A stretch of DNA of 64,000 bases from Colletotrichum lupini (lineage: Eukaryota > Ascomycota > Sordariomycetes > Glomerellales > Glomerellaceae). Below the pieces are notes generated by a model. It was not told the origin of the DNA. It saw only the letters and a program-made list of their open reading frames with translations, and did no database searches. Of the stretch, positions 1 through 64,000 are shown one piece after another. Position numbers and translations under genes: made by a program. Numbering within the stretch: position 1 is the stretch's first letter; each line of letters opens with the position of its first letter. The stretch covers positions 1,984,001 to 2,048,000 of the forward strand of contig NC_064676.1 of NCBI RefSeq assembly GCF_023278565.1. The letters run 5' to 3'.

Positions 1-166
1 GATTAAATAGTAAGTTCGATTTTTAGCTTTAAGTAGGTACTTAAAATTAAGAATAATTAATACTATCCTTTATTATAAAAAGGAATTATTATTTAGCTAA
101 ATTAAATATTCTTCTTTTTATAATAGTAAATACCTCGTTATAATAATTTTATAAAGAAGTTCTAGT
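1..166 (-). mobile_element. Old Ty3/gypsy element, C-terminal tail fragment
   Basis: On the minus strand the reading frame of the fragment at 6489-7322 continues here once copy A and one TAGT are removed. The join gives a chromo-like segment (L-E-G-L-S-K-stop-Y-K followed by L-E-L). The element runs off the left edge of the window, so its 3' LTR is not visible. Frame continuity across the join is seen directly; the chromo-like label rests on resemblance. Confidence 0.75.
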
Positions 167-389
167 TATTACGAAAGGGAACTCGAGGTAGGTCGGAACG
201 TTATTATATTAACCTAATTAACTAAAGACTTAACGTAAAAAGGGAAAAAATAGAATAGTAAGTAGAAGCTAGTAAGCTAGCCCTTTGGGCCTAGCGGTCT
301 AGCTCGTTACGTAATTACTAAGAGCTTAGCCTCGTAGCCTAAGGCTAAGCTATAGGGCCTATAAGGCCTTAGTACTTATTATTATAATA
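167..389 (-). repeat. LTR of copy A (element 3' side)
   Basis: 223 bp. It matches the seven other LTRs in the window apart from C/G to T/A changes. Its inner edge adjoins the purine-rich tract. Confidence 0.92.
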
Positions 390-3300
390 TTACCCCCCCC
401 TCTATACTAGAGGGCGCTATTTATAATATTAAAAAAATAAACTTCTAAATTACTCTTTATTTTAGCGAATCTATAGCTATAATTACTATTATTATATTAT
501 TATCCTCTTTTAATAATAATAAATCGCTAGCCGCGGTAGCTTCTATTTATATATTTAAGTTCCGTAGCGGGCCCTTAGTAGTTAGGTATTAGTAATAGAA
601 CGCTTAGAGCGCCGCTAGTATATATCTAAAGCTCTTTATATTATACTAAGTCGGATCCGTATCGTACCCCTTTTAATCCGCTTAGTACTATAGTTTTCCT
701 TTATATAAGCATAATTTAACGACCTCTAAGACCTCGTACTCTAGTTCGTTATTATTATTAATAATTAGTAATAGCGGGTCTTAGTTCTATTTAAGTAATA
801 GGTCGTTAATAACCTTTTTTAGCTTATTTAAGTAGAAGACCGGGTATACTTAGCTACTTACTAATAGTTCTATAATCTATATACCCCCCTATCCGGTATT
901 AATAATAAGCTATAGCCCGGCTTATAGCTATTATAGTTTATTCGTATCGGCGGACTTTTAATACGAGGTATTAATAAAGACCCGGTCTCTTAGCTTTAGG
1001 TCGTCCGGGCGCTAGTAGTAGTTAGTATACTTTTTATATCGTACCTAAGCGACCTTTATATTACCCTTAGTAGTCTCCTAGGCCTCGTATATCCCTTAGG
1101 CTATACGCTACGTATTAATATAATTTAGCTTTTCTTTTATAGAGCCGAATTAGCGGGTTTATTTAAACTAATTAAAAAAGAGCCGTAGCTAATAACCGAA
1201 TTCTATTTTATATAATAATAGCCCTATAGTCTTACTAAGCTAAGTAGTATAGGTAAAGTCGACCGTAGGTAGTATATTACTTTAGTTATTTTAATATTAG
1301 TTAATTAATAGTCTTAACTATTATAGGATATATTAGTTTAGTACTTCTATTTAGCCGTCTATTTAGGGGTAGTCGGCCGTTAATAGCTATAGCTTAACCC
1401 CGTAAATCTTATAAAGTTCCCTCTAGAAGTTAGAGATAAATTAGGGGCCTTAGTTTAATATAATAGTCTTTAGTAAGCCGAAGATAAGTAGTACCCGTTC
1501 GTAAAATATTTAGCTTATATCTTTTATTATAATAGTTTTATAATAAGGAATAAACATCGCCCTCTTACCTAGGCGGTCTATTACTACCTAAATATTATCG
1601 AATCCTTTTTAATTAGTAGGGATAGTTATAAAGTTAATAAAAATGTGCTACTACGGGTAGTTAGGTACTAAAAGTAGCCTTAGCTCCCCCGGGGGCTTGT
1701 CGCGCGGCTTTTATAATTAGTAATAGGTATAATAGTTCTATATATATTAATAAGTATTTACTATTAGGCCCGGCTAGTAGTATTACTACTTAATTATTTT
1801 TATAACCTTATTATGCCCTAGGTAGGCGAGGAGCTTTTATTTATAGACCTCGCAAATAACTATAATATAAAGGTTCTCTTTTTTAAGTATTACGAGCTTC
1901 CTATTTATTATTAGTAATCCGTTATTTTAAATAAATTAGTACTCGCGCCCTTCGGCCGCTAGCGCTCGTATTAGCGCAAGGGACGCTATAATAAGGTCTT
2001 TATTAAGTTTTAAAATCTTTTTTACTAATAAATACCCTTAGAACTCGTTTTTTAATAAGAGCGAGCTAATTATAAACTATAATTAACTAACTACGGCGCT
2101 TAATAGTGCCTATAGCTCTGCTACGATATTAGGAGATAATAGTCTTAGTAATAAGAGGACTTAGGTCCTATTAGCCTCTTTTAGTACTTATTAAGTACGG
2201 ATATCCTCTATTTTCTATAATAAGGCGTTAGCTAGTACGTTCTCTTTCCCTAGGTAGTAATAGATCTAAAAATTAAAGTCCGTTAGCGTGCCGGCCTAGC
2301 GGGCTTATTATAAGTTAAGTAGGCGCTTAGTTATAAAAAATAGTAATAGCTAATAGTCTATAATAACGTCGAACTTATATTCGTAGTTTATAAGCTCTGC
2401 GCGCTATTTTTTTAAATATAGTATTATTATTAGTATTTCCTTATTATAAATAGCGTAATTAAGCTCTACGCCGCTTATCGTTTTTAAATAAAAAGTTACT
2501 AAGTACTATAACCTATTTTCCTCTTATTATTATAGTAGCGCTCCGGTATATACTAAGTTAGAGGCGTTAGTTTTTAGCCGCGTTAGTAGCTCTAGCTTAA
2601 AATAATAAAAAATTAGCGCTAACGTTAGTACTAGCTTTATAGCCTTAAAGGCCGTCTCGTAGTTAGTATTAAAATTAAAAAGAACTCCCTTATTTATTAA
2701 TTTTATAAGGGGCCTAGCTAAGCGGCCGTAATCCCTTATAAATCTCTTATAGAAGTTATAAAACCTAAGGAAAGACTAAATACCCTTAAGTAATATAAGT
2801 AGCTTCTAATCTCTAACTATAAAGACTTTCTTCTTATTAAGCTATATACTTTTTATAAAAACTACGAAGCCTAGGTACTTTATAAAAGTAATACTAAATT
2901 TATATTTCTTAATATCCGCTTATAAGCCTACTTTTTATAAGCGGTCTAGTACTTTAATAACGTATTCCTAGTACTAGAGGGGGTCGTTTAAAAAGATTAG
3001 GATATTATTTATATACGCTATATAAAAGTTATCTAAGTACTTTATTAGTATCTCGTTTATATATCGTTAGTACGTAATAAGCCCGTTATAGAGCCCGAAG
3101 GGTACTATTTTATACTTATATACCTTATAACGGGTTCTAAACGTTATTAAGTCCTCGGAGGCTAGGTCGAGGCGAATATAATAAAAGGCCTATTTAATAT
3201 TTAGTTTAATAAATACCTTTACTTTACTTAGCCGTACGAGGGTCTTATTAATAAGCGGTAATAAGTAGCAGTCTTTTTTTATAACCTTATTTAGCTTATA

Positions 3301-6265
3301 GAAGTTAATATAAAAGCGTAGACTACTATTATACTTTTTTATAAATAGCGTCGGCGACGCAAAAGGAGCATTACCTAGCTCGATAAATCCTTTTTATAAG
3401 TGCTCTAGTAAATAGGCTCTTATAGCCTTTAGCTCTAGTACTAATTACTTATATAAAGGGTAGTAGGTTAGCTTCTCTTTATTACTATTTAGGAGCTCGA
3501 TTTTATAATTATATAGCTTATAAAGTATAAGTATATCGCTAGCCGCTTTATTAAAAACGTCGGTCTAGGGCCGTAAGTACTTTAGTAAGTTAGTTATTAT
3601 AAGGTTATAAATAACTTAGTTATCGTCGTATAAGGGGTCCGCCTCCTCCTTTTTATTTTCTATAATACGGTCTAGCTTATAGAGTAATATAGAGCCTATT
3701 TTAATATCGTTCTACTTTAGGTTCTTTTTAAATACGGGAGCGTTAATAAAGGTAATATTTATTTATAATACTACTAAGTATAGTTTTTACTATCTAATCC
3801 TCTTTATAGGGGCGATAGTAATACTATTAAGGGCGCGTTCTATTTTCTTTATATTTTTAGCCTTATCTAACTACTATATCTAACGGGCTATTATTTTTAG
3901 TAGGCGTAGTAATATCCTAATTAGCGTGCCCTTCGCTTATTATTACTAAAGCTTTTAGTTATAGCGGGTTATATTTATCTTAAATAAGTCTTATTAGCAA
4001 TCGGCGTCGATTTAGTATTATACGTCGATAACTTCTGGGGTATATAAGTCCTCGATATCCCTAATAATAATAAAGGGCGTTTCTTATAGTAATAGGTCCT
4101 TAGGCTATATTAGCCGTTAGCGGCGAATATTAAGGTTTACCCCGTAGTATTTAAACTACTTTTACTTTAAAATTAGGTCGTAGCGGCTCGTATTAAGCTA
4201 AAAGAGGGGTGCTTTTAAAAAGACCTATCGATTAATATATAGGTTAGCGGTTTATATTATACTAATATTATTTAATCGCTCTTTATTAAACCTAGTAGTA
4301 GGGATTAAGTATAATAATTTATAAAATAGGGCCGCGCAGAACTATTATAATAAAGGGGTTACGCGGTTATTTATAAATTTATACTTATTAACTCCCGTAT
4401 TAAATAAGGCTCTTAGGTAAATTCTATATTTATTAAATACTAATATAAGCTCTATTTTAAGGGGCTAACCCCTTACGAGATCCTATAAGTTTACTAAATT
4501 AATTATTAATTTTCCGTCCTTTCTATACGTATCTCCTAGCTAGGAGTTTATTTTTATTAGGGGGTCTAGTTTTCTAAACCCGACTCTATTTTAATAAGGC
4601 CCGCAGTAGTGTTAATAGTAGTTATAATAGTCTTCGGCTTCTTAGGGTAGTCCTTAGAGATATATTTAGTATTATTATAAATAAAGTAAGTACTATTATC
4701 CTTAAGCTTTTAATATAGGGCTTTAGAAATCGTCTCGCGGGTAGAAGTATAACCTTAGTCCTATTTAGTACTTTTAGTACTTCTATTATTTCCGCTACTT
4801 TTATTATTTCTATTATTTCTATCTAAGGTCTAGTAAGTCTAATTAAAAACTTTAACCGCGCGGTCCTTTATAAAAGGGGGCTATATTACGTTAGTTAGCT
4901 AAGTAACGTACTTAGTATATTTTTAAAAAGTAGCCGTATTATTTAAGTACTTTAATATAGCTTAGTTATGAAGATATATAAGTAGCTTATTATAAAAACG
5001 GCGCTTTTACTAGGACTTTAGAAGCTTATTAATACGCGCGAGCTTAGCGAATATAGAGCGCTTTTAGTAAACGTTTTTAAACGTAATTATAAGTACGTCT
5101 AGCTTATAGCTAGCGTCGTTTATAATAATCGGGCTAATATAAGCTAACTTAAGCTCGTAGAGTAGCTACTTAGCTATAATAATCTCGTTAAAAGTTAGTA
5201 ATAAGTATATAAACTCCGTAGCGCTATTTCTAATCTTATTAATAATATACTCTAAGTAGTACCTATTTATATTATAATTAGCGTTCTTTAAGCGCTTCGT
5301 AATATACTAAAGCTAGTAATCGAACTTAAGGCTAGTATTATTATTTATAAAAATAAGTACGTTAGGTATTTTTTAAAAGCCATAGGTAACGGGATAGGAC
5401 GAGGCTAGAGTAGTCTTATAGCTACCCTACGTTTTTAAATATACTAGCCGCTATTTTAGTATATTAAGAGTAGTAGTATCCTAAATAGAGCTAGCTTAGG
5501 AGCCGTTTTCTAATTACTTTAGCTTTTTAGTTATAGCTATATTATTAATATAAGCTTAAGTAAGGGCTTTTTTTATAATACGGAGCTCTATAATAATAAT
5601 ATACGTAAAGTCGAGGTTTTTATAAGTTATTACGTATAGGTACTTAGTACTATTACTTAGCTAGCTAATAGCGGATACTAAGACCTGCTCTAATTAGTAC
5701 TAAGCGATACGTATTTTTAACTACTATTCGATCTACTTAAGTAGGGTCTTTTCGTCGTTTTTAAAGTATAGCTTTTAAATAAGGTCGAGGTCGATATACT
5801 ACTTAGTATTCTTTTTAAAGAGGATATTATCGTAGATATAAATAGGTAAAGTAAGCTAGTTAGTTACGTTACTAAGGTACGCTAGGCGATCGGCCTAAGT
5901 AGTAAAAAGTAAAAAGCGCTCTATTAGCTAGTTAAATAGTACGACCTCTAGGTCGATAACTAAGAGCTTAGCGCCTTTATTAGGGCCTACGACGCTCTAT
6001 TAGGACTCGTAGAGGCGGCGGCTTTATTAAAAACTATTAATATAAAGGGAGACCTAGCCTCCCTAGCTATATTCTCTAACTATTATATTTAGTAAAGGGG
6101 GTATATATTTAAAGAGTATTAATTACGCTACTTACGTATAATTAATTTAACTAGCTATCGCTTAGCTCTCTTATACGCTTTCTTAATAGGGGTAGCTAGT
6201 AATTAATTAATTAAGATATTATCGTTCTATTTCTAAAGAATAGTTAATTAAGTAATGTTAAGTAG

Positions 6266-6488
6266 TATTACGAAAAGGAACTCGAGGTAGGTCGGAACGC
6301 TATTATATTAACCTAATTAACTAAAGACTTAACGTAAAGAGGGAAAAAATAGAATAGTAAGTAAAAGCTAGTAAGCTAGCCCTTTAGGCCTAGCGGTCTA
6401 GCTTATTACGTAACTACTAGGAGCTTAGCCTCGTAACTTAAGGCTAAGCTATAGGGCCCATAGGGCCCTAGTGCCCACTACCGTAACA
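6266..6488 (-). repeat. LTR of copy A (element 5' side)
   Basis: 223 bp. It ends in gtaaca, the least decayed terminus of the family apart from copy D's outer LTR. It is followed directly by the target duplication TAGT. Confidence 0.92.
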
Positions 6489-7322
6489 TAGTTACTATTT
6501 ATATTATTTACTTAGTCCCTCTAATTATAATAAGAACTATAATTTATTCTTATTTTATTAGACGTTAATAATTTTCTTTAGTAAATTAATAAATAAAATT
6601 ACTATTAGTATTAGTAATACTCGTCCGTAAATATTAAGTAGTAGTACTAGTTCTAAGTAGTTAATTAAGATTATATTATATATTTTTACGTATTAAGATA
6701 AGTCGAGCTTATATACGAGTTATTTAACCCGTTTAAAAATTATAAAAGGCCTAGTATATTATTATAAGTATTTCTTTTTTAGCGTAGTTAATTATAGTAT
6801 ATTATAACCGCGGTATAGTCTTAGTATAATACGTTATCTAACCTCGAAAAATTTAATAAGGCGCTTCTAGTTATAATATAATTTTATTTAGACGGTTATA
6901 ATAATAATAGCATCGTATACTTTAAGTCGTATCTCTAGTTTAGTTAGTAGTTTATCTATTACGTCTATAATTACGTTAATAATATTATTAAGAGTAAATC
7001 CTAAAATAATTTCGTTAGGTAACTTAGTTATTATTACTAATTTATTATTAATCTCGAATTATAATTAGGGAATACTACTGGGCTATTAGTTTAGAGATTC
7101 TAGCGATATAAAGTATATTCGTAATACTAACTTAATTATAAAATTTATCTATTTAATCTAGCTATTAGTCTAGGGATAGTAGGCTATTAAGTATAATAGT
7201 TTATTACCGTACTTATTTTATATATATTTTTATATTATAAAAAGGAATTTAGGGTTTCTATTACTTAGGATTACTTTTAGTAATCCCTAGTTATAGCGCT
7301 ATAAAAAGTTTATTAATAACGT
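6489..7322 (-). mobile_element. Old Ty3/gypsy element, integrase C-half and chromo-like region
   Basis: Read on the minus strand from 7322 down, the decayed frame gives integrase core features: a degraded S-D-R-N-P-K-F block, then Y-G-N-K-L-L-Y-L-I-A-Y-Y-P (from Y-x-x-A-Y-H-P), then L-P-N-E-I-I-L-G-F-T, then the R-P-F-I-I...Y-K-L-D segment typical of the post-integrase GPF/Y-like region. Internal stops are at former CAA/CAG/TGG codons. It continues in frame from the fragment at 13650-15379 across copy B, and into the fragment at 1-166 across copy A. Confidence 0.85.
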
Positions 7323-7546
7323 TATTACGGTAGTAGGTATTAGGGCCCCTGTGGGCCCCGTGGCTTAGCCTTAGGCTACGAGGCTAAGCTCTTAGTAGTT
7401 ACGTAACGAGCTAGACTGCTAGGCCTAAAGGGCTAGCTCGCTAGCTTCTACTTACTATTCTATTTTTTCCCTTTTTATATTAAGTCTTTAGTTAATTAGG
7501 TTAATATAGTAGCGTTCTGACCTACTTTAAGTTCCTTTTCGTAATA
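7323..7546 (+). repeat. LTR of copy B (5')
   Basis: 224 bp, starting tattacgg (from TGTTACGG) and ending cgtaata. The internal sequence then begins ctacttaacg, with no TGG-type primer-binding site visible. Confidence 0.92.
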
Positions 7547-10500
7547 CTACTTAACGTTACTTAATTAACTATTCTTTAGAAATAAAACGATAATATCTTA
7601 ATTAATTAACTACTTATTATATTAACTAGCTACCCCTATTAAAAAAGCGTATAAGAGAGCTAAGTAATAGCTAACTAAATTAATTATATATAAGTAGCGT
7701 AATTAATACCCCTTAAATATATACCCCCTTTACTAAATACGATAGTTAGAGGATATAGTTAGGGAGGCTAGGTCTCCCTTTATACTAACGGCTTTTAGTA
7801 AAGTTACTATTTTTACGAGTCCTAATAGAGCGTCGTAGGCCCTAATAAAGGCACTGAGCTCCTAGTTATCGACCCTAAGGTCGCGCTATTTAACTAGTTA
7901 ATAGAGCGCTTTTTACTTTTTATTACTTAGGCCGATTACTTAGCGTACCTTAGCGACGTAGCTAACTAGCTTACTTCGCTTATTTATATCTATAATAATA
8001 TCCTCTTTAAAAAGAATACTAAGTAGTATATTAACCTCGATATTATTTAAGAACTATATTTTAAAAACGATAAAAAGACCCTGCTTAAATAGATCGAATA
8101 GTAGCTAAAGATGCGCATTATTTAGTATTAATTAGAGTAGGTCCTAGCTTTTATTATTAGCTAGCTAAGTAATAGTACGGAGCGCCTATACGTAATAACC
8201 CGTAAGAACCTCGACCTTATATATATTACTATTATAGAGCTCCGTATTATAAAAGAAGCCCTTACCCGAGCTTATATTAATAATATAACTATAGCTAAAA
8301 AACTAAAATAATTAGAGAACGGCTCCTAGGCTAGCTCTATTTAAGATATTACTACTTTTAGTGCGCTAGAGTAATAGTTAGTATATTTAAAAACGCAAAG
8401 TAGCTACGAGACTACTCTAGCCTCGTCCTATCTTATTACCTACGGCTCTTAGAAAATACCTAACGTACTTATTTTTATAAATAATAATACTAGCCTTAAG
8501 TTTAATTACTAGCTCTAGCGTATTATAAAGCGCTTAAAAAATACTAACTATAGTATAAATAGGTACTACTTAGAGTATATTATTAATAAGATTAGAGGTA
8601 GTACTACGGAGTTTATATACTTAATACTAACCTCTAACGAGATTATTACGGCTAAGTAGTTACTTTATAAGCTTAAGTCGGCTTATACTAGCCTAACTAT
8701 TATAAACGACGCTAATCGTAAGCTAGATATACTCGTAATTATACTTAAAAACGTTTATTAAAAGCGCTCTATATTTACTAAGCTCGCGCGTATTAGTAAG
8801 CTTTTAAAGTCTTAATAAAAGCGCCGTTTTTATAATAAGCTACTTATATATTTTCGTAACTAGGCTATATTAAAGTACTTAGATAATACGGCTACTTTTT
8901 AAAAATATACTAAGTACGTTACTTAGCTAGTTAACGTAATATAGCCCCCTTTTATAAAGGACTGCTTAGTTAAGGTTTCTAGTTAAACCTGCTAGACCTT
9001 AAGTAAAAATAATAAAAATAGCGGAAATAATAGAGGTATTAGAAGTATTAAATAGGACTAAGGTCGTACTTCTACCTATAAAACGATCCCTAAAGCCCTA
9101 TATTAAAAACTTAAGGATAGTAGCGCTTATTTTATTTATAACGATACTAAATATATTTCTAAGGACTACCCTAAGAAGCTAAAGACTACTATAGCCGCTA
9201 TTAACGCTACCGAGGGCCTTACTAAGATAGAGTCGGGTTCGGAAAACTAGAACTTTTAATAAAAGTAAACTCCTAGCTAGGGGATATATATAAAAAGGAC
9301 GAAAGATTAGTAATTAATTTAATAAACTTATAGGATCTTATAGGGGGCTAGCCCTTTAACATAGAGCTTATATTAGTATTTAATAAATATAGAATTTGCC
9401 TAAGAGCCTTACTTAATACGGGAGCTAATAAGTACGGATTTATAAATAACCGCGTAACCCCTCTATTATAACGGTTCTGCGCAGCCCTATTTTATAAATT
9501 ATAACGCCTAATCCTTACTACTGGATTTAATAAAGAGCGATTAAATAATACTAACGTAGTATAGACCGCTAACCTATATATTAATTAACGGGTCCTTCTA
9601 AAAACACCCCTCTTTTAGCTTAATACAGGCCGCTACGACCTAATCCTAAGGTAAAAGTAGTTCGAATACTACGGGGTAAACCCTAATATTCGCTACTCAC
9701 GTTTAATATAGCTAGAGGACCTACCGTTATAAAAAACGCCCTTTATTATCGTTAGGGATATCGAGGACCTATATACCCTAGAAGTTATTAACGTATAATA
9801 CTAAATTAACGCCGACTATTAGTAAGACCTATTTAAAATAAATATAACCCGCTATAACTAAAAGCTTTAGTAGTAGCGGGCAAAGGGTATACCGATTAAG
9901 ATATTACTATACCCGCTAAAAATAATAGCCCGTTAAATATAGCGGTTAGACGAGGCTAAGAATACGAAGAAGATAGAACGTGCTCTTAATAGTACTAATA
10001 TTACCCCTATAGAGAGGGCTAGGTAGTAAAAACTATACTTAGTAATAATATAAATAGATATTACCTTTATTAGCGCTCCCGCTTTTAAAAAAAACCTAAG
10101 GTAGAACGACGTTGAAATAGGCTCTATATTATTTTATAAGCTTAACTATATTATAAAAAATAAAAAGGAGGAGGTAGACCTTTTATATAACGACGACTAG
10201 GTTACTCATAACTTTATAATAACGAACTTATTAAAGTATTTGCGGCCCTAGACCGACGTTTTTAATAAGGCTACTAGCGATATACTAGCGCTTTATAGGC
10301 TATATAACTATAAGATTAAGCTCTTAAATAGTAGTAAAGAGAAGCTAACTTACTACCCTCTATATAAGTAGTTAGTACCCGAGCTAAAAGCTATAAGGGC
10401 CTATTTACTAAAATATTTATAAAAAGGATTTATCGAGCTAAGTAATACTCTTTTTATATTACCGACGCTATTTATAAAGAAGTATAATAGTAGCTTACGC

Positions 10501-13425
10501 TTTTATATTAACTTCCGTAAGCTTAATAAGGTTATAAAAAAAGACCGCTACTTATTATTATTTATTAATAAGACCCTCGCGTAGCTAAGTAGGGCGAAGG
10601 TATTTACTAAGCTAAATATTAAATAGGCCTTTTACTATATCCGACTCGACCTAGCCTCTAAGGACTTAACGATATTTAAAACCCGCTATAGGGCGTATAA
10701 GTATAAAGTAGTACCTTTTAAACTTTATAATAAGCTTATTACGTACTAACGATATATAAACGAGATATTAATAGAGTACTTAGATAACTTCTATATAATA
10801 TATATAAACGATATCTTAATCTTTTTTAACGACCCCCTCTAGTACTAAGAGTACGTTATTAAAGTACTAGACCGCTTATAGAAAGTAGGCTTATAAGCGG
10901 ATATTAAGAAGTACGAATTTAGCGTTATTTTTACGAAGTACCTAGGCTTTATAGTTTTAATTAAAAGTATATAGCTAGATAAGGAAAAAGTTTTTATAAT
11001 TAAAGACTAAAAACTACTTATATTACTTAAGGGTATTTAGTTTTTCCTCGGGTTTTATAACTTTTATAAGAGGTTTATAAAGAATTACGGCTACTTAGCT
11101 AGGCCCCTTACGAGGCTAATAAGTAAGGGAGTTCTTTTTAACTTTAGCGCCGGTTATAAAATAGCCTTTAAGGCTATAAAGCTAGCGCTAACGTCGGTAC
11201 TTATCTTTTATTACTTTATACTAAAGCTATTAACGCGGTTAAAAATAGATATTTCTAACTTAATATACGCCGAGGCGTTATTATAGTAATAAGAGGATAA
11301 TAGGTTATAATACTTAGTAGCCTTTTGCTTAAAGATAATAAGCGGCGTAGAGCTTAATTATACTATTTATAATAAAAAAATACTAATAATAGTACTATAC
11401 TTAGAAAAATAGCGCGCGGAGCTCGTAAGTTATAAATATAGGTTCGACGTTATTATAAACTATTAGCTACTACTATTTTTTATAATTAAGCGCCTATTTA
11501 ACTTATAATAAGCCCGCTAGGCTAGTATGCTAGCGGACTTTAATTTTTAAATCTACTACTACCCGGAGAAGGAGAATATACTAACTAACGCCCTTTTATA
11601 AAAAATAAAAAATATTTATACTTAGTAAGTACTAAAAAAGGCTAATAGGACATAAGTCCTTATATTACTAGGACTACTATTTCTTAATATTATAGCGGAG
11701 CTACGGGCGCTACTAAGCGCCGCCGTTAGCTAACTATAGCTTATAATTAGCTTACTTTTATTAAAAAACGAGCTATAGGGGTACTTATTAATAAAAAAGA
11801 TTCTAAAGCTTAATAAGGACCTTATTATAGCGTCTCTCGTGCTAATACGAGCGCTAATAACTAAAGGACGCGAGCGCTAGTCTATTTAAAACGACGGATT
11901 ATTAGTAATAAATAGGAAACTCGTAATACTTAAAGAGGAGAACCTCTATATTATAGTTATTCGCAAGGTTTACGAATAGAAACTCCTCGCCTACCCGGGG
12001 CGTAATAAGGTCGTAAAAATAATTAAATAGCGGTACTACTAGCCGGGCCTAATAATAGATACTTATTAGTACGTTTAGAACTACTATACTTATTACTAGT
12101 TATAAAAGCTGCGTAATAAACCCCTAGGGGAGCTAAAACCGCTACTAGTACCTAACTACCCGTAGTAGTATATCTCTACCGACTTTATAACTATCCTTAT
12201 TAATTAAAAAGGATTTAATAATATATAGGTAGTAGTAGACTACCTAGGTAAAAGGGCGATATTTATTCCTTATTATAAGACTATTATAGCGAAAAATATA
12301 AGCTAGATATTTTATAAGCGGGTGCTACCTATCTTCGGCCTATTAGAAACTATTATATCGGACCGAGGCCCCTAATTTATTTTTAACTTCTAAGGGGAGC
12401 TTTATAAGATTTGTAAGGTTAAGTTATAGCTATTAACGGCGGATTATTTATAAATAGACGGCTAAATAGAGGTACTAAACTAGTATATCCTATAGCGGTT
12501 AAGATTACTAGTTAACTAATACTAAGATAATTAGAGTAATATACTATTTATAGTCGACTTTACTTATACTACCTAGCTTAGCAAGACTACGGGGCTATTA
12601 TTATATAAAATAGAATTCGGTTACTAGCTACGGCTTTTTTTTAATTAGTCTAAGCGAACTTACTAATTCGGCTTTACGAAAAAAAAGCTAAACTATACTA
12701 ATACGTAGTATATAGCTTAGAAAATATACGAGGCCTAGGAGATCGCTAGAGGTAATATAAAAGTTACTTAAGTATAATATAAAAAGTATACCGATTACCG
12801 CCGGCGCCCGGACGACTTAAAAATAAGAGACCAGGTCTTTATTAATACCTCGTATTATAAGTCTGCTAATACGAATAAACTATAGTAGCTATAGGCCGGC
12901 CTATAGCCTATTATTAGTACTAAATAGGGGGGTATATAGGTCGTAGAATTGTTAATAAGTAGCTAAGTATACCTAGTTTTTTATTTAAATAAGCTAAAGA
13001 AGGCTACTAACGACCTATTACCTAGGTAGAACTAAGAGCCGTTATTACTAATCGTTAATAATAATAGCGAGCTAGAGTACGAGGTCTCTAAAGTAATTAA
13101 GTTATATTTATATAAAGGAAAGCTATAATACTAAGTAGATTAAAAAGGATACGATATAGATCTAACGTAGTACGATATAAAGAGCTTTAAGTATGCGCTA
13201 GCGGCGCTATAAGCGTTCTATTATTAATACCTAATTACTAAAGGTCTATTACGGAACTTAAATATATAAATAAAAGCCGCCGTAGCTAGCGATTCGCTAT
13301 TACTAAGGGACGACGATAATACGATAATAGTAATTATAACTATAGATTTACTAAAATAAAGGGTAATTAAGAGGTTTATTTTTCGGCGCTGCGGATAGCG
13401 CCCTTTAATATAGAGGGGGGGGTAA

Positions 13426-13649
13426 TATTATAATAATAAGTATTAGGACCCCTATAGGCCCCGTAGCTTAGCCTTAGGCTACGAGGCTAAGCTCTTAGTA
13501 ATTACGTAACGAGCTAGACCGCTAGGCCTAAAGGGCTAGCTCGCTAGCTTCTACTTACTATTCTATTTTTTCTTTTTTTACGTTAAGTCTTTAGTTAATT
13601 AGGTTAATATAGTAGCGTTCTAACTTGCCTTAAGTTCCCTTTCGTAATA
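13426..13649 (+). repeat. LTR of copy B (3')
   Basis: 224 bp, preceded by the purine tract and followed by the ACGT duplication. Confidence 0.92.
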
Positions 13650-15379
13650 ACGTCGCCTATTCTTTTATTATTATTATTTTATATTTAGGTATTAAACTAA
13701 TCTATTTAAATATCTTATTAGTTATTAATAAGATATAGTTATATTTTTTTTTAAAGTTAGTAGTTTTAAAATAAAATTAATAATAATTATATAATAGGGA
13801 TATAATAACGGTATAATAGGTTATATACTACTATATAATTAGTATATTTTAAGTTTTATCATTAAGTACGTTAAGTAACCTTAAATTTAGCGCTTTAGAT
13901 TCTATATAAGTCGTAATATATAATATTTAAATAGTATTATAGCTATTTTATCGTAGCCTATATAGTTTCCTCCGTAAGCCGTTTTAAAAATATTAGCGTA
14001 GTATATTTAAAGGATATATAATCGGTTATATATACTATACGTTACTTTTTATAATAATCCTTTATATAAAAGAAATAGTAATTTAGCGCAGTTCTTTTTA
14101 AGTAGTATTATATTATTATAGATTATCTTAATAATAGATTTAAAAACTAGGTCTATGTCGTAGCCCTATTAGATTTTTTTTTTAAAACTCGGTACTATTT
14201 TAAGAAAAATTATACTAATACTATCTTACGTTACTAGTAGTATAATATTATTTTCTAATTACTAGTTATTAGTTATATATATTAGTAGTAAACTAATTTA
14301 TATAGTATGGGTATTATTAGTTAGGAAAACTAATTGTGCCTATATCTATATTACCTAATCGTTTAGTACGTTATTTAATAAAATATCTAAGCCGCTATTT
14401 ATTAAATTTAGCTCGTTATATCCCGAGTCGGCTAGTAGTTTAAATAGCGCGTCTAGTATAATATATTCTTTACTTAGCTTATATATAACTTAAATATTAA
14501 ATTAGCTAGCGTACTCTATTACTCTAATTAGTTTTTTATTATTAGTACTATTCGCCGTAATATTAGCGATATTTAATTATCGTTATAGGCTTATAATAGC
14601 AAAATAATTAGTAATAATTATCGTAGTAAGTTTTAATATAGAGATCTAGTAGTTATATTTTTTTAAAACTTAGACAAAACTTAGTATTTCTATTTCTATT
14701 AGCTAATATCTTTTTTTAGGCTCGGATAGGGTTTATAATAAGTATAATACTAGTTAAATAGTACCCTTTAATAGTAGTTTAGTTAGCTTCCCTTTATTAT
14801 TTATAATTATTTATAGTACTTCTAGCTTAATATAATAAGTTATAGTATTAATACCTATTACTATTATATTAAAATTAATAAATAGTAGTCGTATTAGATT
14901 ATAATAGTATAGTTTAATATTATTTAGTAAGTTACTACGTACTTTTTCGAACGCATATCGTTCTTTATTAATAATTATAATTAGAACTAATTTTATTTAT
15001 TATTTGCGCCCGGGATCCTTATTAGTAATTTGTTTACTATTTTTAGTCTTTTATTATAATAAATCCGTCTTTAGTTACTCTAGTAGTTTTATAATAAATA
15101 TATATCCCGGGACGTTATTATAGAGATACCTTGCGAGGTTAATAAATATTTCGAAGTTACGGAGGGTCGTTAGATATTTAAGTTATTTAAGAATATTTAA
15201 CTTTTTTATTATAATAAATAAGCCGAAAGCGTCGACGTGTTATTTAAAAACGGTAGTACTTGGAAATCTTATAAAGGTCTTTAATAGGTTAATATTAATA
15301 TTTTTTTATTATAATAAATAAAAGACGGCGTCGAGGTTAGTAATATGCTCCTCTAATATATTAGATCTAATAATAGTAT
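13650..15379 (-). mobile_element. Old Ty3/gypsy element, RT C-half, RNase H and integrase N-half
   Basis: Minus strand from 15379 down. The frame opens with the RT segment after YxDD (I-I-R-S-N-I-L-E-E-H, then L-D-A-V-F and H-V-D-A-F-G-L). Next comes an RNase H region ending in a K-L-S-K-E-Y-I-I-L-D-A-L block (expected K-P-G-K...P-D-A-L-S). The integrase zinc region and core start follow (Y-A-N-I-F-K-T-A-Y-G-G-N-Y-I-G-Y-D, then I-I-I-N-F-I-L-K-L), ending at K-E-stop-A-T where copy B is inserted. Order and spacing fit one pol gene. Three palindromic tracts tttattataataaa occur near 15053, 15207 and 15308. Confidence 0.87.
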
Positions 15380-15602
15380 TATTACGGTAGTGGGCATTAG
15401 GGCCCTATAAGCCCTATAGCTTAGCCTTAGGCTACGAGGCTAAGCTCTTAGTAATTACGTAACGAGCTAGACCGCTAGGCCTAAAGGGCTAGCCCGCTAG
15501 CTTTTACTTATTATTCTATTTTTTCCCTCTTTATATTAAGTTTTTAGTTAATTAAGTTAATATAATAGCGTTCTAACCTACCTTAAGTTCCCTTTTATAA
15601 TA
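15380..15602 (+). repeat. LTR of copy C (5')
   Basis: 223 bp, beginning tattacggtagtgggc and ending ttttataata. It matches the other family LTRs. Confidence 0.92.
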
Positions 15603-18600
15603 CTACTTAACGTTACTTAATTAACTATTCTCTAAAAACGGAATAATAATATCTTAATTAATTAATTATTAACTACCCCTATTAAAAAAGCGTATAAAAA
15701 AGCTAAGTAATAGTTAATTAAATTAATTATATATAAGTAATATAATTAATACACCCTAAATATATACCCCTTTTACTAAACGTAATAATTAAAGGATATA
15801 GCTAAGGAGGCTAAGTCTCCCTTCGTACTAACGGTTTTTAATAAAGTCGCCGCTTTTATAAGTTTTAATAGAGCGTTATAAGCCCTAATAAAGGCGCTAA
15901 GCTCTTAATTATTAACCCTAAAGTTATACTATTTAACTAGTTAATAGAGCGCTTCTTACTTTTTATTACTTAGGCCGATTACTTAGCGTACTTTAATAAC
16001 GTAGCTAATTAGCTTACTTTGCTTATTTATATTTATAACAATATCTTTTTTAAAAAGAATACTAAGTAGTATATTAACCTCGACCTTATTTAAGAGCTAT
16101 ATTTTAAAAACAACGGGAAGACCTTACTTAAGTAGATCGAATAGTAGCTAAAGATATATATTACTTAGTACTAATTAAAATAGGTCCTAGCTTTTATTAT
16201 TAGTTAATTAAATAATAATACTTAGTACTTATATATAATAACTTATAAAAACCTCGACTTTATATATATTACTACTATAGAGCTCCGTATTATAAAAAAA
16301 GCCCTTACCCGAGCCTATATTAATAACGTAGCTATAACTAAAAAACTAAAGTAATTAGAGAACGGCTCTTAGACTAGCTCTATTTAGGATATTACTACCC
16401 TTAGCGCGCTAAAGTAGTAGCTAATATATTTAAAAACGTAAAATAGCCGTAAGACTACTTTAGCCTCGTCCTATCCTATTACTTATAGCTCTTAAAAAAT
16501 ACTTAACGTACTTATTTTTATAAGTAATAATACTAGCCTTAAGTTTAACTATTAGCTTTAGTATATTACGAAGCGCTTAGAGAATACTAATTATAATACG
16601 AATAAGTACTATTTAGAGTATATTATTAATAAAATTAGAGGTAGCGCTACGGAATTTATATACTTAATACTAATTTTTAATAAGATTATTATAGCTAAGT
16701 AGCTATTTTACGAGCTTAAGTCAGCTTATACTAACCTAATTATTATAAATAACGCTAGTTATAAGCTAGACATACTTACGATTATATTTAAAAACGTTTA
16801 CTAAAAGCGCTCTATATTCGCTAAGCTCGCGCGTATTAATAAGTTTTTAAAGTTTTAATAAAAGCGCCGTTTTTATAATAAACTACTTATATATTTTCGT
16901 AACTAAGTTATATTAAAGTATTTAAATAATACGGCTACTTTTTAAAAATATATTAAGTACGTTACTTAGTTAACTAACGCGATATAGCCCCTTTTTATAG
17001 AGGACCGCCTAGTTAAGGCTTTTAACTAGACTCGCTAGACCTTAGGTAAAAGTAATAAAAGTAATAGAAGTAATAGAAATAATAAAGGTACTAGGGGTAC
17101 TAAATAAGACTAAGGTCGTACCTCTACCCACAAGACGATCCCTAAAGCCCTATATTAAAAACTTAAGGATAGTAGCGCTTATTTTATTTATAATAATACC
17201 GGATATATTTTTAAGGACTATTTTAAAAAGCCGAAGACTATTATAATTATTATTAATATTATTACGGGCCTTATTAAAATAGAATTAGGTTTAGAAAACT
17301 AAAACCCTTAGTAAAAATAAACTCTTAATTAAGGGATACGTATAAAAAAGATAAAAGATTAGTAATTAATTTAATAAACTTATAGGATCTTATAGGGGGC
17401 TAGCCCTTTAACATAGAGCTTATATTAGTATTTAATAAATATAGAATTCGCCTAAGAGCCTTACTTAATACGGGAGCTAATAAGTACGGATTTATAAATA
17501 ACTACGTAACCCCTTTATTATAATAGTTCTGCGCGGCCCTATTTTATAAATTACTATACCTAATCCCTATTACTAAGTTTAATAAAGAGCGATTAAATAA
17601 TATTAGTATAGTATAGACCGCTAATTTATATATTAATTAATAAGTCTTTTTAAAAGCACCCCTCTTTTAGCTTAATACGGGCTATTACGACCTAATCCTA
17701 GGGCAAAAGTAGTTCGAATATTACGGGGTAAACTTTAATATTTGCTATTAATAACTAATATAGCCTAAGGACCTACCGCTATAAAAAATACCCTTTACTA
17801 TTATTAGGGATATCGAGGACCTATATACCCCAGAAGTTATTAATATATAATACTAAATCGATACTAATTATTAATAGGACCTATTTAAGATAGATATAAC
17901 CCGTTATAACTAAAAGCTCTAATAGTAGTAGGTAAAGGGTATATTAATTAAGATATTATTATACTTATTAAAAACGACGGCTTACTAAATATAATAATTA
18001 AATAAGGTTAAGAATATAAAGAAGATAGAACGCGCCCTTAACGGCACTAATATCGCCCTTATAAAAAGGGCTAGGTAATAGAAACTATACTTAGTAGTAG
18101 TATAAATAGATATTACTTTTATTAACGCTCTTAATTTCGAAAAGAACTTAAGGTAGAACGACGTCGAAATAGGCTTTATATTACTTTATAAGCTTAACTA
18201 TATTATAGAGAATAAGAAGGAGGAGGTAGACCCCTTATATAATAATAACTAGGTTATTTATAACTTTATAATAGCGAACTTATTAAAATATCTATAGCTT
18301 TAAACCGACGTTTTTAATAAGGCGGCTAGTAATATATTAGTACTTTATAGGCTATATAACTATAAAATCGAGCTCTTAAATAGTAATAAAGAGAAGCTAA
18401 CTTATTACCTTTTATATAAATAGTTAGTACCGGAGCTAGAGGCTATAAGAGCCTATTTACTAAAGTATTTATAAAAAGGATTTATTAAGCTAAGTAATAC
18501 TCTTTTTATATTACCGACGCTATTTATAAAAAAGTATAATAGTAGTCTACGCTTTTATATTAACTTCCGTAAGCTTAATAAAGTTATAAAAAAAGACCGC

Positions 18601-21476
18601 TACTTATTACTACTTATTAACGAGACCCTTATGTAGCTAAGTAGGGTAAAAGTATTTATTAAACTAGATATTAAGTAGGCTTTTTACTATATTTACCTTA
18701 ACCTAGCTTTTAAGGACTTAATAATATTTAAAACCTACTACGGGGTATATAAGTATAAAGTAATACCCTTCGGGCTCTATAACGGGCCTATTATATATTA
18801 ATAATATATAAACGAAATATTAATAGAGTACCTAGACGACTTTTATATAGTATATATAAATAATATTTTATTTTTCTTAAACAACCCCCTCTAGTACTAG
18901 GAGCACGTTATTAAAGTGCTAGACTACTTATAGAAAGTAAGCTTATAAGTAAATATTAAGAAGTACGAATTTAGCGTTATTTTTATAAAATACCTAGGCT
19001 TCGTAGTTTTTATAAAAAGTATATAGCTTAATAAAGAGAAAGTCTTTATAATTAGAGATTAAAAGCTACTTATATTACTTAAGGGTATTTAGTCTTTTTT
19101 TAAGTTTTATAACTTTTATAAGAGATTTATAAAGGACTATAGCTACTTAGCTAGGCCCCTTACGAAGCTAATAAATAAAGGAGTTCTTTTTAACTTTAAT
19201 ACTAACTACGAGACGGCTTTTAAAGCTATAAAGCTAGCGCTAATATTAATACTTATCTTTTACTACTTTAGGCTAGAGCTACTAACGTAGTTAGAAACTA
19301 ACGCCTTTAACTTAATATACGCTAGAGCGCTATTATAATAATAAAAAGATAATAGGTTATAATACTTAGTAGCCTTTTATTTAAAAACGATAAGTAGTAT
19401 AGAGCTTAATTATATTATTTATAATAAGGAAATACTAATAATAATACTATACTTAGAAAAATAGTACGCAGAGCTTATAAGCTATAAGTATAAGTTCGAC
19501 GTTATTATAAATTATTAACTATTATTATTTTTTATAACTAAGCGCTTACTTAACCTATAATAAGCCCGCTAGGCTAGTATACTAATAGACTTTAATTTTT
19601 AAATTTATTACTACCTAGGGAAAGAGAACGTACTAGCTAATACCCTCTTATAAAAAACGGAGAATATCCGTACTTAGTAAGTACTAAAAGAGGCTAATAG
19701 GACTTAAGTTCTCTTATTACTAGGACTATTATCCCCTAATATTATAATAGAGCTATAAGTATTATTAAGTATTATAATTAGTTAATTATAGCTTATAATT
19801 AGCTCGCTCTTATTAAAAAACGAGCTCTAGGGGTACTTATTAATAAAGAAGATTTTAAAGCTTAATAAAGACCTTATTATAGCGTCCCTTGCGCTAATAT
19901 AAGCACTAATAACCAAAGGATACGAGCGCTAATTTATTTAAAATAATAAATTATTAATAATAAATAAGAAGCTCGTAGTACTTAAAAAAAAGAACTTTTA
20001 TACTATAATTATTTACAAGGTCTATAAGTAAAAGCTCTTTACTTATTTAGGGCGTAATAAAGTTATAAAAATAATTAAATAATAATACTATTAGCCGGGC
20101 CTAACGGCAGATACTTATTAATACGTACGGAACTATTATACTTATTACTAATTATAAAAGCCGCATAATAAGCCCCTAGGGGAGCTAAGGCTATTTTTAA
20201 TACCCGACTACCCGTAATAATATATTTTTATTAACTTTATAATTATCTTTATTAACTAAAAAGGATTTAATAATATTTAAATAGTAATAGACTACTTAAA
20301 TAAGAGGGCAATATTTATTCTTTATTATAAAACTACTATAATAAAAAATATAAGCCAGATATTTTACGAATAGATACTACCTATCTTTAGCTTATTAAAA
20401 ACTATTATATTAGACCGAGGCCCCTAATTTATCTCTAACTTCTAAGGGGAGCTTTATAAGATTTATAGGGTTAAGTTATAATTATTAATAACTAACTACC
20501 CCTAAATAAATAGCTAAATAGAGGTACTAAACTAGTATATCTTATAGTAGTTAAGATTACTAGTTAACCGGTACTAAAATAACTAAAGTAATATACTACC
20601 CGTAGTTAATTTTATTTATACTACCTAGTTTAGTAAGACTATAGGGTTATTATTATACGAAGTAAAATTCGGTCGTTAGCCACGGCTCTCCTTTAACTAG
20701 TCTAAGTAAACCTACTAATTTAGTTTTATAAAAGAGAAGCTAAACCGTACCGACGCGTAGTATATAACCTAGGGAATATATAAGGCTTAGGAGACTACTA
20801 GGGGTAATATAAAAGTTATTTAAATACGATATAAGAGGTATACTAACTGCTACTAGCGCCCGGACGACCTAAAGCTAGGGGACTAGGTCTTTATTAATAC
20901 CTCGTACTAAAAGTCTACTAATATAAATAAATTATAATAACTATAAGCCGGGCTATAGCCTATTATTAGTACTAAATAAGGGGGTATATAAATTATAGGA
21001 CTATTAGTAAGTAGCTAAGTATACCCAGTTTTTTATTTAAATAAGCTAAAAAAGGCTATTAATAACTTACTACTTAGGTAGAACTAAGACCCGCTATTAC
21101 CGATTATTAATAATAATAATAAACCGGAGTACGAGGTTTTAGAAGTTATTAAATTATACTTATATAAAGGAAAACTATAATACTAAGTAAATTAAAAAGG
21201 ATATAATACGGACTTAACTTAGTATAATATAAAGAGTTTTAAGTATATACTAGCGGTGCTCTAGGCGTTTTATTACTAATACTTAATTATTAAGGGCCCG
21301 CTATAAAACGTAAATATATAAATAAAAGCCGCTATAGTTAATAATTTATTATTACCGAGGGATAACGATAATACGATAATAGTAATTACGGCTATAGATT
21401 TACTAAAATAAAAAGTAATTTAAAGGTTTATTTTTAATACTATAGATAGCGCCCTCTAGTATAGAGGGGGGGGTAA

Positions 21477-21699
21477 TATTACGGTAATAAGTATTAGGGC
21501 CCTATAGGCCCTATAGCTTAGCCTTAAGCTACGAGGCTAAGCTCTTAGTAATTACGTAACGAGCTAGACCGCTAGGCCTAAAGGGCTAGCCCGCTAGCTT
21601 TTACTTATTATTCTATTTTTTCTTTTTTTACGTTAAGTCTTTAGTTAATTGGGTTAATATAGTAGCGTTCCGACCTACCTCGAGTTCCCTTTTATAATA
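21477..21699 (+). repeat. LTR of copy C (3')
   Basis: 223 bp, preceded by the g-rich purine tract at about 21463-21476. Confidence 0.92.
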
Positions 21700-24600
21700 A
21701 TATTGTTATAATATAATTAGGCTAAGACGTTTATAAAAAGGGCGTCTATTTATCGTTAAATATAGGCGTTTAAGTTTTTATAACCTATTATAGTATAGTT
21801 AAAAATATACTATCCGTTAAGTATAATAATTATAAAAGCGTTACGAGATTTGGGGTATACTTATTATTAATAGTAAAACGAACTTACGTTTATAATTATA
21901 ATATAGCGCTTATCTTTAATAATATTAAAGATATTATCTTACGATTATATTAAGTAGCTATTTAGGAGTACGATTTTATTCAGTTTATAAATATTAATAA
22001 TTATATAGCCTTTTTATTTTCTATTAATTTTATACTATATTATAAAAACTAAGAATAAAAACGGTATTAAGTTTATAATACGATATAATCGTCCTTAGTT
22101 AATAAGTATATTTAGTTATTTTTAAATAACTTCCTTTTTATTAACTCTTAAATAGTAAATCTTCCTCGTCTTAAGGACCTCCTTTTCTTAGCCTAGTTCA
22201 AGGGTAATTCGTATTTATTAGTTTTTAAGAATATTAATAAAGCCGGTATTTTTAAAAACGTCTTAGAAATAGTTTAATAGGGGTATAAAGTAGTCTACTT
22301 TATTAGCTCCGTTATATATCGTAATTCTGGTTATATATTTCTTTATTTAGTTTATTAACTAGACCTTTATTAACTTAGAAATTATAATTTTATTTAGCTT
22401 ATTATCTATACTACCGAAATTAGTTACTATACTTACTTAGTTATTATTAACTTATTAATAATAAGTATTTTTAATAATTAAATTAAGGGAGCCGACCTTA
22501 GCTTTTATAGGGATTATAATAAGTTTATTAGTATTATTAATAATTATAATATAATATATATTCTCGTTAGTTAATAATACGTAGGATACGAACTTATTAT
22601 ATAGTACTAGCTTAAATAGTAAGTTTTTATTAATTATTACGGAATATAAAACTAAGAGTAGGGAAGATATATATAGTAGTATAATTATTATCGTAGCCGA
22701 TTAGATCGTAGCTTTAATAAGTAGTTGATATTTAGTATTATAAAACGCCGGGACGTTAATATTATATAATTAAATAATAATAGTAGAGGTAGTAAAGTCG
22801 ATTTTAAATTTTTTTAGTTTTATAATATCGGTACTAATTAATATATTTATTTATAAGCTATTAATTAGCGATATTTCTTATATAAAGTATGCTAAGGATA
22901 GTATGCTATTATTTATAATAGTACCTTTAATATAAAATAAAAAGACTATATAGTCTTATATTTAGTATATATCTATTCCAATACCTCTAATAGTTAGAGA
23001 AACGGCGCGTTATTTAATTTTTAAAAATAAAAAATTAGTTATAATTTATTATTACTTAGTAATTGATTAACTATAGCCTATATTAATATAAACCTCTTTT
23101 TTAATATCGTTATTAAAAGAAGTTATAAGTTGTAGTTATATAATAATAGATATTTTTATTCCGAATCCTATTTTAATATTTAGCTTAGAATCCGTAATAA
23201 AAGTAATAATAAGTAATTTAGCTTTATTAATAGCTAGAGTATTTATTATTAACAAAGTAATTACCGTGTCGTCCTTTATTATTAATATAATATTATTAAG
23301 TACGCTTTTCCTTAATCCTTATCGTTTAGTAACTAAAGAATCCTAAAAAAAGCGTTAGCCGTTAGTATTTATAGTCTATATTAAAAACTTATATTATATG
23401 CGTTACGGAGATATTAAAATAGTTTATTATTTAAAGCGAATTACTTATTATATTTTTTATAATCGTATATACTTAAAGAGCTAATAATAAAAAATACTAC
23501 GTCCCTAATTATAAGTACTAGATTATAGTTTAGAGGTCCGTAGTCTGTATTATTAAAATTATTATTTATATTTAGTTCTTTTAGTTAGTCGTTACTATAA
23601 TACGCCTACTTTAAATTCTAGTCCTCGTTTTATTTTAATAGCTCTTCGTCCTATTTTTTTAATACGTAGGCTTATATATATATATAACGTAATTAGTTAT
23701 AATTAGAACGGTTTAAATAGTAGTTATTATATTATTAATATAGTTTATTAAGGTTATTACTAGGATTATAAGTATACTTATTAAATTATAATAGCGCTAT
23801 AGAACTTCTTATTTAGAGAGGTTAGTATGGCTAAGACTAAGTACTTTATTATATTTATTACGTAATATTAGTTATTTAGCTATTAGCCTATATCGTAAGT
23901 TAATTATTTAACTAATTACCTCTTTAGAAATTACTATTTTTATATAAATTATTATACTAAGTAAGTAGCTTATAGTTATTTAGATAATTAAAGTCGTTAT
24001 ATTAATTATAATTAGACTACTTATTAAACTATTAGTAATTATAGTTTAGTTAGTAATTATTAAACTCCGGTTTTTGCGATAAATAGAGAGTATTTTAATA
24101 TTCTCTTTTTTATAAAGCTAACCTTAGTTCGGGGACTAAGTCGTTATTATATAAAGAGCTCGTTATTATTTATTATATTTAGTAATTATTTTATATAGAA
24201 TATTTATCCTTAGTTATGCGAATTAAAATACTCTCTCTATTATCGAGGTAGTTTAAGAACTAAGCTAGGGTTATTATTATCGTTAGCTTTTTTATTTATA
24301 CTTAGATTTTACTATCGAGAGCTTTAAAAATAACTCTAAGTTATACTTAAACGTTATTAATCTCTATATTTTATACGTTACGAATTATTATTTATATAAA
24401 TAATCTAATTATATATTCGTTAACGAGGTCCTTAATTATAAGTTTTTATATGTATAATATATTAAGGGCTTCGGAGGAATTTTATTTAAACCGCTTTTAT
24501 AAAGTTTTAGTAATAACTTATATTTTATAGTTAAATAGAGCTAGTTATTTTAGTTATATAAGCTTAGTAGTATATTATACTAACGCTATGCTTAGTAAGT

Positions 24601-25471
24601 AAAATAACTATACCTCCCTAACGGCTACGTTACCTCTAGTTATTACGAAATACTAGAGCTTATTATAAAAAATATAGACGTTAATATAAGTAGTAAACTT
24701 AGTACTAGAGGTAATACTATATTTTAAATTATTATAACTAATTAAATTAAAATATTTAATCTCCTTTAGCTTTAGGGGTATAAACTAATTATTATTAAGT
24801 CTAGGAGTTAATTATTAGCTATTGTCGTTATTATTATTTATATTATTTATAGTTAAGGCTACTATTTTAGTAATTTGGGTAATTATATTAATAAAGAGAT
24901 TATTAATCGGGTTATTATTACTTATAGGCTAGTTATTATTATTTATATTACTATTTACTATTTTAGGAAGCTTTATTAACTCGTCGTAGTTATTAAGTAG
25001 AGAAGGGTATAAGTAGTAGTTATTTAGGTTAATAATAAGACTTTTTAAATCGAAGTAGTTACTTAGGTTAGTAATACGTATTATTATTAATACCGAAGGT
25101 ATAATAAGTAACGACTATAATTAAATAAGAGTCGTTAAATAAGTATTATTAAATAACGTTAGTTAATAATTAAACTTTATAATATAGATTTATTAGATTA
25201 CTATATTAACTCCTTATACCGATTTTAAAAATTCAATAGGGTAGTCTAATTTAACTTTACTAGCGTAAGTATTAATAATTTAGTTAGCTTATTATAATAC
25301 TTACGTTACGTAACGTTAGTTAGTATCTATAATTCTTATTACATAGGGGTAGTTCGTGTTATTAATATAAAAACGTAGTAATTATTTAGCTTTTAGCTTA
25401 GTTATTATTAGTTATATTTTTATAGGGGTAGAGTAAGGATTGTTTAGTAAATTAAATCTTAATTATAATAA
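21700..25471 (-). mobile_element. Old Ty3/gypsy element, 5' part: gag-like region, C2H2 finger, protease-like domain, RT N-half
   Basis: Minus strand. At 23396-23461 a decayed finger has the exact C-x2-C-x12-H-x4-H spacing, with every ligand now Tyr (RIP turns Cys and His codons into Tyr). Near 22990-22700 a protease-like domain reads R-G-I-G...N-I-L-I-S-T-D-I. Below 22350 an RT N-half follows (R-K-I-Y...G-R-L-Y-R-I-I-N, then Y-K-L-N-K-I-V-L, then I-I-G-Y-K-N-L-N-A-Y-I), stopping at Y-Y-N-N at 21702-21713, where copy C is inserted. I recognise this order from fungal gypsy elements with a finger-bearing gag. I could not place the element's 5' LTR: 24.6-25.47 kb is RIP-decayed, with no clear motif. 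Confidence 0.83.
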
Positions 25472-25694
25472 TATTACGAAAGGGAACTCGAGGTAGGTCG
25501 GAACGCTACTATATTAACCTAATTAACTAAAGACTTAACGTAAAGAGGAAAAAAATAGAATAGTAAGCAGAAGCTAGTAAGCTAGCCCTTTGGGCCTAGC
25601 GGTCTAGCTCGTTACGTAATTATTAAGAGCTTAGCCTCGTAGCCTAAAGCTAAGCTATAGGGCCTATAGGGCCCTAGTACTTACTATTATAATA
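25472..25694 (-). repeat. LTR of copy D (element 3' side)
   Basis: 223 bp, RIP-decayed. The purine tract (minus strand) lies directly to its right at about 25695-25710. Confidence 0.92.
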
Positions 25695-28600
25695 TTACCC
25701 CCCCCTCTATACTAGAGGGCGCTATCCGTAGTATTAAAAAAATAAACCTCTAAATTACCCCTTATTTTAGTAAATCTATAGCCGTAATTACTATTATCGT
25801 ATTATTATCCTCTCTTAGTAATAGTAAATCGCTAGCCGCGGCGGCTTTTATTTATATATTTAAGTTCCGTAGCGGGCCCTTAGTAATTAGGTACTAATAA
25901 TAGAACGCCTAGAGTACTATTAGTATATATTTAAAACTCTCTACGTCGTACTAAGTCGGATCCGTATTATACTCCTTTTAGTCCGCTTAGTACTATAGTT
26001 TTCCCCTATATAAGCGTAATTTAACGACCTCCGAGACCTCGTACTCCGGTTCGCTATCGTTATTAATAATTAATAATAATAAGTCTTAGTTCTACCTAAG
26101 TAATAGGTCGTTAGTAGCCTTTTTTAGCTTATTTAGGTAAAAAACTAGGTATACCCGGCTACTTACTAATAGTTCTATAATCTATATACCCCCCTATTTA
26201 GTACTAATAATAGTCTATAGCCCGGCCTATAGCTATTAAAGTTTATTTACGTAGGCGGACTTTTAGTATAAGGTATTAACGAAGACCTAGTCTCTTAGCT
26301 TTAGGTCGTCCGGGCGCTAGCGGCGGTTAATATACCTCTTATATTGTACTTAAGTAACTTTTATATTACCCCTAGCGGTTTCTTAGGCCTCGTATATCCC
26401 CTAGGCTATATACTACGTATTAGTACGGTTTAGCTTTTTTTTTATAAAGCCGAATTAGCGGGTTTGTTTAGACTAGTTAAAAGAGAGCCGTAGCTAATGA
26501 CCGAATTCTATTTTATATAATAATAGTCCTATAGTCTCGCTAAGCTAGGTAATATAAGTAAAGTCGACTATAAGTAATATATTACTCTAGTTATCTTAGT
26601 ATTAGTTAATTAGTAATCTTAATTACTATAAGATATATTAGTTTAGTACTTTTATTTAGCCGTCTATCTAGGGGTAGTCGGCCGTCGATAGCTATAGCTT
26701 AACCTTATAGATTTTATAAAGTTCCCCTTAGAAGTTAAAGATAAATTAGGGGCCTCGGTCTAATATAATAGTCTTTAGTAAGCCGAAGATAAGTAGTACC
26801 CGTTTATATAATATTCGGTTTATATTTTTTATTATAGTAGTTTTATAATAAGGAACGGATATCGCCCTCTTACTTAGGCAGTCTATTACTACTTAAATAT
26901 TATTAAATCCTTTCTAATTAATAAGGATAGTTATAAAGTTAGTAGAAATATGCTACTACGGGTAGTCGGGTACTAGAAGTGGCCTTAGCTCCCCCGGGGG
27001 CTTATTACGCAGCTTTTATAATTAATAATAAGTATAATAGTTCTATACGTACCGGTAGGTATCCGCCGTTAGGCCCGGCTAATAGTATCGCTACTTAATT
27101 ATTTTTACGACCTTATTACGCCCTAAGTAAGCGAAGAGCTTTTATTTATAGACTTTACGGATAACTATAATACGAAGGTTCTCTTCTTTAGGTACTACGA
27201 GCTTCCCGTTTATTATTAATAATCCGTCGTTTTAAATAAATTAGCGCTCGCGCCCTTCGGCCGCTAGCGCTCGTATTAGCGCGAGGGATACTATAATAAG
27301 GTCTCTATTAAGCTTTAAAATCTTCTTTATTAATAAATACCTCTAGAGCTCGTCTTTTAGTAAGAGCGAGCTAACTATAAGCTATAGTTAACTAATTACG
27401 GTACTTAATAACGTCCGTAGCTCCGCTATAATATTAGGGGATAGTAGTCCTAATAATAAGAGGACTTAGGTCCTATTAGCCTCTTTTAGTGCTTACTAAG
27501 TGCGGATATCCTCTATTTTTTATAATAAAGCGTTAGTTAGTACGTTCTCTTTCCCTAGGTAGTAATAGATCTAAAAATTAAAGTTTACTAACGTACCGGC
27601 CTAGCGGGCTTATTGTAAATTAAGTAGGCGCTTAGTTATAAAGAATATTAGTAGTTAATAGTTTATAATAATATTAAACTTATACTTATAGCTCATAAGC
27701 TCTGCGCGCTATTCCTCTAGGTATAGTACTATTATTAATATTTCCTTATTATAAATAGTATAATTAAGCTCTGCGCCGCTTATTATTTTTAAATAAAAGG
27801 CTACTAGGTATTATAACTTATTATCCTCTTATTATTATAATAGCGCTCTAGTATATATTAAGTTAAAAGCGTTAGTTTTTAGCCGCGTTAGTAGCTCTAG
27901 TTTAAAGTAATAGAGGATTAGCGCCGACGTTAGCGTTAGCTTTATAGCCTTAAAGACCGTCTCGTAGTTAGTACTAAAGTTAAAAAGAACTCCCTTATTT
28001 ATTAGTTTTATAAGGGGCCTAGCTAAGCGGCCGTAATCCCTTATAAATCTTTTATAAAAGTTATAAAACCCGAGGAAAGACTAGATACCCTTAAATAATA
28101 TAAGTAGTTTCTAATCTCTAACTATAAAGACTTTCTCCTTATTAAGCTATATACTTTTTATAAAAACTACGAAGCTTAGGTACTTTATAGAGGTAACGCT
28201 AAATTTATACTTTTTAATATCTATTTATAAGCCTACTTTCTATAAGCGGTCTAGTACTTTAGTAACGTGCTCTTAGTACTAAAAGGGGTTGTTTAAAAAG
28301 ATTAAGATATTATTTATATATGCCATATAGAAGTCGTCTAGGTACTCTATTAGTATCTTATTTATATATTATTAGTACGTAGTAGGCCCGTTATAGAGCC
28401 CGAAGGGTATTACTTTATACTTATATACCCTATAGTAGGTTCTAAACGTCGTTAAGTCCTTAGAGGCTAGGTCGAAGTAAATATAGTAAAAGGCCTACTT
28501 AATATCTAATTTAGTAAATACCTTCGCCCTACTTAGCTACGCGAGGGTCTCGTTAATAAGTAATAGTAAGTAGCGGTCTTTTTTTATAACCTTATTTAGC

Positions 28601-31570
28601 TTATAAAAGTTAATATAAAAGCGTAGACTACTATCGTACTTTTTTATAAATAGCGTCGGCGACGCAAAAGGAGTATTACTTAGCTCGATAAATCCCTTTT
28701 ATAAGTACTTTAATAAATAGGCTCTTATAGCCTCTAGCTCTAGTACCGACTACTTATATAAAGAGTAGTAAGTTAGCTTCTTTTTACTACTATTTAAGAG
28801 CTCGATTTTATAATTATATAGCTTATAAAGTATAAGTATATTACTAGCCGCTTTATTAAAAACATCGGTCTAGGGCCGTAAGTACTTTAGTAAGTTAGTT
28901 ATTATAAGGTCGTAAGTAACCTAGTCGTTATTATATAAGGGGTCCGCCTCCTCCTTTTTATCCTCTATAATATAGTCTAGCTTATAAAGTAATATAGAGC
29001 CTATTTTAACATCGTTCTGCCTTAGGTTCTTTTTAAATACGGGAGCGTTAATAAAAGTAATATCTATTTATAACGCTACTAAGTATAGTTTTTACTATCT
29101 AACCCTCTTTACGGGGGCAATAGTAATACTATTAAGGGCGCGTTCTATCTTTTTTATATCCTTAGCCTTGTCTAACTACTATATTTAACGGGTTATTATT
29201 TTTAGTAGGCGTAATAATATCCTAATCGGCGTGCCCTTCGCCCGCTACTACTAAAGCTTTTAGTTATAGTAAGTTATATTTATCTTAAATAAGTCCTATT
29301 AGTAGTTAGCGTCGATTTAATATTATATATTAATAACTTCCGGGGTATATAGGTCCTCGATATCCTTAATAATAGTAGAGGGCGTTTTTTATAATAATAA
29401 GTCCTTAGGTTATATTAACTGTTAGTAGTAAATATTAGGGTTTACCCTATAGTATTCGAACTACTTCTACCCTAGGATTAGGTCGTAGCGGCCCGTATTA
29501 AGCTAAAAGAGGGGTACTTTTAGAAGGACCCGTTAATTAATATATAAGTTAGCGGTTTATATTACGCTAGTATTATCTAATCGCTCTCTATTAAACCTAG
29601 TAATAGGGATTAAGTATAGTAATTTACGGGATAGGGCTGCGTAGAACTATTATAATAAAGGGGTTATGCGGTTATTTATAAATCCGTACCTATTAGCTCT
29701 CGTATTAAATAAGGCTCTTAAGTAAATTCTATATTTATTAAATACTAATATAAGCTCTATTTTAAGGGGCTAACCCCCTACGAGATTTTATAAGTTTACT
29801 AAATTAATTACTAATCTTCTATCCTTTTTATACATATCCCCTAGCTAGGAGTTTATTTTTACTAGGGGGTTTAGTTTTCCGAACCTAACTCTATTTTAGT
29901 AAGGCCCGTAGTAGTATTAATAGCGGCTATAGTAGTCTTTAGCTTCTTAGGGTAGTCTTTAGAGATATATCTAGTATTATTATAAATAAAATAAGCGCTA
30001 TTATCCTTAAGCTTTTAATATAGGGCTTTAGGGATCGTTTTATGAGTAGAGGTACGACCTCGGTCCTATTTAGTACTTTTAGTACCTCTATTATTTCCGC
30101 TACTTCTATTACTTTTATTATTTTTACTTAAGGTTTAATAAGTTTAGTTAAAAACCTTAACCGCGCGGTCTTTTATAAAAAGGGGCTATATTACGTTAGC
30201 TAGCTAAGTAACGTACTTAGTATATTTTTAAAAAGTAGCCGTATTATTTAAGTACTTCGATATAGCCTAGTTATAAAAATATATAAGTAGCTTATTATAA
30301 AAACGGCGCTTTTACTAGGACTTTAAAAGCTTATTAATATACATAAGCTTAGCAAATATAGAACGCTTTTAGTAAACGTCTTTAAGCGTAATTATAAATA
30401 CGTCTAGCTTATAGCTAGCGTCGTTTATAGTAATTAGGCTAATATAAACCGACTTAAGCTCGTAAAGTAGCTACTCGGCTGTAGTAATCTTATTAAAGGT
30501 TAGTAATAAGTATATAAACTCTATAGTACTATTTCTAATCTTATTAATAATATACTTTAAGTAGTACTTATCCGTACTATAGTTAGCGTTCTCTAAGCGC
30601 TTTATAATACGCTAGAGTTAGTAATCGAACTTAAAGTTAGTATTATTATTTATAAAAGTAGGTACGTTAGGTATTTTTTAAAAGCTATAAGTAACGGGAT
30701 AGGACGAGGCTAGAGTAGTTTTATAACTACCCTACGTTTTTAAGTATATTAGCTATTACTCTAGCGCGCTAAGGGTAGTAGTGTCCTAAATAGAGCTAGC
30801 CTAAGAGCCGTTCTCTAATTATTCTAGCTTTTTAGCTATAGCCGCATTACTAATATAGGCTCGGGTAAGGGCTTTTTTTATAATACGGAGCTCTATAATA
30901 GTAGTACGCATAAGGTCGAGGTTTTTATAAGTTATTATATATAGGCGCTTAGTATTATTACTTAACTAGCCGATAGCGGACGCTAGGACCTACTCTAATT
31001 AGTACTAAGTAATACGTATTTTTAGTTACTATTTAATCTACTTAAGTAGGGTCTTTCCGTTATTTTTAAAGTATAGCTCTTAAATAAGGTCGAGGTCGAT
31101 ATACTACTTAATATTCTTTTTAAAGAGGATATCGTCGCGGATATAAATAGGTAAAGTAAGCTAGTTAGCTATGTTACTAAGGTACGCTAAGTAATCGGCC
31201 TAAGTAATAGAGGGTAAAAAGCGCTTTACTAGCTAGTCGAATAGCGCGACTTTTAGGTTAATAACTAAGAGCTTAGCGCCTTTATTAGGGCCTATAACGC
31301 TCTATTAGGACTTATAAAAGCGGCGGCTCTACTAGAAGTCGTTAGTATAAAGGGAGACCTAGCCTCCCTAGCTATATCCTCTAACTATCGTATTTAGTAA
31401 AGGGGGTATATATTTAAGAAGTATTAATTACGCTATTTATATATAATTAATTTAACTAGCTATTACTTAGCTCTCTTATACGCTTTTTTAATAAGGGTAG
31501 CTAGTAATTAATTAATTAAGATATTATCGTTCCGTTTCTAAAGAATAGTTAATTAAGTAATATTAAGTAG

Positions 31571-31793
31571 TATTACAAAAGGGAACTCGAGGTAGGTTAG
31601 AACGTTACTATATTAACCTAATTAACTAAAGACTTAACGTAAAGAGGGAAAAAATAGAATAATAGGCAGAAGCTAGTAGGCTGGCCCTTTGGGCCTAGCG
31701 GTCTAGCTCGTTACGTAACTACTAGGAGCTCAGCCTCGCAGCCTAAGGCTGAGCCACAGGGCCCACAGGGCCCTGGTGCCCACTGCCGTAATA
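31571..31793 (-). repeat. LTR of copy D (element 5' side, near-intact outer end)
   Basis: 223 bp. From about 31,670 to 31,793 it keeps many CpA and TpG steps and is GC-rich, giving the best view of the ancestral LTR. Two perfect inverted repeats are visible: gctcagcc (31728-31735) with ggctgagc (31747-31754), and agggccc/gggccct around aca (31758-31774). RIP-decayed versions occur in the other LTRs. Confidence 0.93.
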
Positions 31794-31911
31794 ATAAGTT
31801 AATAAAAAAGAAATTCCTAGTACTGGGTTATATTATAGGTTGTGCTATTAGATTACTAAGGGTAAAAGTAGGGTTAATATAATATGTTAAGTAGTAGTTA
31901 ATTCTTCTAGG

Positions 31912-32004
31912 TAATATGGGCAGAAGCCCCTAATATAGGCAGAAGCCCCTAGGTATAGTTGTGGCTGGTCGCCACTAGTTGTGGCACACAGCCTGTGGCT
32001 GTGT
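31912..32004. repeat. Cluster of short direct and inverted repeats at the boundary
   Basis: Two 19-bp tandem units taatatgggcagaagcccc (31912-31930) and taatataggcagaagcccc (31931-31949) each contain a gggc/gccc stem. Then tagttgtggc occurs twice with a 20-bp period (31956-31965, 31976-31985), gtggc/gccac forms a stem at 31961-31975, and acacagcc/ggctgtgt forms a perfect 8-bp stem with a 3-nt loop at 31986-32004. The composition changes here from AT-rich to normal. It could be the end of another transposon; I cannot name it. Confidence 0.7.
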
Positions 32005-32222
32005 AGTGTGGCATGCAGGTTGCGACAGCAGAAATTCCCTTTCTGGGTATTCAGATCGTGATCGGTGGGGTCTTGCACTGTGCTTGCTCCGGTCTGAGTC
32101 TCTACGCAGTAGTCTCCAACGCGGAACGACTGGGACCAAGTGAGGTTCTCGAGTTTCTCAACAAAAGGTGTGGGTGAAAGGATAACAGGCGAGAGTCGCG
32201 GGAGTATCGTCCGACGCTACTG

Positions 32223-32450
32223 TCAATTGACGGAAGAGTCGAACAGCTTGACTATCTTGTTCTCTTGGAGAATGGAAATTTGCTGCAATCGTTCGCGACA
32301 AGACAAGATAAACATATCGTGAACGACGAGATAGTTATGCTCCTCTAGCATATCGCACTGTACGTAATCCACCCAATTGCCTGATTCCATCACCCTCTCC
32401 AACAAAAGATCCAAAATTCTTCTCGTCGGAGAAAAGAGGTTCGTGACCTC
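32223..32450 (-). pseudogene. Possible orphan coding fragment, unrecognised
   Basis: A minus-strand open stretch of about 75 codons reads like real protein (leucine-rich helices, R-R-I-L-D-L-L-L-E-R, then C-R-E-R-L-Q-Q), unlike the low-complexity shadows around it. There is no convincing ATG; a splice acceptor-like gccgag precedes V-T-N-L-F at about 32450, and the frame ends at a TGA at 32223-32225. I do not recognise the family. It could be a truncated gene left at the edge of the transposon block or a chance frame. Confidence 0.25.
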
Positions 32451-34178
32451 GGCATCAGGTAGGCATGTCCCCAGCAACTATGCCGCAACCTTCTCGCAGC
32501 TCTCAAGTACACAGCATCTCACGATTGGTCAGACAGCGCACCTCTTTCCCCAAAACGGAAGATCTCTGGGGGATGATATTTGATGAAGTAGAGCCAGCGC
32601 AACAGCGGCGCGCACGCGAAGTCTTTTTTGGTCTTGCTGTGCTGTGCTGCCGTGCATGCTGCGCCGTGCATGTGCAGGTGGGTGATTTTACAACCGACAG
32701 GGGAGGTTTCTTAGCTTCGCCAAGCAGCGGATCCCCGCGGCTCTCGAAACCACACCTCCCATCATCGACCTTCTCCAGGGATCATTGAGCCCCGGGTAGG
32801 TAGTCGTCCATCTCTTTTCCTCGTCCAGTCTCCGCGTGGCGGGTACGGTTCCATGCACAAAAAGGGTTTGGGTATCGGTTCAGCGAGCTTCCGTTGCACG
32901 ACAGCCAACAGGTTGCTTCTCGACTCGTACTGAGAGTGAACTCGGGAAGCTTTTACATAGCATACAGCTGGACCACGTATACTAGTCCCATAAGATACTC
33001 TCGTTAGACGCTCACCTTGTGATACGATTTAAGAAAATTTAGAGGAAGAGACCAATGCATAAGAAGCGTGAAGCCTGACACGGGACTCTGCACTAAGCCA
33101 ACTCAGGCCTACGCCAGTTCACTCGCCATGTGGCTTCTACGCCGCCGCTAGCACACAAGGGCAAGTGTTTCGGCCGCGGTGGATGGTCCACGGAGAGAAC
33201 ATCGATGTCCATGGTGTAATGAATTTTTGTAGGGATGTGAGCACTTGGGATGGTCCTCTTTACCGAGGAGGGAGAGAGGGGGGCGGGGAAAGCCCACCTC
33301 AATGTACACTGACCAACCATTCGTCTTTGGTTTGATTCTCTCTGGCCGTCCGCGGGCTGCTGCCATCGATGGATCATGGATTGTGACGGATGGAGGATGG
33401 GTGATGGATCATCACATTGGGGGTTCTTGGCATTTTGTGTCTTTGATTCTCTCCTCACATTCCTCGTCCCCTCGTCCTTCGACCCCGTCCCCCTCCCCCA
33501 TTGTCTCCAGCACTGGCTAGTCTCAAGCAGACCCCTAGCACTGCACTCCGAGGACCCCGTACCGAAGCTCGAGAGAAAGAGAGACGGTACGGATAGACGG
33601 ATTTGGGGGGGAACAAGCTAGGAACGGTAGACCAAGTGGGGATGAGCCCATCGTAGTAGCTAAGGGTCAATGAGGTGTACTTTTACTTTGTACTCTGTCA
33701 CTGCTTTCATACATCCTTTTTAGCTTATTCGATACATACTTAATACTTGTAGTCTCAGCTTTCCACCCTCCAACATCAGACCTACCCACATCAGATGGTT
33801 ATGCCTTCGTTGCCCAAACTTGGTCTTCTTTTTGTCTACAACTGGAGCGGGTTTTCGATTTATCCCGTTCCTCCGTACATAAGCTATCGGGTTTTGCGTT
33901 CACCGGTCTCGACGAGTTCCTGGAATATAGTCACTGCGCCGTCCTCTGTCGACTCTCTCTCTCTCCACCTTTTTCCTGCGTTACGACATTTGACGACTGC
34001 ACGTCAACTCCCACTCGAGCAGTACCGGAAAATCAACCCATCTTCGCCAAGTTAAAGAGACGTTACTCGAATTTGTCTCGCCCGTAGGCGATCCTGCATC
34101 TCAGATTCCAGACTCGGACTTCCACCCTCCTTACCACCGAATCTCGCTAGACGACACGTCCACAGGAATCCACTCACC

Positions 34179-35955
34179 ATGGGTCTAGTAGACCATGCCC
34201 TCGAGTACCTTACTCTCAAAGTCATCTTGGTCTTTGGCGCAATAGCTTGGGGTTTATGGGTAGCCGTCAAGCGCTTCGATGAGACCATACGGCTGCGCCG
34301 CCTGGCACCCGGCACTCGTGGCCAGTCCCTCAATGCCCGTTTCCCCGGTGGTGAGTTCTTCATGCTATCCGCGATGTAACTTACACATTCGGTGGTCAAT
34401 GTACTTGAAAACCCCTTTCATCAATGGTTCTGGTTACTCACATTCCCCTTCCCCATTAGGCATCGACTTCATCTTCAAGGCCGTCCGCGGGACAATGACA
34501 CACAAGAACGTCGAGTTCTGGAAGGACATGCTCTCCAAAGTCAAGGGCTGGACCGGCGAGAAGAGGATTCTCGGCCTGCGCATTGTCTTCACCGCCGACC
34601 CGGAGAACATCAAAGCCATCCTCGCAACCCAGTTCTCCGACTACGGCAAGGGCGAGCCCTTCCATCAGGAATGGAAGGAGTTCCTTGGCGACAGCATCTT
34701 CACCACCGACGGTGACCAATGGCACGCCAGCCGGCAGCTCATCCGACCTCAATTCATCAAGGATCGCGTCAGTGACTTGCACTGCTTTGAGTCGCATATC
34801 CAGACCTTGTTCAAGGCTATTGCCAATGGCGGTGCCTTGGATGGAGAGGATCAGGTCGTCAACATGGATGCTGTTGACGGCAAGGTCATGGACGTCTCGG
34901 ACCTCTTCTTTCGATACACCTTGGACGTGGCCACCGACTTCCTCCTGGGCCAGGATGTAAAGTCTCTCTCGTGAGTTCCACACCACCAAACCTATACAGC
35001 ACCACAGACTAATACGGGACCCTCCAACAGGACCGTCAAGCAAGAGTTCGCCGAAGCCTTCAACGAAGTCCAGCGCGTCCAAAACATCCTCGCCCGCGCC
35101 GCCAAACTGAAACCCTTCATCCCCCTCTTCTCCTTCCGCGCCGGCCTCAACGTAATGAACGACTTTGTCAACAAGTTCATCGAGCGCGCCCTCCGCCTGA
35201 GCCCCGAGGAGCTCGCCTCCAAGACGAAATCTGACCAAGGGTACACCTTCCTCCATGAGCTCGCCAGCTTCACCCGAGATCGCAAAGTCCTCCGCGACCA
35301 GCTCGTCGCCGTCCTCCTGGCCGGCCGCGACACCACCGCCGCCTCCCTTTCCTGGACTCTATACGAGCTGGGCCGCCACCCGGAAGTCGTCCGCAAGCTC
35401 CGCGCCGAGATCATCGAGCAGGTCGGCCTCGACCGTGAACCCACGTACGCCGACCTCAAGAACATGAAGTACCTCCAAAACGTCATGAACGAGGTTCTCC
35501 GCCTCTACCCCGTCGTCCCCTTCAACGTCCGCCTCGCCCTCAAGGACACGACCCTCCCCGTCGGCGGCGGGCCCGACGGCACCTTACCGCTCGCCGTGTG
35601 CAAGGACACGCCGATCGGGTACTCCACGCTCCTGATGCAGCGCCGCGAGGACCTGTACCCGCCCGTGTCCGAGACGTTTGCGCACCCGGAGACCTTCTCG
35701 CCCGAGCGGTGGTACCACTGGCAGCCCAAGCCGTGGACGTATATCCCCTTCAACGGCGGTCCCCGGATCTGCATCGGGCAGCAGTTTGCGCTGACGGAGA
35801 TGAGTTATACGCTGTGCCGGCTGTTTCAGAGGTTTGAGAGGGTGGAGAGTTACATGGATGCCGTTGACGGCGGGAAGCCGACGCTCAAGGCGGAGATTGT
35901 GCTGCAACCTGGGGATGGCGTAAAGGTTGCTTTTTGGAGGGCGAAGCAGGGGTGA
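34179..35955 (+). CDS. Cytochrome P450, CYP52 clan (alkane/fatty-acid hydroxylase type)
   Basis: Haem-thiolate monooxygenase, probably hydroxylating fatty acids or alkanes at the ER membrane. Exons are 34179-34350, 34460-34970 and 35031-35955 (introns 109 and 60 bp, both GT-AG and phase-consistent), giving 535 residues. A membrane anchor spans residues ~8-31. The I-helix motif A-G-R-D-T-T is near residue 325, the E-x-x-R helix is N-E-V-L-R-L-Y-P, and the haem loop F-N-G-G-P-R-I-C-I-G has Cys near 474. The K-D-T-P-I-G-Y and R-E-D-L-Y blocks are typical of CYP52-like enzymes. The start context caccATGG is strong and no upstream in-frame ATG competes. It is the first gene right of the transposon block, but its codon use shows no RIP. 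Family assignment is firm; the exact substrate is inference. Confidence 0.93.
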
Positions 35956-37000
35956 ATGTGAAGGATATCGACGCTGCTGAGAGAGGGAGAGAGTGAGGGA
36001 GATACAGCTCGTTTTGCGACGAATATTGGAAAGATATTTGAGATTAGGTGGATGACTGATGATTACGACGAACAATCTCAACACAATACTCTTCCTCTGT
36101 ACGAGGTATTTGTCAAGACAGCGCCAGACGTCTTCGAAGCGCACTGTAGACCAACTGGTGTGGGAGGTTAGGATAAGCAAACCTCTTTTGTGTAACGGAC
36201 AAGCCCCACACACAACGACAAGCCACAACCCGACCTTTGTCTCCCCCAGAGACTGAGGCTACCCTGGAGGATGCTGCTAAAGCAGGCGCCTACTTCAAAT
36301 TAGGAGTAGAGTACGGAGTGAGCAAGAGCGGGTACTCGCGTTGGCAAGCAGGGCTATTTGATAGGTCTGAAGTGAGAGGCGGCCGAGTTGAGAGCGGATT
36401 GTGGCTGCTGATCTGCATGGGCGACCATTGTCTTGGTTTGGCACCTTTGGGTTGCAGTGTTTCTTGGAAGCTAGCCTGACGGGAGTCGTGTCAGGGGCTA
36501 TCTAGTGATTGAAGAGGCTTGCGAGACGGGTTTGGAATCCGATGGCGCCGAAGATCTCTTACGATTTGGATCCGTACTTTTATATATATCTAAGGAACCG
36601 TGTGCTCTGCATGGGGACATTCCTTGCAACTGGACCGTCACGTTGTGTGCACATTGCGAAAGATGAATACTACTCCGTTGTGATGTTCGTTATTCGAAAA
36701 AAATACCCAATCATGAGTCTGAGCCCTGTCATCTCTCATAAGAGAGCATAACTACCTCTTGTTCTAAGCCCCGTAGTGTGATAGGAAACAGATGACGCGT
36801 AGCCTCTGAGCCCACGCTCCAATGTGATGATGATGATGATAATGCTAACCAACCTATAACCCCCCAGACAAACTCATGTTGAAAGCATAGCCAAAATGAT
36901 GCAGAAGATGATGTGAAGATTCAGAAGCGTGAAAAAAACAAGAAACAAAGCAATACCGCGGGAAACGTGGAAACCAAAGGCCTGCAAATAGTTTCGTTTT
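35956..37000. other. Convergent intergenic region, P450 / aminotransferase
   Basis: Both flanking genes end here, so this holds 3' UTRs. A short GAT microsatellite lies near 36823-36840. Open frames at 36237-36479 and 36509-36751 look like chance frames. Nothing else is supported. Confidence 0.6.
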
Positions 37001-39033
37001 TCACACAACTCGGAAACTCTCTTTGATGGCAGCTCCCAGCCTCTGAATCGCCTTATCCATATCCTGCTCGCTGGCCGAGGCGAACGTGGCGCGGAAGAAG
37101 AGATCCTTGAGCGGGGTGTCCTGCTCGGTGCGGAACCACGAGCCGCGGGCGCAGAGGACGCCCTTTTCGATGCACGAGTTGAAGATTTCCTCCTCGATCT
37201 CGAGGAGGGGGCGGCTGGCGTCGCTGTCCGGGTGGGCGGTGTGGTCTATTTTGAGCCATAGCTGGATACGAGTAGGAAGTTGGTTAGTCTCGGAGCGAGT
37301 ATCGTCACATGGGGAGGTGTACGTGTCTGGGAGAAAGGAGGACGACGTGAAGAAACTCACAAACATGCCGGCCGCGGGGGGCGTCCAGCTCACGATGTCA
37401 CGGGGGAGATGCCTCTCGCACGCGGCGAGCAGCCAGTCGCGGCGCTGCGTGTACTCCACGCGCAGGTTCATCAGCCACTGGAGGTACCCCTCGTGGCCCC
37501 AGGTCTCGTCGAGCAGCTTCCACACGGCGATCTGCGAGAACCCCGAGGGCCCCTGGTTCGCGACCTCGGCGTGGCGGACGAAGCGCTCAATCACCTGCGC
37601 CGAGGCCGTCACCCAGCCCAGCCGGGAACCGGGCACGAGGACCTTGGAGAAGGAGTCCATCCGGAGCACGCGGCCGTCCGTGTCCATGCTCAGCAGGGAG
37701 GGGATCAGCGCGCCGAGGAACTCGTCGACGGAGGACGGGGGCGGGGCCGCCGGCGCAGAGGCGTCGGGTCCGGCGTAGGGCTGCATCTGCAGGAAGTAGT
37801 ACGGCTCGTCTTCGACGATGTAGAGGTCGTGCTTCTGCGCCACGGCGTAGATGGCGCGCCGCCGGGCCGCGGACTGCGTCGCCCCCGTGGGGTTCTGGCC
37901 CGAGGGGACGGTATACAGCAGGTGCGGCTTGCTGTGCCCGCCCCGCGCCGCCGGGTCCCAGGCAGAGAGCATCTCGTCCATGGCGTCCGGCAGCAGGCCC
38001 TCGGCGTCGACGGGGACGCCGACGGCCTTTACGCCGAGCGGGGCAATGGTCTCGAGCGCGGTGGAGAAGCTGTACTCCTCCGTCAGGACGGCGTCTTTGC
38101 GGTCTTTGTCGCAGAACATGCGCAGCGTCTGCTCGAGGGCGGCGGTGCTGCCGACGGTCTGGCAGCACTGCCAGTCGGCGTAGGGAGGGTTGTAGACGAG
38201 CTCGGTGTGTTCTGTGACGAAGCGCATCATTTGGGCGGAGCCGGTGGACTGGGTGTAGTTTAGGGCGATGGAGAGGTCGTATTCGGCGTCGGGTGCGTCG
38301 CGGACGTCGTATTTGCCGACGGTGATGTCTTGGCCGTGGGCGCCGATGGTGTCGGCTTCGGAGAAGTGCGGGGCCGTGGGGACGCGGACGGAGAGGGAGG
38401 CGAAGGGGAAGTAGGCGCTCGAGGGGAGACCGCCGCCGAGGGAGATGAGGCCCGGTTTCTTGAGGTGGCGGGCGGCTTGTTTGAGGGAGCAGGGGTGGCG
38501 GGAGAGGGACTCTTTGGAAAGGTGATCTTGAAGGTGTGTCAGTGAGATGTTCAGGAGTGAGACCATATGTGAATGGAGCTTACGGTCCCATCGCTTTGAT
38601 TTGGGTTTCCCAACGGCCTGTGATGAGAGGTCAGTATAACGTCACTCGAAATCTGAATGCCCTAAAAGAGGAAGCATACGGGAGCCTTGAACATATCGCT
38701 GTCTGAGGCGGCGGCCACACCCGCAATCAGCTTGCCGGCCTTGGCCCTGCGTTCCCGGACGCCATCGAACGGCGACGGCTGCTGTCTCTTCTCAAAGGTT
38801 GCTTTCCTCTCCACGGGGACGGCGTCTGCCACGGACCTGTCACTCGACTTTGAGTGAAACGGGCGCTGAGAGGCGACGGGCTCCCATGTCGCCGGGGCGC
38901 GTTCCCGGCTCCGGCGCCGGAGATCTGTAAGTCGAGATGGGGTGCGAGGAGGGGCAGCAGCTGCTGATAAGGGCTCAGAGGAGGCCCGGCAGACGGAGCC
39001 ATTGAGGCCACGGCGAGCGGCTCTTGAGTACAT
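37001..39033 (-). CDS. PLP-dependent aminotransferase (aromatic / 2-aminoadipate type, Aro8-like), probably mitochondrial
   Basis: Class I/II fold aminotransferase that would transfer amino groups from aromatic amino acids, kynurenine or 2-aminoadipate to 2-oxo acids. Exons (minus): 39033-38680, 38617-38584 (34 nt), 38526-37361, 37261-37001; 604 residues. The splices restore the family block K-R-W-D-H-H-L-S-K-E-S. PLP-site features are G-Q-N-P-T-G, E-D-E-P-Y-Y and the Schiff-base Lys in D-S-F-S-K-V, followed by G-S-R-L-G-W. The first ~40 residues are Arg/Ser/Ala-rich with few acids, like a mitochondrial presequence. The 99-bp intron at 37262-37360 is a multiple of three without stops, so a naive frame wrongly adds 33 residues after A-A-G-M-F. 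An upstream ATG at 39216 exists but extends into less protein-like sequence. Substrate choice is inference. Confidence 0.88.
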
Positions 39034-41042
39034 GCTTGCGGGGAACGAGTTGAGTTGCAAGATGTTTGAAGAAGAGATGTGTTTACTGTGAGATTTCAAG
39101 AGGTGTTGTGAATAATGTTGAAAGTTGTCGGTTATCTCAGCCCGAGTCCAGGGAGCTTTCGAGATAACAAAGGGCGTAAGGCGTATCTGACACTCTACAC
39201 GCGGGCGCGGGTGCACCAGGTGGTGGGGCAGCCCGCAGCTACCCGCAGCTACCCATGACTCCCCCGCATTGTGCTACTGTTTGCCCGTAATTTTTAGGTA
39301 ATTAGGGGTTCTCTGACCGCTGCGGGCGCTGTGAGCGTTTCCTTCTTAGTGCTGGTAGAAGACCAGTTTGGGACTCTAGTTGCAAATGTGCTAGATTGCG
39401 GGGAGGGAAGGGGGGGATTACCGGCCTGTTGAGGATGGATCGCGTGACGCCGGTTGCGGAGAGAGATGGCGGATCCAGTTCGGCTCCGGGTGGATACCCG
39501 AGACTGGGGCCTGTCCGGGGGTACTTGGCCGTCGGCCGGTTGGCGGGACCATCGAGAACCGGGTGTCAGTTCACACATAGCAGTGGGTCAAACGAGATAA
39601 GAATCATAATGGACACAGTATCTGTCCGGGATGAACGGCATTCGAGACTGATCCATGTGCTTCTTTACCAAGAGCACAGATGCCTGGCCTTTCAACGAGT
39701 CCAACACGCCAGCGCACGGAAATCTCAGATAGCGCAACGGCTTCCATGCGTCACGGGCATGTCGCTGTAAGTGTCAGTCACCGCTAGCTGCCTGCGCCCC
39801 CCGTCCGAGACACCTGTCCGCCAGACGTTCGGATGCGCAATCGTCACGAACCCGGATGTGAGAGCCGGCGCCCGTGGACATCGAAGCCCGAAGAAGGCCC
39901 CCCTACCGACTCGTAGGTATCCCACACTCGTGCGAGGCCTCGCGTCCCGCATCCCGAGCCCCCATCTTGCGTACTTTGTACCTGAATATCATCGTCAGAG
40001 ACTTACTCCCCATTCAGCTACCTTGACTTCTACTAATCCTTGGAGGTTGCTGCGGAAGAGGGGTCTCACGAGATTCTGGCACCGAGCCAACGGGTCCTGA
40101 GTCCTGACGCCAAGGGTCTGGCGGAGCCCCAGCCACCCGTCGTTCACCAGCCACGCCATTTTCGACGCTATCCACCAACCAATCAGAACCTTTGAATTCA
40201 TCCCAACCTCCCCTCGTCTCAACTTTCTTTCCAGGACAGCCAATCCGAGTTGGACGGACAACGAACAGGGAACACCACGTAGCGGCACCGCGGAACAACG
40301 GCCACTGATTGCCTTTCGTCCAGTGCAAGAAAAACATGGAAAACATCTCGATGTTGATGTCCCTTCATTTCCACCCATCAACCATCCCCCCACACCCTCT
40401 TGGTAGGTAGTAAGGTACTAGGCAAGGTAGACCGTAGGCGGCGCATGGGGTGATGAATTCTCTTGGACTATTTTCCAAGGCCCAAGGCCCGAAAAAACTG
40501 CTTGGAACCCTAGAGGACAAGAGGGAAAAAGGGCCCTGCGCGGCCCGATGACGCTACTGCAGCTGCCAGTGGCTGGGCACATGGAAAATGATTGGGAACA
40601 TACGGAGTACAGACAGCTCAGATCATATAACACCAATCTGCCGCTGCCATTCTATCACGGCCCGCCCGTGTGATGTACAATTTTCCTTGTTCTTGCTGCT
40701 GTCAGTTCTCCCTACCTACAGTACCTCGCGCTTACTCCTGTCCACCCACCCCCTCGTGTTGCCCAAGTGCGACGTGCCACGGACTTACACGGATCCTTGT
40801 CTGCATCTTCTTTCCCTGTGACGTCGCCAGCTCCCAACCGGCCTTGGCTTTAGGTCGCAGCGGGCTTTTTTCTTCTTCCACGGCGGTTCGACTTGGAGAT
40901 TCTCTTCAAGTGGGAGGAGACTTGAGTTAAACCTCTCTTCCTCTCTTTCACCGACGACTTCACCCTCGACCTCCCGAGTCTGTAACACCCTTGCCCTCCA
41001 CTGGTTCTCTGCGGTGGAACCCTCACACATCCAAATCACGCA
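39034..41042. other. Divergent intergenic region, aminotransferase / GH16
   Basis: About 2 kb shared upstream region. A 10-bp unit cccgcagcta is repeated at 39232-39251. The last 400 bp are pyrimidine-rich and look like promoter and leader of the GH16 gene. Several short open frames on both strands have no protein-like features. No gene is supported. Confidence 0.6.
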
Positions 41043-42224
41043 ATGCTCTTCTCAAGGAGACTATTCGCCGGCCTGACGGCGTTGGCAACAACAGCTTCAG
41101 CTCAGACGTATTCATCGTGTAACCCCCTCCAACAAAGTAAGTCTTAGTTACCGTCACACGATGCCACCGACAAGCAACATAAGGTACTAACCTATCCCCG
41201 CTCTCCAGCAACATGTCCCGCCGACACAGCTCTCGGCATGGCCATCCACGTCGACTTCACCCAGGGCGCCGTCAACTCCTTCGCCGCATCAGGTAACCCG
41301 ACCTACGGCTCCGACGGCGTGACCTTCAGCGTCGCCGCCTCGGGCCAGGCGCCGCAACTCATGTCCCTCTTCTACATCATGTTCGGCCGCGTCGAAATCA
41401 CCCTGAAAGCCGCCACCGGCGCCGGCATCGTCAGCTCCCTCGTCCTGCAGTCCGACACCCTCGACGAGATCGACATGGAGTGGCTCGGCGCCGACCCGAC
41501 AGAGGTGCAGTCAAACTACTTTGGTAAAGGCGACGTGACGACCTACAACCGCGGCCAGTTCCACCAGACCAGCAAGAACAACCAGGAGAATTTCATGAAG
41601 TACACCATCGACTGGACCTCGGAGCGCATCGTCTTCTCCGTCGACGGCACCGTCGTCCGCACCTTGAAGGAATCCGAGGCCGATACAAACCAGTACCCGC
41701 AGTCGCCCATGCAGGTCAAATTCGGCTCCTGGTCCGGCGGCGACCCGGCCAACGCCGCCGGCACGATCGACTGGGCCCGCGGACCGACGGACTTCTCCAA
41801 GGGGCCCTTCCACATGGTCGTCAAGGACGTTTCGATCACGGACTACTCGACGGGTAAAGAGTACAAGTACACCGACACCACGGGCAACTGGGGCTCCATC
41901 CAGGCCGTCGACGGCCAGGTCAACGGGAACCTGGGGAAGGCGAGCCAGGTCACCTACACCGCCAGCGCGGCCGCCGAGACGGGTTCCCCCGCGCCCACGG
42001 TGCCCCGCGGCGGTATCGGCGCCGACGAGTCGGCCTCCGCTACGCAGACGGGTTGGCCTTGGGTCGCGAGCGCGAGACCTACGGGCGGTTCTGTGCCGGA
42101 CGGATGGCGCATGACGTCCGAGGGCAAGATTATTCCCGACGGCGCGGGCAGCTCGGTGCGTCCTTCGTGTCTGGTCTTGGTGGTGTCGTTTGCTGTCGGT
42201 ATTTTCGCTTTGACGGGGCGGTAG
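41043..42224 (+). CDS. GH16 Crh-type cell-wall transglycosylase, GPI-anchored
   Basis: Enzyme of the Crh1/Utr2 family, which cross-links chitin to beta-glucan in the fungal wall. Exons 41043-41136 and 41209-42224 (72-bp intron with a tactaac branch site) give 369 residues. A secretion signal (L-F-A-G-L-T-A-L-A-T-T-A-S-A) is followed by a Cys-containing N-terminus. The catalytic D-E-I-D-M-E-W lies near residues 117-123, with the two Glu as nucleophile and acid/base. The C-terminus is Ser/Thr/Pro/Gly-rich and ends in a hydrophobic segment (V-R-P-S-C-L-V-L-V-V-S-F-A-V) typical of GPI attachment. No chitin-binding module is visible in the mature N-terminus. Family and location are well supported; the donor and acceptor glycans are inferred from the family. 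Confidence 0.92.
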
Positions 42225-42684
42225 AAGAAGATGTCATGATACGCTCTCCCCCTCCGCCTGGAGAGGTGTTTTTTTTTTCCGGAGTTTTTTAACATGATGT
42301 AATGGATATATGTGGTGGAAGAACATTTGCTGGTTTCTGGAGGCACGATATTAGAAAAACGGACGGCTCACATTGAAAAGAAGCCTATGCATTGGACGGC
42401 GTTTGGGGAGCATCAGGGGACGGGAAACCATACGAATTGGATTTGAAACGTATAAGACGCATTACTTTTGTAAATAGAATAGACGCAGCAATTTCCTGCG
42501 TGAAGAATCACCCGAAACGAATGGATCGGAAAGCAGTTTATCCAACCGAGTCTTTGCAATTGATCCATTTGGATTGTGATTTCTCGTCGTCGCTTCGAGG
42601 AGCGGGCAGCCCGGACGGAGGAACCAGAGTGGGTCTGGGACGGCTAGGCAACTAGAATGACTTTACCGTCCGAGCAAGATATTG
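42225..42684. other. Intergenic, GH16 / tRNA-Ser
   Basis: Holds the GH16 3' end with a T-run near 42270. No gene is supported. Confidence 0.55.
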
Positions 42685-42766
42685 GGCGTTGTGGCAGAGT
42701 GGTCTAATGCGCAAGACTAGAAATCTTGTTCCTTCGGGAGCGTCTGTTCGAATCAGGCCAACGTCG
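42685..42766 (+). tRNA. tRNA-Ser (AGA anticodon)
   Basis: An 82-nt class II tRNA without intron. The acceptor stem ggcgttg (42685-42691) pairs with caacgtc (42759-42765, one G-U) and the discriminator is g. The anticodon stem caaga/tcttg holds loop ctagaaa, anticodon AGA. A long variable arm (ttccttcgggagc region) and a T arm gtctg-ttcgaat-caggc follow, as expected for serine. Two T-runs just downstream (from 42773) suit Pol III termination. Confidence 0.95.
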
Positions 42767-43581
42767 ATATCTTTTGCTTTTTGGGCTATTTTCCCATAGC
42801 CTCAATCGGTGGCACTCATTGTTCATTTTGCACTTTATTTCATTGACTCATTTAGATTGGGTGTGGCGTAGAAGCCGTTTTTGTTCTGTAAATGCCGTTC
42901 AACTGAGTGACATGGAGGTACAGGTTTACAAGCCTCAGTTCCCTCAGACATTGAACCACCAGCCCGCCACACCATCAACATTCTGCAACCACCTCGAAAA
43001 TCTACTCCGCTTCGTGTTCTCGGCCTTAGGTTGGGTTTGGCATAGCAAAAAAGTCGTGCCATGTCCCCGTAAGCAATGAAGACATGCTGCGTATTGTCGA
43101 ACCCCAACCTTTGGGGAACGACTTGTTGAAGCCTGACATCACATCTATGCGACACTCTGAGTTGCTGAATTCGCTGTTGTTTTAATTAACTAAGCTAGTC
43201 TAGTCTGCTGTGGCCTGTTTGTGGCTCTATAGCAAAAAGGCGTAACCGGCGGACGGTGGCCCCCAGGTCACCGTTCTCTACAAAAGCCCCGTTTTATCTC
43301 TTTAAGCAACACCCCCTCTCTTCGCTGTATGCATTGGCACTTCCTCGCGCCCTCAACCGCATCTGATATATACCTTTTTCTCCTTGCCGTCCTGAGTGAC
43401 TTTCTCCAGATACCGAGTTGGGCCATCGCGTAGAGTGGTCCCTAACTGGCAGGACGTCCCAGGCCCGGGGTAAAATGCTGAAATAGAAATGCTTTTGGTA
43501 CAAACAAACAAATACAGTAAAAGTGACGAGATACGATGGGGTTGGTTCAGCAAAGCAACTGAAGTTCTGGAAAGAACGCGA
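42767..43581. other. Intergenic, tRNA-Ser / TOP1 3' end
   Basis: About 815 bp. It contains the Pol III terminator T-runs and the presumed TOP1 3' UTR. Small open frames on both strands have no recognisable features. Confidence 0.55.
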
Positions 43582-46500
43582 TCAGAACTCCCAGTCATCA
43601 TCCTCAACAGACTTGATGGCCCAGCTGAACTTTTCGCGCAGCGTCTTGGAGAAGAACTTCTCAATAGGAACGTCAAACTTCTTGGCAAAGACAACCGTAA
43701 GGCGCGGATCAATGTAGTTCTGAAATATGTTAGCTTTGAAATCATTTCAGCCAAGCGAATAACTTACGATCTTGGAGGTGCTCAAGGCAACCTCCTTGTT
43801 GCCATCACGATCAGCAGCCTGAAGCTCCAAAGTCTTGACTCTGTCATCAATCTTCTTGGCCTGCTCAACAAGCTTCTCAACCGTAGGGCCTCGGCCTTCC
43901 GGCTCGACCTTCTTGGACTTGTTCTCTTTCTTGAACTTGGCGGCGAGCTCGTCCGCAGCCTTAAGGCGCTCCTTACGCTCCTTATCGGGGAAAGGCTTCT
44001 CGCCATCGGCCAGGCGTTTCTCGTTGTCCTTTTGGAATTTCTTCTCAATCTTGGTGCGCTGCTCTTCCACCAAGAACTTTTGGTGCTCGAGGATCCACTC
44101 ATCGGTCAACTCTTCGGGGCGAGCAAAGTATTCGGCACCCTTCTTCTTCTTCACCTTGTTGTCGATCTGAAGCATCATCTGCTTCAGGCGCCATTGCTGA
44201 TACCGGAGGCCCTTGATGCGGTCGCCGAGTTTCTCCATCTGTGCCTCGTGGGCAGCACCGACAGTGCGCTTGTGGTTGCAAAGAATGGCTACCTCACGGT
44301 TGCAGTCGTTGTACAGCTTCACCTTCTCCGCAATCGTCAGGTTCTTGTGATCGACAAGCTTCTGGAGGAGAGTGGACATGGTGAAGGACGCGTTGTAGGT
44401 ACGGAACACCTTTGCTGTCAGGCCCGGCATGTAGTTCTTGAGATGGTTGTTCAGCTGCGTAGTGGTCAGGCGGTCGAAAATGTCGTCACCGTCAGTCTTG
44501 GGCGACTTCTTGAAGAGCTTCAAGTTCTTGAAGACCTGCTTCTCAACAGTGACCTCATCGTAGAATCGAATACTGTCCTTTCCGAGGAAGTCAAAGATGA
44601 CGGTATTGGGCTCGCGCAGGGTGATATGCTCATACTTGAGGGAGCAGCAGCCGACGGTCTCGGCTTCGTTCTCAGAGTCCTTCTCGTTGCCAGCTCTGAG
44701 AGCAAACTTGTCAATCAGGTACACGGCCGTGGCTCTTTGTCGGTCCGCCATGACCTCGCTCTTGAGATCCTTCGTGTAATCCCTTCGAATCTTGTCGATG
44801 TGCTTCTTGAGTTCTCTTGCCTTTTCAAACTTCTTCATGTCGCTCTGACCCTTGATCGCACTGGCAGCGCCAAGCATCACGTACTTGTATGCACCGTTGA
44901 TGTTCTCCTGCCACATAGCCAGCCAAGTAGCCTTGTTGTCGTGAACAACCGCCTTCCACTTGTGACCCTTGGGCGGTGTCGGAACCTTGGCGTCCTTGCC
45001 AATGTTGATGGTGATTTGCTCAGGATACACTCGCTTCTTGAGCTTTCCAGTCTTTGGGTGCTCGCCACGGCCGCGGAATAGACTTGGAGGTTCAACGCGG
45101 AAGTTGCCAACCTTTTCCTTGCGGCCATCCCACTTGCAGTACATGAAGGGAGCTTCCGTCTCATCCTTCTCAGCCTTGATTGCCTTCTTCTCTGCAGCTG
45201 TCCGATTCTTTCTGATGGCGCTCTGTTGCTCGTAGTAATTGAAGATGGGCTCGAAGTCCATCTTCATGAAGTCCTTGATGTCGACCTTGTTGCCTTGCTT
45301 GTCGGTTGCTTGGCCTGACTCCTTGAGAACGGCCTTGAAATCGTCGAAGAAGTTCTTCTGGAAGACGGGATTGTCGACATTGTGCTTAGAGTTAAGCATC
45401 GCTCCGAAGAAACCGGCAACTTCTTCGGCCTCGACGGGCAGGTTGACCGGCTTGCCATCGTAGAGCAGTCTGACGTTCTTGGGGAGGGGCTGGTATTCGG
45501 GTGGGAACATGACGCCGTTGTGCTCCAAGGTCTTCCACTTGACGCTGTCATCCTCCTTCTTAGGGGCGTTCCACCATTCGTACTCTTCCTCCTCCTCGTC
45601 TTCAGGAGCCTCGCTTTCCGCCTTGGCCTTTGCTCCCTTCTTGGCTGGTGCTGCGGCAGCCTTGCCCTTTGCTGCCGTAGCCTTGGCCGGGGTGGCCTTC
45701 TTCGCTGCAGCCTTTCTTGCGATAGGCATATCGGAGTCGGATTCGGATTTGACCCCATTTGACTTTCTGGCGCCGTTCGATTGGCGCTTCTTTGCTCCTG
45801 ACCTGGCCAAAGGCACATCGTCGTCGGAGGACTCTTCCTTTTTCGCCTTCTTCGGGGTTGCCTTCTTTGCCTTGGCCTCGCTGGCACGAATGTTGCGAGC
45901 CTCCTTGGCGGCTGCCTTCTCAATGTCCGCCTTCTTTTGCGCGAGCCTGGCGCCCAATGGCTGATCATCATCGGAGGATTCGTCGGGCAAGGCTGTCTCC
46001 CGGTAGGAAGGAGGCAGGTTCTTGCCCCTCTTCGAAGTGAGAGGTTCGTCGTCCGAATCCGTTTCTGGTGCCTTGACCTTGGTCTTTTGTCGCTTGGCCT
46101 AGAGTCGCTGTCAGCCTCGGACTCCGCCACCGTCTGTCTGCCTGCCATGTGTAACCTACCAAAGGAGCATCGTCGTCGCTATCTTCGGTTTCGTCCTTGT
46201 AATTGACCTTGGGCAATGATGAACGAGACTTGCGCTTGCCGTTCGTCGATGGGCCATCGACGTCCATCGCATCGTCATCCTCTACGGGTCCATTGCGGAT
46301 AGAGAGACCGGGCGGGGCCGCTCGTGCCTTGGAGGCGGTTCTGTCCATGGCGATGTCGTCGGCTTTCGATATCCTCGATGCAGAAACTGTCGGTGATCAG
46401 GTTAGAAAGCTGTTAAGTTTTCATTTGGTTTCGTAGGCAAAGCCGGGATGCAGGAAGTACGCGACGAGTCAGGTGGGTTCGCTGGGGCGAGAGGAGGGAA

Positions 46501-46634
46501 AAAGTGACACGTCCGGCGTAAAGTGGCAGGCGCGAAGGGTAGAGCGTCCGAAAGCGCAAAAGTTTATGTTTCTTAGCGTACTTACTATGTCCGTTCGACC
46601 TCGCAAGAGGTGCGTCGTCGTCTGAGGAACTCAT
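43582..46634 (-). CDS. TOP1: DNA topoisomerase I (type IB)
   Basis: Nuclear enzyme that relaxes supercoils through a transient 3'-phosphotyrosine nick. Exons (minus): 46634-46586, 46386-46160, 46098-43768, 43719-43582; 914 residues. The first ~230 residues are charged and disordered and repeat an acidic motif (S-D-D-D-x-P-L) six times. The core follows from W-W-N-A-P. The last 48-bp intron separates S-T-S-K-I from N-Y-I-D-P-R, so the catalytic Tyr (about residue 871) is the second codon of the final exon, and the protein ends D-D-D-W-E-F. The first two exons were found from frame continuity and the start ATG-S-S-S-D-D-D. A 530-codon open frame on the opposite strand is a shadow. It is divergent from the ATP synthase gamma gene. 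Confidence 0.96.
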
Positions 46635-47323
46635 GGTGGGAAAAGGTCTCGGTTCGCGACGTTTACGGACGGTTAAGTAAGAACTGAATCGCAAAGTCCA
46701 AAACCGGGGCTTGGTGGAGCAGAAAAAGTTGTTGTAGAAGCCGATCCGCGCGGAAGAATCGCGTAGATATAGAGGCAAAAGCCGGATGGTTGGAAAGGCC
46801 GCCACTTGGTGAGTTGAAAGACGTAGGGAATGGCACCCACGTCTCTTCGAATCGAAAGGGAAGACGAGGATTTTTTTTTTCGAGGGATCGAGGGAACGAA
46901 AAAAGAAGGCCGGGGGTGGGAAAGGCGTCGAAGACCTTCTAGCTACGAGCGAAACTTAATGGGGCTGCCCCTAGGAGTCTAACTGTCTAGGTAAGCCCGG
47001 GTAGGTAGGCACAGGTAAGCGGGTGGCAGGTGCTGCCAGGACACAGGAAGGCCCGAACCAATCCAAAGCCTGCGCCACAGCTTCATAGCACACGTGACCT
47101 TCCTGAGCCACCCGGTGCCGGTCAAACTCAGTTAGCCGGGAAAACGAGGTGGATGGAGTCGGGTGCGAAGACTGCTAGCCGGGGAGGAAAATAACCTCGA
47201 ACCTACCAATCTCGCTATCCCGAAGCACCGTCCGACAGCCTCAATTGATCTCGAAAGCGGTCGTGGTCAATTGCTCCCCACAAACGGCAGAGGCTCGATC
47301 TCCCTAATATCTCAAACTTCACA
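46635..47323. promoter_or_regulatory. Shared divergent promoter region, TOP1 / ATP3
   Basis: 689 bp between the two start codons. It contains a run of ten T at 46871-46880, a likely nucleosome-excluding tract, and a cacacgtgac E-box-like site near 47089-47098. Bidirectional use is inferred from gene orientation only. Confidence 0.5.
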
Positions 47324-48570
47324 ATGCTTTCCCGGGCGGCGAGACCAGCTCTGCGAGCTGCGGCTGCGGCTCCCTCGCGGTAAGTCGGAATCCACACCTT
47401 CCTGAGCTCGGAAAATCGGAGGAAAGGGACAACACGTCAGACGAGTGCCGACGGTCGGCCATCAGCGATGAAAGAGGACGGGACTCGAGGGACATGCTGG
47501 GAACGATACCAATTGAACACACACGAGCGAGAGGAGAAATGAGATAAGAGAGCTGTCATGCTGATTGTGCGGCGTTTCCAGAGTTACGGCCAGCGCGCCC
47601 ACCAACGCTGCCAACTTCGCGACCCTCCGTGAAATCGAAGGCCGCCTCAAGTCCATTCGCAACATCGAGAAGATCACCAAGACGATGAAGATTGTCGCCT
47701 CGACCAAGCTCAACCGTGCCCAGAAGGCCATGTCCGACTCTCGCGTCTACGGCGCCACCTCCAACGAGGTCTTCGACTCCGCCGAGACCAAGCCCCTCGA
47801 GGGCGAGGGCAAGAGAGAGCTCATCATCATCTGCTCCTCCGACAAGGGTCTCTGCGGTGGTATTCACTCTGGTCTCTCCCGTACCATCCGTCGCGAGTTC
47901 GCCGAGAAGAACGCCACCGCCGACCTCGTCATCCTCGGCGAGAAGTGCAAGGCCCAGCTTCAGCGCACCAACGCCAAGGACATCCGTCTCTCCTTCGCCG
48001 GCGTCGGCAAGGACGTCCCCACCTTTGCTGATGCATCTGCCATCGCCGACCAGATCGTTCAGCTCGCTGGCGACTACTCCTCCATCAAGATCCTCCACAA
48101 CAAGTTCATCAACGCCACCAGCTACGAGCCTGTCACTATTGAGGCATTTTCCGAGGAGGCCATCACCCAGTCTCGTAAGCTTGCCCCAACATGAATCAGA
48201 TCTATACCGGACGAATTGAACTAACATTGTATTCAAAGCCAACTTCTCCGCCTTCGAGGTCGATGAGGAGCTCATCCCCAACCTCCGCGAGTACGCTCTT
48301 GCCAACTCCATCTACTGGGCTCTGGCTGAGGGTCACGCCTGCGAGATCTCTGCCCGTAGAAACGCCATGGACGTACGTTACCATCCTCCTTGACATAAAC
48401 TCTTGTCCAAGATAGTACTTTGAACTGACACGCCATGACAGAACGCCTCCAAGAACGCTGGTGAGATGATCCAGAAGTACCAGATTCTCTTCAACCGTAC
48501 CCGTCAAGCCGTCATTACCGGAGAGTTGGTTGAGATTATCACTGGTGCCACTGCCTCCGAGGACATGTAA
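47324..48570 (+). CDS. ATP3: Mitochondrial F1Fo-ATP synthase gamma subunit
   Basis: Central rotor shaft of F1, turning inside the alpha3beta3 ring to drive ATP synthesis in the mitochondrial matrix. Exons 47324-47379, 47582-48174, 48239-48372 and 48442-48570 give 303 residues, the usual fungal length. The start [12 protein letters not shown] is an Arg/Ala-rich presequence. The family N-terminal helix ([13 protein letters not shown], then [11 protein letters not shown]) and the C-terminal helix (N-A-S-K-N-A-G-E-M...[14 protein letters not shown]) are clear. The central D-K-G-L-C-G-G-I-H is also standard. The 202-bp first intron separates the presequence from the mature protein. Codon use is strongly C-ending, as in highly expressed genes. 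Confidence 0.97.
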
Positions 48571-49124
48571 AGCGGGTTTTTTGGCCAAAAAAGCGCGCGC
48601 ATCAGATAGAGATGATTATTGCCTCTCTTCCCTTTGTATCAAGCTACCAAGGGCGGCTAGTTTAGCCCTCAGTGTACCAAATCCTCGCGAATACATCCTG
48701 ATCTAGAATATGGATCGGTTATTTTCATCTATCTTAAACCCGAGTCTGAGAAATCTGTGCCGTTTGATAAGCGTGTTGCCATTTATTGTTTTGCACACTC
48801 TTTAACGAGGGTGCCTTTATGTACGGGAGCAACAGTAATTACTGTGCAGAACGTTTAAAAAGGCTGGTCTACTACAACCTTTTCAAGGTTCCAACGAGAG
48901 CAAATATGACATGTACGGAGGGGGGGGTATGCAGAACTCCTCGACACCGTGAACGAGAAACAAAAATTGACTCCCACCACCACAGACGAGCCCCCCGAAT
49001 GCACCCTTCCTTGCCCTCCATGCAAATCCGTTTAGAAAACAACAGCCAACGGCCTAACCCCTCACTTAATAGAAAACGAATACCTCATCACACCACCCGC
49101 GCCTCGTCAAGTAAAACAAACCCG
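48571..49124. other. Convergent intergenic region, ATP3 / LSD1
   Basis: 554 bp holding both 3' ends. A g-run sits near 48921. No gene is supported. Confidence 0.55.
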
Positions 49125-52100
49125 TCAAAACTCCATCTCGCTGCCGTCACTTTCGGCGTAGCTGACATGCTTCGTCCTGCGGTACTTTTGCGCATTAATC
49201 TCCCTTTGCCGCGCCGTAGCAGCACTGTAACTATTCCCACCGCCGCTACCGCTCCCTCCTCCTCCTCCTCCGTTCTGCTGGAGCGGCACGTACGGGTGCT
49301 CCCGGTGATACGCGCTCATGGTCTCGACGTACTCTTTATCCCACCGCGCCGACGTCTCCTCGTACTGCTTTACGGCCTCGGCGTACGCCGTCTTCTGCGC
49401 GGCGGCCTCGTCCTCGAACGGCTTCTTCTCTTCCACGGAGGCGGCCCGCCACATCTTGGACGTCATGACGCGCACCTCGTTCGGCGCCGTCTTCTTCTTG
49501 TTGCCGTTGCCGCTGCTGGCCGCCGCCGCGCGCTCCTCCTCGCACCGCGTACGCGCGACCTCGAAGAAGGCCCGGCTGTAGAGGAGGTAGGCGTTGGCGG
49601 CTACCTTGGCCGGGCGTGCGGGCCGCTCGCCGATTTTGGCTTTGGTGTGTTCCCAGGCGGAGAGCTCGTAGGCTTCCAGGCGGATTTGTTCCGGGTCTTT
49701 GGGCCCCTCCATTTCTTTACGCTTGTTGGACACGTTGTTTCCTTTCCTTCGGACAAGGGGTGTCGGGACCTCTATCGGGCCGAGCATCGACTCGAGAACC
49801 TCTGACGCGGCGCGGAGTCCTGAGAGGTAGGCTCCGTGGACGGTAGCCGGGTGGGTGCCGATTGTGTGTTCTCCAGCGAAGAAGAGGTTGCCGATGGGGC
49901 GCGACATGGCGTCGTAGTCGTCCGGGTGCATCTCCGGTCCGGCCGAGGAGTAGCTTCCTCTCGCGAACCTGTCCGACGCCCAGCGGGTGACTACGGACTC
50001 GGCGGGGTACGGCACGCCGGGGCCGAAGACGCTGCGTAGGACCTCTGTCGCCTCGGCTATGAGGTCCTCGTTACTGCTGTGCTCCGTATCGAACCCGGCA
50101 TCACCGGCCATCAGGGCCACGAGGCACGGTATGCCGGTGGTCTGCGTGACGTTGAACCACTGGAACAAGCGGCCTCGTGAAGAGCCGTAGTCGCTTTGGT
50201 TTAGGCTGTGGCGGTTTGGGGCATCTCGAAGAACGCCAAAGATGTGCCTTTGCGTATCCCAGAATGGTTGATCATAAACCAGTACAAGCTTGTTGAGCAC
50301 TCCGTACCCTATACGGGTGACTGCTTCCGTCTTCCACTCGGGCAATGGCGGGTCGAACGCGACGTTGCCGTGTTTCAAGACTCCCAGAGGTATCGTCGAA
50401 ACGACGTAGTCTGCGTCGATGGACGTCCCGTCCTCACACTCAATCGAAGCACGCCCGTTATTCTGTGGTTGGTACGTGATCTTTTTGACCGCGGATTTCG
50501 GGCGTACGTCGAGAGGAGTGGGACAGTGCATGAGGCCTCTGGGAACGCTTTGGTAGCCACCGACGATCATGGTGTGCTTGCCTTCCCACTCATTGCCAGC
50601 GTCAATGTCCCAGCCTCCAAGACTGAGATTATGAAGATTTGTAGCGTTACTGTATTCCAGATTCGCAACGTGCCAGTTGATGAGACGGTGATCTTGGGCA
50701 GTCAGGTCGACAATGTTGCGGTATTGAAGGACGGCTTCGTCCATGACCGAACCGAGCGTGGCCGCTGGCAGAGTAACAGCCTCGTTCAGATCGATATTGG
50801 CGTCGTTTGCCAAACCGGTCTTCAACGTCCACCCCATTGCCAGGGCTTTCTCGGTTGCCTTGAGTACACCTGGTGTGCCAGGCTGAGTGTGGACGCGGCC
50901 AGTGAGCTTATCTGACGAGACCGGCACCAGGTTTACTCGTTCGGGGACATTTTGTTGCGAAACGGGCGGTGCATGTGGGAGAGCCGCCACCGCTTCCTCA
51001 GCTTGGTGAATTGTCCTGTGGCCGTCACTCACGGCGTCTCGCGCCTCGTCGATCAAGTCTCGATTGCCCTCGATAAGCTTGGCGGGCTGTGACTTGAACT
51101 TGTATTCGCTGACGCGATCTAAGCAGTCATTGTAGAGCCTCTCTACGAGCTGGTCCCTTGCAAAATCCACCGGCTTGCCATTGGAATCGTAAATTGTCGT
51201 TTCCGATCTCAGGGCACGGTATGGGAGGCACAATTGCGCACGCACGAGAACGTTCATCGGGTTGCCGCGTTCGAAGCCAGTGATGATCATGCCGCCCATT
51301 TCGGCGGTGAACCGTTCCCCGTCAAAATCGGGCAGTGATATTGTCGGTTTTGTTTTGAACTCCCTCGAGTAGACCCTTCCACCCACTCGCCCACGCCCTT
51401 CCAGCACCACAATTTCAGGCACTGGTTCTCCGAGCGCCCGGAAACGATCCTCATACTGCCGTATTAAGCCGTCCAAATGTCTGGCGCAGCCCAAGCCGGA
51501 CATACCAGCACCGATGATCACAATCCTTTTCTTGTTAAGCGGGACTTCTGCCTCTACGTCTTCTTCTTCTTGTCGATCGTTCGTCGCTGGAAACTCTACA
51601 CAGCCAAAGTTGATATACCCGCGTCGTAACAGCCAATCGTAACATATACTTGCGACGTCAACCCATCTGGCACCAGCGCAACCAACCGCTTCGTTCCTTG
51701 TCACTGCAACACGTGGGTTATTGTACCAGAGCCGGAGGATGCCGTTTCTGATATTCAGATACGTGGTGACTTGAACATGGCTGATGTGTTGTCGCAGCAT
51801 CTGATATTCTTCCTGGTGTAGGGCGTACGGGTTTAGTCTCGATGACTCGGCTGCTTCTATGCATTGCCTTGCATATTCATAGCTTGATAAATTCGAGGGT
51901 ATGGACGACTTCGGCTTCACGTTGAAGGTCTGTCGCAATGCCTCGCGTACCGGAGGGGTCTCTGCTGACGGTATAGACTCTTCCGTATGCCCGTCCAGTT
52001 CAACAGGGGTCGTTGCCTTACTAGACACCGACGGCGGGACCGATGAAAGCTCAGACTGGTCGTGATCAGACAAATTGGTCATCGGCGACTCGAAAGATTC

Positions 52101-52579
52101 GTGAGGGGTATCGTGTGACTGGATGCGGAGGGTCTCTAACGGAGCAGCCGCGTCATCGGGCATTGGTGAACTGATCGATGGTCAGCTAAACTCGATCTCG
52201 AGCCTCCCAGCATTCATCTGATGAAGCCAGGACACCATCGTGAAAAGATGCCGTAGTGTATCACCTACTCAGGGTCCGATAATGTGCCGGAAGGATGTTC
52301 CGCCTCATCCAGGCTTGAGTCATCCAGGTCCATGTCCATGTCTTCTGTCCACACGACGATTTCCGGGGCAATTTCTGAAATTGCTTCTGATGAGATTCGA
52401 CTTGACGGCGTTGGTGTCGTCGATTCTGATAAGTGTGAAGTCGATATCCGACTCAGCATCGCACTGGCCCTCGAAGGCGTGAAGTCTGATATATGTGAGG
52501 CCCGATCCGGAAAATCCATCAATGATCCCTTCCCAAACCCCGGTTCCTGCTTAACCCGAGACCTCGGACTTGATCTCAT
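49125..52579 (-). CDS. LSD1: LSD1-type histone lysine demethylase (SWIRM, amine oxidase, HMG box)
   Basis: Flavin-dependent demethylase of histone lysines, acting in chromatin. Exons (minus) 52579-52269 and 52170-49125 give 1,118 residues. The 98-bp intron ends in atcag and joins S-D-P-D-S-P-M in frame, so the ATG at 52163 is internal. Order: disordered acidic N-terminus with a V-K-Q-E sumoylation-type site, SWIRM (~194-298), FAD site G-A-G-M-S-G (~324), E-G-R-G-R-V-G-G-R, the substrate-side Lys in G-V-L-N-K-L-V-L (~731), F-F-A-G-E-H-T (~868), then an HMG box (~953-1061) split by a Ser/Lys-rich insert, and a glycine-rich tail. The SWIRM-oxidase-HMG order matches fungal LSD1 proteins. In Neurospora, LSD1 restrains heterochromatin spreading; any link to the nearby silent block is only suggestive. 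Confidence 0.93.
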
Positions 52580-53423
52580 ATTTCAGTCGTCGACACGGAT
52601 TGAACTCGAGTATGAAAGATGGATATATATGTTGGCGCAGGCGGATGGTCGGTGATGATGAAATCTGCTCAGTCTGAGTCCCGACCAGGGTGTTATATGG
52701 CGGGTCTAGTCCCGAGTCGATAACATGTTACGATATCTCAGGTAGACCCGGATAGTCTCGCTGTATAAGCCTGGTCAGCTGATTTAAGTTCTCAGGCTCG
52801 CAGGACTTGATATAAGACGAAGCAATTGCAATGTACTTACCTTTTGACTGCGGAGACGCCACTTGCCCCAGCTGCAGGGCACTGTCCCGTGTTCGGTGCT
52901 TGATTGAGCCGTCCCGATGCAGGTCAAGTCGCGGTATACCGAAAAGGCACTAGGTGAGTCGTAAACAACTCAGTCTATTGTTTGAGACAAGTATGTTGAG
53001 AAATCAAAAGTAACCCGGTCATAAAAGGAAGTCGTCAGGTACATGACCCGTTGAAATCGCTAAGTTCGGCATTGGACATGAGGAGCTCAAGCGTTCGAGA
53101 CAAAAAAGGTGGGTCACGTGATGGGCCTTTGCTCCCGTCAGTCGCAAGCCACCCGACCTGACACAGTGCTATATGGGCTGACTGCAGGCCCGAGCCAAAA
53201 CCGGCAACACCACTGAAGTTCAGGAAGGCACTGACTCGAGGGGCCAGACTGCCGGCTAGCAACACCCAATATTCACGACGAGCAATGATGATTGCTTCTA
53301 GTTGGGAAACACTTCTCCACGAGAAGCTCATTATCTGTATGTTGGTCGTATCTTCAAATGCCGAATACGGCGTTCCTGTCTCTCAGCTCTACCAGTCTTC
53401 CACCACAAACCCTGCGCCCTTTC
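52580..53423. other. Intergenic, LSD1 upstream / VPS33 3' end
   Basis: 844 bp. Likely promoter and leader of the demethylase plus the VPS33 3' UTR. A cacgtg site lies near 53114-53119. No gene is supported. Confidence 0.55.
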
Positions 53424-55719
53424 TCATGCAGTTGGGCTCACCGGCTTGACGTTATCTCTTGCAAACGAATCCTTCTCAATTGCCGCATCCATCATTCGGT
53501 CTCCGCTAATGATCGATGTTGTGCAGATGACGATGTTTCTCCGAGCTACGAATGATACAGATTAGTTTGGCAATGCTTCACGAGATAAGTTCAATATGGA
53601 TAAATACCTTCTTCCTGCTTTGCAATGAACCGCAAAGCAGCGATTTCGGTGAATGTTATACCTCCGACGAACACCACAAATACCGTTTGCTTCTCTGTGC
53701 CTCCCGAAAGCAACGCTCGAGCTTTGACGGCCTTCTCCTCACCCTTTTGCAGCTCGTAGAATGTCTGCCCGCGGACGTGCTTTACGGCCTCGTCGAAGCC
53801 GTGCCAGCCCTGAGCCGCGGACGCTCCTGTCGCACCACTTGCGCCATTGCCTCTGGTGACTTTGAGCAGATACTGCTTTTGCAGCACACATTGTACAAGA
53901 CGGATTGACAGTGGCGCATACCCGCTGTATACATAGGCGATGTCGTTTGGATCGTCTTCCTGAACTTCATCGACGATGAGACGCAGAAGTTTGCGGAGAT
54001 ACGTGTAGTTCGTCTTTGTCCCTGTTGTGTTGCCACCAGAGCCAGTCATCGGGATCATTTCTGCCAATGGAGAAGAGCGCGACAAGAATAATTGAAGCTT
54101 CTCGAGGTTATTAAGCGTGAGGATGTGCTGATAGCCGTAGCCCTCGAGGATAAGTCGTCGGAACTGGTCGAATTCCTTCGGTTTGATGCCGCCTGATATG
54201 CATGAGTAAATGCAAAGCAGCCTCAGCACTTCTGGTAACGGTGTGTCGCGGGCGATTAATTCCTCGATGGCTTCGAATTGTGAGGAAGGGTCCGCGCCAG
54301 CAGCTAGATTCTGCTGAGCTTCCAAGAGACCTTTGAACTGGTCTGTCCGTGTGTACTTCATGACCTCCTCTGCTAGACCTGTATGTATGCGCAGGCTTTG
54401 CTGCTCCGCTTGATATCCGGGCAGCTTACTGACAAAGTCCTTGAGCTCAGCGATGGATTTGTGGCTGTTTCGTCCTTCGTAGTCCTTTTGCAAATTCTGA
54501 AGTCGCCGAGCGACTTTGTTCAGCAAGCTACCGACAATGGCGAAATTTGTGTCGCGAAGTTGTTCGTATAATTTATCAGAGGAATCCAGCTGGATTTTGC
54601 GTTTCCTGGCTTGCGCGCTTGTCGCTGAGGATTGAGAAGGGGCACCGACAACTGTCGTATCAACTTCAGCTTGGTTGTTCTGGATGCCGAATACTTCGTC
54701 GATGAGTCCCTCGTAGGTCAGTTGAGTTAACAGAGGAGTGACAAAATCCACTTCGCGGTCGATTATTATAACGCTTTCGGTGAGTGTGCTTGGTGCCAAG
54801 CCACCTCGATTCGTCTCGTTCGCATCCTCGCCCGCAAGTATCTCTTGTCGCATTCGTGCTAGGAGCTCCGCAACTCGTTTTGCGTTGTCGCCTTTGCCGA
54901 TGATTCGGGGAAACAAGCCGTGATTCTGTTGGATCTCCATCAATGCCTTGGCGAGCAGGAATGACGGAGTGACGTCTTTCGAGAGATACAGGTCGCGGAA
55001 AGACTCATCCAACTCGAGGGAGAGAAGATCCTTCTCAAGCGGGAAGAAGTATAAAGGCAGTTCAGAGATGTTCACGTCGCCCAATACGCCGGCCTCCTCG
55101 AGCAACTTGTCGGAGACGAGTGTTCGTCTAGGCACCCAGAAGATGTGGAATTCATGGCCTGTTTGGCTCTCTCGCTGTAAGCGACGGATCTGCTCTGAGA
55201 GGTTGTTAGCATGAAGTGCTGCTCACCCAGTAGCATGGAGATCGGCTGCAAGAAGCCTCGCCACCAAGCACTGTCTTTCTCGGCAGACCACGGATGATGA
55301 TCGCACGAGTAAGCCTAAGAAGCTTCGTAGAAATCCGATTGGAAGTGAAAGAGAATGTGAGATCCGGATAGTGAAGGGTGCTGACCTGCTATGGCTGACG
55401 CATGGCGAGCGCACTCGCCGCGGGCTATGAAGATGACATTTCGCTGGCTGGTGTCGGCGTTCTTGTTCTCGAGGAAGAAGAACTTGTCTACGCCGTATTC
55501 CTGGAGAGTAGCGACCTTGACGATGGTACTGATCGGGCCCGCTAAGCTGCGCTCAAGAATGAGGTTCTTCTTCCCCCGGACCTGGAAACGCCGAGGTTAG
55601 CTCACGAAGAACAGGCAGCCGGGGCGAAATGCCTTACTTACAGCCTCGAGCAGGTAGAGGAGGTCCTTGCGCGCTTTGTCCTTTATCTGGTCCGTATTGA
55701 AGCCAGCTCGAGGAGCCAT
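53424..55719 (-). CDS. VPS33: Vps33, Sec1/Munc18 subunit of HOPS/CORVET
   Basis: Chaperones SNARE assembly for endosome and vacuole fusion. Exons (minus): 55719-55642, 55581-55386, 55194-53608 and 53545-53424, introns 60, 191 and 62 bp, 660 residues in phase throughout. Family marks include the N-terminal K-D-L-L-Y-L-L-E-A-V-R-G-K-K-N-L, the F-H-I-F-W-V-P-R-R-T block, I-I-I-D-R-E-V-D-F-V-T-P-L, and G-G-I-T-F-T-E-I-A-A-L-R-F near the end. The last exon supplies A-R-R-N-I-V-I-C-T-T-S-I-I-S-G, which a single-frame reading misses because it stops 17 bases into the last intron. A gtgagc sequence at the end of the final exon could be an alternative donor, so the last few residues are less certain. 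Confidence 0.94.
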
Positions 55720-56504
55720 TTTCAGTTCTCCATGCAACTGGCACCGGGTGTTGTTTCGTGGAGCGCAGATTGACCGCTGCTGGGCGAGGTGACGTGGTCG
55801 GGGTAAGGTGAGGTAGGTAGATGGAACGGTGACGGAGAGCTGTGGTCGCAAAGCACCTGGAGCTATCGGGTTGAAAGATTAGATTGGCTACCTCAGTACG
55901 GGAATCTTGCACAGAGAGCATTTGCGTCAGCGGGGCCAGGCCACCAGGGTGATTTAGGTGCTACGCTACCTCACAGTGCAGGTGCTCTTTCGGGGAATTC
56001 CATGCCGGATCAGTGGGGGCCAGTCACTGTGTCCGGCCCGCTATCCAATCCGCCAGGTCGATGAATGTCTCAACCTGGAAATGTTTCCAGAAACAATGCT
56101 TCGCGATCGTTGGTCGCGACGGTTTATTCTGCAGACTTGCAGCATGAAAGCTCTAGAATATGATCTACTTGCTAACATGATGCGCAGTCGAGGTCACCTA
56201 GGATGTATACCTTACATGGCCAAAAAAAAGCATGGTCCGCTGATCCTACCAAACATCAACATGGGTGTCAATACCGTCCTCTACGGATGCGATCCCGCTC
56301 GTGACACAATTTTCCCGGCTGATCTCTTCGAGATATCGCTCCACGAAAGCTGACGAGGGCCAAAATCGCCTTAGTCACCTCATCTTCTCCCCCTCAGCCG
56401 AGCACCAGCTCCCGAACACTCCGCTTGTCCTGGGGTCCCCTTCTGTATGCCGAAATCCGATACAACGCCATACCCAACCCTGCCGCGCAAATGTCTTGTG
56501 TTGT
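55720..56504. other. Intergenic, VPS33 upstream / UBE2W-like 3' end
   Basis: 785 bp between two genes on the same strand. Presumed VPS33 promoter. The plus-strand frames at 55958-56353 and 56265-56615 have no protein-like features. Confidence 0.5.
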
Positions 56505-57148
56505 TCAAACGGTGTTATCGTGATAGTAGAAGTCAATATCTCTAGGGCGCAAGCGATTGCTCCGAACGAACTCGTCATCTCCCGCCGGCCGCTCGTTCTT
56601 TTCGTTGCCTGTTAACATGCTCTGTATACTCATGCAGACGCTCTCGACGTTCTGTACGGGACTCCAGCCTTGGCTGCCGAGCAAATCGAGACAGATGATG
56701 CCATTGGAGTAGATATGAGGGTGCATGGGAATCGGTCGCTCGGTGGTCTTGACGAAGGTGACCTCTGGGGGTTCTATAGACCAGATTATGTTACTTGGGG
56801 AGGTACTGAGGAGCTGGTATGCGCTGAGAGGCATACCTATGGGATATTGTTGGGAGAACTTGAATTTCAGCCTGTAAACCTGGTCTTTATACAGCGGGTT
56901 GTCGTCCAAGACTTTGATGTCCATGATCCATTCTTCGAAGTTGTCGGCCGAGATGAGCTCGATACCGGGAGGCAGGCCAGAGTTGAGCTGTGAGAGTTAG
57001 GAAGATTCCTGAGGCGAGCGCGCGCAATGCGACAAGGTGCAAATGGATCGATCGCGGGACGGACAGGTTGAGGCAGCGAGCTGGGCGTGAGGTTACGAAC
57101 CTTGGACAACTCTTTGGCCAGCCGCTTGGAAGCAAAGCTGGAAGCCAT
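56505..57148 (-). CDS. UBE2W-type ubiquitin-conjugating enzyme (E2)
   Basis: E2 of the family that ubiquitinates protein N-termini in animals. Exons (minus): 57148-57101, 56987-56837 and 56773-56505; 155 residues, the family length (human UBE2W is about 151). The block H-P-H-I-Y-S-N-G-I-I-C-L holds the catalytic Cys (residue 94), followed by W-S-P-V-Q-N-V-E-S-V-C-M-S-I and the family C-terminus D-F-Y-Y-H-D-N. The 63-bp intron 56836-56774 is a multiple of three without stops; leaving it in inserts 21 residues between Y-P-I and P-P-E-V, where relatives have none. The first intron (113 bp) starts gttcgt. N-terminal ubiquitination activity is known for the animal protein and inferred here. Confidence 0.9.
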
Positions 57149-59583
57149 TTTGAAGGGCGATCGAATGGGCTGGAGGAGGATGAAGCCCAGGCGAAAGTGG
57201 CTCGACGAAGGAAAAGGGAGAAGTTGAGCGAAGGAGAAGTTGTCAGTCGGCGGCTCGAGGAGCAGCCCAGGCAAGGCAGGCGGGTTGCGGCTCGCTGCTT
57301 GCTGAGGGGCTTGTTGGTCGCTTGGAGGGGCTGCCCAGAGAGGAGGACCCCCCGAATTGGTGGTTCCTGCCGAGAACAGCAGCCAAAGTGTCCAGGAATG
57401 TGGGAAGCAGCCGATGCGGGAGCCAAATCCCAGGGTCTAAACCTGGGGGTATTAAAGAAAGCCGGATGCAAATCAAAGAGGACGGCAAAGCAAATACGCG
57501 CCCAACAATGAGAGTGAACGAGGCAAGTGTGCAGCAACGTCAGTTGTTCGGTCGGTTTAACAATGTTGAGACACGCGGGCGTGTTGGAGACGGTCCACGA
57601 GTTACAGGCGTGTACGGTGGCACTTAGCTCTTTACGTAGCACGTAGCACTCAGGTGCTCTATAGGTTGTTTACTGTATGAAGTACCTGTGTACTGCGTAC
57701 ACAGATTAAAGTACTATACTGGAAAGCTGGAACACCTTACCTAAGGCTTTCAAGGTCCAAATGACGCCGCGGGGGAGGATTGGCGGCGGCTCAATGCATC
57801 TTGAACCGATGCGAATGCGCGTGCTGTAACCCAGTCGCAGGCCCGGTGGATCCACTTTTCTCAATGCCAGTGACAGCCCAAAAAGCATTGCATCTTTGAA
57901 GAGCAAGAGCAAGAGCGGCCAGGGACAGCCTACCTACAGGTACCTTGCCTTAGGTACGTATTCGTTGTGTGAGGCAGTCCTGTTATCAATAAGGTAGCCT
58001 CTCATAACTGGGCACCTACCTTATACTGGATTCTTTGCCATCAATCTTCTTAGCCCTCAAGAATAGGTAGGTATATGTATCAACATCAAGACAGCAAGGC
58101 GCTGCAATGATAGATGAGCATGCACTTCCGTCTAGACGCAGTCATATGTCACGCGCCATTTCTGAGGATATTGCGGTAGAGTCTGCCAAATATATGTGCT
58201 TCTGGAATGTCACAAATGTCTCTACCTTAGCCAGCAAACTGCTTTCTGTCTGAATCATTTCCCTGCTTGAGGGCCGACGTTTAACCACGCCAGACTCAAA
58301 CACCCAAATTGTCATTGATGACGTCTGCTGGCGAAAACACTTCATGGGCCAGGCTAGGAGGATACATGCAGAGTATAGATCAGGCTTTGCTGAGCAACAC
58401 TGCAACTCTGATCTATGGATGTCTAAATATTGACAGGAGGGAGCCATCGACACTGCAGCTGTCGACTAATCGGATACCATACCCAGCATGCCTCGTCCAC
58501 TTAAGATCGAAGATATGGGATCATCTACCTCTGAAGATGCGGTTGCAAGCAGATCGAATCGGAGGATAAGCCTTACGACCCAGCAAACCCAATGGATTGG
58601 AGCCTGGAAGTCAATGCCTGTCATAGGCACACGAGGGTGACAGGGCAGCCAGCAGATAGATGCAAGGTGGAAAGAGTGGCCTCCTCAGCCACACTTCGGC
58701 GGCTCCCTCATCCTCCGATGTGTGCCTCCATTGCCTCCATTGCCTCCACAGCTCCAGTCGTTTTGATCGTTCAGGATACGGCGGTCCACTCCAAGACGCC
58801 CAGGACCCTTGTCCATCATCGTTAGTGCTCGTGGATGCCGTCGCTCATCCACGGCCATGTCCGTGCTCTCCCTCTTCTTCTGCGGCCTGCCCCTCATTTC
58901 TCTGCGGCTGAGCATCCTTTTCAATTCTTACCAGCCCACAAGGCTCACTCCAGCCTGCCGTGACCCCTGAATCTTGTTCCCGGTGATGCCACAACCGCCT
59001 TTTTCGTTTTTCTGTGCACATGCTGGAGCTGTACAGCCTGAAGGTTAGGTTAGGTTGCCTCCAGGAGGTATGCTGTGTAGTGACTTTACCTTGGTACCTT
59101 TACCTGCCCCCTACAGATAGGCTTTACAGATAGACGCAGCACATGAATATATGTATTCAAGAGCCATTCACCCCCAGACCCGGGGACAAGAAGTACCTAT
59201 TCTCATTCTACCAACAGTTGCAAGGTGCTTGATCCCAAGAGTACCTCTTACGCTCTTACTTCCCGCTTTACCCCACCTCCCCCTCAACCCAAGCACCAAG
59301 AGCTACCAGCACCCCGACGACCCCCCTCCCGAATCCCGTCCAGTCTACCTGGGAAGTCTCCATCAGCAACCGCTGCTTCTCTGTCCTGTCCAGGGTCGAG
59401 CCTTCTTTCTGCTCGATTTTTCTACTCCAGACCTACGCCAGCCTCAAGCTCTCCCTCATAAACGTCGTCTGCACTCCCACCGCTGACGCCCGCCTCTTCT
59501 CGGTCCCATCATCCCCAAGGCTGTGTCTGTCCGATCATTCCACACACACAACTCTCGCTGCGACCGATAACCCCGCCTCAAAA
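57149..59583. other. Divergent intergenic region, E2 / CaMK
   Basis: About 2.4 kb without a supported gene. It contains short taggtac/aggtagg-type motifs at 57,640-58,075, a cctccattg repeat near 58727-58750, and a ggtta repeat at 59043-59057. The 350 bp before 59584 are strongly pyrimidine-rich and probably form the kinase promoter and long 5' leader. Confidence 0.55.
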
Positions 59584-61160
59584 ATGAGTTGTAAGTTTTT
59601 GGATCGAACTGCTCTTCTGTGATCTTGCCAGGTCGTTGTCCTGCTCTGCCGTGATTGCGAACATGCTACCTCGCGCAACACTTCTCCAGTCCTACTGCTC
59701 CCAATCCACAATCAATGCTGACCGCACGCTCGCCCATAGTCTCCAATATGCTCAGCAGGCTCCAGGGCCAACCCGAGAGCTACGATAAGAAGTACGAACA
59801 ATTCCAGACCAATATCTAGATACCATATCCTGACGTCCTCTCTACAGGGCTAAATATCGCTTCGGTCGCACTCTCGGAGCTGGAACTTACGGTATCGTCC
59901 GTGAGGCTGACGGTCCTACTGGCAAGTGCGCCGTCAAGATTATTCTCAAGAAGAATGTGAAGGGCAACGAGAGAATGGTCTACGACGAGCTGGACATGCT
60001 CCAGCGTCTGAAGCACCCTCACATTGTCAAGTTCGTTGACTGGTTTGAGTCGCGTGTGAGCAACCCTCCGCTGCGAAGCCATGCCCGGACTGTCAAAACT
60101 GACAACTATCTTATAGGACAAGTACTACATCGTCACTGAACTAGCTACTGGCGGAGAGCTGTTCGATCGTATTTGCGAGCAGGGCAAGTTCACGGAGAAG
60201 GATGCTTCGCAAACCATCAAGCAGGTCCTCGAAGCCGTCAACTACTTGCACCAGAACAACGTCGTACACAGAGGCAAGTTTTGCCATTATAACTTGGGTG
60301 CCCATTTCTTTCTAACTAGTAGATCAGACTTGAAGCCCGAGAACCTCCTGTACCTTACCAGAGATATGGAGTCCGATCTCGTCTTGGCCGATTTCGGTAT
60401 CGCCAAGATGCTCGACCGCAAAGACGAAGTCCTCACAACAATGGCCGGTTCCTTCGGCTACGCAGCCCCTGAGGTCATGTTGAAGAAGGGCCATGGTAAG
60501 CCGGTAGACATGTGGTCCATGGGTGTCATCACATACACTCTGCTTTGCGGTTACTCTCCTTTCCGCTCGGAGAACCTCCAGGATCTTATCGATGAGTGCA
60601 GTAATGCTCAGGTCGTCTTCCACGAGCGCTACTGGAAGGATGTCAGCGATGATGCAAAGGACTTCATTTTGCATCTTCTGCAACCAGAGCCCGTCAAGCG
60701 CTGGTCGAGTGAAGTATGTACCAGCCCTGCACCAATGTCGACAAATAAGCACTGACAATGACAACAGGAAGCTCTCCACCACCCGTGGCTCAGCGGAGAG
60801 AATGCCACCGACCACAACTTGCTGCCCGAGATCAAGGCCTACATGGCCAAGGCCCGTCTTCGCCGCGGTATCGAGATGGTCAAGCTTGCCAACAGAATCG
60901 AGACGCTCAAGGCACAAGAAGAGGACACAGAGGACTCAGACTTCCCAGCCGACGCTATCAGCGCCGCAGACCAGTCCAAGCACGTTGGCGCACACGAAGT
61001 TGCCACTGGCGAGAAGCGCAGCCTTTCCAAGACCATCAAGGGCGCCATCTTCCGTGAGGTCGTCCTTGCCAAGGTCCGCGAGATGAAGCAGCAGCAGGAC
61101 ACACTCAAGGTGAAGGAGGATGCGGAGAAGGAGCACAGAAGACGCAGCTTTCAGGGATGA
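59584..61160 (+). CDS. CMK1: Calcium/calmodulin-dependent protein kinase, CaMKI type
   Basis: Ser/Thr kinase activated by Ca2+/calmodulin. Exons: 59584-59590 (7 nt), 59740-59791, 59848-60055, 60117-60273, 60328-60713 and 60768-61160; 400 residues in phase. The 7-nt first exon joined to the second gives M-S-F-S-N-M-L, as I recall for fungal homologues. Kinase marks: G-A-G-T-Y-G, catalytic Lys50 (A-V-K), H-R-D-L-K-P-E-N with Asp142, D-F-G at 163-165, and T-T-M-A-G-S-F-G-Y in the activation loop. After the kinase domain, [14 protein letters not shown] is a basic amphipathic helix fitting the autoinhibitory/calmodulin-binding region. The fourth intron (60274-60327) uses GC-AG ends and splits the HRD motif. 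Confidence 0.95.
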
Positions 61161-62596
61161 GAAGTGACGCACGTCTCTGTATGGTGACCTGGGCGAGTCA
61201 GTCAGGACTCAGGAAGATGATACCACACGGGTTGGATGATACAACGGGCCACTGGTCGCGGCTCAGCAGCGGCTTTGAAGTTTTTTTAAGTTCTTACTGC
61301 TTTTCGTTGAGCACTCATTTCGTTTCAAGCCGAAGATACATGGCTAGATGAGCGCTATATGTTTGTTGCTTTGCCTGGGCGGGCGAGGGGGGACAGAAAA
61401 GCCGGGGACAGATATGACTTTGAGCAACACCCATCACTTCTTCCAGATTCGAATCTCTTCTTACGCATTACTACTTGATCTTTGGTGAATCTTGCATCCG
61501 TGGCATACAATATCTGAATGCTTTATGAAATGGCCATTCTTAGTCTCGAGCAATGAAAGTCTCGGTCGCCAGCCTCTGGATATGAGACTAGACTTTGGTA
61601 GAAGCGACGTATTCATGCTCTGCTACTTAAATACATACACACAGGAAGTTCATCCCCTTCAACACGGTCTCCGTCATCAGCACAGCAGACGCCTTCCTAG
61701 GTCGGTTGGTCAGGTCAAATTGGGCTGGATGGGCGGGAATGGTTCAAGGTCAACGACAATCAAATCACTGCCCCATAGCCTACTCGACGATAGGCCTTCT
61801 TCCCCAAGTTCTCCGAGTTTGATTTCCTAGAATGGGCACGGAGAGATGTAGTCCTACCCAATGGTAAATTCTTTATTGAGGGCAAGCAAGGCCCTTTCGA
61901 TGCTAGGAGCCGTTCGGGGTAGTAAATGTACCCATCGACTTGACCACACAGTCAGACATGGCCATCATCAGGCTCGTGTACGTGTATCCTGCCCCTGACT
62001 GCATCTACCTCTCCTTGCCCTCTTGGTCTTCAGGTTTTGTCTTTCATACGCAACTCTCGGTGGGGACGCAAACCCTGACACAGGGAGAGGGAGAGAGAGC
62101 GTTAGTAATCAGTCACGGCACATGAAAGACTTTAAACGAGGTACTATGATGTTTATCAAGATGGAACTTTGCTATTTGGCATTGCTGCTACTTGAAGTCG
62201 GGGAGAAGGGGGTGAGTCCGGGATAGACTTCTCCGCTGTTCCTTCAACCCCTGTGCTCTCTACTAATACTACTACTACTACTACTAATTGTATTGTTTTG
62301 GGTTCGTAACGAGTCGTTGTTGTGCTTGTACAAGGTATATCGAGAGAGAAGTCCGAAAAGACAGACCACCAATCAAGTGCGCCGTCCTGCCCTGAGATGC
62401 TGCCGAACGGGGGGTGAGAAATCCCCCTAGATGCTTTTTGTTTCGCCGTGAAATAAATGGACAAGATTGCTTCAAAGCATGGTACAGTAGAAGAAAGAGA
62501 GACCGGAGGTCGGTGGTATCATTGTAAACTGGAAACAGGTGGGGAAAAGTGCAAGATACGAGGAAAAGGAGGGTTCGATCATCTGGAAGTGACGGT
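61161..62596. other. Convergent intergenic region, CaMK / hypothetical gene
   Basis: About 1.4 kb holding two 3' ends. A (TAC)n microsatellite lies at about 62267-62286. No gene is supported. Confidence 0.55.
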
Positions 62597-63854
62597 TCAT
62601 TCCAACTCAGCGAGAACGCTCTCGCGAAGCGCCTCGTAACGGCCGATATCGAAGCGACGTCTTTGCCAGTTGTTCTGGCGCAGACGCTCAATACGGGCCT
62701 TGATGTCAAGATTACGGAGTTCATCGCTGAGCTCCGGGGTCGCTGCCCTGGCGGGGAGAGAGTGGCGTCCCGTATCGCTTTGTCGGGGTGCCGCGAGCTG
62801 CTCCTCGACGTTGGAAATGTGGACTGCGATCTGCGATCGTAGGCTGGAGAGCAAGCCGCAGTAGCGGTGAATGGAGCGCTCTTGAAGGAAGTCGAAGGCA
62901 TCGCAGTCCTCGTTCAGGGGCTCGGGCGTTGTTGGCTTCGCAACCTCTTCCGCGGGCTCATCGGCAGGCTCGGGCTCCTCTTGGAGGACCGGGAGGTAGC
63001 GCGGGGGTTCGGGCTGTGGTGGGGCACAGAGAAAGTCGTCAAAGCCGAGAGTGGGAGAGTCAGGGCGGATGAACGGCTCTTCAGGAACGTCGCAGAAGGT
63101 GACACGCTTCTTTGGTGGCGGTTGGGTCGCGGAGAGCTTGTTCATGGCGTCCTCGACGGAGCACACGGACGGCGTGGGTGACGAGAAAGCGGTTGAGTTG
63201 GTCCACGTCCGCGAGGATGCATGGGACGAAGTAGAGCTCGAAGGCGAATGCATACTCGAGGTCGCCGCTGAGGATGGGCGTGAGGAGCGAGCCATGGTCT
63301 CATCCGCCGCCTTGCTCAGTTCCGAGGCTCGGGTGTAATGTTCACGAGCTTGTTGGAGAAGCCGTGTCCGATACGGCGAGGCGCATTGCAAAGGCCGGGA
63401 GAGCATGTCAAAAGAGCTGGCGGCGTAGAAGTGAAGATAGATGAGATAAGCCGGCTCAACGTTTGCCTATTGACTCGGTCAGTACAATCCCAAGCTACTT
63501 CAGATGAATGCGACTTACAGATTCCTTAATATTGTCTAGGATCTCGCAACAACGCAAAGAGCATGGTCGGTACTTGCGGTTGATATACTGACGCTTGACC
63601 TCAGAGACAGCCTTGCTCCATTCAGCAGATGTATAAGGCAGAACGGGGAGCGGTGCCGGCTGCGATGCAGACCGCTTGTGCACTCGAGCCTTAGGAGGTC
63701 CAACTGAACTGGTGGCCATGGTTGGTGACGTTGCCACAGGCTGTGGTGTTGTGATGGGGGCGCTGGGCGACGGTGCTCTGTTGATAGGAAAAATAACGCT
63801 GCCACGGGAGCCGGCGGCAGCGGGCTTAAGGAGGAGAGGTATTAAACCGCCCAT
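62597..63854 (-). CDS. Hypothetical protein with N-terminal helical (TPR/MIT-like) region
   Basis: Exons (minus) 63854-63519 and 63466-62597 with a 52-bp intron; 401 residues from the ATG used here. I do not recognise the family. After a basic, Pro/Ser/Ala-rich start comes a helical block (S-A-E-W-S-K-A-V-S-E-V-K-R-Q-Y, then C-C-E-I-L-D-N-I-K-E-S, then Y-L-I-Y-L-H-F-Y-A-A-S-S-F-D-M-L) that resembles helical-repeat or MIT-type domains. A Ser-rich linker, a K-K-R-V-T-F-C-D motif, a Pro/Glu-rich stretch and a basic C-terminal helix follow. Protein-like sequence with R-R-P-S-L-S continues upstream of the chosen ATG to a TGA at about 63935, so a further 5' exon may lie upstream, possibly outside the window. 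Confidence 0.72.
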
Positions 63855-64000
63855 TGCGATAGATTTAGAGTGCTTGCGCGCGTGAAGAGAGTTCGCGATA
63901 CTAGGTTGGCTGAGTGATGGACGACGGCTCACTCAGCTCGCCACCTTTTCGTCCGATATGAGACCAATGGCTGGATGAAATCAGGGCCAAAGTCTACTCG

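What the first reader, a model, noticed from the sequence alone, without database searches (positions are those of the whole stretch)
1..25471. One old retroelement cut into four pieces by three insertions of a second family, with frame restored at each join
The gaps between copies A, B and C, read on the minus strand, carry consecutive domains of a single Ty3/gypsy pol: finger, protease-like and RT N-half (25.4-21.7 kb), RT C-half, RNase H and integrase N-half (15.4-13.65 kb), integrase C-half and chromo-like region (7.3-6.5 kb), tail (below 166). Removing each insert and one 4-bp duplication restores the frame three times. This turns 25 kb of apparently featureless AT-rich DNA into an ordered history and shows two distinct families.
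Basis: partly seen in the sequence, partly recalled or inferred. Interest (0 to 1): 0.8.

Follow-up and report, generated by a model that had tools for sequence, protein, structure and literature searches.

The report
Nested, RIP-mutated fungal retrotransposons
One fungal jumping gene landed in ordinary DNA and later took four insertions of a second jumping-gene family, all of it heavily mutated by the fungus's repeat defence; the layout is clearly real, but this kind of nesting is common in such fungi.

Summary
Confirmed and extended. O runs from its 5' LTR (31854-32013) to a 3' LTR 2 kb left of the window: 34,030 bp as it stands, 8,723 bp by arithmetic without inserts, with the same 5-bp duplication (CTGCA) at both ends. 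Each 6.3-kb insert has its own 4-bp duplication. In 13 of 17 other O copies tested, every site whose flanks were held is empty (11/11, 11/11, 13/13, 11/11; 0 in 12 mismatched controls). RNase H, integrase and SH3 signals stand in the expected order; RT is weak.

"Old" is true only relative to the inserts: the AT-richness is RIP, since insert LTR pairs differ by 89 transitions and 0 transversions. The host is a Colletotrichum of the acutatum complex.

A lead: O sits in GC-rich DNA on both sides in 7 of 8 copies examined, while family-2 flanks are AT-rich and RIP-mutated (18 of 20), suggesting a pioneer-then-settler order. The kind is known; interest is modest.

The parts
32014..32018 (-). 5-bp target duplication of element O (CTGCA); its partner is at contig C3:1981979-1981983, left of the window
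   Evidence: both ends read
31854..32013 (-). 5' LTR of element O (160 bp, begins TGCCACAC); outer half little mutated
   Evidence: RIP index of 31798-32013 is 0.79
31798..31853 (-). Piece of O between its LTR and insert D (leader region)
   Evidence: site D 11 of 11
25472..31793 (-).
21704..25471 (-). Piece P1 of O: presumed gag region and pol up to part of the RT (RT by one weak match)
15380..21699 (+). Insert C, family 2; duplication GTAT at 15376-15379 and ATAT at 21700-21703 (differs by one transition)
13654..15379 (-). Piece P2 of O: rest of RT, RNase H, first part of integrase; one base shorter than 9 of 15 listed relatives
7323..13649 (+). Insert B, family 2; duplication ACGT at 7319-7322 and 13650-13653
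6493..7322 (-). Piece P3 of O: rest of integrase and Tf2-type SH3 region, then chromo-like sequence (by eye)
167..6488 (-). Insert A, family 2; duplication TAGT at 163-166 and 6489-6492
1..166 (-). Start of the O tail; continues 2,017 bp left of the window to the 3' LTR (contig C3:1981984-1984000)

Best explanation
An 8.7-kb Ty3/gypsy-type LTR retrotransposon (O) integrated into GC-rich DNA of a Colletotrichum chromosome and left a 5-bp duplication. Later, four copies of a second Ty3/gypsy-type family (6.3 kb, LTR about 225 bp, 4-bp duplication) integrated independently into O at four sites, two in each orientation. Repeat-induced point mutation (RIP) removed nearly all CpA from both families. 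The result is 25 kb of AT-rich DNA whose pol frames are full of stops. Shown: nesting, duplications, empty sites, RIP signature, order of RNase H, integrase and SH3. Inferred: that O was already RIP-mutated and heterochromatic when family 2 arrived, and that this attracted family 2.
For: Empty sites in every tested copy holding both flanks, against 0 in 12 control pairings. Contiguous alignment over all four sites. Duplications for all four inserts and for O; 5-bp duplications in 6 of 6 other O copies read at both ends. Domain order. RIP: (CpA+TpG)/(ApC+GpT) is 0.02-0.10 in P1-P3 and the inserts, against 1.06-1.21 in the right flank and 1.2 in the left. Insert LTR pairs: 89 transitions, 0 transversions over 893 aligned positions.
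Against: RT in P1 and both integrase halves rest on weak profile matches (E 0.0035 to 0.016); Pfam found no RT in P1 (0 of 12) and no integrase domain in P2 or P3. P2 has a length change, so the frame is not preserved along all of O. Of the 17 other O copies, four (including the visibly interrupted ones) were not tested for empty sites.
Confidence: 0.96

Rival explanations
1. Segmental duplication or rearrangement brought family-2 copies and O fragments together, rather than independent insertions.
For: Four copies of one family in one 8.7-kb element is a strong cluster: with 129 first-look candidates and 15% of the genome as assumed target, P of four or more in one given copy is 7e-6, or 1.3e-4 over 18 copies.
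Against: Each copy has its own, different 4-bp duplication and lies between exactly consecutive O sequence. B differs from the other three by 39-55 transversions over 6.3 kb, C from A and D by 22 and 26. A and D are close (6 transversions) but sit at different O sites.
Confidence: 0.02
2. The gaps hold fragments of several unrelated elements that only look consecutive.
For: Individual domain scores are weak.
Against: Eighteen genomic places hold P3, and 11 to 13 copies per site hold the neighbouring pieces as one stretch.
Confidence: 0.01
3. Decay by age rather than RIP made this DNA AT-rich.
For: Frames full of stops; GC 0.22-0.33. Between the copies, the remaining variable C sites are mostly CpT and CpG, not CpA (743 and 690 against 73 of 1,659 in family 2). 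The O LTR pair shows one transversion among 29 differences (slices a few bases off).
Against: CpA and TpG are nearly gone from P1-P3 and the inserts and normal in the flanks, so CpA is exhausted rather than spared. P1 of O: 454-495 transitions against 4-11 transversions in each of 10 pairs. Insert LTR pairs: 0 transversions.
Confidence: 0.01

Closest known systems
Ty3/gypsy (Metaviridae) LTR retrotransposons of fungi, chromovirus type (PMC3248453, passages read)
   Same: LTRs, short target duplications, RNase H before integrase, Tf2-type SH3 region; sequence matches to Ty3 Gag-Pol in O and in family 2 (E 1.7e-18)
   Different: Heavily RIP-mutated. In O the pol frame seems to run on for up to about 1.2 kb after the integrase region, with no convincing Pfam match. 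The chromodomain is not confirmed by profile in either family.
RIP-mutated AT-rich repeat regions of Colletotrichum (PMC6180176 and PMC5576322, passages read)
   Same: RIP indices of LTR families in the same direction (PMC6180176); AT-rich, gene-poor
   Different: Those passages report strong genome-wide RIP or GC bias for C. graminicola and C. orbiculare but only subtle bias for C. truncatum, C. higginsianum and C. scovillei. Here one island is resolved insertion by insertion, with the host element's own ends found.

Membership tests
Ty3/gypsy LTR retrotransposon (element O) | Two LTRs, outer ends TG...CA, target duplication | tested here: met
   TGCCACAC at the 5' end, CCCGGCA at the 3' end, CTGCA on both sides; 5 bp in 6 of 6 other copies read
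Ty3/gypsy LTR retrotransposon (element O) | RNase H before integrase, SH3 region after it | tested here: met
   RNase H 11 of 11 members; Ty3 1121-1210 then 1213-1442; SH3_Tf2-1 9 of 11
Ty3/gypsy LTR retrotransposon (element O) | RT before RNase H | tested here: inconclusive
   one PDB match at E 0.0035; Pfam 0 of 12
Ty3/gypsy LTR retrotransposon (element O) | gag with zinc finger, protease | tested here: inconclusive
   no Pfam match in P1; low-stop frames only
Chromovirus (O and family 2) | chromodomain at the integrase C-terminus | tested here: inconclusive
   O: chromo only by eye; family 2: HP1 chromodomain 1ap0 at E 0.42, Pfam 0 of 4
Ty3/gypsy LTR retrotransposon (family 2: A-D) | LTRs, target duplication, RT-RNase H-integrase order | tested here: met
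   D: RT 6.8e-20, RNase H 3.1e-11, zinc-binding 0.0034 in one frame; Ty3 integrase 1.7e-18 for a profile of A-D; duplications
RIP | C-to-T transitions with loss of CpA in repeats, flanks spared | tested here: met
   remaining between-copy variation is mostly at CpT and CpG
RIP | acts in the sexual cycle and needs the RID methyltransferase | not tested
   RID was not sought in this genome

The most novel reading that the evidence does not exclude
A two-step succession builds heterochromatin islands in gene-rich DNA. O is a pioneer that integrates into GC-rich euchromatin; RIP turns each copy into a small AT-rich island; family 2 is a settler whose integrase homes to such islands. Here it grew one 8.7-kb island to 34 kb, while the 32 kb to the right and 8 kb to the left stayed GC-rich.
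Probability: 0.45. Interest if true: 0.5.

Novelty: new member of a known kind. Interest (0 to 1): 0.25.

Why it matters
It turns 25 kb of seemingly featureless DNA into an order of events with every end accounted for. The contrast in flanks between the two families is a testable clue to how AT-rich compartments are seeded and grow in plant-pathogenic fungi. The RIP load on the inserts also means that RIP, which acts before meiosis, struck after they arrived, in a group treated as largely asexual (PMC11645255, passages read).

Tried and rejected
Pfam on single-frame reads of P1 gave nothing, so profile comparison with solved structures was used. The C-terminal tail of O gave no Pfam family (one of eight members matched GHL15 at E 0.1, taken as chance). 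The loose empty-site test passed control pairings in AT-rich DNA and was replaced. In one search the slice for the 3' duplication of O was set five bases off and printed the wrong five letters; the duplication rests, and the O LTR-pair count (28 transitions, 1 transversion, 152 positions, 13 gap columns) is rough for the same reason. In one search the P2 slices were loosely set, so I use it only for the remark that the missing base falls in the last tenth of P2 in 3 of 3 relatives compared. The 3' flank of the C5 copy of O lies inside a family-2 copy and is not a flank measurement. Dating in years was not attempted: zero transversions gives only an upper limit. Literature: search listings, and passages of PMC3248453, PMC6180176, PMC5576322, PMC11645255 and PMC10787394. 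I saw no description of this locus there, which is not a claim that none exists.

Full report
WHERE IT IS. The window is C3:1984001-2048000 of a 63,443,975-bp assembly with 12 contigs. A host gene in the GC-rich part (DNA topoisomerase I, window 43750-45903) is 98% identical to that of Colletotrichum phormii and 89% or less to the next listed species. So the host is a Colletotrichum; that C. phormii belongs to the acutatum complex is recalled. C. lupini assemblies range from 54.5 to 63.4 Mb and C. filicis has 62.96 Mb (PMC11645255, passages read), so C. lupini is likely; this is inference, not a test.

THE INSERTS. Four copies of one 6.3-kb LTR retrotransposon family ("family 2") lie at 167-6488 (-), 7323-13649 (+), 15380-21699 (+) and 25472-31793 (-). 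They are 83-88% identical to each other. Each has terminal repeats of about 225 bp and its own 4-bp duplication: TAGT/TAGT, ACGT/ACGT, GTAT/ATAT, ATAA/ATAA. Copy D carries RT (E 6.8e-20), RNase H (3.1e-11) and an integrase zinc-binding signal below Pfam's cut-off (0.0034) in one frame. The integrase part of the four copies, as a profile, matches Ty3 Gag-Pol at 1.7e-18, though Pfam named nothing in 0 of 4 members.

THE HOST ELEMENT. The gap pieces P1 (21704-25471), P2 (13654-15379), P3 (6493-7322) and the start of the tail (1-166), together with 31798-32013 right of D, belong to one element, O. Twelve other copies match P1 over nearly its full length, 15 other copies match P2, and 18 places, this one included, hold P3, one of them split into two rows. 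In the strict empty-site test the two 60-base flanks of a site were contiguous in 11 of 11, 11 of 11, 13 of 13 and 11 of 11 copies for sites A, B, C and D, counting only copies whose fetched DNA held both flanks. Thirteen of the 17 other copies were tested; the four not tested include the visibly interrupted ones. Twelve mismatched pairings gave 0.

ENDS OF O. The 5' LTR is window 31854-32013 and the 3' LTR lies left of the window at C3:1981984-1982143. The outer ends read TGCCACAC and CCCGGCA. The duplication CTGCA stands at both ends of this copy, and 5-bp duplications stand at both ends of 6 of 6 other copies read. O therefore spans 34,030 bp here. Taking away the four inserts with one duplication each (25,307 bp, plain arithmetic) leaves 8,723 bp. 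The two families differ in LTR, length and duplication size (5 against 4 bp). Three O copies compared with window 1-36000 matched only the O pieces, apart from a few bases at the edges.

DOMAINS, PIECE BY PIECE. With X at stops, P2 gives RNase H in 11 of 11 copies (best 4.1e-6) and P3 gives the Tf2-type SH3 domain in 9 of 11 (best 6.2e-5). The window's own pieces alone score only 0.017 and 0.013, below Pfam's cut-offs. Profiles of P2 and P3 match consecutive parts of Ty3 Gag-Pol, 1121-1210 and 1213-1442 (E 0.016 and 0.013). The end of P1 matches one PDB chain called Enzymatic polyprotein (8r0s, E 0.0035; that this is a plant-pararetrovirus RT is recalled), but Pfam sees no RT there (0 of 12). 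The finger and protease could not be shown. A chromodomain-like stretch at the P3/tail boundary is seen only by eye.

FRAMES. By arithmetic on the frames, the P1 frame continues into P2, and the P3 frame continues into the tail (the latter with little power: 4 stops against 7 and 7 in about 55 codons). At the P2/P3 join the best whole-piece frame of P2 is off by one. P2 is one base shorter than 9 of 15 listed relatives; the other six differ by -3 to +4. Three relatives compared place the missing base in the last tenth of P2. Read by eye, the last stretch of P2 is in the frame that continues into P3. So the join looks clean and the length change is separate. The antisense strand also has a low-stop frame in P2 and P3 (34 and 16 stops, against 42 and 25 on the sense strand), so the strand is fixed by the domain matches, not by stops.

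TAIL. After P3 the pol frame stays relatively free of stops for about 1.2 kb in 4 of 7 other copies (C1, C2, C4, C8) and for less in C5, C6, C7 and the window copy. For C1 and C2 there are 22 and 21 stops in the first 1,200 bases, against 77 and 76, and 48 and 46, in the other two frames. An antisense frame is about as open over part of this stretch. If the sense frame is real it is a C-terminal extension of up to 400 residues, chromo-like start included. No Pfam family explains it.

RIP, NOT AGE. (CpA+TpG)/(ApC+GpT) is 0.02-0.10 in P1-P3 and the inserts, 0.79 in 31798-32013, 1.06-1.21 in the GC-rich DNA to the right and 1.2 to the left. The LTR pairs of A, B, C and D differ by 22, 20, 19 and 28 transitions and by no transversion in 223-224 aligned positions each. 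The O LTR pair shows 28 transitions and 1 transversion in 152 positions (slices slightly off). P1 of four other O copies and the window differ pairwise (10 pairs) by 454-495 transitions and 4-11 transversions in 3.77 kb. Variable C sites among the four inserts are mostly CpT and CpG (743 and 690 of 1,659; CpA 73), as expected if CpA is already exhausted, though it also shows that other contexts were hit. O is older than its inserts by logic, but not old in an absolute sense. The inserts were mutated after they landed, because their two LTRs, identical at insertion, now differ.

A PATTERN BEYOND THE FINDING. O copies lie in GC-rich DNA (GC 0.52-0.57) on both sides in 7 of 8 copies examined, the window copy included. 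The eighth (C5) has GC 0.39 on its 5' side, unexplained, and runs into a family-2 copy on its 3' side. Ten family-2 copies from the top of the list (20 scored of 213 candidates) have AT-rich DNA (GC below 0.35) on 18 of 20 flanks of 500 bases, 8 of 10 on both sides; the two exceptions have GC 0.45 and 0.43. One of these ten is the copy beside the C5 copy of O, so its flank is O itself. Isolated O copies do not show RIP in their flanks, so spreading is unlikely to explain the family-2 flanks. Another O copy has a family-2 match inside its gap (C2:4478695-4485521). Four inserts in one O copy exceed a uniform expectation even if only 15% of the genome is a target (P 7e-6 for a given copy, 1.3e-4 over 18). 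The target size is assumed, 129 is a first-look count of which 40 were scored, and the locus was picked because it looked striking. Integration of chromodomain elements into heterochromatin is known (Gao et al. 2008, seen only as cited in PMC3248453).

VERDICT. A well-proved nested insertion with one more insert than reported. It is of a known kind; the pioneer-settler reading is the only part that reaches beyond the ordinary.

Noticed in passing
C3:1981984-1984000 (L025:7984-10000) and window 1-166: The pol frame of element O continues for about 1.2 kb past the integrase/SH3 region in 4 of 7 other copies, a possible C-terminal extension of up to 400 residues with no convincing Pfam family; an antisense frame is about as open.
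   Followed up: partly
window 31798-32013 and L025:7984-8143: RIP fades in the outer halves of both O LTRs: the outer halves keep CA dinucleotides while the inner halves are mutated (read by eye).
   Followed up: no
G000:C5:4196388-4202707 and G000:C2:4478695-4485521: Two further O copies have a family-2 copy, one at the 3' end and one inside.
   Followed up: partly
G000:C10:1169332-1182720: Four RT matches within 14 kb, two with the frame length seen in family 2, suggest another dense nested island.
   Followed up: no
window 167-31793: A and D differ by only 6 transversions over 6.3 kb while B differs from the rest by 39-55, so at least two source lineages of family 2 fed this locus.
   Followed up: partly
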